This document shows, one piece after another, positions 1-64,000 of a DNA stretch of 64,000 bases; the first letter of the stretch is position 1, and each line of letters begins with the position of its first letter. The DNA comes from Callipepla californica brunnescens (Eukaryota > Chordata > Aves > Galliformes > Odontophoridae). The notes beneath the pieces were generated by a model. It had not been told where the DNA came from. It was given only the letters and a program-made list of their open reading frames with translations, and did no database searches. The stretch is from NCBI GenBank assembly GCA_023055505.1, contig JALIRH010000045.1, forward strand, positions 4,300,180 to 4,364,179. The letters run 5' to 3'. A program made the translations under genes and the position numbers.

Positions 1-283
1 CTTCTTCATACAAACTTAAAGATCTTTCATAACTTAGAACACTAAAGAATTACATTTAAAAAACTTCCAGTGGACAAAATTGGGACTTAAAGATGAACAG
101 AGACTCCAGGACAGTGTGTTGGGAGTTAATTGTGTTAAGAAGTTTGCTTCACTTGGTACAAGGCTATGGAATAACTTTACAGTGTATAATATAAGCTTTG
201 TTCTTAATAAATTTCCCTTGTGAAAGGAGTGTCATGAAGCTGCTTCTCGGTGATGACTTTTTTTTTTTTCCCCCCTTCTTCAG

Positions 284-501
284 TTCAGGGAGCAAGTGGT
301 GAGGGAAACTGTTGAGCAACTGGAGCAGAAGCTGTATGAAAAGCTTATTCATCACAATCAGTCTCCAGACTTCTCTGAGAGCTCTATTACAACAGCACCT
401 CCAAATTCAGAGACCCAAACAAATAATGGTAATCAGCGTGACTGGCTAATCTCCTGCTGCAACTGCCAGGCTCGAATTGTTGGAGTTCGCTACCAGTGCA
501 G
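284..501 (+). CDS. NBR1: NBR1 exon: coiled coil 1 and first half of ZZ finger
   Basis: The acceptor follows a long pyrimidine tract (260-283). The exon encodes a heptad-like segment starting FREQVV, a polar linker, then the first ZZ cysteine pairs (CNC and the C of RYQC). It ends after AG of a split serine codon at a GTAGAA donor. The 283 bases to its left are AT-rich intron with no recognisable exon. Confidence 0.93.
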
Positions 502-3500
502 GTAGAATGTGATGAGTGATGACTGTATAGGAATCTTAACAAGTTAAGCGTGTGAATGGAAGGATTAATTATTATTCTTTCTTTTCTAGAGTATTAAATC
601 TTTGTCTACCTCCTGGTAACCTTCTACTTTTACTACTTTGCAGTCTCTGCCCAGCCTACAGTATTTGTGAACAGTGTGAAGCAGGAACGTATGCACACGA
701 TCCTAATCATGTGTTGCTAAAGCTACGAAGACCTATGCTGTGTATTGCTGAAAACTTGGACGTTGCACAGTTTTCACCTTGCCTGCCCACTACTCTGGAG
801 CAAGTTAGGTAAATGGTGGTACCAGTCAGTACCTGATAAGACTATCATGGCAGCAAAGTAGAAAAGCCTGTCTTGCAGTTGGTGTTCTGCTTTTATGAAT
901 TCAAATTATTCTTAATAGGAAATGGTACTCTGTAGTGCAAGTATTTAAAAAATAGCTGTATGCATCCAGAATGACTTTCGTCAAGAATATTACAGAGCTT
1001 CTGATGGTAAAATAGAAAAGATCATTGGTGGATAGTAGACTTTGAGAGCTTGCTTGTTCTTTGAGTATGTTCTGATCTGCCTTCTTTTTCTCTGAGGCTA
1101 TTCTAAATACCTTTATCAGGAGCTATGAAGTTTTTCTTTGAGAATCATCAGGTATCCAGTCTAGAAACAAGAGATGTTACCTGAAGTATTCCCTCTTAGA
1201 CTGTATTGACTAAAGCTGAACTTTGATCAATTCAGTACGCTTAACAAAGTGACTCTGTCTATGCAGGCTCCAGAAGCAGATAGACAAAAGATTTCTGAAG
1301 GCAGAAAAGCAGAGGTTGCGAGCAGAGAAGAAACAGCGGAAGGCAGAGGTCCGAGAGCTCAAAAAGCAGCTAAAATTGCACAGGAAAATTCATCTGTGGA
1401 ACTCGGTCCCTGTATTGGAAACTAGTGGCTCATCGAATCTGAAGTCAGAAAATCTCCAACACAGTACCTCGCCGTAAGGGTTGTTATTAGCTAAACAATT
1501 CTTACTTGCACTGTCTGGCCTTCTGTGATGAGACTGAGTTAAAGTACCAAGGAAGGCTGTGAAATCAGTCACTCATTTGAGTATCATTTGTAATATCATT
1601 CTTTGAAAATTTTGTCTAAATAGAATTTACAAGGTAGAGTTCTTTTTGAGGAGAGCAGCAGCAGAAGAAAACCAAAGCAACTGATGATTATGTTGGTTGA
1701 AGAGGAACGCAAATGCCTAGGATGACATGTGTGCACGTAATATAAATTAACATCGCTGCTAGCTTTTTTGAGAATCCATATTTTCCTGTTTTTATTGTCT
1801 CCTTGTAGTTATGTACACAGAAAATACTTGTTTGGTGCTTTTTTTTTTTTTTTTTTCCTGTATGAATTTAGGATGAGGCACATTAGGCAGCAGCCTTTCA
1901 GGCAGAGCAAATGGAAAAAAAAAATCAACTGAAGGGCAGTGAACCTTTCTTTTACACCTGGGTGCTGTAATCAGAATAGAGATTCTTCTGAATTAGCAGA
2001 TCTTATTTTTGTATGTTTCCTTTTTAGTTAAGCAAAATGAACTGCTATGTGGTGTTTAGACTTGAGCTGAAAACTGTTCTAAAACAGTATGGAAACACAT
2101 ACAGAGACTAGAGACTGTTTTTCAGTCCTTAAAAAAACAACACATCTAAGTATGATGTTCTATTTTAGCCATAATGGCTGATTAACTTGCTCAGTTTTGG
2201 CGTTTTGGTTTGTTTTCCTTTACCCTGCCAGGAGTCTCAATCAGCATTTCCAAGCAATTGTTCCAACACTAAGTGCAGTTTTTGTGGATGAGAATTTGCC
2301 TGATGGAACTCACCTGCAGCCGGGCACAAAGTTCATCAAACACTGGCAAATGAAAAATACTGGCAGTGTGGAATGGAGCTCAGACACAAAGGTAGCTTTC
2401 CTTTGTTGTCAACTTTTACATACTGAAATGACTGTAGAAAATAAAGTTCATATGTGTTAAGAATCTAAATTCTCTCTTGGAGAATACCTGTTTATGATTT
2501 ATTTTGTCGGGTTGATTAACTGGAAAATGTAGGGCAGTAAGCTGTCCTTACAACTGGAGAGCATAGAAGGAGAGCAGTCAAGGTAAACATCAGTGAAAAT
2601 GTCTTCTGTTTTTCTAGTGTAATAGTGCAGCCTGGTTACGAAAAGTATGTTGCATTTCTGATTTCTGGAATAGCCTCTTAGTGTTGACTGGATTCCTGTT
2701 TAAAGATGAGTATGGAGTGTTGACTGGATTCCTGTTTAAAGATGAGTATGGTTTTACCTTGTGGTGATGGAGACTAACATGTCAACCTTTACTAGCAGCT
2801 GCTCTTTGTCCAGCATTTGTATAAGGCCTTTTAGCAGAGAAGTTCAGAATGTTTCTTCCTCCCTACTACTAAAGAGGAACTTGTAAAGTTTTTCTTCTTT
2901 CTCTTTCAGCTGAAACTTATGTGGGGAAATCTCACCTTGGCATCTTCTGAGAAAAAGGATGTGTTGGTACCATCCATACCAACAGGGCAAATAGGAACCA
3001 TTTCAGTTGAGTTTGTGGCTCCCAATATAGAAGGAACTTATACCTCTCACTGGAGGTTGTCACACAGAGGCGAACAGTTTGGGCCTAGAGTCTGGTGCAG
3101 TATTGTTGTGGATCCCTCCCCAGCTGCTGACTCATTAGAAAGCAATTGGAAGGATTTTGATTCCCATCATAAAGACAATATTTCCCGTAACGAACAGGCA
3201 AGCAACTCATCCAGTATTGGGGTACTTGTGAATTGTCTGGTAGTTGGAAGAATATGCATTGTTCTCTGCAATTTTATTGTTTTCCTAGCTGTATTGACGT
3301 CTAGGAGATTACTTTAATAGTTTGCTTCTGATTTTTTTTTTTTTTTTTTTAAGTTACTATTGCTAGTAGACAAGAAAAAACAACTTCTTTTGGACTTGTA
3401 AGTTCTGAAATGGTAATTCTTTTTTGACAGACATCCAATAGGTTACTAATCTGTTTCAGTAACTTTTTCTAGTAAAATGAAAGATTACAGAATTACTTCA

Positions 3501-6500
3501 TGTTAAATCCTGTCCTTTTTGGCTCTAAAATGGGATGGGCCGAGTTTAATATTTTTCAAGTTGTTTGTGGTGTAAATAATATTCAAGATTTATGTCTTAT
3601 GTGACTTAGATCTGCTACCTGACAAAGGTGCTTGAGGCTTCTTGTTTGTCTGTGGTGTTTTTATTTTTTATTTTTATTTTTTGTCTCTTGCAGGATTCTT
3701 ACTTGAAGCTAGAAAGAAATACTCGTGTTATGGGTGAAATTATGGAACAGGCTGAGATATCTCTGCCACCTTTTCCTTTGAAGATGAAAAATCTACCCAG
3801 TGAGAGAGAATTCTATATCCCGTCTGTTGATCTTCTCACTGCGCAGGTAAAGTGCCTAAGAAAATACTAATAATCAGGTAGAGGTGAAACTAACGGTATT
3901 GGTTTTGATGTCTGCCTACATAGACATCCATAAGAATAAGTAGCTTTTAAGCTTTAGAATACTCTTCCTGAAAACATAGTGGTTATACTGCATTTTATAT
4001 AGCAGAACTATTTCCCTGAATTATTACAGGGGGCTGTCACTAAGCAGGGCATGTGCTAAGATTTTCCTTGAGTTATGGTGTAGGGTCTGTCTTTTGACTT
4101 CTGACATTGAAGCACTTAATTTTCCCTCTCACTGCCTTAATCTGTGTATTGTTTTCTCTAGTGTAGGGGTGAACTTTATGGGGAAGATATTCTCCATTTG
4201 AGGCCATGAAAGTCACTAAGAGGATGGAATAGACCCTTTTGTAAGATACTGGAATTACAGAATCACCAAGGTTGGAAAAGACCTTTAAGATCATTCTGTC
4301 CGACAGTCCACTTATCACCAATGTTTTCCACTAAACCATGTTTCCCAGTAAAACATCTAAATGTTTCATGAACACCTCCAGGTTGGTGACTCTACCACCT
4401 TCCTGGGCAGGCTGTTCCAGTGCCTGATCTCTTGGAGAAGAAGTCCTATTGTCCAATCTGAATTTCCCCTGGCACAACTTGAGGCCATTTGTTATAGACT
4501 TGTTGCTAGGTATGTGGGAGAAGAGGCCAATTCCCACTTCATCACAGCTTCCCTCAGGTAGTTGTAGAGAGTAATGATATCACCCCTGAGCTTCCTCTTC
4601 TCCAGACTGAACAATCCTGGATCCCAAGGATTCCCTGAGTCTGGGAAGTACCACATAGGATTCCAGATTGTTTGTTGGTGAAAACTGGGATTTCTTTCTC
4701 TAGGATTTGCTGTCCTTTGAGCTGTTGGACATCAATATTGTACAGGAATTGGAGCGAGTGCCACACAATACTCCTGTTGGTAAGAATTTTCTGATATTCT
4801 GGGAGCTGTTGCTAGCATTCTGAATTACCATTTACTCAATGAAAATTTGTCTGGGCAAAAGTTTATTTGTTCTTTGGGCTGCCGTGTCTCTTTATTTTTT
4901 TGTGTGTGTGTGTGTGCATCACCAGAGGAGATTTAATGGTCACCTGTCACTTTCAGTCTTAACTTCTTTCCCGTTTCATGTCCCCAAGACCATAAGTTTC
5001 CAGGCATTCTAGAAGGTTGTCATTTGCTTTTCCTCAGCAAGTACCAGTGATTGCAAAGCTAATTGTCTATTTTGCCAAAATATCTTTTAAGATAACTGGG
5101 TTTCTTCAGTCTTGGAAGAATATTCTTTAAGAAGGGATTACTTCTTAAAAGGTTACCTCCTGGAGGAAGGTTTCTGTGAAGACGATTATCATTAAAGTAA
5201 TAATCTTTGTTTTTCAGACATGACTCCGTGCATGTCCCCTTTGCCGCATGATAGCCTCTTGCTAGAGAAACCTGGCTTAGGTCAGATAGAGGAGGAGAAT
5301 GAGGGGAGTGGATTTAAACCAGTGCCTGGTAAGCAGTAATGATGGGGGGCTTGAGAATGGGGAGGGAGGAGGGGTATTGTCAGATCTGATAATGGGACAG
5401 AAGTGATGTGTTTTATTTACCCAAGGAATTGGAATTCTTGTTTTTTGCCTTTCTGTGAAAAAAAGTTGAATTGTAAACCTGTAATCTGATGCTATTCTCT
5501 GTAAAGCTTGGAGTGTAATATACCTAAAGTTCAGAAATAGAGAATTAAGGTTCATTTGAGTTCTCTATCTTGTAGAATTGGTGAGAGAGCTGAGAATTTG
5601 CCTTTTAAGGACTAGATTAGACACTCGCATTCCATTTCAACTTGAAATGAATTCTGAAGTCTTTAACATCTGAAGAATAATCAGTACATGCAATCAGTAT
5701 TATTGGCATTGGCTATCTTAAAAAAAACAAACAACAAAAAAAAGGTTTCATACTTAATGTTTCCTTGTGGTGGCATTAAAGTAATCTGTTGTGTTTTCCT
5801 TTCAAAGCAGTGACTGAGGTCTGCTTTTCTACAGGTACTTGTGTGGTAAAAATGAAAACTGAACATCCACTGAACCAGGAGGAAGGGGAAGAAGATATGA
5901 GTGGGACTCAATTTGTCTGCGAGACTGTGATTCGCTCTCTAACTCTGGATGCTGCACCTGACCATAAGCCCCCACAGAAAAAGAAATCCCTGAAGAGTGA
6001 GTACTGTATCTAGTTGACTTCTGTTGCTTTACTTTCCTTGCAGATATTGGCCACAGATTGATTTATACTGCAGCTAATGATAAGTTTTCAAATGGTTTAT
6101 GTTGTGTTGTATTAGATTCTTTGCAAACGTTCCAAGACACCTTCAGTTGTAATGTGATAAATGAAGAACCTTCTAGGATAAAAACTCATTCCGCTCCTAA
6201 AAAGGAATCAAATATCCATCACTCAGAGTCAATGGCAGAAAATGGCAATGGTAAGTAAAAAAAAAAAAAAAAAAGTCTGAATTGAATGTAAAGCTATAGT
6301 AGGCACTGCAGAGGTGGGAGGAAAAAAAAAACAGTTACAAAAAAATCCCTGGTGTTCTAGGACTGTGATTCCCTTGATGTAGCAAGGGTCAGTGTTGCAT
6401 CAGAAAATTGGTGTCATTGCTCTGAACAAAGAGCTGTTTTGAAAGCTTTGTTCTAATCAAAGGAAGAAAAAGAGTGAAATTGGAATATTGACTGGAACCA

Positions 6501-9269
6501 TTATCGCAGTCGTTAGTCCAGTCAATCAGATATGTGCTTGCAGATTATGCGTGGCTGGCACTTACTTATTTTGTGTGCGTAGCTTGAAGTCTGTGCTTAG
6601 ATTTGGTGTGTATAATTTAGGAGGTGAAAACTGCTGTTCCCAGTGTATCTGTTACCTGTGTTATGTTCTACCTAAGTGTAATATAAGATCAGTATCTCCC
6701 TCATCCCCTCAAGAAATAAAGAATAACAATAGAAAAGCTCTTATACAATTAACATTGGTAGCAAAGCTATTAAGTTATTTCTGAATAATTGCCCTTTACA
6801 TCTGGAACAGGACTGCCTTTGGTCTTATCCAGGCAGAACAGACAATTTTTAATACCTTTTTTTTCCCCCCTATTAGGCGAGCTTCTCTTGTCTGATGAGG
6901 GAACAAACCACTCTAGCATTACTGCCAGGTCTGACGAAGATGAAGGTGATGATAAAGACGATGTTCAAAGTCAAGGCTCCTCCACTTCATCAGAGGATTA
7001 TATCATTATTCTCCCTGAGTGCTTTGATACCAGCCGTCCTTTAGGGGAGTCCATGTATAGTTCAGCTCTTTCTCAGCCCAGCCTGGAAAAGACAGGAGAA
7101 TCTGAAACAGGGGCAGGGAATTCAGAAGTGGAAAGGCAGCCACAGATGCACAGCATCAGTAATATTTTGACAACTTCACAAACAATTGCTGTAGTACCGT
7201 TGGCCCCAGAGGTTGTGGACACCTTACCCCAGACTGAAAGGTATGCTTCTGTGACAAGAATAAAGAGTTACTGCAAGCTTTGCAGGATGTGGTGGTCAAG
7301 TTCAGTGTCCAAATAAAAATTATTGAAAAAAAAAATTACAAAATCAGTTTTGCATGTGCTTGTGTCCTATATCCTGTAAGTAGGAAAGAAGGAAGTTCAT
7401 AAACAGGCAAAAGATTTACATATGTGTGGGCACGTAAGATGTAAATGGTAATTGTTTTGCTTTGTTTTCAGAAATCTTGCATCTCTTCAGAATCATATCT
7501 TCCAGGAGCCAAACATACCAACTTCAGAGAGTGTCTCTTCCACTCCTTATAATCAAATGAGAGAAGGTATTGACTGTACTTACTGAAGGGAGTGTGCATA
7601 ATTGCATCCTGTTCTTTACCCCTGCAATCGAATTTGGTGTTTTTTAGTCTTGAGGGAAACAGAAACCTACCCAAGTAATAACCATCTGTTTCTCTTGGGG
7701 TGTTTATTCAAATCTTCAGCATGATAAAATTTTAAAGCAGTAGTCAGTTTTCTGAATCAGATGAGAATAGTATTTATTCATCAGAAATGATAGGAGAGCA
7801 CTCAGAAGTGTCTGTATACATATAGAAGGTTACCTTGCTCTGGAATTACAGCTGCATGCTAAAGCTGTTGTTACAGTTATTTGGAGCTCAGACATCAGTT
7901 CATATCGTAGTGTAGTAGATACCCCCTGACTAATCAGCCAAATGTCTTCTGGAATTCTTTGACTGTATCAACTGTAGTGAGAATTTTGCATGCCTAGCTT
8001 GTATCTGGGTCAGGAAGCTTGAAAGTTTTGCTTTAGATTGAATCTCACTTTCTGTTTATGTGCATGTTGAATCTCTTCAGTTTTCAGTTAACTGTATGTG
8101 TTCATATGGTATTTTTTTTTCTTCCAGAACCTAGTGGTGAAGACAGGCATGAACCAGGATCCTCTCTATTTCTAACCAATAATCAGAAGGGCTCAGAATA
8201 CCCAAGGTAAAGAAACAGAAGCTGCAGCTTCACAAATCTGATTTGTTCCATGGTCTTTCTCTTAAGACTGAGTGACTAAGAATCAGTGGAAACCAGGCTG
8301 AAGTTACTCTGGTTTGGATGGACGTGTCACAGCTTCTATGTATATAGACTATTTAATCCTTTCGTTTTGTGTAAAGTAAGCTAACATATTTTAACGTTAA
8401 AAAAAAGTAAGTACAAATTAACAGAAGGCATGGAGAGCTTGATTCCTGAGTAGCAGTGATTCTTTTGTATGATAAGTTATTCTCTCCAGCAAGAACTAAG
8501 TATCAATTGAACTATTAGTGGGGAAAGATTTCCCTTTTAGGTGGACAAAACACATGGCTTTTGCTGACCCAAGTGTAATACCTAACCTTTCTGCAGAAAC
8601 CCACAAGGAGGCAGTATTGCGGGAGAACTAGTTAAAGGAGCTTTGTCAGTTGCTGCCTCTGCCTACAAAGCATTATTTGCTGGACCACCCATTACAGAAC
8701 AGGTAATTGTCTTTTTTTTTTTTTTTTTTCCCATGTTCTATATGAGTTTTGCAGAATCCCAACATTACAATTGTACGTGTTGGTACCTTAATAAAACATA
8801 CATTCTCTGTATTGATGTTTTACAACACTGCTGCAACAGTAAAATGTTAAGTTTGATGACATCCCCCAGGTGATAGAGAAATCTATGCTGTGGAGATAGA
8901 AGCATGTCTCTTTGAGCATAATGCAAGAGCAGTAATTCAAATCTACAAGTGACCAATGAAAGTAGATGCACATTACTTCCTTCTGGACAAAGGACCTTAG
9001 TGTCAACACTGCATTCCAGTATAATGCAGGACCACTGCTTGAGATGACAAAAAATAAGATAAACAATCTTGTCTCTCTTGTTTTGTTTCTATCAGCCTGC
9101 AGCTGCAGAAGAGCGCACTACTGCTCTTCTATCCAGTCTGTGTGAGATGGGATTCTGTGACAGGCAATTAAACCTGCGACTGCTGAAGAAACACAACAAT
9201 AATATGGTTCAAGTGGTAACTGAATTGCTTCAGATCAGTAATGGTGACTGGTACAGCAACAGATGCTGA
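284..9269 (+). CDS. NBR1: NBR1 autophagy cargo receptor, C-terminal 15 coding exons (gene continues off left edge)
   Basis: Spliced coding region: 284-501, 644-808, 1267-1473, 2232-2391, 2910-3197, 3694-3846, 4704-4779, 5218-5328, 5835-5996, 6116-6250, 6877-7240, 7472-7566, 8128-8206, 8597-8702, 9096-9269. Reading phase is continuous across every junction and encodes about 830 residues. Seen in order (fragment numbering): coiled coil 1-22, ZZ zinc finger about 58-105, basic coiled coil about 129-170, FW domain about 210-319 with four conserved tryptophans, acidic and serine-rich stretch with LIR core YIII at 600-603, amphipathic helix 745-767, and UBA about 783-823 with an MGF motif. In this family the receptor binds ubiquitinated cargo through UBA and LC3/GABARAP through the LIR, delivering cargo to autophagosomes, and oligomerises with p62 through PB1. 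The PB1 exons lie left of the window. All introns are GT-AG except the one after 3197. Lengths and motifs agree with intact NBR1, and I see no premature stop. Confidence 0.96.
644..808 (+). CDS. NBR1: NBR1 exon: second half of ZZ zinc finger
   Basis: The exon starts after TTTGCAG and completes the split serine. It encodes the remaining ZZ ligands: C-x2-C pairs in LCPAYSICEQC, and HDPNH as the two histidines, followed by KLRRP. It ends inside a split arginine codon at AG|GTAAAT. The long pyrimidine-rich lead-in (about 578-643) fits a strong acceptor. Confidence 0.93.
1267..1473 (+). CDS. NBR1: NBR1 exon: basic second coiled coil
   Basis: The exon encodes a long Lys/Arg/Glu/Gln-rich helix (LKAEKQRLRAEKKQRKAE and onward) ending in HRKIHLWNS, matching the second coiled coil between ZZ and FW in NBR1. 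It is flanked by ATGCAG and GCC|GTAAGG and ends two bases into a proline codon. Confidence 0.93.
2232..2391 (+). CDS. NBR1: NBR1 exon: start of FW (NBR1) domain
   Basis: The exon contains FVDENLPDGT, LQPGTKFIKHW and NTGSVEWSS, which carry the first two of the four tryptophans that name the FW fold. It starts at CCAG|GAG and ends at AAG|GTAGCT in phase 0. Confidence 0.94.
2680..2751 (+). repeat. Perfect 36-bp tandem duplication in an NBR1 intron
   Basis: Bases 2680-2715 are repeated exactly at 2716-2751, with no mismatch seen. It lies in the intron between the two FW exons, about 160 bases before the 2910 acceptor. Identity suggests recent slippage. Confidence 0.95.
2910..3197 (+). CDS. NBR1: NBR1 exon: rest of FW domain; ends at a GC donor
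   Basis: The 96 codons begin LKLMWGNLTLAS, pass through the third and fourth FW tryptophans (TSHWRLSH and GPRVWCS), then an acidic/polar linker ending NISRNEQ. The exon end was chosen at CAG|GCAAGC, a GC-AG type donor. This keeps phase 0 into the next exon and gives the linker length expected from mammalian NBR1. A GT donor at GGG|GTACTT, 33 bases downstream (after 3230), would also keep frame and add 11 codons. Confidence 0.85.
3694..3846 (+). CDS. NBR1: NBR1 exon: linker after FW domain
   Basis: The acceptor has an unusually long T-rich tract (3655-3693). The 51 codons run from DSYLKLERNT to SVDLLTAQ. The SERE-F/L-YIPSVDLLTAQ segment is a strongly conserved NBR1 signature. Donor CAG|GTAAAG, phase 0. 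Confidence 0.92.
4252..4645 (-). mobile_element. CR1-type LINE fragment, 5' truncated, antisense to NBR1
   Basis: Plus-strand sequence beginning ACAGAATCACCAAGGTTGG and continuing through GACCTTTAAGATCATT, a GGCTGTTCCAGTGCCTGATC core and CTTCTCCAGACTGAACAA matches the reverse complement of the 3' part of CR1 retrotransposons, the main avian LINE family. The element therefore points to the minus strand, with its 3' end near 4252 and a truncated 5' end near 4645. It is diverged and has no coding capacity. It sits inside the intron before exon 4704. Boundaries are approximate. Confidence 0.88.
4704..4779 (+). CDS. NBR1: NBR1 exon: conserved FELLDINIVQEL segment
   Basis: A 76-base exon between TCTAG and TTG|GTAAGA. 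It encodes DLLSFELLDINIVQELERVP and then HNTPV, an almost invariant NBR1 stretch that reads directly on from DLLTAQ of the previous exon. The CR1 fragment upstream ends about 58 bases before the acceptor. Confidence 0.93.
4901..4916 (+). repeat. Short (TG)8 microsatellite
   Basis: Eight TG dinucleotides follow a T run in an NBR1 intron. Confidence 0.9.
5218..5328 (+). CDS. NBR1: NBR1 exon: MTPCMSPLPHDS segment
   Basis: The exon starts after TTTTCAG and completes a split aspartate, then encodes MTPCMSPLPHDS and EKPGLGQIEEENEG, both conserved in NBR1. It ends one base into a glycine codon at CTG|GTAAGC. Confidence 0.93.
5835..5996 (+). CDS. NBR1: NBR1 exon: SGTQFVCETVIRSLTLDAAP segment
   Basis: The exon encodes an acidic run and then the conserved SGTQFVCETVIRSLTLDAAP block. 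The start after TTCTACAG at 5834 was chosen because it gives the linker length nearest to mammalian NBR1. A second acceptor ending at 5810 is 24 bases upstream, in frame and without a stop. Donor AAGA|GTGAGT. Confidence 0.88.
6116..6250 (+). CDS. NBR1: NBR1 exon: poorly conserved polar linker
   Basis: The exon is inferred from phase continuity: acceptor GTATTAG, 44 full codons starting SLQTFQDTFS and ending MAENGN, then donor ATG|GTAAGT. The residues are Ser/Lys/His/Glu-rich and match mammals only loosely, so this exon rests on splice signals and frame more than similarity. Confidence 0.75.
6877..7240 (+). CDS. NBR1: NBR1 exon: acidic region and LC3-interacting motif
   Basis: The largest exon in the window, 120 full codons. 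It carries an Asp/Glu-rich run, then SSTSSEDYIIILPECFDTSR with LIR core YIII encoded at 6999-7010. Preceding Ser and Asp/Glu residues fit phosphorylation-tunable LIR motifs in general. Conserved HSISNILTTSQT follows. Acceptor CTATTAG after a T/C tract; donor AAAG|GTATGC. Confidence 0.94.
7472..7566 (+). CDS. NBR1: NBR1 exon: variable linker
   Basis: Acceptor GTTTTCAG. The exon encodes the completed arginine, then NLASLQNHIFQEPN through NQMRE, and ends at AAG|GTATTG. No domain is visible. It is supported by frame continuity and good splice sites. Confidence 0.8.
8128..8206 (+). CDS. NBR1: NBR1 exon: variable linker
   Basis: A 79-base exon after a T-rich tract and CTTCCAG, encoding a polar segment (PSGEDRHEPGSS, then NNQKGSEYP). 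It ends AAG|GTAAAG within a split arginine. Low conservation; kept because both phases fit. Confidence 0.8.
8597..8702 (+). CDS. NBR1: NBR1 exon: amphipathic helix before UBA (J region)
   Basis: The exon encodes GGSIAGELVKGALSVAASAY and KALFAGPP. This is the conserved amphipathic helix that in NBR1 contributes to membrane association next to the UBA. Acceptor TTCTGCAG; donor CAG|GTAATT. Confidence 0.94.
9096..9269 (+). CDS. NBR1: NBR1 last exon: UBA domain and stop
   Basis: Acceptor TTTCTATCAG. The 57 codons include LCEMGFCDRQLNLRLLKKHN and VVTELLQ, the UBA domain with the MGF loop that contacts ubiquitin, ending DWYSNRC and a TGA stop at 9267-9269. Confidence 0.96.
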   Translation, partial: PAAAEERTTALLSSLCEMGFCDRQLNLRLLKKHNNNMVQVVTELLQISNGDWYSNRC

Positions 9270-9843
9270 ACCTTCCCAGTGGAGGGATGAATCGCCCTAG
9301 TTGCACAAATTCTCATTATCACTACAACTTTGTCAGGCTGTCCTTCAACTGCTTTGGAGATATAGATAAAACTTCGGCTTTTCTTTGAGCTTTTGACTTT
9401 TTCCTGTCATGGAAATGTCAAACCAGTGTTTGCCTCACAACATTTTACAAATTGGAGACCAGAATTTGAACTTTATTTTTGCTGAAGTTAGAAGTATTAA
9501 GTTGATAACTTTATACTGAATAATTTTTACCTGGAAATGTTATAGAATGACTTCAGCCTGCAGACAGATGAGAACTTCCCCTTTTACTGTGTGTAAAATA
9601 CTTCTAGGCAGCTGGGAGCTCTCGTTTTGCTTCTAACAAACTTTGTAATAGGAGGCAGTGTAAAATGCTTCTGTAAGATGTAGTCTTCTCTAATTTACAC
9701 AAGATTCTTGCTACTTGGAAGCTGTTTCTTCTGATATGATTTAGTTAACAAATTTCGTCCAGTTCATTATAGTAACGTAACAGATTTAAACCTTACAAAT
9801 CGTTCTTGGGTGAGCGGGGAGAGGGGCAGAATGTTGCTTGTAT

Positions 9844-9849
9844 AATAAA
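9844..9849 (+). other. Candidate poly(A) signal AATAAA for NBR1 (proximal)
   Basis: Canonical hexamer about 575 bases after the stop codon, the first of two within 100 bases. Confidence 0.5.
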
Positions 9850-9938
9850 ATCGGTCTTGAAGCATCAAATGACTTCTGAAAAGCCTGAAGTTAATTTGAA
9901 CTGATGTATACCAGGGAAATCACCGTTTCTTGTAGCAG

Positions 9939-9944
9939 AATAAA
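9939..9944 (+). other. Candidate poly(A) signal AATAAA for NBR1 (second)
   Basis: Canonical hexamer in GCAGAATAAAGC, about 670 bases after the stop codon. Confidence 0.5.
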
Positions 9945-10986
9945 GCATAAGAGTTAATATACCAGTGGCGATATTAAGTGTAAGTATTTGTAGTAACGGT
10001 AACAGAAAATGTATATCTAACAGAAAATATAGCCTACATAAAATAGTTTGTTAAAAATTGAGCTGTGAGTGTAGGAACGAACTTTCTAAGAACCGTTGAA
10101 AAGGTACTTTGGGAAAAAAATGTGTAAAAACTCATCCCCTGTGTTCTTTCTGTGTTGTCCGGACATCTTAATGCTACATAAAGAGTTAAAGAGTACATGG
10201 AAAGCCAGGCCTGAACTGGAGGATGAGTTCTGGTAGCATTTGGGAAACAAAAGGACCCCCACCCTGAGGATAGGGGTTGTACCACATACTTTATTTTGAA
10301 AAATGTAACTTAAGCTGTGTTAAATACATAGTCTCTGGCAATGGTTTTAGCTGCTTCTGTGTTTTTGTAAACACATCTGTAGAATTCACTTTCTCAGGAT
10401 TTTTGCTTTACATACACATACTTATTTCAAGGTTTAAGAATTCCCTCCCAAATATCCTGAGAGGTGACTTGATTCTTAAGAATCGCAAGAAGCCAGTAAC
10501 ATACACTGCTGTGCAGTGGTGTATCTATAGGTAATTGCTTAGAGGTCAGTCCTCTGAAAGTGACAGCAATGTTGGCTAAGTTCTTTCGTTTAAGTAAGCT
10601 TTCTTAGTTGCTGCAGTAGGTGACCAGTGATCCTGAAATACAAATACTACTGCTGCTTCAAAAATAAGCATTTCTATATTGATAAAATGTAGCTGAAGCA
10701 GTTATCAGTATTCTGACTGATCAGATGATCGGTAATAGTTTTTTAAAGACCTAATACTCTTCATGATAAGATACCATTAAAATAATTGAGGAAAAATGTG
10801 TATCATACTCTTTCTGTTTTAAACCTATTTTTATAGCTTGTGGAAGGTAAACTCTTAAATATTTATTTTGAAAACCAGTAGGACTATTTTGCAGTGTTTC
10901 CCATCTGTCTGAACCCCAGTACAGCTGTCTTCTGTGGACCAGATAAAGACTTTTCTGTAACTTGAGATTACAGGTGTGTGTGTTTG

Positions 10987-11021
10987 TTTTTTTTTTTTTT
11001 TTTTTGTTCCCCCCCCCCCCC
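10987..11021 (+). repeat. Poly-T followed by poly-C tract
   Basis: A run of about 19 T, then GTT and a run of 13 C. Length is likely polymorphic and error-prone. Confidence 0.85.
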
Positions 11022-11516
11022 ACTGTAACTTACACATCCTGATTTGAATATCTTTTGGCTTATGCTTACTATACGATGAGGAGGAGAGGACATGGACAAG
11101 TGCAGTCCTTGGTGAAGTTACTAAACTTACTGCTGTTGTCTGTTTCGATCTGGATTGCCTAGCAGCACCTCTTTCTATGTATATCTTCATACTTAAGATT
11201 TTAAAGTGTTCTTTAAGTTAAAAAAAAAAAAAAGCTAAAATGTTTGAGGAAAGGCACTTCATTGCAGATTGAAATGTGAAGTGTGAAATACTGTTTTCTT
11301 TAGTTTTCTTTTTACTAGTGGTTAGATAATGTATGCTCAGGCTTAAGGTGTATTTCTGTTGGCTTTATATGTTTTGTTAATGGATGCATGATATAATTTA
11401 TAATGTATTCTGTAGTGCACATACAAGCTCTGTACCTTATTTAGGATAAGTGCTTTGAAGTCAACTGTGATGTGGGGGAGAGGAGGGTAGAAGATCACTT
11501 TTTCCTCTGATCTTAC

Positions 11517-11522
11517 AATAAA
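11517..11522 (+). other. Candidate distal poly(A) signal AATAAA for NBR1
   Basis: Canonical hexamer just before the abrupt change from AT-rich to GC-rich sequence near 11540. Confidence 0.4.
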
Positions 11523-11540
11523 CCTCTTTATCTGGCTGGC

Positions 11541-12984
11541 TCTCATTGGCCTCTTTACAGGCAGCTGCTCTGACTGGAGTGCTTAGCTGTGGCTGTTCCC
11601 CTCTGCCCTGGCAGCTTGCTGCCCTGCTGCAGCATCAGGATCCTAGCAAGGTGCGTGCCCTGCTTCTAAGGAGGAATGTATGCCTGCCCTGTGGCACTGC
11701 AGCTGCCTATGATGGGTAAGCGGGGTGGGGGGGGGGGGCTACTCAGGCAGCACTAAGTGTGGGGATGCTGTGTCCTGTTGGGGCTGCAGGCATAGGGCTT
11801 CTGGGGTGGTACTGGGCCTAGAGAAGCCTGCTTTCAGCAGTGGGGTTGGTGCCTGGCATGGCTACTGCAGGGGCAGTCAGGCCTGTGAAAATTCATTGTG
11901 TTTCTGTACTGTTTTGAGGTTGTGAGGTCTAGTCTTTCTCAGAGCTTGCATTATTCATTGCTTTCTGCTTCCTTATTAGGGCTCAGGCCTGGCCCCAGCC
12001 CTGGAGGAGGGAGTGGGAGGGAGCTAGTAAACATTAACCTTGAAAATTAGGAGAAACTGTAGCTTCACTGCTTGGGGCTTGCAAGAAATTGTGGTTACGG
12101 TGACTCTGCTGCAATAGTTACAGGACCCTTTCTGGGTTAGAGAAGCCCGAGTCGCTCAGGCATTCTTGTCTTTCCATTCTACATTGCATGTTGTGAGAGG
12201 GTGGGGAATATTGAGTTAACTGCAACCTCAGACCACTATCTTGCATGCTGACAAGCTCTGTGACTACGCTCATGTACTAGCAGAGTAGAGGGAAAGGGCT
12301 TTGGAGGCATCTGGGGCAAACTAGAAAGAGTATAAAGTGCTTTAGCAAAGGCAGCTGAACTCTAGGCATTCTGTATATTATCTTAGACTACACAGTGGGC
12401 TCCTGGGAGTCTTTCATGTTGCTCTGGGCAGTCCTTGAATTACAGTAGAGCATACTGGGAAGAACTGAGGGCACCCTGAGGGGTTGTGGAACTGTAGGGT
12501 GCAGGAAAGTCCTTTCCCCCCTCACAGTCACACTAAGAAGCCTTTAGAGCACACTGAGGAGCTCTTCAGTGCTCCCAAAGGGAGCACTTGGCCTGTAGGA
12601 GCTTAAAGGTGCTGTACCCTGTAGCTAGATGTCCTGTTGTAACTTCTTGGTGGTGGTACTGGGACACACGTTAGGTTCCAGCATGGTGGAGGCATGAGCA
12701 CAATGCGTGTGTAGCTCTACAAGGAGACAAATGCACAACTAGACCTGCACTGGTGCAACATCTGCACAGGTCTGTGTACACATCTGTGCAGACACATTAG
12801 CGTACACACCCTTGCATGCATGCGTGCATGGCTGCAGCTCTGCTTACCTCTCCCAAGGAAGAGTCTGGGGGTTAAGTATAGCACTTGGCCTCCGCTCCCA
12901 GCACCTTCTAGCAGTTGCAGTAATGTGTCCTCTACCACCCATGCTGGGGGTTCCTCTACTCTGTGTGCTTGGCCATAATGACAC
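11541..12984. other. GC-rich intergenic region between NBR1 and MPP2 3' ends
   Basis: No exon-like segment, RNA gene or mobile element is recognised on either strand. The region contains a G-rich run near 11722-11738 and imperfect CA/TG-rich alternation near 12770-12835. Short open frames here lack splice context and similarity. Confidence 0.6.
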
Positions 12985-13006
12985 AAACTCACTGTTTTTT
13001 CTCTTC

Positions 13007-13012
13007 TTTAAT
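13007..13012 (-). other. Candidate MPP2 poly(A) signal ATTAAA
   Basis: Plus-strand TTTAAT reads ATTAAA on the minus strand, about 605 bases past the MPP2 stop, with G/T-rich sequence just beyond. I found no minus-strand AATAAA closer to the stop. Confidence 0.45.
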
Positions 13013-13423
13013 AATAAAACAACAGCAAAGTACCACAAAGGAACAGCCTGGGGCAGGGTGCATGGGAACCTCAGGGTTTCCCTGGAGGTTTGGGCAAGGG
13101 GATGAAGAGGACAGGGCGGAAGCAGTTCAGAACCAGAAAGCTTGGCATGCTCATGCATGCATTTGAGACCATCTGTCCCTGTCCTCTGGGTTCCCCTGCA
13201 GCAATCATTAATTACGGAGTTAATTGCAGGCCAGTTACAGGGTAGGGATCTTCTGGGTGTTACTGGGATACAGACACTCCACCCCAGGGGAGGCTCCTGC
13301 ATGGAGAAACTGGGGAAGGACCACATGGTGGTGCAGTCTCCTGGGATTAAAGTGAGGCCAGCTTTTGGCAGTGAGTTAGCTGTGTCTGCATGGGGCAGGG
13401 AGCTGTCCCCTATCCCTGCTCTT

Positions 13424-13510
13424 CCCCCCCCCCCCCCCCCCCCCCCAAAACAAAAAACAAAAAACAAAAAAAAAAAACAAAAACCAAACCAAAAAAAAAC
13501 AAACAAACAG
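13424..13510. repeat. C23 tract followed by A-rich low-complexity sequence
   Basis: An uninterrupted run of 23 C (13424-13446), then about 64 bases of A-rich sequence interrupted by single C's. On the MPP2 mRNA strand this reads T-rich then a G23 run, about 170 bases after the stop codon. Confidence 0.92.
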
Positions 13511-13615
13511 GACAAGGGGGAAGGAGAGAGGAACTGCACCCCAGAGTGGTGGTGCTGAGCACAGCATGTGCATCACAGTGGTGGGCTCCCAAGACAGGAG
13601 TAGGGGATGCACACA

Positions 13616-13792
13616 CTAGTAGACCCAGGTGACAGGCACCCACTGGGGCTCAGCACGAAGGCGTTCCATGGCCTTGCTCAGCTGCCCAAAGGTGTGCTCC
13701 AGGTTGTCGTTGGTCAGACTCAGGTCAAAGTAGTGGCTGTAGCCATGCTGTATGCGATTGCTCTCCTCTACTGTCCGCCGTGCATCAGCGTC
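13616..13792 (-). CDS. MPP2: MPP2 last coding exon
   Basis: Acceptor GGGCAG, then [25 protein letters not shown] and [11 protein letters not shown] followed by TAG at 13618-13616. The C-terminal motif is the diagnostic MPP2 ending. Confidence 0.95.
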   Translation of the reverse strand, partial: DADARRTVEESNRIQHGYSHYFDLSLTNDNLEHTFGQLSKAMERLRAEPQWVPVTWVY

Positions 13793-16700
13793 CTGCCCAC
13801 ACCAGTGCTGCCTCAGTTCCCCTACTACCTCCCTCTTCCCATCCCTGCTGCACTGTGCCCACTCATCCCGAGCACCCACCGTGAGCTGCTTTATAGCCAC
13901 ACCACTCTCTAGTGCTGCACGGTTCATGGCCTGCAGAGTTTCGGCACTGGGAGCTTCAACAAACACCACATAGGGCACAAATTCTGCTGTCCTAAGCACC
14001 TTCACTGCCTGTAGGGGGAAGGGAGGGGGCTGAGCCCTGCAGAACTACCCTTAGTCCTCCTCATTCAGATGCTGCCTACCTGTGGGTTGACATCCAGGAT
14101 GCACATTTTGCCAGCATTCACCACAGCACGGATGGAGTCAATCTTGGTGCCATAGAGGTTGCCCTCATACTCGCCATGCTCCAGATAGTGACCTGCCTTG
14201 ATGTCTGCCTCCATCTCACCCCGCGATACGAAGTGGTACCCGTGTCCATCTTTCTCGCTCTCCTTGGGCTTCCGTGATGTGTCTGTCCATGATGTCACCC
14301 TAAGCACCCAATACCAGCCCACCCTGGGGGTCCCATTCAGTACACAGTGATGATAATGGGGCTGTGACACTACTCTGGGAGGCTGGGTCATAATGCTATT
14401 CACGAGGGACAGTGATGCTCTTAGGGGATGGTTATGTTCATGGGGGACAGTTTTGGCGTTTTTTATGGGCTGGTGATGTTAAGAGAGAACAATGATTCTG
14501 CCTGTAGGTGACCATGATACCATGATGCTCATGGGGGAATAGCAATACATTAATGCCTTTAGGGAGGTGGCAGTGTTTTAGGGGACAGTAATAATCATTG
14601 GGGGAAGGTGAGGCTTGTGGAAGATATGGGGACACTCACAGGGGATGGTGGTGCCATAGCGTGTCTGGTCAGATAAGATGAGCTTGTTCTTGAGGCTGCG
14701 TCGCCCCACGCCCTGGGCACCAATAAGCACTAGGGTTTTCCTCCGGAAAGGTGGCATGCGGGCCACCTCCTCATAGATCAGCAGCTCATGGCAGTCAAAC
14801 TCTGTGCAAGGGACAGGCACTAATTGAAGCCACCACAAACAAAGCCTAGGGACTGTCCCTTGTCCCTTGGGGATGCTTACCAGCATTCTTTGTGGTCAGG
14901 TACATCATCCTCTTCTTCCTCTTCCCACTGAGGCTGCTGCACAGGGCCCCTGCTGAGGCATGAAGCTGGCTATGCCAGGGCTGGGGATAGCACTAGGTGT
15001 ACAAGTACATTGTTGTGGGAGTTGGGGACCCACGGTGGGGCAGGGGGCTCCATACCAGGTGAGGGGGCCACCTCCATGTCTCGCTTCACGAAGGCTTTTC
15101 GCTTCTCCTCCAGCAGTTGGCTGGGGATAAGCCCCGCACTGCCCCCCTCCACGTGGCATGCCTGAGGGAGACAGCAGTGGTGCATAAGGACCCTATGTCC
15201 CCAGGAACCTTCCCTGTACTGCGCTACTGGGGGGGAGCACAGTATGGCACATTGGGATATTCCTCTCCAGCCTCAAGCTCCCCTTCCTCCCCCCCAATCC
15301 CCCCCCCCCAAAAAAAAAAAAAGAAATTCCCAACAAACTCAGCAGCCCCTAGGCTGGGAGACTCTGGATTAGGGGATAAAAGACAATGCCCAGCTCTCAC
15401 CTGCCACCAGTTGGGGTCATCCTGGTTGACAATCTGCAGCACGTCCCCGGCAGCAAAGCGGAGCCCAGCTTCCTTGCAGGGAATGAGGCTGTCAGAAGCT
15501 GGGTCATAGTCGAAGTGGCACTTCACAAAGACCTGGGGACAACGGGGGTTACCAGAGGCAGGGGAGATACAGATGGGTGCCATGTTGCTGGCCTCCTGTA
15601 GCACTGTGCCTCAGTTTTCTCAGCAGCACTATGCACACTCACTCATGCAGTGTGACAGTCCCCACTGTCACTTGGTGCAGGCAGGCATGCAGGGCACCCA
15701 TGCACACACAGGCAGCACCCAGGGCAGCCACCAGACACCACAGCAATCCCAGGGCAGCACCCACGCACAGCCCTACACCCACACACAGCCCTACAGCTAA
15801 GCACAGTGCAGCCGCGATGGCACACATCTGTGCATGCGTATGCAATGGCACTGTGGTCCCTGGCTGGGCAGGAAGTGTGAGCACGCTCAGGCAGCAGCAG
15901 GGTGTTTGGAGATGCGTGGTGCCAGGCAGTGCAGTGCCAAAGGACTTGCTGACAGTACTTCTTTGTCCCTGTCTGGGTGACAGCACACAGCTGACACGAT
16001 GCAGGGTAGGGGACACAGAACCCAAGTCCCCTTATGGGGAAGGGAATGGAGTCAAATGGGTGACACTGCAGCCACCATGGGTAGGAGTAGGGTGCCCTTG
16101 TGGGTGCCAAGGGTGCAGGACTCAAAGAAGCAGTGGGATCCCCAGCCATGGGATGCTCTCCACTGGTTTGCAAGGGACATGAGGCTTAGGGGGCTGGAGA
16201 CATCGGACACAAAGGCATAGGTAGATGGGAAACAGGGCACACAGCAAAGGAACGGGGCATTTGGGTACAGGGCATGACCACAGGGAAAATAAAAGCATGG
16301 GGACAGCACAGATGTAGGGACAATGTAGGCATAGGGCAGTGGGACTCATGAGCATGGAGGCATATAAGCCACAGATAAGGGTATTGGTGGTGCAAGGTGC
16401 AACATGCAGAGTATAGGTGTAGGATGCAGATGTGAGTACCTGCCGGGGTGGGTGTGGCTCCTGGTAGCTGGGCAGGATCTTGAGGACGACACTACCACTG
16501 GCATGGCGCAGGCTGTCCTGCAGCGCCCGTGGGTCACTGCCCACCTCCTGCCCATTCACCTCCCGGATGACGTCCCCTACGTGCAGCAGGCCCTGCTGGG
16601 CCACCATTCCCCCATGCAGGATGCGGGCGATCACCAGCTCCCCCCGCTCCACCCGGAATGTCACTCCCTGGGTGGAACAGTCCCACATCAGCCCCTGCTG

Positions 16701-19390
16701 CAGTTACCACGTGTCACTGCCCCAGCACCTAGCAGTGAAACCAGTGATTTCCCTGGTACCCTGCGATGTTTCCAGTACTGTGCAATGTCCTGAGAACCAC
16801 CCAAGTTTCCATGCAGTGGTCTCAGTAATGTCCTGGCATCCAGCAGTGTCCCCTGCACCCAGGATTTTCCCCAGTACCCTGCAGTGTCATCAGCACTACC
16901 CCCAATATCCAGCAGATCCCCAAGCAATGCCCTCAGCACTCATTAATGCCCTCATAATTTTCATTACCCCCAGCACCTGGTGATGTCCCCAGCATCATGC
17001 AATTTCCCAAACATACTACAATCTTTCCAGAGTTAGGCTTTGTCCTCAGCGCTGTGCAGTGCCCTTGCAATGCCCCCAGCATTGTCCTGATCTGGCTTAC
17101 CAGGTTCTCCCCGGCCGTCTTGCGAATGCCCACCATTCGCACAGCGTCAGGGGGCACGGGCTGGTTGTTGAAGGCTGGATCCAGGAGAGGGCTCGGCGGG
17201 GGTGTCTCATAGCTCTTGGAGGCCACTGAGTCATGGGTCTCCAGCAGGGACTGGAAGGTACACAGTTGTCACACATCTGTGCACACACATCTTGCACACG
17301 CATGGGGTTTGCACATGCACCTTTCATGCACAGGGATTGCATGCCTCCTGCCACACCTGGAAGTGGGGCTCACGCAGGATGCGGGCCAGCTCAGCTGCTG
17401 TACTGTCCTGCTGCACCAGGTGCCCGATGTCACACAGGATCTCCTGCACCAGCTCCACGTTGTTGTCCCGCACTGCCTCCAGCTTTGTCTCCTCCAGTCG
17501 CTCATGGGCCTAGAGTGGGTGCAAGGGACTCCTACATATGCCCACAGCTGTATCCGCATGGTGCACACACACACATGCATTACACTGTACATACACACAT
17601 ACACATGTCCACATGCACCCTCTGCACGGGCACAGAGCCCCACATTCACATGTGCAAAGTCACCTGTTTGGATGCACATCTGCACCCAGCCTTGTATACA
17701 CACTACCACACTAACCTCTGTGTGTATGTGCCAGCACACACATGCACACACAAATACAAACATAATGAATGTGCAGGACATGTGCTAACCATATGCACCC
17801 CATGAGCACAGCCAGCAAGTGTCACACATACATGTGCATACCCCACCTTGCACACCATCTCTCCCCACTCATACCCAGCCCACTCTTGCTGCTCCCCTGT
17901 AGCACAGCACCCTCACACACAGCTGTGCACATGCACTGCATGCACGCTCACTTCCATGCATACACACTTCCCTATGTGCATACATGCATGCACACAACAA
18001 TGCGTCCATACACTTGCGTGCACACAGATATGTGCATACCTTCCCACCACTTTCATGCAAGCAGACAAATGTGCATCTTCCTCTACACAGTGTGGGCACA
18101 CACACACACGCTTGTGCCCATTCACACTCATCCATCCACACACCACCATGTTCCCACTTCCCCTCCTTTCCCAATGCTGCAGGGTGACAGGTGGGACACA
18201 GTGCCACCAGTACCTTGCACCACTGTACCTTTGCCAAGGATCTTACTATCGGGCTCTCCATGATGCCGCGGAGAAAGATGAGGTCAAGGTCAGCAGCACC
18301 TGGGGTGCTGGGGAGGCCCAGGAGGTTGTCGAGAACTTGCTGCATGGCTGCAAACATGGAGATGTGGGAACACAGGGATACAGCGACACAGGGATAGTCA
18401 AGTGAGAGGGACAGGGACAGATTTAGGGTCTCCATATCCCCCTCACCTCACCCCAGGGTACCTCATGGTGGTGTGATGGGATGCCCTGCTCCAGAGGAGG
18501 CTAGTGGCTCTGTGCCATATACCCCCTTCCCACCCATGCTTCGATGTCCCCCCTGCAATGAGCACAGCATCTCCTTGCAAAGGGCTGCCTCCCCAAGCTC
18601 CCATCTATTATTGCAAGACATCGAATTGCCTTTCTCGCCCCTGCAGTGGGGGCAACAAGGAGAGCCTACCTCCAAGAAACATCACTTATGGAAGGGGGGT
18701 TCTTACATAGGGAAAGAAGGGAACTCCTCAGAACCCTCCTGGGAGGGGTATTCCCCACAGTCAGTTCTTGCAGCAGCAGGCAGGGCTCCAGTGAAACTGG
18801 CAGGATGCAGTAAAGCCTGGAGGAAGGAGGTTTCCAACACAGCCAGGCAGTGTAATGCAAACAAGAGGCTGCAGTGTAAATGGATGGGGGGGAGGGTTGG
18901 GGGACGACGACACAGGACTGCAAACGAGGAGGTTGCAATGCAAACACGGGGATGTAACGCATCTGGGGATGCAATTCTACCCGGCAGTGTGATACAAACA
19001 GTGAGAGGGCTGCAATGCAAAAAAGGGCTTGCGATTCACCAGGGAGCCGCTGCGATGGAAGGAGAGACTGCATGCAATGGCGGGTGAGGCTTGAAATGCA
19101 GACGGAAAAAGGGGGAAGGGGGAGGTGCTGCTCCCAAACATCCCCCACTCTACTCTTGGGGGGGGTGTCACAGAATGACCCAGGAGATCCCCTCCCCACC
19201 CCTACCCCCAACCCTTCACCACCCAACCCCTGCCCTCAGCTTACCCCTAGTGCATCACCACAGCCACCAGCCCCTGCACAGCGTCACTTTCTGACCCCGC
19301 CCTCCGCGGCCAGGGAGCCACCCTACCTTGGGAACCCAGCGGTGCATCGGGGGCAGTCAGCGAGGACCCAGGGCCGGGGCCGCTGCTCAT
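13616..19390 (-). CDS. MPP2: MPP2, p55-family MAGUK scaffold (complete coding region, 12 exons)
   Basis: Minus-strand join, 5' to 3': 19390-19327, 18347-18229, 17509-17357, 17250-17101, 16667-16440, 15532-15401, 15161-15056, 14949-14881, 14801-14640, 14282-14080, 14008-13880, 13792-13616. Phases are continuous and give 563 residues, close to mammalian MPP2. Domains: paired L27 about 24-115, PDZ about 149-229 with carboxylate loop GVTF at 163-166, SH3 about 239-305 with NWWQ, basic hook KRKKR at 327-331, and guanylate-kinase-like about 362-555. The GK P-loop reads GAQGVGRRS: the catalytic lysine is arginine, as expected for a non-catalytic MAGUK domain. The C-terminus [11 protein letters not shown] distinguishes MPP2 from its paralogue MPP3. 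The family organises membrane protein complexes at cell junctions and synapses. The start ATG has G at -3 and precedes [10 protein letters not shown], an MPP2-like but variable N-terminus. Confidence 0.95.
13880..14008 (-). CDS. MPP2: MPP2 exon: guanylate-kinase-like domain, third part
   Basis: 43 codons, [20 protein letters not shown] to [10 protein letters not shown]. Donor ACG|GTGGGT. The following 87-base intron has no stop in this frame. Confidence 0.94.
14080..14282 (-). CDS. MPP2: MPP2 exon: GMP-site part of guanylate-kinase-like domain
   Basis: Encodes the completed tyrosine, [22 protein letters not shown], then [14 protein letters not shown] and CILDVNPQ. These correspond to the nucleotide-monophosphate region of guanylate kinases, used for protein binding in MAGUKs. 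Acceptor GGACAG; donor CAG|GTAGGC. Confidence 0.95.
14400..14625. repeat. Degenerate minisatellite in an MPP2 intron
   Basis: Imperfect repeats of roughly 25-35 bases built on ATGGGGGACAGTGATG-like cores on the plus strand. It fills most of the 357-base intron 14283-14639. Nothing else is visible there. Confidence 0.6.
14640..14801 (-). CDS. MPP2: MPP2 exon: start of guanylate-kinase-like domain
   Basis: Encodes [20 protein letters not shown], then the degenerate P-loop GAQGVGRRS and TRYGTTIP. Acceptor TGCACAG; donor CCT|GTGAGT. Confidence 0.95.
14881..14949 (-). CDS. MPP2: MPP2 exon: basic hook (KRKKR) with tandem acceptor
   Basis: Encodes [20 protein letters not shown] and KNA. The acceptor reads CAGCAG. 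The distal AG (exon from 14949) gives the length seen in mammals. The proximal AG (from 14952) would change the junction from SPG to SPAG by adding one codon. The basic motif is the family's protein 4.1-binding hook. Donor CTG|GTAAGC. Confidence 0.9.
15056..15161 (-). CDS. MPP2: MPP2 exon: end of SH3 and start of hook
   Basis: Encodes [35 protein letters not shown] and the first base of a glycine. Acceptor CCCTCAG, donor CTG|GTATGG. The GLIPSQ motif closes the SH3 fold. Confidence 0.94.
15299..15322. repeat. C11-A13 homopolymer junction
   Basis: A run of C followed directly by a run of A in the MPP2 intron between the SH3 exons; on the gene strand it reads T then G. Confidence 0.85.
15401..15532 (-). 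CDS. MPP2: MPP2 exon: first part of SH3 domain
   Basis: 44 codons, [20 protein letters not shown] to NQDDPNWWQ, with the ALYDY-like FDYDP and the WW pair. Acceptor CCCCAG; donor CAG|GTGAGA. Confidence 0.95.
15640..16400. repeat. Degenerate minisatellite sequence in the MPP2 PDZ-SH3 intron
   Basis: The 907-base intron 15533-16439 holds imperfect CAGGCAGCACCC/CACACAGCCCTACA-like repeats near 15680-15800 and GGGACA/GGCATA-rich repeats near 16170-16400. Open frames across it on both strands are by-products of this composition. Confidence 0.5.
16440..16667 (-). CDS. MPP2: MPP2 exon: main body of PDZ domain
   Basis: 76 codons beginning with the carboxylate-binding loop GVTF, then [17 protein letters not shown] and [14 protein letters not shown], ending at PHPPRQ. 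Acceptor CACCCAG; donor CAG|GTACTC. GVTF instead of the common GLGF is usual for p55 MAGUKs. Confidence 0.95.
16690..17095. repeat. Degenerate minisatellite in MPP2 PDZ intron
   Basis: Imperfect units of roughly 25 bases with a CCCCAGCACCCTGCAGTGTC-like core (plus strand) fill the 433-base intron 16668-17100. Confidence 0.65.
17101..17250 (-). CDS. MPP2: MPP2 exon: L27-PDZ linker and start of PDZ
   Basis: 50 codons: [20 protein letters not shown], a proline-rich linker, then [14 protein letters not shown] opening the PDZ. Acceptor TTCCAG; donor CTG|GTAAGC. Confidence 0.95.
17357..17509 (-). CDS. MPP2: MPP2 exon: C-terminal L27
   Basis: 51 codons from [17 protein letters not shown] to ILREPHFQ. 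Acceptor CTCTAG, donor CAG|GTGTGG. L27 domains in this family drive heterodimerisation with other scaffolds. Confidence 0.95.
17555..18150. repeat. CA/TG-rich alternating purine-pyrimidine tract in MPP2 L27 intron
   Basis: About 600 bases of imperfect ACACATGCAC/TGTGCATAC repeats between the two L27 exons. Alternating purine-pyrimidine sequence of this kind can adopt Z-DNA. Length and degeneracy suggest an old expanded microsatellite. Confidence 0.75.
18229..18347 (-). CDS. MPP2: MPP2 exon: N-terminal L27
   Basis: Acceptor TTTGCAG completes an alanine, then the exon encodes [12 protein letters not shown] through [19 protein letters not shown], the first L27 helix set. Donor AAG|GTACAG, phase 0. 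An internal ATG at the first methionine could serve as an alternative start. Confidence 0.94.
18840..19060. repeat. Degenerate GGCTGCAATGCAAA minisatellite in MPP2 intron 1
   Basis: Repeated GCAATGCAAA/GCAGTGTAA-type cores at intervals of about 20-35 bases. The rest of the 979-base intron 18348-19326 shows no recognisable feature. Confidence 0.6.
19327..19390 (-). CDS. MPP2: MPP2 first coding exon
   Basis: Encodes [20 protein letters not shown] plus Q and one base of the next codon, ending CCCAAG|GTAGGG. Two bases before the ATG lies a pyrimidine-rich stretch ending CTGCAG, so the exon may begin there and follow a non-coding exon. The N-terminus varies between MPP2 isoforms in other species, so this start is less certain than the rest. 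Confidence 0.75.
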
Positions 19391-19489
19391 GGCTGCAGGC
19401 AGCAGAGCCCGGCCTCCTGCCCGCCTCCTGCCCAGATCCGGGTACTGCGGCCTCCGCCTGTGCCTGCTGCACCCCGAGCCACAGCAGAA

Positions 19490-20225
19490 GCACGCAGGTG
19501 TGCAACAGGAGTATGGACACGCAGTGGGAACACGGGTGTGCACAGACTGTGTAGGTGTGCAAACGGTGCACGGGCACGGAAAGGGAGCACGAGCATACAA
19601 AAGCACAGATGTGCAAAAGGAACATGCATCCTCTGGGACGAGCAAACCCTGACATATGCAAAGCCATTATCATGCATGCACCATGCATCCTTGCACACAA
19701 ATGTCCCTATAAACAGCATAGACATTAACAGAGATACGTATGTGTTACCATATGTGACACACCTGTGTGATTGTCTCTGGACAACCATACTCGTGTTGCT
19801 GTGCATACCTGCCTCTGCATGTTCACACATCCACACTTAGGCATGCAACCATGTGCATATCGTTGTACAAGACACGCCTGTGTGTAGTCACACACTTGTG
19901 AACAATGTTAATAGCTGTGTGCATTCAAAAGCACATCTAGTATGACCCTAAAATGTACGCGTGTGCATAATCCCCGTTAGCCACAAGCCCACAAACTTGG
20001 TCATGTTCACACGTGTGCATACCCATGGCCCCACCAGTGCGTGCTCACATGAATGTAAACTCATGTGCACATGCTGACACATGCCCCCCTTTTTACCCTC
20101 AAACTCTTGTGCATGCACACACACCGTGCATGCTCACATGCATGCATGCTCACATGCGTGCAGACACACACGCTCACACCACGTGCACGATGCTTGCACA
20201 CACACTCTACCCGCGTGTGCTCACC
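19490..20225. repeat. CA/TG-rich alternating purine-pyrimidine tract upstream of MPP2
   Basis: Imperfect GTGTGCA/ACACATGC repeats over about 730 bases, of the same type as the tract in the L27 intron. Open frames here are low-complexity artefacts. Confidence 0.75.
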
Positions 20226-20239
20226 CGTGGAAGCCCCCC

Positions 20240-20460
20240 CGCCTGCTGGCACGCACGTTTCCGCCGGTTCGGTTTGGGGAGGATGGCATGTGTCCCCTTT
20301 AAGGGAGCAAGTGCCGTTGCCATAACAGCCGGGGGGACGGCCGCGAGCTCCTCACCGGTGGAGGTGGCACAGATTTAAAGGGGCCGCAGAGCGTCCAGCT
20401 TCCCCTTCACGCCACCAAGGGCCGCTCACGTGGGCGTCATAACCTTATCACTTGTTATCA
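20240..20460 (-). promoter_or_regulatory. Candidate MPP2 promoter and non-coding first exon
   Basis: A short GC- and CpG-rich island between CA-rich repeats and AT-richer sequence, upstream of MPP2. On the minus strand it contains a donor-like ACCG|GTGAGG with last exonic base 20356, which could splice to the CTGCAG acceptor two bases before the ATG. It also holds an RFX X-box-like GTTGCCATAACAGC (20316-20329), a TTTAAA motif and a CACGTG E-box. A 5' exon is inferred, not shown. Confidence 0.35.
20316..20329 (+). promoter_or_regulatory. RFX X-box-like motif
   Basis: GTTGCCATAACAGC is close to the imperfect inverted repeat bound by RFX factors (GTTGCC, two-base spacer, then an inverted half site). 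Confidence 0.35.
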
Positions 20461-20887
20461 CATAATGAATTATGTTCCGTGTTTCTTTGCTCTGATCTCT
20501 TATTACAGCTCAGTGGTGTTTTGATGCCCTTAGTGCATTCTTTGTGCCATGCCCACACCTCGCACATGGTGTTCGCTTGTGTGTTATTCTTGTGTTTGTT
20601 CCTGGCGTTCTCTGCAGTGTTTTTCTTGAATTCTCCCCCAGTTTCACCATGGATTTTTCTGTGATGTTCTCCAAACCATTTGCCTGGATATTCTTGTGCA
20701 CTTTTATTGCCTTCTGTATTGTCGTTCGCATGCCATGCCTGTTCGCATTGCCTTTGCACGCCCTGCCTGATCTCTTTGACTTAGCTTTGTTTTTTCTCGG
20801 GAATTTGCTTTGCTTTTGGATCACTGGGAAAAACAGGGAGGCAGCATTGATGTCAATCTTCACCTGACTCAGAAGTATAACGGGAGA
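20461..20887. other. Non-repetitive T-rich spacer before the tandem array
   Basis: AT-richer sequence with short T and A clusters separated by GC-containing bases (for example TTTTTTCTCGGGAATTTGC near 20790). No gene is supported. Open frames on both strands are low-complexity and lack splice or similarity support. It separates the MPP2 promoter region from the array. Confidence 0.55.
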
Positions 20888-21347
20888 ACCCGATTGGCGC
20901 AGGCTATGCACGTGACCGCCAATTGCCCGCCCCAGAAGTGCGCATGCGCAATACTGCGGCAATGCTCACTGCTGCCGCCTGTTGAAGAGAATTCGGTACT
21001 GCAGGCAGTGCCCAGACCCGGAAAAGAGCACAGCGCATGCGCGCAGAAACGCGGAAGTGGCGAACGTACATTCTGACCGCTCTGCACAGCGAGTCCGCCG
21101 AGCTCTATCATGCTTAGTCCTCCAAGCGATACTGCGCATGCGCATACAAACGTATAGAAAACTCCCGTTACTGCGGCTCTCCCAGGTGCCGGCGAGCAGC
21201 CCAGTTTTGGACCGCCAGCTCAACAACATATCCGATCGTCCGGTTTAGGATTCTGCTACTTTTATTGCCCGGTTTTGGGTTCGATCGCGATTGCGATCCG
21301 GGAATCGGACACTTTCATTCCCAGCGGCCCCAGCGCACATCGTCGGC
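20888..21347 (+). repeat. First, diverged unit of the 459-bp array
   Basis: Homology to the array starts at ACCCGATTGG. This copy has many substitutions (for example GCGCAATACTGCGGCAATG in place of the usual GCGCAGTACCGCTGCAGTG), one extra base before the E-box and GAAGAGAATTC, and it lacks the upstream GTCGGC context. Divergence fades along the unit, and the 3' half is near consensus. Confidence 0.9.
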
Positions 21348-21352
21348 ACCCG

Positions 21353-21357
21353 ATTGG
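21353..21357 (-). promoter_or_regulatory. Inverted CCAAT box (representative unit)
   Basis: ATTGG in CCGATTGGCTC, an NF-Y-type site, 10 bases before the E-box. Present in every unit inspected. Confidence 0.6.
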
Positions 21358-21367
21358 CTCAGCGTTG

Positions 21368-21373
21368 CACGTG
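21368..21373 (+). promoter_or_regulatory. E-box CACGTGAC (representative unit)
   Basis: GCACGTGACC matches the USF/MiT-family palindrome CACGTG with the GAC flank typical of promoters. Confidence 0.6.
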
Positions 21374-21383
21374 ACCGCCAGGA

Positions 21384-21392
21384 GCCCGCCCC
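21384..21392 (+). promoter_or_regulatory. GC box (representative unit)
   Basis: GCCCGCCCC, an SP/KLF-type site between the E-box and the first NRF1-type palindrome. Confidence 0.5.
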
Positions 21393-21398
21393 AGAAGC

Positions 21399-21408
21399 GC
21401 GCATGCGC
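21399..21408 (+). promoter_or_regulatory. NRF1-type palindrome 1 (representative unit)
   Basis: GCGCATGCGC, core of the NRF1 consensus. Confidence 0.6.
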
Positions 21409-21491
21409 AGTACCGCTGCAGTGCTCACTGCTGCCGCCTGTTGAGGAGAATTCGGTACTGCAGGCAGTGCCCAGACCCGGAAAAGAGCACA

Positions 21492-21501
21492 GCGCATGCG
21501 C
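21492..21501 (+). promoter_or_regulatory. NRF1-type palindrome 2 (representative unit)
   Basis: GCGCATGCGC within CAGCGCATGCGCGCAG, 93 bases after palindrome 1. Confidence 0.6.
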
Positions 21502-21510
21502 GCAGAAACG

Positions 21511-21518
21511 CGGAAGTG
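21511..21518 (+). promoter_or_regulatory. ETS motif (representative unit)
   Basis: CGGAAGTG, a GABP/ETS-type core 10 bases after palindrome 2. Confidence 0.55.
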
Positions 21519-21591
21519 GCGAACGTACATTCTGACCGCTCTGCACAGCGAGTCCGCCGAGCTCTATCATGCTTAGTCCTCCAAGCGATAC

Positions 21592-21603
21592 TGCGCATGC
21601 GCA
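21592..21603 (+). promoter_or_regulatory. NRF1 palindrome 3, perfect consensus (representative unit)
   Basis: TGCGCATGCGCA is the full symmetric NRF1 consensus. It is followed by ATACAAACG, or ATATAAACG in 12 of the units. Confidence 0.65.
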
Positions 21604-24600
21604 TACAAACGTATAGAAAACTCCCGTTACTGCGGCTCTCCCAGGTGCCGGCGAGCAGCCCAGTTTTGGACCGCCAGCTCAACAACATATCCGATCGTCC
21701 GGTTTAGGATTCTGCTACTTTTATTGCCCGGTTTTGGGTTCGATCGCGATTGCGATCCGGGAACCGGACACTTTCATTCCCAGCGGCCCCAGCGCGCATC
21801 GTCGGCACCCGATTGGCTCAGCGTTGCACGTGACCGCCAGGAGCCCGCCCCAGAAGCGCGCATGCGCAGTACCGCTGCAGTGCTCACTGCTGCCGCCTGT
21901 TGAGGAGAATTCGGTACTGCAGGCAGTGCCCAGACCCGGAAAAGAGCACAGCGCATGCGCGCAGAAACGCGGAAGTGGCGAACGTACATTCTGACCGCTC
22001 TGCACAGCGAGTCCGCCGAGCTCTATCATGCTTAGTCCTCCAAGCGATACTGCGCATGCGCATACAAACGTATAGAAAACTCCCGTTACTGCGGCTCTCC
22101 CAGGTGCCGGCGAGCAGCCCAGTTTTGGACCGCCAGCTCAACAACATATCCGATCGTCCGGTTTAGGATTCTGCTACTTTTATTGCCCGGTTTTGGGTTC
22201 GATCGCGATTGCGATCCGGGAATCGGACACTTTCATTCCCAGCGGCCCCAGCGCACATCGTCGGCACCCGATTGGCTCAGCGTTGCACGTGACCGCCAGG
22301 AGCCCGCCCCAGAAGCGCGCATGCGCAGTACCGCTGCAGTGCTCGCTGCTGCCGCCTGTTGAGGAGAATTCGGTACTGCAGGCAGTGCCCAGACCCGGAA
22401 AAGAGCACAGCGCATGCGCGCAGAAACGCGGAAGTGGCGAACGTACATTCTGACCGCTCTGCACAGCGAGTCCGCCGAGCTCTATCATGCTTAGTCCTCC
22501 AAGCGATACTGCGCATGCGCATACAAACGTATAGAAAACTCCCGTTACTGCGGCTCTCCCAGGTGCCGGCGAGCAGCCCAGTTTTGGACCGCCAGCTCAA
22601 CAACATATCCGATCGTCCGGTTTAGGATTCTGCTACTTTTATTGCCCGGTTTTGGGTTCGATCGCGATTGCGATCCGGGAATCGGACACTTTCATTCCCA
22701 GCGGCCCCAGCGCACATCGTCGGCACCCGATTGGCTCAGCGTTGCACGTGACCGCCAGGAGCCCGCCCCAGAAGCGCGCATGCGCAGTACCGCTGCAGTG
22801 CTCACTGCTGCCGCCTGTTGAGGAGAATTCGGTACTGCAGGCAGTGCCCAGACCCGGAAAAGAGCACAGCGCATGCGCGCAGAAACGCGGAAGTGGCGAA
22901 CGTACATTCTGACCGCTCTGCACAGCGAGTCCGCCGAGCTCTATCATGCTTAGTCCTCCAAGCGATACTGCGCATGCGCATACAAACGTATAGAAAACTC
23001 CCGTTACTGCGGCTCTCCCAGGTGCCGGCGAGCAGCCCAGTTTTGGACCGCCAGCTCAACAACATATCCGATCGTCCGGTTTAGGATTCTGCTACTTTTA
23101 TTGCCCGGTTTTGGGTTCGATCGCGATTGCGATCGGGGAATCGGACACTTTCATTCCCAGCGGCCCCAGCGCACATCGTCGGCACCCGATTGGCTCAGCG
23201 TTGCACGTGACCGCCAGGAGCCCGCCCCAGAAGCGCGCATGCGCAGTACCGCTGCAGTGCTCACTGCTGCCGCCTGTTGAGGAGAATTCGGTACTGCAGG
23301 CAGTGCCCAGACCCGGAAAAGAGCACAGCGCATGCGCGCAGAAACGCGGAAGTGGCGAACGTACATTCTGACCGCTCTGCACAGCGAGTCCGCCGAGCTC
23401 TATCATGCTTAGTCCTCCAAGCGATACTGCGCATGCGCATACAAACGTATAGAAAACTCCCGTTACTGCGGCTCTCCCAGGTGCCGGCGAGCAGCCCAGT
23501 TTTGGACCGCCAGCTCAACAACATATCCGATCGTCCGGTTTAGGATTCTGCTACTTTTATTGCCCGGTTTTGGGTTCGATCGCGATTGCGATCCGGGAAT
23601 CGGACACTTTCATTCCCAGCGGCCCCAGCGCACATCGTCGGCACCCGATTGGCTCAGCGTTGCACGTGACCGCCAGGAGCCCGCCCCAGAAGCGCGCATG
23701 CGCAGTACCGCTGCAGTGCTCGCTGCTGCCGCCTGTTGAGGAGAATTCGGTACTGCAGGCAGTGCCCAGACCCGGAAAAGAGCACAGCGCATGCGCGCAG
23801 AAACGCGGAAGTGGCGAACGTACATTCTGACCGCTCTGCACAGCGAGTCCGCCGAGCTCTATCATGCTTAGTCCTCCAAGCGATACTGCGCATGCGCATA
23901 CAAACGTATAGAAAACTCCCGTTACTGCGGCTCTCCCAGGTGCCGGCGAGCAGCCCAGTTTTGGACCGCCAGCTCAACAACATATCCGATCGTCCGGTTT
24001 AGGATTCTGCTACTTTTATTGCCCGGTTTTGGGTTCGATCGCGATTGCGATCCGGGAATCGGACACTTTCATTCCCAGCGGCCCCAGCGCACATCGTCGG
24101 CACCCGATTGGCTCAGCGTTGCACGTGACCGCCAGGAGCCCGCCCCAGAAGCGCGCATGCGCAGTACCGCTGCAGTGCTCGCTGCTGCCGCCTGTTGAGG
24201 AGAATTCGGTACTGCAGGCAGTGCCCAGACCCGGAAAAGAGCACAGCGCATGCGCGCAGAAACGCGGAAGTGGCGAACGTACATTCTGACCGCTCTGCAC
24301 AGCGAGTCCGCCGAGCTCTATCATGCTTAGTCCTCCAAGCGATACTGCGCATGCGCATACAAACGTATAGAAAACTCCCGTTACTGCGGCTCTCCCAGGT
24401 GCCGGCGAGCAGCCCAGTTTTGGACCGCCAGCTCAACAACATATCCGATCGTCCGGTTTAGGATTCTGCTACTTTTATTGCCCGGTTTTGGGTTCGATCG
24501 CGATTGCGATCCGGGAATCGGACACTTTCATTCCCAGCGGCCCCAGCGCACATCGTCGGCACCCGATTGGCTCAGCGTTGCACGTGACCGCCAGGAGCCC

Positions 24601-27600
24601 GCCCCAGAAGCGCGCATGCGCAGTACCGCTGCAGTGCTCGCTGCTGCCGCCTGTTGAGGAGAATTCGGTACTGCAGGCAGTGCCCAGACCCGGAAAAGAG
24701 CACAGCGCATGCGCGCAGAAACGCGGAAGTGGCGAACGTACATTCTGACCGCTCTGCACAGCGAGTCCGCCGAGCTCTATCATGCTTAGTCCTCCAAGCG
24801 ATACTGCGCATGCGCATACAAACGTATAGAAAACTCCCGTTACTGCGGCTCTCCCAGGTGCCGGCGAGCATCCCAGTTTTGGACCGCCAGCTCAACAACA
24901 TATCCGATCGTCCGGTTTAGGATTCTGCTACTTTTATTGCCCGGTTTTGGGTTCGATCGCGATTGCGATCCGGGAATCGGACACTTTCATTCCCAGCAGC
25001 CCCAGCGCACATCGTCGGCACCCGATTGGCTCAGCGTTGCACGTGACCGCCAGGAGCCCGCCCCAGAAGCGCGCATGCGCAGTACCGCTGCAGTGCTCAC
25101 TGCTGCCGCCTGTTGAGGAGAATTCGGTACTGCAGGCAGTGCCCAGACCCGGAAAAGAGCACAGCGCATGCGCGCAGAAACGCGGAAGTGGCGAACGTAC
25201 ATTCTGACCGCTCTGCACAGCGAGTCCGCCGAGCTCTATCATGCTTAGTCCTCCAAGCGATACTGCGCATGCGCATATAAACGTATAGAAAACTCCCGTT
25301 ACTGCGGCTCTCCCAGGTGCCGGCGAGCAGCCCAGTTTTGGACCGCCAGCTCAACAACATATCCGATCGTCCGGTTTAGGATTCTGCTACTTTTATTGCC
25401 CGGTTTTGGGTTCGATCGCGATTGCGATCCGGGAATCGGACACTTTCATTCCCAGCGGCCCCAGCGCACATCGTCGGCACCCGATTGGCTCAGCGTTGCA
25501 CGTGACCGCCAGGAGCCCGCCCCAGAAGCGCGCATGCGCAGTACCGCTGCAGTGCTCGCTGCTGCCGCCTGTTGAGGAGAATTCGGTACTGCAGGCAGTG
25601 CCCAGACCCGGAAAAGAGCACAGCGCATGCGCGCAGAAACGCGGAAGTGGCGAACGTACATTCTGACCGCTCTGCACAGCGAGTCCGCCGAGCTCTATCA
25701 TGCTTAGTCCTTCAAGCGATACTGCGCATGCGCATACAAACGTATAGAAAACTCCCGTTACTGCGGCTCTCCCAGGTGCCGGCGAGCAGCCCAGTTTTGG
25801 ACCGCCAGCTCAACAACATATCCGATCGTCCGGTTTAGGATTCTGCTACTTTTATTGCCCGGTTTTGGGTTCGATCGCGATTGCGATCCGGGAATCGGAC
25901 ACTTTCATTCCCAGCGGCCCCAGCGCACATCGTCGGCACCCGATTGGCTCAGCGTTGCACGTGACCGCCAGGAGCCCGCCCCAGAAGCGCGCATGCGCAG
26001 TACCGCTGCAGTGCTCGCTGCTGCCGCCTGTTGAGGAGAATTCGGTATTGCAGGCAGTGCCCAGACCCGGAAAAGAGCACAGCGCATGCGCGCAGAAACG
26101 CGGAAGTGGCGAACGTACATTCTGACCGCTCTGCACAGCAAGTCCGCCGAGCTCTATCATGCTTAGTCCTCCAAGCGATACTGCGCATGCGCATACAAAC
26201 GTATAGAAAACTCCCGTTACTGCGGCTCTCCCAGGTGCCGGCGAGCAGCCCAGTTTTGGACCGCCAGCTCAACAACATATCCGATCGTCCGGTTTAGGAT
26301 TCTGCTACTTTTATTGCCCGGTTTTGGGTTCGATCGCGATTGCGATCCGGGAATCGGACACTTTCATTCCCAGCGGCCCCAGCGCACATCGTCGGCACCC
26401 GATTGGCTCAGCGTTGCACGTGACCGCCAGGAGCCCGCCCCAGAAGCGCGCATGCGCAGTACCGCTGCAGTGCTCGCTGCTGCCGCCTGTTGAGGAGAAT
26501 TCGGTACTGCAGGCAGTGCCCAGACCCGGAAAAGAGCAGAGCGCATGCGCGCAGAAACGCGGAAGTGGCGAACGTACATTCTGACCGCTCTGCACAGCGA
26601 GTCCGCCGAGCTCTATCATGCTTAGTCCTCCAAGCGATACTGCGCATGCGCATACAAACGTATAGAAAACTCCCGTTACTGCGGCTCTCCCAGGTGCCGG
26701 CGAGCAGCCCAGTTTTGGACCGCCAGCTCAACAACATATCCGATCGTCCGGTTTAGGATTCTGCTACTTTTATTGCCCGGTTTTGGGTTCGATCGCGATT
26801 GCGATCCGGGAATCGGACACTTTCATTCCCAGCGGCCCCAGCGCACATCGTCGGCACCCGATTGGCTCAGCGTTGCACGTGACCGCCAGGAGCCCGCCCC
26901 AGAAGCGTGCATGCGCAGTACCGCTGCAGTGCTCGCTGCTGCCGCCTGTTGAGGAGAATTCGGTACTGCAGGCAGTGCCCAGACCCGGAAAAGAGCACAG
27001 CGCATGCGCGCAGAAACGCGGAAGTGGCGAACGTACATTCTGACCGCTCTGCACAGCGAGTCCGCCGAGCTCTATCATGCTTAGTCCTTCAAGCGATACT
27101 GCGCATGCGCATACAAACGTATAGAAAACTCCCGTTACTGCGGCTCTCCCAGGTGCCGGCGAGCAGCCCAGTTTTGGACCGCCAGCTCAACAACATATCC
27201 GATCGTCCGGTTTAGGATTCTGCTACTTTTATTGCCCGGTTTTGGGTTCGATCGCGATTGCGATCCGGGAATCGGACACTTTCATTCCCAGCGGCCCCAG
27301 CGCACATCGTCGGCACCCGATTGGCTCAGCGTTGCACGTGACCGCCAGGAGCCCGCCCCAGAAGCGCGCATGCGCAGTACCGCTGCAGTGCTCGCTGCTG
27401 CCGCCTGTTGAGGAGAATTCGGTACTGCAGGCAGTGCCCAGACCCGGAAAAGAGCACAGCGCATGCGCGCAGAAACGCGGAAGTGGCGAACGTACATTCT
27501 GACCGCTCTGCACAGCGAGTCCGCCGAGCTCTATCATGCTTAGTCCTCCAAGCGATACTGCGCATGCGCATACAAACGTATAGAAAACTCCCGTTACTGC

Positions 27601-30441
27601 GGCTCTCCCAGGTGCCGGCGAGCAGCCCAGTTTTGGACCGCCAGCTCAACAACATATCCGATCGTCCGGTTTAGGATTCTGCTACTTTTATTGCCCGGTT
27701 TTGGGTTCGATCGCGATTGCGATCCGGGAATCGGACACTTTCATTCCCAGCGGCCCCAGCGCACATCGTCGGCACCCGATTGGCTCAGCGTTGCACGTGA
27801 CCGCCAGGAGCCCGCCCCAGAAGCGCGCATGCGCAGTACCGCTGCAGTGCTCGCTGCTGCCGCCTGTTGAGGAGAATTCGGTACTGCAGGCAGTGCCCAG
27901 ACCCGGAAAAGAGCACAGCGCATGCGCGCAGAAACGCGGAAGTGGCGAACGTACATTCTGACCGCTCTGCACAGCGAGTCCGCCGAGCTCTATCATGCTT
28001 AGTCCTCCAAGCGATACTGCGCATGCGCATACAAACGTATAGAAAACTCCCGTTACTGCGGCTCTCCCAGGTGCCGGCGAGCAGCCCAGTTTTGGACCGC
28101 CAGCTCAACAACATATCCGATCGTCCGGTTTAGGATTCTGCTACTTTTATTGCCCGGTTTTGGGTTCGATCGCGATTGCGATCCGGGAATCGGACACTTT
28201 CATTCCCAGCGGCCCCAGCGCACATCGTCGGCACCCGATTGGCTCAGCGTTGCACGTGACCGCCAGGAGCCCGCCCCAGAAGCGCGCATGCGCAGTACCG
28301 CTGCAGTGCTCGCTGCTGCCGCCTGTTGAGGAGAATTCGGTACTGCAGGCAGTGCCCAGACCCGGAAAAGAGCACAGCGCATGCGCGCAGAAACGCGGAA
28401 GTGGCGAACGTACATTCTGACCGCTCTGCACAGCGAGTCCGCCGAGCTCTATCATGCTTAGTCCTCCAAGCGATACTGCGCATGCGCATACAAACGTATA
28501 GAAAACTCCCGTTACTGCGGCTCTCCCAGGTGCCGGCGAGCAGCCCAGTTTTGGACCGCCAGCTCAACAACATATCCGATCGTCCGGTTTAGGATTCTGC
28601 TACTTTTATTGCCCGGTTTTGGGTTCGATCGCGATTGCGATCCGGGAATCGGACACTTTCATTCCCAGCGGCCCCAGCGCACATCGTCGGCACCCGATTG
28701 GCTCAGCGTTGCACGTGACCGCCAGGAGCCCGCCCCAGAAGCGCGCATGCGCAGTACCGCTGCAGTGCTCGCTGCTGCCGCCTGTTGAGGAGAATTCGGT
28801 ACTGCAGGCAGTGCCCAGACCCGGAAAAGAGCACAGCGCATGCGCGCAGAAACGCGGAAGTGGCGAACGTACATTCTGACCGCTCTGCACAGCGAGTCCG
28901 CCGAGCTCTATCATGCTTAGTCCTCCAAGCGATACTGCGCATGCGCATACAAACGTATAGAAAACTCCCGTTACTGCGGCTCTCCCAGGTGCCGGCGAGC
29001 AGCCCAGTTTTGGACCGCCAGCTCAACAACATATCCGATCGTCCGGTTTAGGATTCTGCTACTTTTATTGCCCGGTTTTGGGTTCGATCGCGATTGCGAT
29101 CCGGGAATCGGACACTTTCATTCCCAGCGGCCCCAGCGCACATCGTCGGCACCCGATTGGCTCAGCGTTGCACGTGACCGCCAGGAGCCCGCCCCAGAAG
29201 CGCGCATGCGCAGTACCGCTGCAGTGCTCGCTGCTGCCGCCTGTTGAGGAGAATTCGGTACTGCAGGCAGTGCCCAGACCCGGAAAAGAGCACAGCGCAT
29301 GCGCGCAGAAACGCGGAAGTGGCGAACGTACATTCTGACCGCTCTGCACAGCGAGTCCGCCGAGCTCTATCATGCTTAGTCCTCCAAGCGATACTGCGCA
29401 TGCGCATACAAACGTATAGAAAACTCCCGTTACTGCGGCTCTCCCAGGTGCCGGCGAGCAGCCCAGTTTTGGACCGCCAGCTCAACAACATATCCGATCG
29501 TCCGGTTTAGGATTCTGCTACTTTTATTGCCCGGTTTTGGGTTCGATCGCGATTGCGATCCGGGAATCGGACACTTTCATTCCCAGCGGCCCCAGCGCAC
29601 ATCGTCGGCACCCGATTGGCTCAGCGTTGCACGTGACCGCCAGGAGCCCGCCCCAGAAGCGCGCATGCGCAGTACCGCTGCAGTGCTCACTGCTGCCGCC
29701 TGTTGAGGAGAATTCGGTACTGCAGGCAGTGCCCAGACCAGGAAAAGAGCACAGCGCATGCGCGCAGAAACGCGGAAGTGGCGAACGTACATTCTGACCG
29801 CTCTGCACAGCGAGTCCGCCGAGCTCTATCATGCTTAGTCCTCCAAGCGATACTGCGCATGCGCATACAAACGTATAGAAAACTCCCGTTACTGCGGCTC
29901 TCCCAGGTGCCGGCGAGCAGCCCAGTTTTGGACCGCCAGCTCAACAACATATCCGATCGTCCGGTTTAGGATTCTGCTACTTTTATTGCCCGGTTTTGGG
30001 TTCGATCGCGATTGCGATCCGGGAATCGGACACTTTCATTCCCAGCGGCCCCAGCGCACATCGTCGGCACCCGATTGGCTCAGCGTTGCACGTGACCGCC
30101 AGGAGCCCGCCCCAGAAGCGCGCATGCGCAGTACCGCTGCAGTGCTCGCTGCTGCCGCCTGTTGAGGAGAATTCGGTACTGCAGGCAGTGCCCAGACCCG
30201 GAAAAGAGCACAGCGCATGCGCGCAGAAACGCGGAAGTGGCGAACGTACATTCTGACCGCTCTGCACAGCGAGTCCGCCGAGCTCTATCATGCTTAGTCC
30301 TCCAAGCGATACTGCGCATGCGCATACAAACGTATAGAAAACTCCCGTTACTGCGGCTCTCCCAGGTGCCGGCGAGCAGCCCAGTTTTGGACCGCCAGCT
30401 CAACAACATATCCGATCGTCCGGTTTAGGATTCTGCTACTT

Positions 30442-33400
30442 TTATTGCCCGGTTTTGGGTTCGATCGCGATTGCGATCCGGGAATCGGACACTTTCATTC
30501 CCAGCGGCCCCAGCGCACATCGTCGGCACCCGATTGGCTCAGCGTTGCACGTGACCGCCAGGAGCCCGCCCCAGAAGCGCGCATGCGCAGTACCGCTGCA
30601 GTGCTCGCTGCTGCCGCCTGTTGAGGAGAATTCGGTACTGCAGGCAGTGCCCAGACCCGGAAAAGAGCACAGCGCATGCGCGCAGAAACGCGGAAGTGGC
30701 GAACGTACATTCTGACCGCTCTGCACAGCGAGTCCGCCGAGCTCTATCATGCTTAGTCCTCCAAGCGATACTGCGCATGCGCATACAAACGTATAGAAAA
30801 CTCCCGTTACTGCGGCTCTCCCAGGTGCCGGCGAGCAGCCCAGTTTTGGACCGCCAGCTCAACAACATATCCGATCGTCCGGTTTAGGATTCTGCTACTT
30901 TTATTGCCCGGTTTTGGGTTCGATCGCGATTGCGATCCGGGAATCGGACACTTTCATTCCCAGCGGCCCCAGCGCACATCGTCGGCACCCGATTGGCTCA
31001 GCGTTGCACGTGACCGCCAGGAGCCCGCCCCAGAAGCGCGCATGCGCAGTACCGCTGCAGTGCTCGCTGCTGCCGCCTGTTGAGGAGAATTCGGTACTGC
31101 AGGCAGTGCCCAGACCCGGAAAAGAGCACAGCGCATGCGCGCAGAAACGCGGAAGTGGCGAACGTACATTCTGACCGCTCTGCACAGCGAGTCCGCCGAG
31201 CTTTATCATGCTTAGTCCTCCAAGCGATACTGCGCATGCGCATACAAACGTATAGAAAACTCCCGTTACTGCGGCTCTCCCAGGTGCCGGCGAGCAGCCC
31301 AGTTTTGGACCGCCAGCTCAACAACATATCCGATCGTCCGGTTTAGGATTCTGCTACTTTTATTGCCCGGTTTTGGGTTCGATCGCGATTGCGATCCGGG
31401 AATCGGACACTTTCATTCCCAGCGGCCCCAGCGCACATCGTCGGCACCCGATTGGCTCAGCGTTGCACGTGACCGCCAGGAGCCCGCCCCAGAAGCGCGC
31501 ATGCGCAGTACCGCTGCAGTGCTCGCTGCTGCCGCCTGTTGAGGAGAATTCGGTACTGCAGGCAGTGCCCAGACCCGGAAAAGAGCACAGCGCATGCGCG
31601 CAGAAACGCGGAAGTGGCGAACGTACATTCTGACCGCTCTGCACAGCGAGTCCGCCGAGCTCTATCATGCTTAGTCCTCCAAGCGATACTGCGCATGCGC
31701 ATATAAACGTATAGAAAACTCCCGTTACTGCGGCTCTCCCAGGTGCCGGCGAGCAGCCCAGTTTTGGACCGCCAGCTCAACAACATATCCGATCGTCCGG
31801 TTTAGGATTCTGCTACTTTTATTGCCCGGTTTTGGGTTCGATCGCGATTGCGATCCGGGAATCGGACACTTTCATTCCCAGCGGCCCCAGCGCACATCGT
31901 CGGCACCCGATTGGCTCAGCGTTGCACGTGACCGCCAGGAGCCCGCCCCAGAAGCGCGCATGCGCAGTACCGCTGCAGTGCTCGCTGCTGCCGCCTGTTG
32001 AGGAGAATTCGGTACTGCAGGCAGTGCCCAGACCCGGAAAAGAGCACAGCGCATGCGCGCAGAAACGCGGAAGTGGCGAACGTACATTCTGACCGCTCTG
32101 CACAGCGAGTCCGCCGAGCTCTATCATGCTTAGTCCTTCAAGCGATACTGCGCATGCGCATACAAACGTATAGAAAACTCCCGTTACTGCGGCTCTCCCA
32201 GGTGCCGGCGAGCAGCCCAGTTTTGGACCGCCAGCTCAACAACATATCCGATCGTCCGGTTTAGGATTCTGCTACTTTTATTGCCCGGTTTTGGGTTCGA
32301 TCGCGATTGCGATCCGGGAATCGGACACTTTCATTCCCAGCGGCCCCAGCGCACATCGTCGGCACCCGATTGGCTCAGCGTTGCACGTGACCGCCAGGAG
32401 CCCGCCCCAGAAGCGCGCATGCGCAGTACCGCTGCAGTGCTCGCTGCTGCCGCCTGTTGAGGAGAATTCGGTACTGCAGGCAGTGCCCAGACCCGGAAAA
32501 GAGCACAGCGCATGCGCGCAGAAACGCGGAAGTGGCGAACGTACATTCTGACCGCTCTGCACAGCGAGTCCGCCGAGCTCTATCATGCTTAGTCCTCCAA
32601 GCGATACTGCGCATGCGCATACAAACGTATAGAAAACTCCCGTTACTGCGGCTCTCCCAGGTGCCGGCGAGCAGCCCAGTTTTGGACCGCCAGCTCAACA
32701 ACATATCCGATCGTCTGGTTTAGGATTCTGCTACTTTTATTGCCCGGTTTTGGGTTCGATCGCGATTGCGATCCGGGAATCGGACACTTTCATTCCCAGC
32801 GGCCCCAGCGCACATCGTCGGCACCCGATTGGCTCAGCGTTGCACGTGACCGCCAGGAGCCCGCCCCAGAAGCGCGCATGCGCAGTACCGCTGCAGTGCT
32901 CGCTGCTGCCGCCTGTTGAGGAGAATTCGGTACTGCAGGCAGTGCCCAGACCCGGAAAAGAGCACAGCGCATGCGCGCAGAAACGCGGAAGTGGCGAACG
33001 TACATTCTGACCGCTCTGCACAGCGAGTCCGCCGAGCTTTATCATGCTTAGTCCTTCAAGCGATACTGCGCATGCGCATACAAACGTATAGAAAACTCCC
33101 GTTACTGCGGCTCTCCCAGGTGCCGGCGAGCAGCCCAGTTTTGGACCGCCAGCTCAACAACATATCCGATCGTCCGGTTTAGGATTCTGCTACTTTTATT
33201 GCCCGGTTTTGGGTTCGATCGCGATTGCGATCCGGGAATCGGACACTTTCATTCCCAGCGGCCCCAGCGCACATCGTCGGCACCCGATTGGCTCAGCGTT
33301 GCACGTGACCGCCAGGAGCCCGCCCCAGAAGCGCGCATGCGCAGTACCGCTGCAGTGCTCGCTGCTGCCGCCTGTTGAGGAGAATACGGTACTGCAGGCA

Positions 33401-36400
33401 GTGCCCAGACCCGGAAAAGAGCACAGCGCATGCGCGCAGAAACGCGGAAGTGGCGAACGTACATTCTGACCGCTCTGCACAGCGAGTCCGCCGAGCTCTA
33501 TCATGCTTAGTCCTCCAAGCGATACTGCGCATGCGCATACAAACGTATAGAAAACTCCCGTTACTGCGGCTCTCCCAGGTGCCGGCGAGCATCCCAGTTT
33601 TGGACCGCCAGCTCAACAACATATCCGATCGTCCGGTTTAGGATTCTGCTACTTTTATTGCCCGGTTTTGGGTTCGATCGCGATTGCGATCCGGGAATCG
33701 GACACTTTCATTCCCAGCAGCCCCAGCGCAAATCGTCGGCACCCGATTGGCTCAGCGTTGCACGTGACCGCCAGGAGCCCGCCCCAGAAGCGCGCATGCG
33801 CAGTACCGCTGCAGTGCTCACTGCTGCCGCCTGTTGAGGAGAATTCGGTACTGCAGGCAGTGCCCAGACCCGGAAAAGAGCACAGCGCATGCGCGCAGAA
33901 ACGCGGAAGTGGCGAACGTACATTCTGACCGCTCTGCACAGCGAGTCCGCCGAGCTCTATCATGCTTAGTCCTCCAAGCGATACTGCACATGCGCATATA
34001 AACGTATAGAAAACTCCCGTTACTGCGGCTCTCCCAGGTGCCGGCGAGCAGCCCAGTTTTGGACCGCCAGCTCAACAACATATCCGATCGTCCGGTTTAG
34101 GATTCTGCTACTTTTATTGCCCGGTTTTGGGTTCGATCGCGATTGCGATCCGGGAATCGGACACTTTCATTCCCAGCGGCCCCAGCGCACATCGTCGGCA
34201 CCCGATTGGCTCAGCGTTGCACGTGACCGCCAGGAGCCCGCCCCAGAAGCGCGCATGCGCAGTACCGCTGCAGTGCTCGCTGCTGCCGCCTGTTGAGGAG
34301 AATTCGGTACTGCAGGCAGTGCCCAGACCCGGAAAAGAGCACAGCGCATGCGCGCAGAAACGCGGAAGTGGCGAACGTACATTCAGACCGCTCTGCACAG
34401 CGAGTCCGCCGAGCTCTATCATGCTTAGTCCTTCAAGCGATACTGCGCGATGCGCATACAAACGTATAGAAAACTCCCGTTACTGCGGCTCTCCCAGGTG
34501 CCGGCGAGCAGCCCAGTTTTGGACCGCCAGCTCAACAACATATCCGATCGTCCGGTTTAGGATTCTGCTACTTTTATTGCCCGGTTTTGGGTTCGATCGC
34601 GATTGCGATCCGGGAATCGGACACTTTCATTCCCAGCGGCCCCAGCGCACATCGTCGGCACCCGATTGGCTCAGCGTTGCACGTGACCGCCAGGAGCCCG
34701 CCCCAGAAGCGCGCATGCGCAGTACCGCTGCAGTGCTCGCTGCTGCCGCCTGTTGAGGAGAATTCGGTACTGCAGGCAGTGCCCAGACCCGGAAAAGAGC
34801 AGAGCGCATGCGCGCAGAAACGCGGAAGTGGCGAACGTACATTCTGACCGCTCTGCACAGCGAGTCCGCCGAGCTCTATCATGCTTAGTCCTCCAAGCGA
34901 TACTGCGCATGCGCATACAAACGTATAGAAAACTCCCGTTACTGCGGCTCTCCCAGGTGCCGGCGAGCATCCCAGTTTTGGACCGCCAGCTCAACAACAT
35001 ATCCGATCGTCCGGTTTAGGATTCTGCTACTTTTATTGCCCGGTTTTGGGTTCGATCGCGATTGCGATCCGGGAATCGGACACTTTCATTCCCAGCGGCC
35101 CCAGCGCACATCGTCGGCACCCGATTGGCTCAGCGTTGCACGTGACCGCCAGGAGCCCGCCCCAGAAGCGCGCATGCGCAGTACCGCTGCAGTGCTCGCT
35201 GCTGCCGCCTGTTGAGGAGAATTCGGTACTGCAGGCAGTGCCCAGACCCGGAAAAGAGCACAGCGCATGCGCGCAGAAACGCGGAAGTGGCGAACGTACA
35301 TTCTGACCGCTCTGCACAGCGAGTCCGCCGAGCTCTATCATGCTTAGTCCTCCAAGCGATACTGCGCATGCGCATACAAACGTATAGAAAACTCCCGTTA
35401 CTGCGGCTCTCCCAGGTGCCGGCGAGCAGCCCAGTTTTGGACCGCCAGCTCAACAACATATCCGATCGTCCGGTTTAGGATTCTGCTACTTTTATTGCCC
35501 GGTTTTGGGTTCGATCGCGATTGCGATCCGGGAATCGGACACTTTCATTCCCAGCGGCCCCAGCGCACATCGTCGGCACCCGATTGGCTCAGCGTTGCAC
35601 GTGACCGCCAGGAGCCCGCCCCAGAAGCGCGCATGCGCAGTACCGCTGCAGTGCTCGCTGCTGCCGCCTGTTGAGGAGAATTCGGTACTGCAGGCAGTGC
35701 CCAGACCCGGAAAAGAGCACAGCGCATGCGCGCAGAAACGCGGAAGTGGCGAACGTACATTCTGACCGCTCTGCACAGCGAGTCCGCCGAGCTCTATCAT
35801 GCTTAGTCCTCCAAGCGATACTGCGCATGCGCATACAAACGTATAGAAAACTCCCGTTACTGCGGCTCTCCCAGGTGCCGGCGAGCAGCCCAGTTTTGGA
35901 CCGCCAGCTCAACAACATATCCGATCGTCCGGTTTAGGATTCTGCTACTTTTATTGCCCGGTTTTGGGTTCGATCGCGATTGCGATCCGGGAATCGGACA
36001 CTTTCATTCCCAGCGGCCCCAGCGCACATCGTCGGCACCCGATTGGCTCAGCGTTGCACGTGACCGCCAGGAGCCCGCCCCAGAAGCGCGCATGCGCAGT
36101 ACCGCTGCAGTGCTCGCTGCTGCCGCCTGTTGAGGAGAATTCGGTACTGCAGGCAGTGCCCAGACCCGGAAAAGAGCACAGCGCATGCGCGCAGAAACGC
36201 GGAAGTGGCGAACGTACATTCTGACCGCTCTGCACAGCGAGTCCGCCGAGCTCTATCATGCTTAGTCCTCCAAGCGATACTGCGCATGCGCATACAAACG
36301 TATAGAAAACTCCCGTTACTGCGGCTCTCCCAGGTGCCGGCGAGCAGCCCAGTTTTGGACCGCCAGCTCAACAACATATCCGATCGTCCGGTTTAGGATT

Positions 36401-39400
36401 CTGCTACTTTTATTGCCCGGTTTTGGGTTCGATCGCGATTGCGATCCGGGAATCGGACACTTTCATTCCCAGCGGCCCCAGCGCACATCGTCGGCACCCG
36501 ATTGGCTCAGCGTTGCACGTGACCGCCAGGAGCCCGCCCCAGAAGCGCGCATGCGCAGTACCGCTGCAGTGCTCGCTGCTGCCGCCTGTTGAGGAGAATT
36601 CGGTACTGCAGGCAGTGCCCAGACCCGGAAAAGAGCACAGCGCATGCGCGCAGAAACGCGGAAGTGGCGAACGTACATTCTGACCGCTCTGCACAGCGAG
36701 TCCGCCGAGCTCTATCATGCTTAGTCCTCCAAGCGATACTGCGCATGCGCATATAAACGTATAGAAAACTCCCGTTACTGCGGCTCTCCCAGGTGCCGGC
36801 GAGCAGCCCAGTTTTGGACCGCCAGCTCAACAACATATCCGATCGTCCGGTTTAGGATTCTGCTACTTTTATTGCCCGGTTTTGGGTTCGATCGCGATTG
36901 CGATCCGGGAATCGGACACTTTCATTCCCAGCGGCCCCAGCGCACATCGTCGGCACCCGATTGGCTCAGCGTTGCACGTGACCGCCAGGAGCCCGCCCCA
37001 GAAGCGCGCATGCGCAGTACCGCTGCAGTGCTCGCTGCTGCCGCCTGTTGAGGAGAATTCGGTACTGCAGGCAGTGCCCAGACCCGGAAAAGAGCACAGC
37101 GCATGCGCGCAGAAACGCGGAAGTGGCGAACGTACATTCTGACCGCTCTGCACAGCGAGTCCGCCGAGCTCTATCATGCTTAGTCCTCCAAGCGATACTG
37201 CGCATGCGCATACAAACGTATAGAAAACTCCCGTTACTGCGGCTCTCCCAGGTGCCGGCGAGCAGCCCAGTTTTGGACCGCCAGCTCAACAACATATCCG
37301 ATCGTCCGGTTTAGGATTCTGCTACTTTTATTGCCCGGTTTTGGGTTCGATCGCGATTGCGATCCGGGAATCGGACACTTTCATTCCCAGCGGCCCCAGC
37401 GCACATCGTCGGCACCCGATTGGCTCAGCGTTGCACGTGACCGCCAGGAGCCCGCCCCAGAAGCGCGCATGCGCAGTACCGCTGCAGTGCTCGCTGCTGC
37501 CGCCTGTTGAGGAGAATTCGGTACTGCAGGCAGTGCCCAGACCCGGAAAAGAGCACAGCGCATGCGCGCAGAAACGCGGAAGTGGCGAACGTACATTCTG
37601 ACCGCTCTGCACAGCGAGTCCGCCGAGCTCTATCATGCTTAGTCCTCCAAGCGATACTGCGCATGCGCATACAAACGTATAGAAAACTCCCGTTACTGCG
37701 GCTCTCCCAGGTGCCGGCGAGCAGCCCAGTTTTGGACCGCCAGCTCAACAACATATCCGATCGTCCGGTTTAGGATTCTGCTACTTTTATTGCCCGGTTT
37801 TGGGTTCGATCGCGATTGCGATCCGGGAATCGGACACTTTCATTCCCAGCGGCCCCAGCGCACATCGTCGGCACCCGATTGGCTCAGCGTTGCACGTGAC
37901 CGCCAGGAGCCCGCCCCAGAAGCGCGCATGCGCAGTACCGCTGCAGTGCTCGCTGCTGCCGCCTGTTGAGGAGAATTCGGTACTGCAGGCAGTGCCCAGA
38001 CCCGGAAAAGAGCACAGCGCATGCGCGCAGAAACGCGGAAGTGGCGAACGTACATTCTGACCGCTCTGCACAGCGAGTCCGCCGAGCTCTATCATGCTTA
38101 GTCCTCCAAGCGATACTGCGCATGCGCATACAAACGTATAGAAAACTCCCGTTACTGCGGCTCTCCCAGGTGCCGGCGAGCAGCCCAGTTTTGGACCGCC
38201 AGCTCAACAACATATCCGATCGTCCGGTTTAGGATTCTGCTACTTTTATTGCCCGGTTTTGGGTTCGATCGCGATTGCGATCCGGGAATCGGACACTTTC
38301 ATTCCCAGCGGCCCCAGCGCACATCGTCGGCACCCGATTGGCTCAGCGTTGCACGTGACCGCCAGGAGCCCGCCCCAGAAGCGCGCATGCGCAGTACCGC
38401 TGCAGTGCTCGCTGCTGCCGCCTGTTGAGGAGAATTCGGTACTGCAGGCAGTGCCCAGACCCGGAAAAGAGCACAGCGCATGCGCGCAGAAACGCGGAAG
38501 TGGCGAACGTACATTCTGACCGCTCTGCACAGCGAGTCCGCCGAGCTCTATCATGCTTAGTCCTCCAAGCGATACTGCGCATGCGCATATAAACGTATAG
38601 AAAACTCCCGTTACTGCGGCTCTCCCAGGTGCCGGCGAGCAGCCCAGTTTTGGACCGCCAGCTCAACAACATATCCGATCGTCCGGTTTAGGATTCTGCT
38701 ACTTTTATTGCCCGGTTTTGGGTTCGATCGCGATTGCGATCCGGGAATCGGACACTTTCATTCCCAGCAGCCCCAGCGCACATCGTCGGCACCCGATTGG
38801 CTCAGCGTTGCACGTGACCGCCAGGAGCCCGCCCCAGAAGCGCGCATGCGCAGTACCGCTGCAGTGCTCACTGCTGCCGCCTGTTGAGGAGAATTCGGTA
38901 CTGCAGGCAGTGCCCAGACCCGGAAAAGAGCACAGCGCATGCGCGCAGAAACGCGGAAGTGGCGAACGTACATTTTGACCGCTCTGCACAGCGAGTCCGC
39001 CGAGCTCTATCATGCTTAGTCCTCCAAGCGATACTGCGCATGCGCATATAAACGTATAGAAAACTCCCGTTACTGCGGCTCTCCCAGGTGCCGGCGAGCA
39101 TCCCAGTTTTGGACCGCCAGCTCAACAACATATCCGATCGTCCGGTTTAGGATTCTGCTACTTTTATTGCCCGGTTTTGGGTTCGATCGCGATTGCGATC
39201 CGGGAATCGGACACTTTCATTCCCAGCGGCCCCAGCGCACATCGTCGGCACCCGATTGGCTCAGCGTTGCACGTGACCGCCAGGAGCCCGCCCCAGAAGC
39301 GCGCATGCGCAGTACCGCTGCAGTGCTCGCTGCTGCCGCCTGTTGAGGAGAATTCGGTACTGCAGGCAGTGCCCAGACCCGGAAAAGAGCACAGCGCATG

Positions 39401-41917
39401 CGCGCAGAAACGCGGAAGTGGCGAACGTACATTCTGACCGCTCTGCACAGCGAGTCCGCCGAGCTCTATCATGCTTAGTCCTTCAAGCGATACTGCGCAT
39501 GCGCATACAAACGTATAGAAAACTCCCGTTACTGCGGCTCTCCCAGGTGCCGGCGAGCAGCCCAGTTTTGGACCGCCAGCTCAACAACATATCCGATCGT
39601 CCGGTTTAGGATTCTGCTACTTTTATTGCCCGGTTTTGGGTTCGATCGCGATTGCGATCCGGGAATCGGACACTTTCATTCCCAGCGGCCCCAGCGCACA
39701 TTGTCGGCACCCGATTGGCTCAGCGTTGCACGTGACCGCCAGGAGCCCGCCCCAGAAGCGCGCATGCGCAGTACTGCTGCAGTGCTCGCTGCTGCCGCCT
39801 GTTGAGGAGAATTCGGTACTGCAGGCAGTGCCCAGACCCGGAAAAGAGCACAGCGCATGCGCGCAGAAACGCGGAAGTGGCGAACGTACATTCTGACCGC
39901 TCTGCACAGCGAGTCCGCCGAGCTCTATCATGCTTAGTCCTCCAAGCGATACTGCGCATGCGCATACAAACGTATAGAAAACTCCCGTTACTGCGGCTCT
40001 CCCAGGTGCCGGCGAGCAGCCCAGTTTTGGACCGCCAGCTCAACAACATATCCGATCGTCCGGTTTAGGATTCTGCTACTTTTATTGCCCGGTTTTGGGT
40101 TCGATCGCGATTGCGATCCGGGAATCGGACACTTTCATTCCCAGCGGCCCCAGCGCACATCGTCGGCACCCGATTGGCTCAGCGTTGCACGTGACCGCCA
40201 GGAGCCCGCCCCAGAAGCGCGCATGCGCAGTACTGCTGCAGTGCTCGCTGCTGCCGCCTGTTGAGGAGAATTCGGTACTGCAGGCAGTGCCCAGACTCGG
40301 AAAAGAGCACAGCGCATGCGCGCAGAAACGCGGAAGTGGCGAACGTACATTCTGACCGCTCTGCACAGCGAGTCCGCCGAGCTCTATCATGCTTAGTCCT
40401 CCAAGCGATACTGCGCATGCGCATACAAACGTATAGAAAACTCCCGTTACTGCGGCTCTCCCAGGTGCCGGCGAGCAGCCCAGTTTTGGACCGCCAGCTC
40501 AACAACATATCCGATCGTCCGGTTTAGGATTCTGCTACTTTTATTGCCCGGTTTTGGGTTCGATCGCGATTGCGATCCGGGAATCGGACACTTTCATTCC
40601 CAGCGGCCCCAGCGCACATCGTCGGCACCCGATTGGCTCAGCGTTGCACGTGACCGCCAGGAGCCCGCCCCAGAAGCGCGCATGCGCAGTACCGCTGCAG
40701 TGCTCACTGCTGCCGCCTGTTGAGGAGAATTCGGTACTGCAGGCAGTGCCCAGACCCGGAAAAGAGCACAGCGCATGCGCGCAGAAACGCGGAAGTGGCG
40801 AACGTACATTCTGACCGCTCTGCACAGCGAGTCCGCCGAGCTCTATCATGCTTAGTCCTCCAAGCGATACTGCGCATGCGCATACAAACGTATAGAAAAC
40901 TCCCGTTACTGCGGCTCTCCCAGGTGCCGGCGAGCAGCCCAGTTTTGGGCAGCCAGCTCAACAACATATCCGATCGTCCGGTTTAGGATTCTGCTACTTT
41001 TATTGCCCGGTTTTGGGTTCGATCGCGATTGCGATCCGGGAATCGGACATTTTCATTCCCAGCGGCCCCAGCGCACATCGTCGGCACCCGATTGGCTCAG
41101 CGTTGCACGTGACCGCCAGGAGCCCGCCCCAGAAGCGCGCATGCGCAGTACCGCTGCAGTGCTCACTGCTGCCGCCTGTTGAGGAGAATTCGGTACTGCA
41201 GGCAGTGCCCAGACCCGGAAAAGAGCACAGCGCATGCGCGCAGAAACGCGGAAGTGGCGAACGTACATTCTGACCGCTCTGCACAGCGAGTCCGCCGAGC
41301 TCTATCATGCTTAGTCCTCCAAGCGATACTGCACATGCGCATACAAACGTATAGAAAACTCCCGTTACTGCAGCTCTCCCAGGTGCCGGCGAGCAGCCCA
41401 GTTTTGGACCGCCAGCTCAACAACATATCCGATCGTCCGGTTTAGGATTCTGCTACTTTTATTGCCCGGTTTTGGGTTCGATCGCGATTGCGATCCGGGA
41501 ATCGGACATTTTCATTCCCAGCGGCCCCAGCGCACATCGTCGGCACCCGATTGGCTCAGCGTTGCACGTGACCGCCAGGAGCCCGCCCCAGAAGCGCGCA
41601 TGCGCAGTACCGCTGCAGTGCTCACTGCTGCCGCCTGTTGAGGAGAATTCGGTACTGCAGGCAGTGCCCAGACCCGGAAAAGAGCACAGCGCATGCGCGC
41701 AGAAACGCGGAAGTGGCGAACGTACATTCTGACCGCTCTGCACAGCGAGTCCGCCGAGCTCTATCATGCTTAGTCCTCCAAGCGATACTGCGCATGCGCA
41801 TACAAACGTATAGAAAACTCCCGTTACTGCGGCTCTCCCAGGTGCCGGCGAGCAGCCCAGTTTTGGACCGCCAGCTCAACAACATATCCGATCGTCCGGT
41901 TTAGGATTCTGCTACTT
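30442..41917 (+). repeat. Higher-order block A: 25 units
   Basis: Defined by an ordered series of rare variants that recurs 25 units later. The series: GAGCTTTATC (31202), TATAAA (31702), CTTCAAG (32134), CGTCTGG (32715), AGAATACGG (33386), CAGCGCAAATC (33730 region), CATTTTGACC (38970 region), GTACTGCTG (39773), GACTCGG (40294 region) and TTTTGGGCAGCC (40943). It includes the single-base insertion at about 34449. Confidence 0.85.
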
Positions 41918-44900
41918 TTATTGCCCGGTTTTGGGTTCGATCGCGATTGCGATCCGGGAATCGGACACTTTCATTCCCAGCGGCCCCAGCGCACATCGTC
42001 GGCACCCGATTGGCTCAGCGTTGCACGTGACCGCCAGGAGCCCGCCCCAGAAGCGCGCATGCGCAGTACCGCTGCAGTGCTCGCTGCTGCCGCCTGTTGA
42101 GGAGAATTCGGTACTGCAGGCAGTGCCCAGACCCGGAAAAGAGCACAGCGCATGCGCGCAGAAACGCGGAAGTGGCGAACGTACATTCTGACCGCTCTGC
42201 ACAGCGAGTCCGCCGAGCTCTATCATGCTTAGTCCTCCAAGCGATACTGCGCATGCGCATACAAACGTATAGAAAACTCCCGTTACTGCGGCTCTCCCAG
42301 GTGCCGGCGAGCAGCCCAGTTTTGGACCGCCAGCTCAACAACATATCCGATCGTCTGGTTTAGGATTCTGCTACTTTTATTGCCCGGTTTTGGGTTCGAT
42401 CGCGATTGCGATCCGGGAATCGGACACTTTCATTCCCAGCGGCCCCAGCGCACATCGTCGGCACCCGATTGGCTCAGCGTTGCACGTGACCGCCAGGAGC
42501 CCGCCCCAGAAGCGCGCATGCGCAGTACCGCTGCAGTGCTCGCTGCTGCCGCCTGTTGAGGAGAATTCGGTACTGCAGGCAGTGCCCAGACCCGGAAAAG
42601 AGCACAGCGCATGCGCGCAGAAACGCGGAAGTGGCGAACGTACATTCTGACCGCTCTGCACAGCGAGTCCGCCGAGCTTTATCATGCTTAGTCCTCCAAG
42701 CGATACTGCGCATGCGCATACAAACGTATAGAAAACTCCCGTTACTGCGGCTCTCCCAGGTGCCGGCGAGCAGCCCAGTTTTGGACCGCCAGCTCAACAA
42801 CATATCCGATCGTCCGGTTTAGGATTCTGCTACTTTTATTGCCCGGTTTTGGGTTCGATCGCGATTGCGATCCGGGAATCGGACACTTTCATTCCCAGCG
42901 GCCCCAGCGCACATCGTCGGCACCCGATTGGCTCAGCGTTGCACGTGACCGCCAGGAGCCCGCCCCAGAAGCGCGCATGCGCAGTACCGCTGCAGTGCTC
43001 GCTGCTGCCGCCTGTTGAGGAGAATTCGGTACTGCAGGCAGTGCCCAGACCCGGAAAAGAGCACAGCGCATGCGCGCAGAAACGCGGAAGTGGCGAACGT
43101 ACATTCTGACCGCTCTGCACAGCGAGTCCGCCGAGCTCTATCATGCTTAGTCCTCCAAGCGATACTGCGCATGCGCATATAAACGTATAGAAAACTCCCG
43201 TTACTGCGGCTCTCCCAGGTGCCGGCGAGCAGCCCAGTTTTGGACCGCCAGCTCAACAACATATCCGATCGTCCGGTTTAGGATTCTGCTACTTTTATTG
43301 CCCGGTTTTGGGTTCGATCGCGATTGCGATCCGGGAATCGGACACTTTCATTCCCAGCGGCCCCAGCGCACATCGTCGGCACCCGATTGGCTCAGCGTTG
43401 CACGTGACCGCCAGGAGCCCGCCCCAGAAGCGCGCATGCGCAGTACCGCTGCAGTGCTCGCTGCTGCCGCCTGTTGAGGAGAATTCGGTACTGCAGGCAG
43501 TGCCCAGACCCGGAAAAGAGCACAGCGCATGCGCGCAGAAACGCGGAAGTGGCGAACGTACATTCTGACCGCTCTGCACAGCGAGTCCGCCGAGCTCTAT
43601 CATGCTTAGTCCTTCAAGCGATACTGCGCATGCGCATACAAACGTATAGAAAACTCCCGTTACTGCGGCTCTCCCAGGTGCCGGCGAGCAGCCCAGTTTT
43701 GGACCGCCAGCTCAACAACATATCCGATCGTCCGGTTTAGGATTCTGCTACTTTTATTGCCCGGTTTTGGGTTCGATCGCGATTGCGATCCGGGAATCGG
43801 ACACTTTCATTCCCAGCGGCCCCAGCGCACATCGTCGGCACCCGATTGGCTCAGCGTTGCACGTGACCGCCAGGAGCCCGCCCCAGAAGCGCGCATGCGC
43901 AGTACCGCTGCAGTGCTCGCTGCTGCCGCCTGTTGAGGAGAATTCGGTACTGCAGGCAGTGCCCAGACCCGGAAAAGAGCACAGCGCATGCGCGCAGAAA
44001 CGCGGAAGTGGCGAACGTACATTCAGACCGCTCTGCACAGCGAGTCCGCCGAGCTCTATCATGCTTAGTCCTCCAAGCGATACTGCGCATGCGCATACAA
44101 ACGTATAGAAAACTCCCGTTACTGCGGCTCTCCCAGGTGCCGGCGAGCAGCCCAGTTTTGGACCGCCAGCTCAACAACATATCCGATCGTCTGGTTTAGG
44201 ATTCTGCTACTTTTATTGCCCGGTTTTGGGTTCGATCGCGATTGCGATCCGGGAATCGGACACTTTCATTCCCAGCGGCCCCAGCGCACATCGTCGGCAC
44301 CCGATTGGCTCAGCGTTGCACGTGACCGCCAGGAGCCCGCCCCAGAAGCGCGCATGCGCAGTACCGCTGCAGTGCTCGCTGCTGCCGCCTGTTGAGCAGA
44401 ATTCGGTACTGCAGGCAGTGCCCAGACCCGGAAAAGAGCACAGCGCATGCGCGCAGAAACGCGGAAGTGGCGAACGTACATTCTGACCGCTCTGCACAGC
44501 GAGTCCGCCGAGCTTTATCATGCTTAGTCCTTCAAGCGATACTGCGCATGCGCATACAAACGTATAGAAAACTCCCGTTACTGCGGCTCTCCCAGGTGCC
44601 GGCGAGCAGCCCAGTTTTGGACCGCCAGCTCAACAACATATCCGATCGTCCGGTTTAGGATTCTGCTACTTTTATTGCCCGGTTTTGGGTTCGATCGCGA
44701 TTGCGATCCGGGAATCGGACACTTTCATTCCCAGCGGCCCCAGCGCACATCGTCGGCACCCGATTGGCTCAGCGTTGCACGTGACCGCCAGGAGCCCGCC
44801 CCAGAAGCGCGCATGCGCAGTACCGCTGCAGTGCTCGCTGCTGCCGCCTGTTGAGGAGAATACGGTACTGCAGGCAGTGCCCAGACCCGGAAAAGAGCAC

Positions 44901-47900
44901 AGCGCATGCGCGCAGAAACGCGGAAGTGGCGAACGTACATTCTGACCGCTCTGCACAGCGAGTCCGCCGAGCTCTATCATGCTTAGTCCTCCAAGCGATA
45001 CTGCGCATGCGCATACAAACGTATAGAAAACTCCCGTTACTGCGGCTCTCCCAGGTGCCGGCGAGCATCCCAGTTTTGGACCGCCAGCTCAACAACATAT
45101 CCGATCGTCCGGTTTAGGATTCTGCTACTTTTATTGCCCGGTTTTGGGTTCGATCGCGATTGCGATCCGGGAATCGGACACTTTCATTCCCAGCAGCCCC
45201 AGCGCAAATCGTCGGCACCCGATTGGCTCAGCGTTGCACGTGACCGCCAGGAGCCCGCCCCAGAAGCGCGCATGCGCAGTACCGCTGCAGTGCTCACTGC
45301 TGCCGCCTGTTGAGGAGAATTCGGTACTGCAGGCAGTGCCCAGACCCGGAAAAGAGCACAGCGCATGCGCGCAGAAACGCGGAAGTGGCGAACGTACATT
45401 CTGACCGCTCTGCACAGCGAGTCCGCCGAGCTCTATCATGCTTAGTCCTCCAAGCGATACTGCACATGCGCATATAAACGTATAGAAAACTCCCGTTACT
45501 GCGGCTCTCCCAGGTGCCGGCGAGCAGCCCAGTTTTGGACCGCCAGCTCAACAACATATCCGATCGTCCGGTTTAGGATTCTGCTACTTTTATTGCCCGG
45601 TTTTGGGTTCGATCGCGATTGCGATCCGGGAATCGGACACTTTCATTCCCAGCGGCCCCAGCGCACATCGTCGGCACCCGATTGGCTCAGCGTTGCACGT
45701 GACCGCCAGGAGCCCGCCCCAGAAGCGCGCATGCGCAGTACCGCTGCAGTGCTCGCTGCTGCCGCCTGTTGAGGAGAATTCGGTACTGCAGGCAGTGCCC
45801 AGACCCGGAAAAGAGCACAGCGCATGCGCGCAGAAACGCGGAAGTGGCGAACGTACATTCAGACCGCTCTGCACAGCGAGTCCGCCGAGCTCTATCATGC
45901 TTAGTCCTTCAAGCGATACTGCGCATGCGCATACAAACGTATAGAAAACTCCCGTTACTGCGGCTCTCCCAGGTGCCGGCGAGCAGCCCAGTTTTGGACC
46001 GCCAGCTCAACAACATATCCGATCGTCCGGTTTAGGATTCTGCTACTTTTATTGCCCGGTTTTGGGTTCGATCGCGATTGCGATCCGGGAATCGGACACT
46101 TTCATTCCCAGCGGCCCCAGCGCACATCGTCGGCACCCGATTGGCTCAGCGTTGCACGTGACCGCCAGGAGCCCGCCCCAGAAGCGCGCATGCGCAGTAC
46201 CGCTGCAGTGCTCGCTGCTGCCGCCTGTTGAGGAGAATTCGGTATTGCAGGCAGTGCCCAGACCCGGAAAAGAGCACAGCGCATGCGCGCAGAAACGCGG
46301 AAGTGGCGAACGTACATTCTGACCGCTCTGCACAGCAAGTCCGCCGAGCTCTATCATGCTTAGTCCTCCAAGCGATACTGCGCATGCGCATACAAACGTA
46401 TAGAAAACTCCCGTTACTGCGGCTCTCCCAGGTGCCGGCGAGCATCCCAGTTTTGGACCGCCAGCTCAACAACATATCCGATCGTCCGGTTTAGGATTCT
46501 GCTACTTTTATTGCCCGGTTTTGGGTTCGATCGCGATTGCGATCCGGGAATCGGACACTTTCATTCCCAGCGGCCCCAGCGCACATCGTCGGCACCCGAT
46601 TGGCTCAGCGTTGCACGTGACCGCCAGGAGCCCGCCCCAGAAGCGCGCATGCGCAGTACCGCTGCAGTGCTCGCTGCTGCCGCCTGTTGAGGAGAATTCG
46701 GTACTGCAGGCAGTGCCCAGACCCGGAAAAGAGCACAGCGCATGCGCGCAGAAACGCGGAAGTGGCGAACGTACATTCTGACCGCTCTGCACAGCGAGTC
46801 CGCCGAGCTCTATCATGCTTAGTCCTCCAAGCGATACTGCGCATGCGCATACAAACGTATAGAAAACTCCCGTTACTGCGGCTCTCCCAGGTGCCGGCGA
46901 GCAGCCCAGTTTTGGACCGCCAGCTCAACAACATATCCGATCGTCCGGTTTAGGATTCTGCTACTTTTATTGCCCGGTTTTGGGTTCGATCGCGATTGCG
47001 ATCCGGGAATCGGACACTTTCATTCCCAGCGGCCCCAGCGCACATCGTCGGCACCCGATTGGCTCAGCGTTGCACGTGACCGCCAGGAGCCCGCCCCAGA
47101 AGCGCGCATGCGCAGTACCGCTGCAGTGCTCGCTGCTGCCGCCTGTTGAGGAGAATTCGGTACTGCAGGCAGTGCCCAGACCCGGAAAAGAGCACAGCGC
47201 ATGCGCGCAGAAACGCGGAAGTGGCGAACGTACATTCTGACCGCTCTGCACAGCGAGTCCGCCGAGCTCTATCATGCTTAGTCCTCCAAGCGATACTGCG
47301 CATGCGCATACAAACGTATAGAAAACTCCCGTTACTGCGGCTCTCCCAGGTGCCGGCGAGCAGCCCAGTTTTGGACCGCCAGCTCAACAACATATCCGAT
47401 CGTCCGGTTTAGGATTCTGCTACTTTTATTGCCCGGTTTTGGGTTCGATCGCGATTGCGATCCGGGAATCGGACACTTTCATTCCCAGCGGCCCCAGCGC
47501 ACATCGTCGGCACCCGATTGGCTCAGCGTTGCACGTGACCGCCAGGAGCCCGCCCCAGAAGCGCGCATGCGCAGTACCGCTGCAGTGCTCGCTGCTGCCG
47601 CCTGTTGAGGAGAATTCGGTACTGCAGGCAGTGCCCAGACCCGGAAAAGAGCACAGCGCATGCGCGCAGAAACGCGGAAGTGGCGAACGTACATTCTGAC
47701 CGCTCTGCACAGCGAGTCCGCCGAGCTCTATCATGCTTAGTCCTCCAAGCGATACTGCGCATGCGCATACAAACGTATAGAAAACTCCCGTTACTGCGGC
47801 TCTCCCAGGTGCCGGCGAGCAGCCCAGTTTTGGACCGCCAGCTCAACAACATATCCGATCGTCCGGTTTAGGATTCTGCTACTTTTATTGCCCGGTTTTG

Positions 47901-50900
47901 GGTTCGATCGCGATTGCGATCCGGGAATCGGACACTTTCATTCCCAGCGGCCCCAGCGCACATCGTCGGCACCCGATTGGCTCAGCGTTGCACGTGACCG
48001 CCAGGAGCCCGCCCCAGAAGCGCGCATGCGCAGTACCGCTGCAGTGCTCGCTGCTGCCGCCTGTTGAGGAGAATTCGGTACTGCAGGCAGTGCCCAGACC
48101 CGGAAAAGAGCACAGCGCATGCGCGCAGAAACGCGGAAGTGGCGAACGTACATTCTGACCGCTCTGCACAGCGAGTCCGCCGAGCTCTATCATGCTTAGT
48201 CCTCCAAGCGATACTGCGCATGCGCATATAAACGTATAGAAAACTCCCGTTACTGCGGCTCTCCCAGGTGCCGGCGAGCAGCCCAGTTTTGGACCGCCAG
48301 CTCAACAACATATCCGATCGTCCGGTTTAGGATTCTGCTACTTTTATTGCCCGGTTTTGGGTTCGATCGCGATTGCGATCCGGGAATCGGACACTTTCAT
48401 TCCCAGCGGCCCCAGCGCACATCGTCGGCACCCGATTGGCTCAGCGTTGCACGTGACCGCCAGGAGCCCGCCCCAGAAGCGCGCATGCGCAGTACCGCTG
48501 CAGTGCTCGCTGCTGCCGCCTGTTGAGGAGAATTCGGTACTGCAGGCAGTGCCCAGACCCGGAAAAGAGCACAGCGCATGCGCGCAGAAACGCGGAAGTG
48601 GCGAACGTACATTCTGACCGCTCTGCACAGCGAGTCCGCCGAGCTCTATCATGCTTAGTCCTCCAAGCGATACTGCGCATGCGCATACAAACGTATAGAA
48701 AACTCCCGTTACTGCGGCTCTCCCAGGTGCCGGCGAGCAGCCCAGTTTTGGACCGCCAGCTCAACAACATATCCGATCGTCCGGTTTAGGATTCTGCTAC
48801 TTTTATTGCCCGGTTTTGGGTTCGATCGCGATTGCGATCCGGGAATCGGACACTTTCATTCCCAGCGGCCCCAGCGCACATCGTCGGCACCCGATTGGCT
48901 CAGCGTTGCACGTGACCGCCAGGAGCCCGCCCCAGAAGCGCGCATGCGCAGTACCGCTGCAGTGCTCGCTGCTGCCGCCTGTTGAGGAGAATTCGGTACT
49001 GCAGGCAGTGCCCAGACCCGGAAAAGAGCACAGCGCATGCGCGCAGAAACGCGGAAGTGGCGAACGTACATTCTGACCGCTCTGCACAGCGAGTCCGCCG
49101 AGCTCTATCATGCTTAGTCCTCCAAGCGATACTGCGCATGCGCATACAAACGTATAGAAAACTCCCGTTACTGCGGCTCTCCCAGGTGCCGGCGAGCAGC
49201 CCAGTTTTGGACCGCCAGCTCAACAACATATCCGATCGTCCGGTTTAGGATTCTGCTACTTTTATTGCCCGGTTTTGGGTTCGATCGCGATTGCGATCCG
49301 GGAATCGGACACTTTCATTCCCAGCGGCCCCAGCGCACATCGTCGGCACCCGATTGGCTCAGCGTTGCACGTGACCGCCAGGAGCCCGCCCCAGAAGCGC
49401 GCATGCGCAGTACCGCTGCAGTGCTCGCTGCTGCCGCCTGTTGAGGAGAATTCGGTACTGCAGGCAGTGCCCAGACCCGGAAAAGAGCACAGCGCATGCG
49501 CGCAGAAACGCGGAAGTGGCGAACGTACATTCTGACCGCTCTGCACAGCGAGTCCGCCGAGCTCTATCATGCTTAGTCCTCCAAGCGATACTGCGCATGC
49601 GCATACAAACGTATAGAAAACTCCCGTTACTGCGGCTCTCCCAGGTGCCGGCGAGCAGCCCAGTTTTGGACCGCCAGCTCAACAACATATCCGATCGTCC
49701 GGTTTAGGATTCTGCTACTTTTATTGCCCGGTTTTGGGTTCGATCGCGATTGCGATCCGGGAATCGGACACTTTCATTCCCAGCGGCCCCAGCGCACATC
49801 GTCGGCACCCGATTGGCTCAGCGTTGCACGTGACCGCCAGGAGCCCGCCCCAGAAGCGCGCATGCGCAGTACCGCTGCAGTGCTCGCTGCTGCCGCCTGT
49901 TGAGGAGAATTCGGTACTGCAGGCAGTGCCCAGACCCGGAAAAGAGCACAGCGCATGCGCGCAGAAACGCGGAAGTGGCGAACGTACATTCTGACCGCTC
50001 TGCACAGCGAGTCCGCCGAGCTCTATCATGCTTAGTCCTCCAAGCGATACTGCGCATGCGCATATAAACGTATAGAAAACTCCCGTTACTGCGGCTCTCC
50101 CAGGTGCCGGCGAGCAGCCCAGTTTTGGACCGCCAGCTCAACAACATATCCGATCGTCCGGTTTAGGATTCTGCTACTTTTATTGCCCGGTTTTGGGTTC
50201 GATCGCGATTGCGATCCGGGAATCGGACACTTTCATTCCCAGCAGCCCCAGCGCACATCGTCGGCACCCGATTGGCTCAGCGTTGCACGTGACCGCCAGG
50301 AGCCCGCCCCAGAAGCGCGCATGCGCAGTACCGCTGCAGTGCTCACTGCTGCCGCCTGTTGAGGAGAATTCGGTACTGCAGGCAGTGCCCAGACCCGGAA
50401 AAGAGCACAGCGCATGCGCGCAGAAACGCGGAAGTGGCGAACGTACATTTTGACCGCTCTGCACAGCGAGTCCGCCGAGCTCTATCATGCTTAGTCCTCC
50501 AAGCGATACTGCGCATGCGCATATAAACGTATAGAAAACTCCCGTTACTGCGGCTCTCCCAGGTGCCGGCGAGCATCCCAGTTTTGGACCGCCAGCTCAA
50601 CAACATATCCGATCGTCCGGTTTAGGATTCTGCTACTTTTATTGCCCGGTTTTGGGTTCGATCGCGATTGCGATCCGGGAATCGGACACTTTCATTCCCA
50701 GCGGCCCCAGCGCACATCGTCGGCACCCGATTGGCTCAGCGTTGCACGTGACCGCCAGGAGCCCGCCCCAGAAGCGCGCATGCGCAGTACCGCTGCAGTG
50801 CTCGCTGCTGCCGCCTGTTGAGGAGAATTCGGTACTGCAGGCAGTGCCCAGACCCGGAAAAGAGCACAGCGCATGCGCGCAGAAACGCGGAAGTGGCGAA

Positions 50901-53392
50901 CGTACATTCTGACCGCTCTGCACAGCGAGTCCGCCGAGCTCTATCATGCTTAGTCCTTCAAGCGATACTGCGCATGCGCATACAAACGTATAGAAAACTC
51001 CCGTTACTGCGGCTCTCCCAGGTGCCGGCGAGCAGCCCAGTTTTGGACCGCCAGCTCAACAACATATCCGATCGTCCGGTTTAGGATTCTGCTACTTTTA
51101 TTGCCCGGTTTTGGGTTCGATCGCGATTGCGATCCGGGAATCGGACACTTTCATTCCCAGCGGCCCCAGCGCACATTGTCGGCACCCGATTGGCTCAGCG
51201 TTGCACGTGACCGCCAGGAGCCCGCCCCAGAAGCGCGCATGCGCAGTACTGCTGCAGTGCTCGCTGCTGCCGCCTGTTGAGGAGAATTCGGTACTGCAGG
51301 CAGTGCCCAGACCCGGAAAAGAGCACAGCGCATGCGCGCAGAAACGCGGAAGTGGCGAACGTACATTCTGACCGCTCTGCACAGCGAGTCCGCCGAGCTC
51401 TATCATGCTTAGTCCTCCAAGCGATACTGCGCATGCGCATACAAACGTATAGAAAACTCCCGTTACTGCGGCTCTCCCAGGTGCCGGCGAGCAGCCCAGT
51501 TTTGGACCGCCAGCTCAACAACATATCCGATCGTCCGGTTTAGGATTCTGCTACTTTTATTGCCCGGTTTTGGGTTCGATCGCGATTGCGATCCGGGAAT
51601 CGGACACTTTCATTCCCAGCGGCCCCAGCGCACATCGTCGGCACCCGATTGGCTCAGCGTTGCACGTGACCGCCAGGAGCCCGCCCCAGAAGCGCGCATG
51701 CGCAGTACTGCTGCAGTGCTCGCTGCTGCCGCCTGTTGAGGAGAATTCGGTACTGCAGGCAGTGCCCAGACTCGGAAAAGAGCACAGCGCATGCGCGCAG
51801 AAACGCGGAAGTGGCGAACGTACATTCTGACCGCTCTGCACAGCGAGTCCGCCGAGCTCTATCATGCTTAGTCCTCCAAGCGATACTGCGCATGCGCATA
51901 CAAACGTATAGAAAACTCCCGTTACTGCGGCTCTCCCAGGTGCCGGCGAGCAGCCCAGTTTTGGACCGCCAGCTCAACAACATATCCGATCGTCCGGTTT
52001 AGGATTCTGCTACTTTTATTGCCCGGTTTTGGGTTCGATCGCGATTGCGATCCGGGAATCGGACACTTTCATTCCCAGCGGCCCCAGCGCACATCGTCGG
52101 CACCCGATTGGCTCAGCGTTGCACGTGACCGCCAGGAGCCCGCCCCAGAAGCGCGCATGCGCAGTACCGCTGCAGTGCTCACTGCTGCCGCCTGTTGAGG
52201 AGAATTCGGTACTGCAGGCAGTGCCCAGACCCGGAAAAGAGCACAGCGCATGCGCGCAGAAACGCGGAAGTGGCGAACGTACATTCTGACCGCTCTGCAC
52301 AGCGAGTCCGCCGAGCTCTATCATGCTTAGTCCTCCAAGCGATACTGCGCATGCGCATACAAACGTATAGAAAACTCCCGTTACTGCGGCTCTCCCAGGT
52401 GCCGGCGAGCAGCCCAGTTTTGGGCAGCCAGCTCAACAACATATCCGATCGTCCGGTTTAGGATTCTGCTACTTTTATTGCCCGGTTTTGGGTTCGATCG
52501 CGATTGCGATCCGGGAATCGGACATTTTCATTCCCAGCGGCCCCAGCGCACATCGTCGGCACCCGATTGGCTCAGCGTTGCACGTGACCGCCAGGAGCCC
52601 GCCCCAGAAGCGCGCATGCGCAGTACCGCTGCAGTGCTCACTGCTGCCGCCTGTTGAGGAGAATTCGGTACTGCAGGCAGTGCCCAGACCCGGAAAAGAG
52701 CACAGCGCATGCGCGCAGAAACGCGGAAGTGGCGAACGTACATTCTGACCGCTCTGCACAGCGAGTCCGCCGAGCTCTATCATGCTTAGTCCTCCAAGCG
52801 ATACTGCACATGCGCATACAAACGTATAGAAAACTCCCGTTACTGCAGCTCTCCCAGGTGCCGGCGAGCAGCCCAGTTTTGGACCGCCAGCTCAACAACA
52901 TATCCGATCGTCCGGTTTAGGATTCTGCTACTTTTATTGCCCGGTTTTGGGTTCGATCGCGATTGCGATCCGGGAATCGGACATTTTCATTCCCAGCGGC
53001 CCCAGCGCACATCGTCGGCACCCGATTGGCTCAGCGTTGCACGTGACCGCCAGGAGCCCGCCCCAGAAGCGCGCATGCGCAGTACCGCTGCAGTGCTCAC
53101 TGCTGCCGCCTGTTGAGGAGAATTCGGTACTGCAGGCAGTGCCCAGACCCGGAAAAGAGCACAGCGCATGCGCGCAGAAACGCGGAAGTGGCGAACGTAC
53201 ATTCTGACCGCTCTGCACAGCGAGTCCGCCGAGCTCTATCATGCTTAGTCCTCCAAGCGATACTGCGCATGCGCATACAAACGTATAGAAAACTCCCGTT
53301 ACTGCGGCTCTCCCAGGTGCCGGCGAGCAGCCCAGTTTTGGACCGCCAGCTCAACAACATATCCGATCGTCCGGTTTAGGATTCTGCTACTT
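41918..53392 (+). repeat. Higher-order block B: duplicate of block A
   Basis: The markers of block A recur in the same order at +11,475 or +11,476 bases (25 x 459, plus the one-base insertion): for example AGAATACGG at 44862 and TTTTGGGCAGCC at 52418. Only a handful of differences were noticed, such as CATTCAGACC in the unit from 43754, TTGAGCAGA near 44395, and GGTATTGC with CAGCAAGTC in the unit from 46049. Confidence 0.85.
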
Positions 53393-56300
53393 TTATTGCC
53401 CGGTTTTGGGTTCGATCGCGATTGCGATCCGGGAATCGGACACTTTCATTCCCAGCGGCCCCAGCGCACATCGTCGGCACCCGATTGGCTCAGCGTTGCA
53501 CGTGACCGCCAGGAGCCCGCCCCAGAAGCGCGCATGCGCAGTACCGCTGCAGTGCTCACTGCTGCCGCCTGTTGAGGAGAATTCGGTACTGCAGGCAGTG
53601 CCCAGACCCGGAAAAGAGCACAGCGCATGCGCGCAGAAACGCGGAAGTGGCGAACGTACATTCTGACCGCTCTGCACAGCGAGTCCGCCGAGCTTTATCA
53701 TGCTTAGTCCTCCAAGCGATACTGCGCATGCGCATACAAACGTATAGAAAACTCCCGTTACTGCGGCTCTCCCAGGTGCCGGCGAGCAGCCCAGTTTTGG
53801 ACCGCCAGCTCAACAACATATCCGATCGTCCGGTTTAGGATTCTGCTACTTTTATTGCCCGGTTTTGGGTTCGATCGCGATTGCGATCCGGGAATCGGAC
53901 ACTTTCATTCCCAGCGGCCCCAGCGCACATCGTCGGCACCCGATTGGCTCAGCGTTGCACGTGACCGCCAGGAGCCCGCCCCAGAAGCGCGCATGCGCAG
54001 TACCGCTGCAGTGCTCGCTGCTGCCGCCTGTTGAGGAGAATTCGGTACTGCAGGCAGTGCCCAGACCCGGAAAAGAGCACAGCGCATGCGCGCAGAAACG
54101 CGGAAGTGGCGAACGTACATTCTGACCGCTCTGCACAGCGAGTCCGCCGAGCTCTATCATGCTTAGTCCTCCAAGCGATACTGCGCATGCGCATACAAAC
54201 GTATAGAAAACTCCCGTTACTGCGGCTCTCCCAGGTGCCGGCGAGCAGCCCAGTTTTGGACCGCCAGCTCAACAACATATCCGATCGTCCGGTTTAGGAT
54301 TCTGCTACTTTTATTGCCCGGTTTTGGGTTCGATCGCGATTGCGATCCGGGAATCGGACACTTTCATTCCCAGCGGCCCCAGCGCACATCGTCGGCACCC
54401 GATTGGCTCAGCGTTGCACGTGACCGCCAGGAGCCCGCCCCAGAAGCGCGCATGCGCAGTACCGCTGCAGTGCTCGCTGCTGCCGCCTGTTGAGGAGAAT
54501 TCGGTACTGCAGGCAGTGCCCAGACCCGGAAAAGAGCACAGCGCATGCGCGCAGAAACGCGGAAGTGGCGAACGTACATTCTGACCGCTCTGCACAGCGA
54601 GTCCGCCGAGCTCTATCATGCTTAGTCCTCCAAGCGATACTGCGCATGCGCATACAAACGTATAGAAAACTCCCGTTACTGCGGCTCTCCCAGGTGCCGG
54701 CGAGCAGCCCAGTTTTGGACCGCCAGCTCAACAACATATCCGATCGTCCGGTTTAGGATTCTGCTACTTTTATTGCCCGGTTTTGGGTTCGATCGCGATT
54801 GCGATCCGGGAATCGGACACTTTCATTCCCAGCGGCCCCAGCGCACATCGTCGGCACCCGATTGGCTCAGCGTTGCACGTGACCGCCAGGAGCCCGCCCC
54901 AGAAGCGCGCATGCGCAGTACCGCTGCAGTGCTCGCTGCTGCCGCCTGTTGAGGAGAATTCGGTACTGCAGGCAGTGCCCAGACCCGGAAAAGAGCACAG
55001 CGCATGCGCGCAGAAACGCGGAAGTGGCGAACGTACATTCTGACCGCTCTGCACAGCGAGTCCGCCGAGCTCTATCATGCTTAGTCCTCCAAGCGATACT
55101 GCGCATGCGCATACAAACGTATAGAAAACTCCCGTTACTGCGGCTCTCCCAGGTGCCGGCGAGCAGCCCAGTTTTGGACCGCCAGCTCAACAACATATCC
55201 GATCGTCCGGTTTAGGATTCTGCTACTTTTATTGCCCGGTTTTGGGTTCGATCGCGATTGCGATCCGGGAATCGGACACTTTCATTCCCAGCGGCCCCAG
55301 CGCACATCGTCGGCACCCGATTGGCTCAGCGTTGCACGTGACCGCCAGGAGCCCGCCCCAGAAGCGCGCATGCGCAGTACCGCTGCAGTGCTCGCTGCTG
55401 CCGCCTGTTGAGGAGAATTCGGTACTGCAGGCAGTGCCCAGACCCGGAAAAGAGCACAGCGCATGCGCGCAGAAACGCGGAAGTGGCGAACGTACATTCT
55501 GACCGCTCTGCACAGCGAGTCCGCCGAGCTCTATCATGCTTAGTCCTCCAAGCGATACTGCGCATGCGCATACAAACGTATAGAAAACTCCCGTTACTGC
55601 GGCTCTCCCAGGTGCCGGCGAGCAGCCCAGTTTTGGACCGCCAGCTCAACAACATATCCGATCGTCCGGTTTAGGATTCTGCTACTTTTATTGCCCGGTT
55701 TTGGGTTCGATCGCGATTGCGATCCGGGAATCGGACACTTTCATTCCCAGCGGCCCCAGCGCACATCGTCGGCACCCGATTGGCTCAGCGTTGCACGTGA
55801 CCGCCAGGAGCCCGCCCCAGAAGCGCGCATGCGCAGTACCGCTGCAGTGCTCGCTGCTGCCGCCTGTTGAGGAGAATTCGGTACTGCAGGCAGTGCCCAG
55901 ACCCGGAAAAGAGCACAGCGCATGCGCGCAGAAACGCGGAAGTGGCGAACGTACATTCTGACCGCTCTGCACAGCGAGTCCGCCGAGCTCTATCATGCTT
56001 AGTCCTTCAAGCGATACTGCGCATGCGCATACAAACGTATAGAAAACTCCCGTTACTGCGGCTCTCCCAGGTGCCGGCGAGCAGCCCAGTTTTGGACCGC
56101 CAGCTCAACAACATATCCGATCGTCCGGTTTAGGATTCTGCTACTTTTATTGCCCGGTTTTGGGTTCGATCGCGATTGCGATCCGGGAATCGGACACTTT
56201 CATTCCCAGCGGCCCCAGCGCACATCGTCGGCACCCGATTGGCTCAGCGTTGCACGTGACCGCCAGGAGCCCGCCCCAGAAGCGCGCATGCGCAGTACCG

Positions 56301-59300
56301 CTGCAGTGCTCGCTGCTGCCGCCTGTTGAGGAGAATTCGGTACTGCAGGCAGTGCCCAGACCAGGAAAAGAGCACAGCGCATGCGCGCAGAAACGCGGAA
56401 GTGGCGAACGTACATTCTGACCGCTCTGCACAGCGAGTCCGCCGAGCTCTATCATGCTTAGTCCTCCAAGCGATACTGCGCATGCGCATACAAACGTATA
56501 GAAAACTCCCGTTACTGCGGCTCTCCCAGGTGCCGGCGAGCAGCCCAGTTTTGGACCGCCAGCTCAACAACATATCCGATCGTCCGGTTTAGGATTCTGC
56601 TACTTTTATTGCCCGGTTTTGGGTTCGATCGCGATTGCGATCCGGGAATCGGACACTTTCATTCCCAGCGGCCCCAGCGCACATCGTCGGCACCCGATTG
56701 GCTCAGCGTTGCACGTGACCGCCAGGAGCCCGCCCCAGAAGCGCGCATGCGCAGTACCGCTGCAGTGCTCGCTGCTGCCGCCTGTTGAGGAGAATTCGGT
56801 ACTGCAGGCAGTGCCCAGACCCGGAAAAGAGCACAGCGCATGCGCGCAGAAACGCGGAAGTGGCGAACGTACATTCTGACCGCTCTGCACAGCGAGTCCG
56901 CCGAGCTCTATCATGCTTAGTCCTCCAAGCGATACTGCGCATGCGCATACAAACGTATAGAAAACTCCCGTTACTGCGGCTCTCCCAGGTGCCGGCGAGC
57001 AGCCCAGTTTTGGACCGCCAGCTCAACAACATATCCGATCGTCCGGTTTAGGATTCTGCTACTTTTATTGCCCGGTTTTGGGTTCGATCGCGATTGCGAT
57101 CCGGGAATCGGACACTTTCATTCCCAGCGGCCCCAGCGCACATCGTCGGCACCCGATTGGCTCAGCGTTGCACGTGACCGCCAGGAGCCCGCCCCAGAAG
57201 CGCGCATGCGCAGTACCGCTGCAGTGCTCGCTGCTGCCGCCTGTTGAGGAGAATTCGGTACTGCAGGCAGTGCCCAGACCCGGAAAAGAGCACAGCGCAT
57301 GCGCGCAGAAACGCGGAAGTGGCGAACGTACATTCTGACCGCTCTGCACAGCGAGTCCGCCGAGCTCTATCATGCTTAGTCCTCCAAGCGATACTGCGCA
57401 TGCGCATACAAACGTATAGAAAACTCCCGTTACTGCGGCTCTCCCAGGTGCCGGCGAGCAGCCCAGTTTTGGACCGCCAGCTCAACAACATATCCGATCG
57501 TCCGGTTTAGGATTCTGCTACTTTTATTGCCCGGTTTTGGGTTCGATCGCGATTGCGATCCGGGAATCGGACACTTTCATTCCCAGCGGCCCCAGCGCAC
57601 ATCGTCGGCACCCGATTGGCTCAGCGTTGCACGTGACCGCCAGGAGCCCGCCCCAGAAGCGCGCATGCGCAGTACCGCTGCAGTGCTCGCTGCTGCCGCC
57701 TGTTGAGGAGAATTCGGTACTGCAGGCAGTGCCCAGACCCGGAAAAGAGCACAGCGCATGCGCGCAGAAACGCGGAAGTGGCGAACGTACATTCTGACCG
57801 CTCTGCACAGCGAGTCCGCCGAGCTTTATCATGCTTAGTCCTTCAAGCGATACTGCGCATGCGCATACAAACGTATAGAAAACTCCCGTTACTGCGGCTC
57901 TCCCAGGTGCCGGCGAGCAGCCCAGTTTTGGACCGCCAGCTCAACAACATATCCGATCGTCCGGTTTAGGATTCTGCTACTTTTATTGCCCGGTTTTGGG
58001 TTCGATCGCGATTGCGATCCGGGAATCGGACACTTTCATTCCCAGCGGCCCCAGCGCACATCGTCGGCACCCGATTGGCTCAGCGTTGCACGTGACCGCC
58101 AGGAGCCCGCCCCAGAAGCGCGCATGCGCAGTACCGCTGCAGTGCTCGCTGCTGCCGCCTGTTGAGGAGAATACGGTACTGCAGGCAGTGCCCAGACCCG
58201 GAAAAGAGCACAGCGCATGCGCGCAGAAACGCGGAAGTGGCGAACGTACATTCTGACCGCTCTGCACAGCGAGTCCGCCGAGCTCTATCATGCTTAGTCC
58301 TCCAAGCGATACTGCGCATGCGCATACAAACGTATAGAAAACTCCCGTTACTGCGGCTCTCCCAGGTGCCGGCGAGCATCCCAGTTTTGGACCGCCAGCT
58401 CAACAACATATCCGATCGTCCGGTTTAGGATTCTGCTACTTTTATTGCCCGGTTTTGGGTTCGATCGCGATTGCGATCCGGGAATCGGACACTTTCATTC
58501 CCAGCAGCCCCAGCGCAAATCGTCGGCACCCGATTGGCTCAGCGTTGCACGTGACCGCCAGGAGCCCGCCCCAGAAGCGCGCATGCGCAGTACCGCTGCA
58601 GTGCTCACTGCTGCCGCCTGTTGAGGAGAATTCGGTACTGCAGGCAGTGCCCAGACCCGGAAAAGAGCACAGCGCATGCGCGCAGAAACGCGGAAGTGGC
58701 GAACGTACATTCTGACCGCTCTGCACAGCGAGTCCGCCGAGCTCTATCATGCTTAGTCCTCCAAGCGATACTGCGTATGCGCATATAAACGTATAGAAAA
58801 CTCCCGTTACTGCGGCTCTCCCAGGTGCCGGCGAGCAGCCCAGTTTTGGACCGCCAGCTCAACAACATATCCGATCGTCCGGTTTAGGATTCTGCTACTT
58901 TTATTGCCCGGTTTTGGGTTCGATCGCGATTGCGATCCGGGAATCGGACACTTTCATTCCCAGCGGCCCCAGCGCACATCGTCGGCACCCGATTGGCTCA
59001 GCGTTGCACGTGACCGCCAGGAGCCCGCCCCAGAAGCGCGCATGCGCAGTACCGCTGCAGTGCTCGCTGCTGCCGCCTGTTGAGGAGAATTCGGTACTGC
59101 AGGCAGTGCCCAGACCCGGAAAAGAGCACAGCGCATGCGCGCAGAAACGCGGAAGTGGCGAACGTACATTCTGACCGCTCTGCACAGCGAGTCCGCCGAG
59201 CTCTATCATGCTTAGTCCTTCAAGCGATACTGCGCATGCGCATACAAACGTATAGAAAACTCCCGTTACTGCGGCTCTCCCAGGTGCCGGCGAGCAGCCC

Positions 59301-62300
59301 AGTTTTGGACCGCCAGCTCAACAACATATCCGATCGTCCGGTTTAGGATTCTGCTACTTTTATTGCCCGGTTTTGGGTTCGATCGCGATTGCGATCCGGG
59401 AATCGGACACTTTCATTCCCAGCGGCCCCAGCGCACATCGTCGGCACCCGATTGGCTCAGCGTTGCACGTGACCGCCAGGAGCCCGCCCCAGAAGCGCGC
59501 ATGCGCAGTACCGCTGCAGTGCTCGCTGCTGCCGCCTGTTGAGGAGAATTCGGTATTGCAGGCAGTGCCCAGACCCGGAAAAGAGCACAGCGCATGCGCG
59601 CAGAAACGCGGAAGTGGCGAACGTACATTCTGACCGCTCTGCACAGCAAGTCCGCCGAGCTCTATCATGCTTAGTCCTCCAAGCGATACTGCGCATGCGC
59701 ATACAAACGTATAGAAAACTCCCGTTACTGCGGCTCTCCCAGGTGCCGGCGAGCATCCCAGTTTTGGACCGCCAGCTCAACAACATATCCGATCGTCCGG
59801 TTTAGGATTCTGCTACTTTTATTGCCCGGTTTTGGGTTCGATCGCGATTGCGATCCGGGAATCGGACACTTTCATTCCCAGCGGCCCCAGCGCACATCGT
59901 CGGCACCCGATTGGCTCAGCGTTGCACGTGACCGCCAGGAGCCCGCCCCAGAAGCGCGCATGCGCAGTACCGCTGCAGTGCTCGCTGCTGCCGCCTGTTG
60001 AGGAGAATTCGGTACTGCAGGCAGTGCCCAGACCCGGAAAAGAGCACAGCGCATGCGCGCAGAAACGCGGAAGTGGCGAACGTACATTCTGACCGCTCTG
60101 CACAGCGAGTCCGCCGAGCTCTATCATGCTTAGTCCTCCAAGCGATACTGCGCATGCGCATACAAACGTATAGAAAACTCCCGTTACTGCGGCTCTCCCA
60201 GGTGCCGGCGAGCATCCCAGTTTTGGACCGCCAGCTCAACAACATATCCGATCGTCCGGTTTAGGATTCTGCTACTTTTATTGCCCGGTTTTGGGTTCGA
60301 TCGCGATTGCGATCCGGGAATCGGACACTTTCATTCCCAGCGGCCCCAGCGCACATCGTCGGCACCCGATTGGCTCAGCGTTGCACGTGACCGCCAGGAG
60401 CCCGCCCCAGAAGCGCGCATGCGCAGTACCGCTGCAGTGCTCACTGCTGCCGCCTGTTGAGGAGAATTCGGTACTGCAGGCAGTGCCCAGACCCGGAAAA
60501 GAGCACAGCGCATGCGCGCAGAAACGCGGAAGTGGCGAACGTACATTCTGACCGCTCTGCACAGCGAGTCCGCCGAGCTCTATCATGCTTAGTCCTCCAA
60601 GCGATACTGCGCATGCGCATACAAACGTATAGAAAACTCCCGTTACTGCGGCTCTCCCAGGTGCCGGCGAGCAGCCCAGTTTTGGACCGCCAGCTCAACA
60701 ACATATCCGATCGTCCGGTTTAGGATTCTGCTACTTTTATTGCCCGGTTTTGGGTTCGATCGCGATTGCGATCCGGGAATCGGACACTTTCATTCCCAGC
60801 GGCCCCAGCGCACATCGTCGGCACCCGATTGGCTCAGCGTTGCACGTGACCGCCAGGAGCCCGCCCCAGAAGCGCGCATGCGCAGTACCGCTGCAGTGCT
60901 CGCTGCTGCCGCCTGTTGAGGAGAATTCGGTACTGCAGGCAGTGCCCAGACCCGGAAAAGAGCACAGCGCATGCGCGCAGAAACGCGGAAGTGGCGAACG
61001 TACATTCTGACCGCTCTGCACAGCGAGTCCGCCGAGCTCTATCATGCTTAGTCCTCCAAGCGATACTGCGCATGCGCATACAAACGTATAGAAAACTCCC
61101 GTTACTGCGGCTCTCCCAGGTGCCGGCGAGCAGCCCAGTTTTGGACCGCCAGCTCAACAACATATCCGATCGTCCGGTTTAGGATTCTGCTACTTTTATT
61201 GCCCGGTTTTGGGTTCGATCGCGATTGCGATCCGGGAATCGGACACTTTCATTCCCAGCGGCCCCAGCGCACATCGTCGGCACCCGATTGGCTCAGCGTT
61301 GCACGTGACCGCCAGGAGCCCGCCCCAGAAGCGCGCATGCGCAGTACCGCTGCAGTGCTCGCTGCTGCCGCCTGTTGAGGAGAATTCGGTACTGCAGGCA
61401 GTGCCCAGACCCGGAAAAGAGCACAGCGCATGCGCGCAGAAACGCGGAAGTGGCGAACGTACATTCTGACCGCTCTGCACAGCGAGTCCGCCGAGCTCTA
61501 TCATGCTTAGTCCTCCAAGCGATACTGCGCATGCGCATACAAACGTATAGAAAACTCCCGTTACTGCGGCTCTCCCAGGTGCCGGCGAGCAGCCCAGTTT
61601 TGGACCGCCAGCTCAACAACATATCCGATCGTCCGGTTTAGGATTCTGCTACTTTTATTGCCCGGTTTTGGGTTCGATCGCGATTGCGATCCGGGAATCG
61701 GACACTTTCATTCCCAGCGGCCCCAGCGCACATCGTCGGCACCCGATTGGCTCAGCGTTGCACGTGACCGCCAGGAGCCCGCCCCAGAAGCGCGCATGCG
61801 CAGTACCGCTGCAGTGCTCGCTGCTGCCGCCTGTTGAGGAGAATTCGGTACTGCAGGCAGTGCCCAGACCCGGAAAAGAGCACAGCGCATGCGCGCAGAA
61901 ACGCGGAAGTGGCGAACGTACATTCTGACCGCTCTGCACAGCGAGTCCGCCGAGCTCTATCATGCTTAGTCCTTCAAGCGATACTGCGCATGCGCATACA
62001 AACGTATAGAAAACTCCCGTTACTGCGGCTCTCCCAGGTGCCGGCGAGCAGCCCAGTTTTGGACCGCCAGCTCAACAACATATCCGATCGTCCGGTTTAG
62101 GATTCTGCTACTTTTATTGCCCGGTTTTGGGTTCGATCGCGATTGCGATCCGGGAATCGGACACTTTCATTCCCAGCGGCCCCAGCGCACATTGTCGGCA
62201 CCCGATTGGCTCAGCGTTGCACGTGACCGCCAGGAGCCCGCCCCAGAAGCGCGCATGCGCAGTACTGCTGCAGTGCTCGCTGCTGCCGCCTGTTGAGGAG

Positions 62301-64000
62301 AATTCGGTACTGCAGGCAGTGCCCAGACCCGGAAAAGAGCACAGCGCATGCGCGCAGAAACGCGGAAGTGGCGAACGTACATTCTGACCGCTCTGCACAG
62401 CGAGTCCGCCGAGCTCTATCATGCTTAGTCCTCCAAGCGATACTGCGCATGCGCATACAAACGTATAGAAAACTCCCGTTACTGCGGCTCTCCCAGGTGC
62501 CGGCGAGCAGCCCAGTTTTGGACCGCCAGCTCAACAACATATCCGATCGTCCGGTTTAGGATTCTGCTACTTTTATTGCCCGGTTTTGGGTTCGATCGCG
62601 ATTGCGATCCGGGAATCGGACACTTTCATTCCCAGCGGCCCCAGCGCACATCGTCGGCACCCGATTGGCTCAGCGTTGCACGTGACCGCCAGGAGCCCGC
62701 CCCAGAAGCGCGCATGCGCAGTACCGCTGCAGTGCTCACTGCTGCCGCCTGTTGAGGAGAATTCGGTACTGCAGGCAGTGCCCAGACCCGGAAAAGAGCA
62801 CAGCGCATGCGCGCAGAAACGCGGAAGTGGCGAACGTACATTCTGACCGCTCTGCACAGCGAGTCCGCCGAGCTCTATCATGCTTAGTCCTCCAAGCGAT
62901 ACTGCGCATGCGCATACAAACGTATAGAAAACTCCCGTTACTGCGGCTCTCCCAGGTGCCGGCGAGCAGCCCAGTTTTGGACCGCCAGCTCAACAACATA
63001 TCCGATCGTCCGGTTTAGGATTCTGCTACTTTTATTGCCCGGTTTTGGGTTCGATCGCGATTGCGATCCGGGAATCGGACATTTTCATTCCCAGCGGCCC
63101 CAGCGCACATCGTCGGCACCCGATTGGCTCAGCGTTGCACGTGACCGCCAGGAGCCCGCCCCAGAAGCGCGCATGCGCAGTACCGCTGCAGTGCTCACTG
63201 CTGCCGCCTGTTGAGGAGAATTCGGTACTGCAGGCAGTGCCCAGACCCGGAAAAGAGCACAGCGCATGCGCGCAGAAACGCGGAAGTGGCGAACGTACAT
63301 TCTGACCGCTCTGCACAGCGAGTCCGCCGAGCTCTATCATGCTTAGTCCTCCAAGCGATACTGCGCATGCGCATACAAACGTATAGAAAACTCCCGTTAC
63401 TGCGGCTCTCCCAGGTGCCGGCGAGCAGCCCAGTTTTGGACCGCCAGCTCAACAACATATCCGATCGTCCGGTTTAGGATTCTGCTACTTTTATTGCCCG
63501 GTTTTGGGTTCGATCGCGATTGCGATCCGGGAATCGGACACTTTCATTCCCAGCGGCCCCAGCGCACATCGTCGGCACCCGATTGGCTCAGCGTTGCACG
63601 TGACCGCCAGGAGCCCGCCCCAGAAGCGCGCATGCGCAGTACCGCTGCAGTGCTCACTGCTGCCGCCTGTTGAGGAGAATTCGGTACTGCAGGCAGTGCC
63701 CAGACCCGGAAAAGAGCACAGCGCATGCGCGCAGAAACGCGGAAGTGGCGAACGTACATTCTGACCGCTCTGCACAGCGAGTCCGCCGAGCTTTATCATG
63801 CTTAGTCCTTCAAGCGATACTGCGCATGCGCATACAAACGTATAGAAAACTCCCGTTACTGCGGCTCTCCCAGGTGCCAGCAATCAGCCCAGTTTTGGAC
63901 CGCCAGCTCAACAACATATCCGATCGTCCGGTTTAGGATTCTGCTACTTTTATTGCCCGGTTTTGGGTTCGATCGCGATTGCGATCCGGGAACCGGACAT
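53393..64000 (+). repeat. Array segment 4: rearranged third version of the higher-order pattern
   Basis: Runs of the same markers occur but with changed spacing. AGAATACGG (58173) and its neighbours lie 29 units after their block B copies, while the CACATTGTC/GTACTGCTG unit (62114) lies 24 units after its block B copy. The segment therefore shares ancestry but has gained and lost units. The last units are diverged. Confidence 0.75.

Follow-up and report, generated by a model that had tools for sequence, protein, structure and literature searches.

A subtelomeric 459-bp satellite with telomere-facing, promoter-like units in Callipepla californica brunnescens

We identify a subtelomeric tandem repeat whose 459-bp units are shared between chromosome ends and oriented toward the telomere. 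Based on the location of the array, the orientation of its units, their sharing between ends, the conservation of their binding-site cores and their homogenisation, we propose, with a probability of about one half, that each unit is a telomere-facing promoter of the CpG-island type that supports TERRA-like outward transcription.

Location and composition of the array

The window, by which we mean the whole 64,000-nucleotide stretch of DNA analysed, contains the following features:

1..9267, plus strand: 3' part of NBR1, limits approximate (Pfam, PDB)
13640..19390, minus strand: MPP2, with L27, PDZ, SH3 and guanylate kinase exons, limits approximate (Pfam; PDB, MPP2 PDZ)
20450..20521, plus strand: subtelomeric spacer piece, recurring close to clusters of units on C55 and C172, two other contigs (BLAST)
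20888..64000, plus strand: array of the 459-bp promoter-like satellite, running on past the window to extended position 76,773 (TRF, contig extension)
20889..21348, plus strand: first, telomere-distal copy, its initial ~97 bases divergent (comparison with the consensus)

Comparison with Pfam and PDB bears out MPP2 and NBR1 as the neighbours of the array. The 5' end of MPP2 points toward the array from ~1.5 kb away, and no other unique gene was seen between MPP2 and the subtelomere. The block shared between subtelomeres starts at about 20450..20521. A CR1-like piece is also present, and the search for known RNA genes gave one sub-threshold match, to mir-297, outside the array.

TRF finds a single array in the window, with a period of 459, 93.9 copies and 99% matches, in agreement with the first-pass annotation; splitting at an anchor gives 94 units, spaced by 459 bp in 91 cases and 460 bp in two. 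The copy count in the window stands. The right edge at 64000 is that of the window, the true end lying at extended position 76,773. Over its full length on the window's contig (C45), the array comprises 121 near-full copies in 56 kb. Among the window copies, the 91 that measure 459 bp depart from their own consensus at a mean of 1.34 bases. The first copy carries 13 substitutions and one indel relative to the consensus, all within its initial ~97 bases, and its motif cores are intact (0/60 sites changed). The CpG observed/expected ratio is 1.16 in the window array, against 0.19–0.28 in the flank, and 1.16–1.18 in the array cores.

Past the array on C45 come GC-rich minisatellites and then 14 kb of TTAGGG, from extended position 92,003 to the contig end. 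Because these follow on the same contig, the array is subtelomeric, a setting that lay beyond the window open to the first-pass annotation. C55 begins with CCCTAA. The main repeat periods are 459 and about 33, 24, 37–38, 80, 435, 29 and 28 bp. We rejected the 33-bp minisatellite as a protein repeat, as its long frames occur on both strands and in several frames and can be explained by its 33-bp composition.

Motifs of the unit and their conservation

The consensus unit contains an inverted CCAAT box, CACGTGAC, CCGCCCC, CGGAAGT and three GCGCATGCGC palindromes, which we take to be sites of the CCAAT/NF-Y, USF, GC-box, ETS and NRF1 types. Their positions in copy 2, found by motif scan, are:

21351..21358, minus strand: CCAAT box, reading CGATTGGC on the plus strand
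21368..21375, plus strand: USF-type E-box, CACGTGAC
21386..21392, plus strand: GC box, CCGCCCC
21399..21408, no strand: NRF1-type palindrome a, GCGCATGCGC
21492..21501, no strand: NRF1-type palindrome b, unchanged in the seven loci compared
21511..21517, plus strand: ETS motif CGGAAGT, which is CGGAAGC in 5/7 compared loci
21593..21602, no strand: NRF1-type palindrome c, unchanged in the seven loci compared

Three palindromes occurred in 0/2000 dinucleotide shuffles of the unit, and at least one in 20/2000. Taken singly, the remaining motifs are each weak against 1000 shuffles, with P 0.013 for the USF-type E-box, 0.042 for ETS, 0.059 for the extended CCAAT and 0.12 for the GC box. Since the NRF1 palindromes are directionless, the direction of the unit rests on motif order and location. 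The CTCF core consensus has no match on either strand of the large C45 and C55 arrays. A protein-coding unit was rejected, the consensus having stops in all six frames. A centromere repeat was likewise rejected, given that TTAGGG adjoins and that the CENP-B box has no match. Viral or bacterial contamination was also rejected, if on weak grounds: words of the unit had no exact match among the viral and genome contigs searched.

The cores of these motifs are conserved between loci. In a comparison of seven loci, 4/60 sites are variable in the cores of the CCAAT, E-box, GC, ETS and NRF1 motifs, compared with 138/399 in the rest of the unit (P 1.6e-6), and a depletion as strong was reached by none of 458 slid masks and none of 10000 random block sets. 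This comparison omits C35, where a decayed copy lies beside a truncated one; with C35 added, the depletion is weaker (9/60 versus 163/399, P 4.5e-5). Six degenerate edge copies show no depletion, with 25/60 motif sites variable against 154/399 others. The first-pass description of the unit as promoter-like thus gains support as a prediction from sequence, the motif cores being kept between loci while the remainder drifts.

Unit relatives at other contig ends

Relatives of the unit (79–88%) occur at seven further contig ends, and two more sites that carry them are internal or could not be placed, so that ten unit-bearing loci were met: C45, C55, C172, C8, C29, C27, C151, C43, C35 and C42. In all eight contig-end loci (C45, C55, C29, C27, C151, C43, C35 and C42) the units face the end; on C45, 121/121 are on the plus strand, and on C55, 59/59 are on the minus strand, toward the contig end. 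On C45, C55 (twice), C8 and C35 the final unit breaks off at one shared unit position, about 347, which is in keeping with the promoter reading. Where copies can be counted, their number ranges from 3 to about 121 between loci. Blind 350-bp samples found the unit on 6 of 28 contigs and missed it on 22. A 300-bp distal block, between array and telomere, is present on at least 38 contigs, a count for which 40 of 58 candidates were scored; on 34 of the 35 placeable contigs the block points toward the contig end from a distance of no more than 25 kb.

Competing readings and known repeats

Under the promoter reading, unmethylated units would be occupied by NRF1, NF-Y, USF and factors of the ETS type, which would hold the tract open. 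RNA polymerase II would then initiate outward, across the GC-rich minisatellites toward TTAGGG, and yield a TERRA-like subtelomeric RNA that might reach into the telomere. CpG-island promoters are hotspots of crossover and gene conversion in animals without PRDM9, birds among them. If such promoters draw recombination here, units would be exchanged between chromosome ends and sometimes expand, in this array to about 121 copies. Several observations count against a TERRA-like role: the array ends 15 kb from the telomere, the last copy of >99% identity lies 19 kb from it, and the decayed copies are the telomere-proximal ones. The minisatellite body (76–82 kb) has a negative GC skew, which argues against outward R-loops. 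A 28-bp repeat, CpG-rich and G-skewed, directly adjoins TTAGGG and could be an alternative candidate for the real TERRA promoter. The missing CTCF core, the 22 of 28 contigs without a unit in the blind samples, the weaker depletion once C35 is added and the lack of motif depletion among variants of the window array also weigh against the promoter reading.

Recombination might instead be the driver, with units amplifying themselves at chromosome ends, cores surviving since only open units recombine, and transcription a by-product; we regard this as rather unlikely. Consistent with it, AT-to-GC changes exceed GC-to-AT changes in the C45 and C55 core lineages (18 versus 3), the reverse of the six edge copies, which share ancestry (42 versus 144). 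An exact duplication of 7,220 bp occurs 25 units apart, the units of C29, C43 and C151 form one tight group in the unit tree, and subtelomeric recombination has been linked to satellite expansion in a frog (PMC10794172). Alone, however, recombination leaves the repeated telomere-facing order of array, body and spacer unexplained, and gives no account of the sparing of specific factor cores over general CpG: among CpG bases alone, in three families, 1/22 are variable in motifs and 18/72 elsewhere (P 0.04). It strikes us as improbable that the array is the promoter, amplified in tandem, of a family of subtelomeric genes or spliced lncRNAs with exons in the distal block. The array-to-body junction does recur near unit position 347 at several loci, and exon-like pieces with good splice signals are duplicated in C45 and C55, one being also present in C172. 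Yet two distal-block peptides lack a Pfam match above the cut-off and one a PDB match, C45 and C172 disagree at many residues of the open frame, and no Rfam family reached its gathering score in the six stretches scanned.

We give very little credence to the first-pass proposal of an NRF1 sink or distinctive chromatin domain. It would fit the count of GCGCATGCGC sites, which is 336 for the C45 array, 108 for the main array of C55 and 0 for the four flanking stretches counted, but array size varies between loci and an NRF1 dosage role would therefore be unstable. Equally slim are the chances of a passive satellite, in which chance amplified an old fragment of a promoter that serves no function today. 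Satellites do expand neutrally, the edge copies have decayed, and variants inside the window array show no motif depletion (3/29 variant positions lie within the 60 motif sites); against this, the cores are conserved across seven loci and not among the decayed copies.

The promoter reading has its nearest parallel in human TERRA promoters, which are subtelomeric CpG-rich repeats activated by NRF1 (PMC6600276) and present at 37/46 chromosome ends (PMC12242772). Like the human 61-29-37 repeats of these accounts, the satellite is CpG-rich, tandem and near TTAGGG, with NRF1 sites that are here predicted as sequence motifs. The human repeats occupy many chromosome ends, and the 459-bp unit was met at eight contig ends; on C45 and C55 the units lie between unique sequence and terminal TTAGGG/CCCTAA. 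Outward transcription and NRF1 dependence are described for the human repeats, whereas for the 459-bp array both are predictions. The likeness is one of description, the human units measuring 61, 29 and 37 bp rather than 459. Further differences are the array length of up to 56 kb, the 15 kb of other repeats before the telomere, and the lack of a CTCF core in the C45 and C55 arrays, CTCF being linked to human TERRA promoters.

The first-pass comparison with DXZ4 and D4Z4 fits poorly. A paper on DXZ4 reserves the term macrosatellite for arrays whose units measure 2 to >12 kb and which occupy one or two locations (PMC3218863), and the label suits a 459-bp unit at ten loci badly. As described in the same source, both are tandem, D4Z4 is subtelomeric, and DXZ4 is GC- and CpG-rich with an internal promoter that outlasts its other sequence. 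Their units are about 3 kb, however, and D4Z4 has an open reading frame and DXZ4 binds CTCF, whereas the 459-bp unit has stops in every frame and the two large arrays lack the CTCF core. Among avian repeats, subtelomeric PO41 is set apart by its description, with a 41-bp unit and, in the text available, no mention of promoter-type composition. The satellites of chicken microchromosome arms are many different small families, commoner in small chromosomes, and the available part of that report (PMC4992247) describes no promoter-like or telomere-facing units. Among the papers listed in searches of the open-access literature, none described a comparable avian repeat.

Bird subtelomeres were long absent from assemblies, and to our knowledge the start sites of telomere-directed transcription in birds are poorly known. 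The array may be a source of RNA from chromosome ends in this genome, and its unit, met at several chromosome-end loci, is a concrete candidate promoter that is defined by its sequence and whose factor sites are conserved. More tentatively, we suggest a pan-subtelomeric NRF1/NF-Y-type promoter system, kept by selection, traded between ends and driving outward transcription, with promoter number varying by locus; such a system would parallel the NRF1-dependent human TERRA promoters but have evolved independently of them. The loci form a natural promoter copy-number series (3 to about 121). If the candidate promoter is real, the transcription of chromosome ends may have come under NRF1 control on more than one occasion.

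The 459-bp array and its chromosome-end setting

The first-pass annotation had described a macrosatellite of about 94 promoter-like 459-bp units at 20888-64000, beside MPP2. TRF recovers it in the window as a single array (20888-63999; period 459, 93.9 copies, 99% matches), but the array continues to window-extended position 76,773 (coordinates carried past the window along the same contig, C45), comprising 121 near-full copies, all on '+'. Spacing between 94 anchors is 459 bp in 91 cases and 460 bp in two. The 91 copies of 459 bp lie a mean of 1.34 bases from the consensus, 37 distinct unit sequences occur among the 94 copies, and an exact 7,220-bp duplicate recurs within the array at an offset of 25 units, a pattern that unequal exchange would leave. 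The first copy departs from the consensus at 13 substitutions. Each unit carries 47 CpGs, with a CpG o/e of 1.16 versus 0.19 (1-12,000) and 0.28 (12,001-20,887) in the flank. From window-extended 73,217 onward the copies are decayed (78-91% to consensus), and the final C45 copy is broken off at unit position 347.

The placement beside MPP2 is borne out: the 5' end of MPP2 lies toward the array, and it is the last unique gene found. The shared subtelomeric block starts near window 20,450, and a piece within an NBR1 intron (window 4,240-4,660) is CR1-like, which points to a bird. The hosting assembly spans 1.085 Gb in 321 contigs, the window occupying C45:4,300,180-4,364,179, and relatives of the unit occur on several of them, including an array on contig C55.

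Repeats at the ends of C45 (window-extended coordinates) and C55
C45, 76.8-81.2 kb: GC-rich repeat of about 33 bp, after the array
C45, beyond the ~33-bp repeat and before the 28-bp repeat: 24-bp, 37-bp and about 80-bp repeats, then a 435-bp repeat
C45, 90,337-92,002: 28-bp repeat, adjoining TTAGGG
C45, 92,003 to contig end at 106,065: TTAGGG
C55:34,036-60,389, '-': second array of 57 units, each about 460 bp long and 86-88% identical to the window unit
C55:63,980-66,027, '-': small unit cluster

Because minisatellites and then terminal TTAGGG stand beyond it, the C45 array is subtelomeric. C55 begins with CCCTAA, and all of its near-full copies (59/59) lie on '-', that is, toward the telomere. 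Between array and telomere, C45 and C55 are collinear over 5.5 kb, with 96.4% identity. Both carry duplicated exon-like pieces flanked by good splice signals (L006:426-548, 681-831, 2146-2268 and 2401-2551), one of which also appears in C172; they are not convincingly coding.

Among the papers listed in literature searches, none describes the 459-bp repeat, which may nevertheless figure as an unnamed entry in some published list. The chicken T2T paper names CNM, PO41 and sate-21 (PMC9974502), and the Silkie paper describes a chr27 centromere that lacks tandem repeats (PMC11745021).

Unit relatives and a shared block at other contig ends

A 300-bp spacer piece (window-extended 83,700-83,999; C45:4383879-4384178) has at least 40 near-full matches on at least 38 contigs, lower bounds from scoring the best 40 of 58 candidates. 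At least 27 of these, on 27 contigs, are 98-100% identical, and chromosome ends therefore appear to swap sequence often. Placement of the piece on 35 of the 38 contigs puts 16 on '-' less than 25 kb from the contig start and 18 on '+' less than 25 kb from the contig end; the exception, on C8, lies about 513 kb inside. Among 15 block-bearing contigs, five end in TTAGGG/CCCTAA, four in 28-bp-type repeat as next to the C45 TTAGGG, three in other block parts (judged by eye) and three in N. TTAGGG was absent from the 300 bp at the opposite ends of C45 and C55 and at both ends of C8.

Forty short, blind samples of 350 bp were taken on 28 block-bearing contigs, at distances of 14.5 to 19 kb from the block on its inner side. 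Six matched the unit (C29, C27, C151, C43, C35 and C42; 79-85% identity), 27 fell in the minisatellite body or in the distal block, in some cases through short matches only, and seven matched neither. All six sampled units point to the contig end, or 8/8 counting C45 and C55. The C27 sample, with a CpG o/e of 0.73 and no intact palindrome, looks old. Two further loci are internal or unplaced: C8 holds five full copies and one truncated, and C172 three, adjoined by another GC-rich 33-bp repeat in about 106 copies (C172:256,010-259,495) that differs from the one in C45. The array-to-body junction is shared by C8 (89.7% over 1010 bp). A strongly diverged unit-like copy precedes the C8 array by about 400 bp on its upstream side (L034:116-334; local alignment score 93, against at most 44 among 200 shuffles) and is perhaps an older form of the unit.

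Motif conservation and base changes

The three GCGCATGCGC palindromes of the unit were matched in 0/2000 dinucleotide shuffles; the remaining motifs are singly weak (P 0.01 to 0.12, 1000 shuffles). The motif strings are general consensus forms rather than entries of a motif library.

Seven motif blocks set from the window consensus cover 60 of 459 positions. Differences between C45 and C55 fall at 1/60 motif and 51/399 other positions (P 0.004), and across three families 3/60 motif sites vary versus 88/399 elsewhere (P 6e-4; 2/458 slid masks as low; P 0.0017 against 20,000 random block sets). Across seven loci the figures are 4/60 and 138/399 (P 1.6e-6), with none of 458 slid masks or 10,000 random block sets as low. 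The CCAAT box and the second and third NRF1 sites (b and c) are unchanged across the seven loci, and ETS reads CGGAAGC in 5/7; C55 has an altered NRF1 a, C42 reads CACGTGGC at the E-box, and the GC box is gone in C172 and C42. C35 was excluded from this set as decayed; adding it gives 9/60 versus 163/399 (P 4.5e-5), and adding the small C55 cluster as well gives 10/60 versus 170/399. C8 and C27 stand outside these tests. The choice of blocks was itself based on the consensus, and loci between which sequence passes are only partly independent. Further conserved stretches carry no recognised motif, for example unit positions 185-200 (0-based).

As an internal control, six decayed C45 edge copies, omitting a seventh, less decayed right-edge copy, show no depletion (25/60 motif versus 154/399 other), although singly against the window consensus some have fewer motif changes, e.g. 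3/60 versus 75/398. Within the window array, 3/29 variant positions fall in motifs; this lack of depletion counts against motif constraint, but would be expected if the variants are too recent for filtering.

CpG transitions in the window array number nine over 94 CpG bases, against eight over 179 other C/G bases, a rate below a ten-fold CpG excess (P 0.003) and fitting a two-fold one. On these few events, the sequence hints at low germline methylation of the array. The six decayed copies show 57 transitions in 186 shared CpG cells and 35 in 277 shared GpC cells. AT-to-GC and GC-to-AT changes number 18 and 3 in the core lineages of C45 and C55 versus 42 and 144 in these six decayed copies; GC-biased conversion acting on the cores would produce such a contrast.

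Proposed outward transcription

We propose that the unit would act as a CpG-island promoter, with transcription running outward, toward the telomere. This reading draws on the motif order (CCAAT, E-box, GC box, NRF1, ETS), which runs toward the telomere, and on the position of the array upstream of a shared downstream body. Against it stand the 15-kb gap from array to telomere, the decay of the telomere-proximal copies and the negative GC skew of the minisatellite body. The last kilobase of the 28/56-bp repeat at window-extended 90,337-92,002 has a CpG o/e of 1.09 and a GC skew of +0.42; this CpG-rich repeat, adjoining the telomere, is another candidate TERRA promoter and may be the nearer one.

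A weak point of the parallel with human TERRA is that no CTCF core was found in the two large arrays. Human subtelomeric CpG-rich repeats have predicted NRF1 sites and are activated by NRF1 once demethylated (PMC6600276); human promoter repeats are reported at 37/46 ends (PMC12242772), and unmethylated retrotransposons in mouse germ cells are also activated by NRF1 (PMC12420836). Human TERRA promoters and the quail unit would be close in logic, both being CpG-rich repeats of subtelomeres in which NRF1 sites are predicted.
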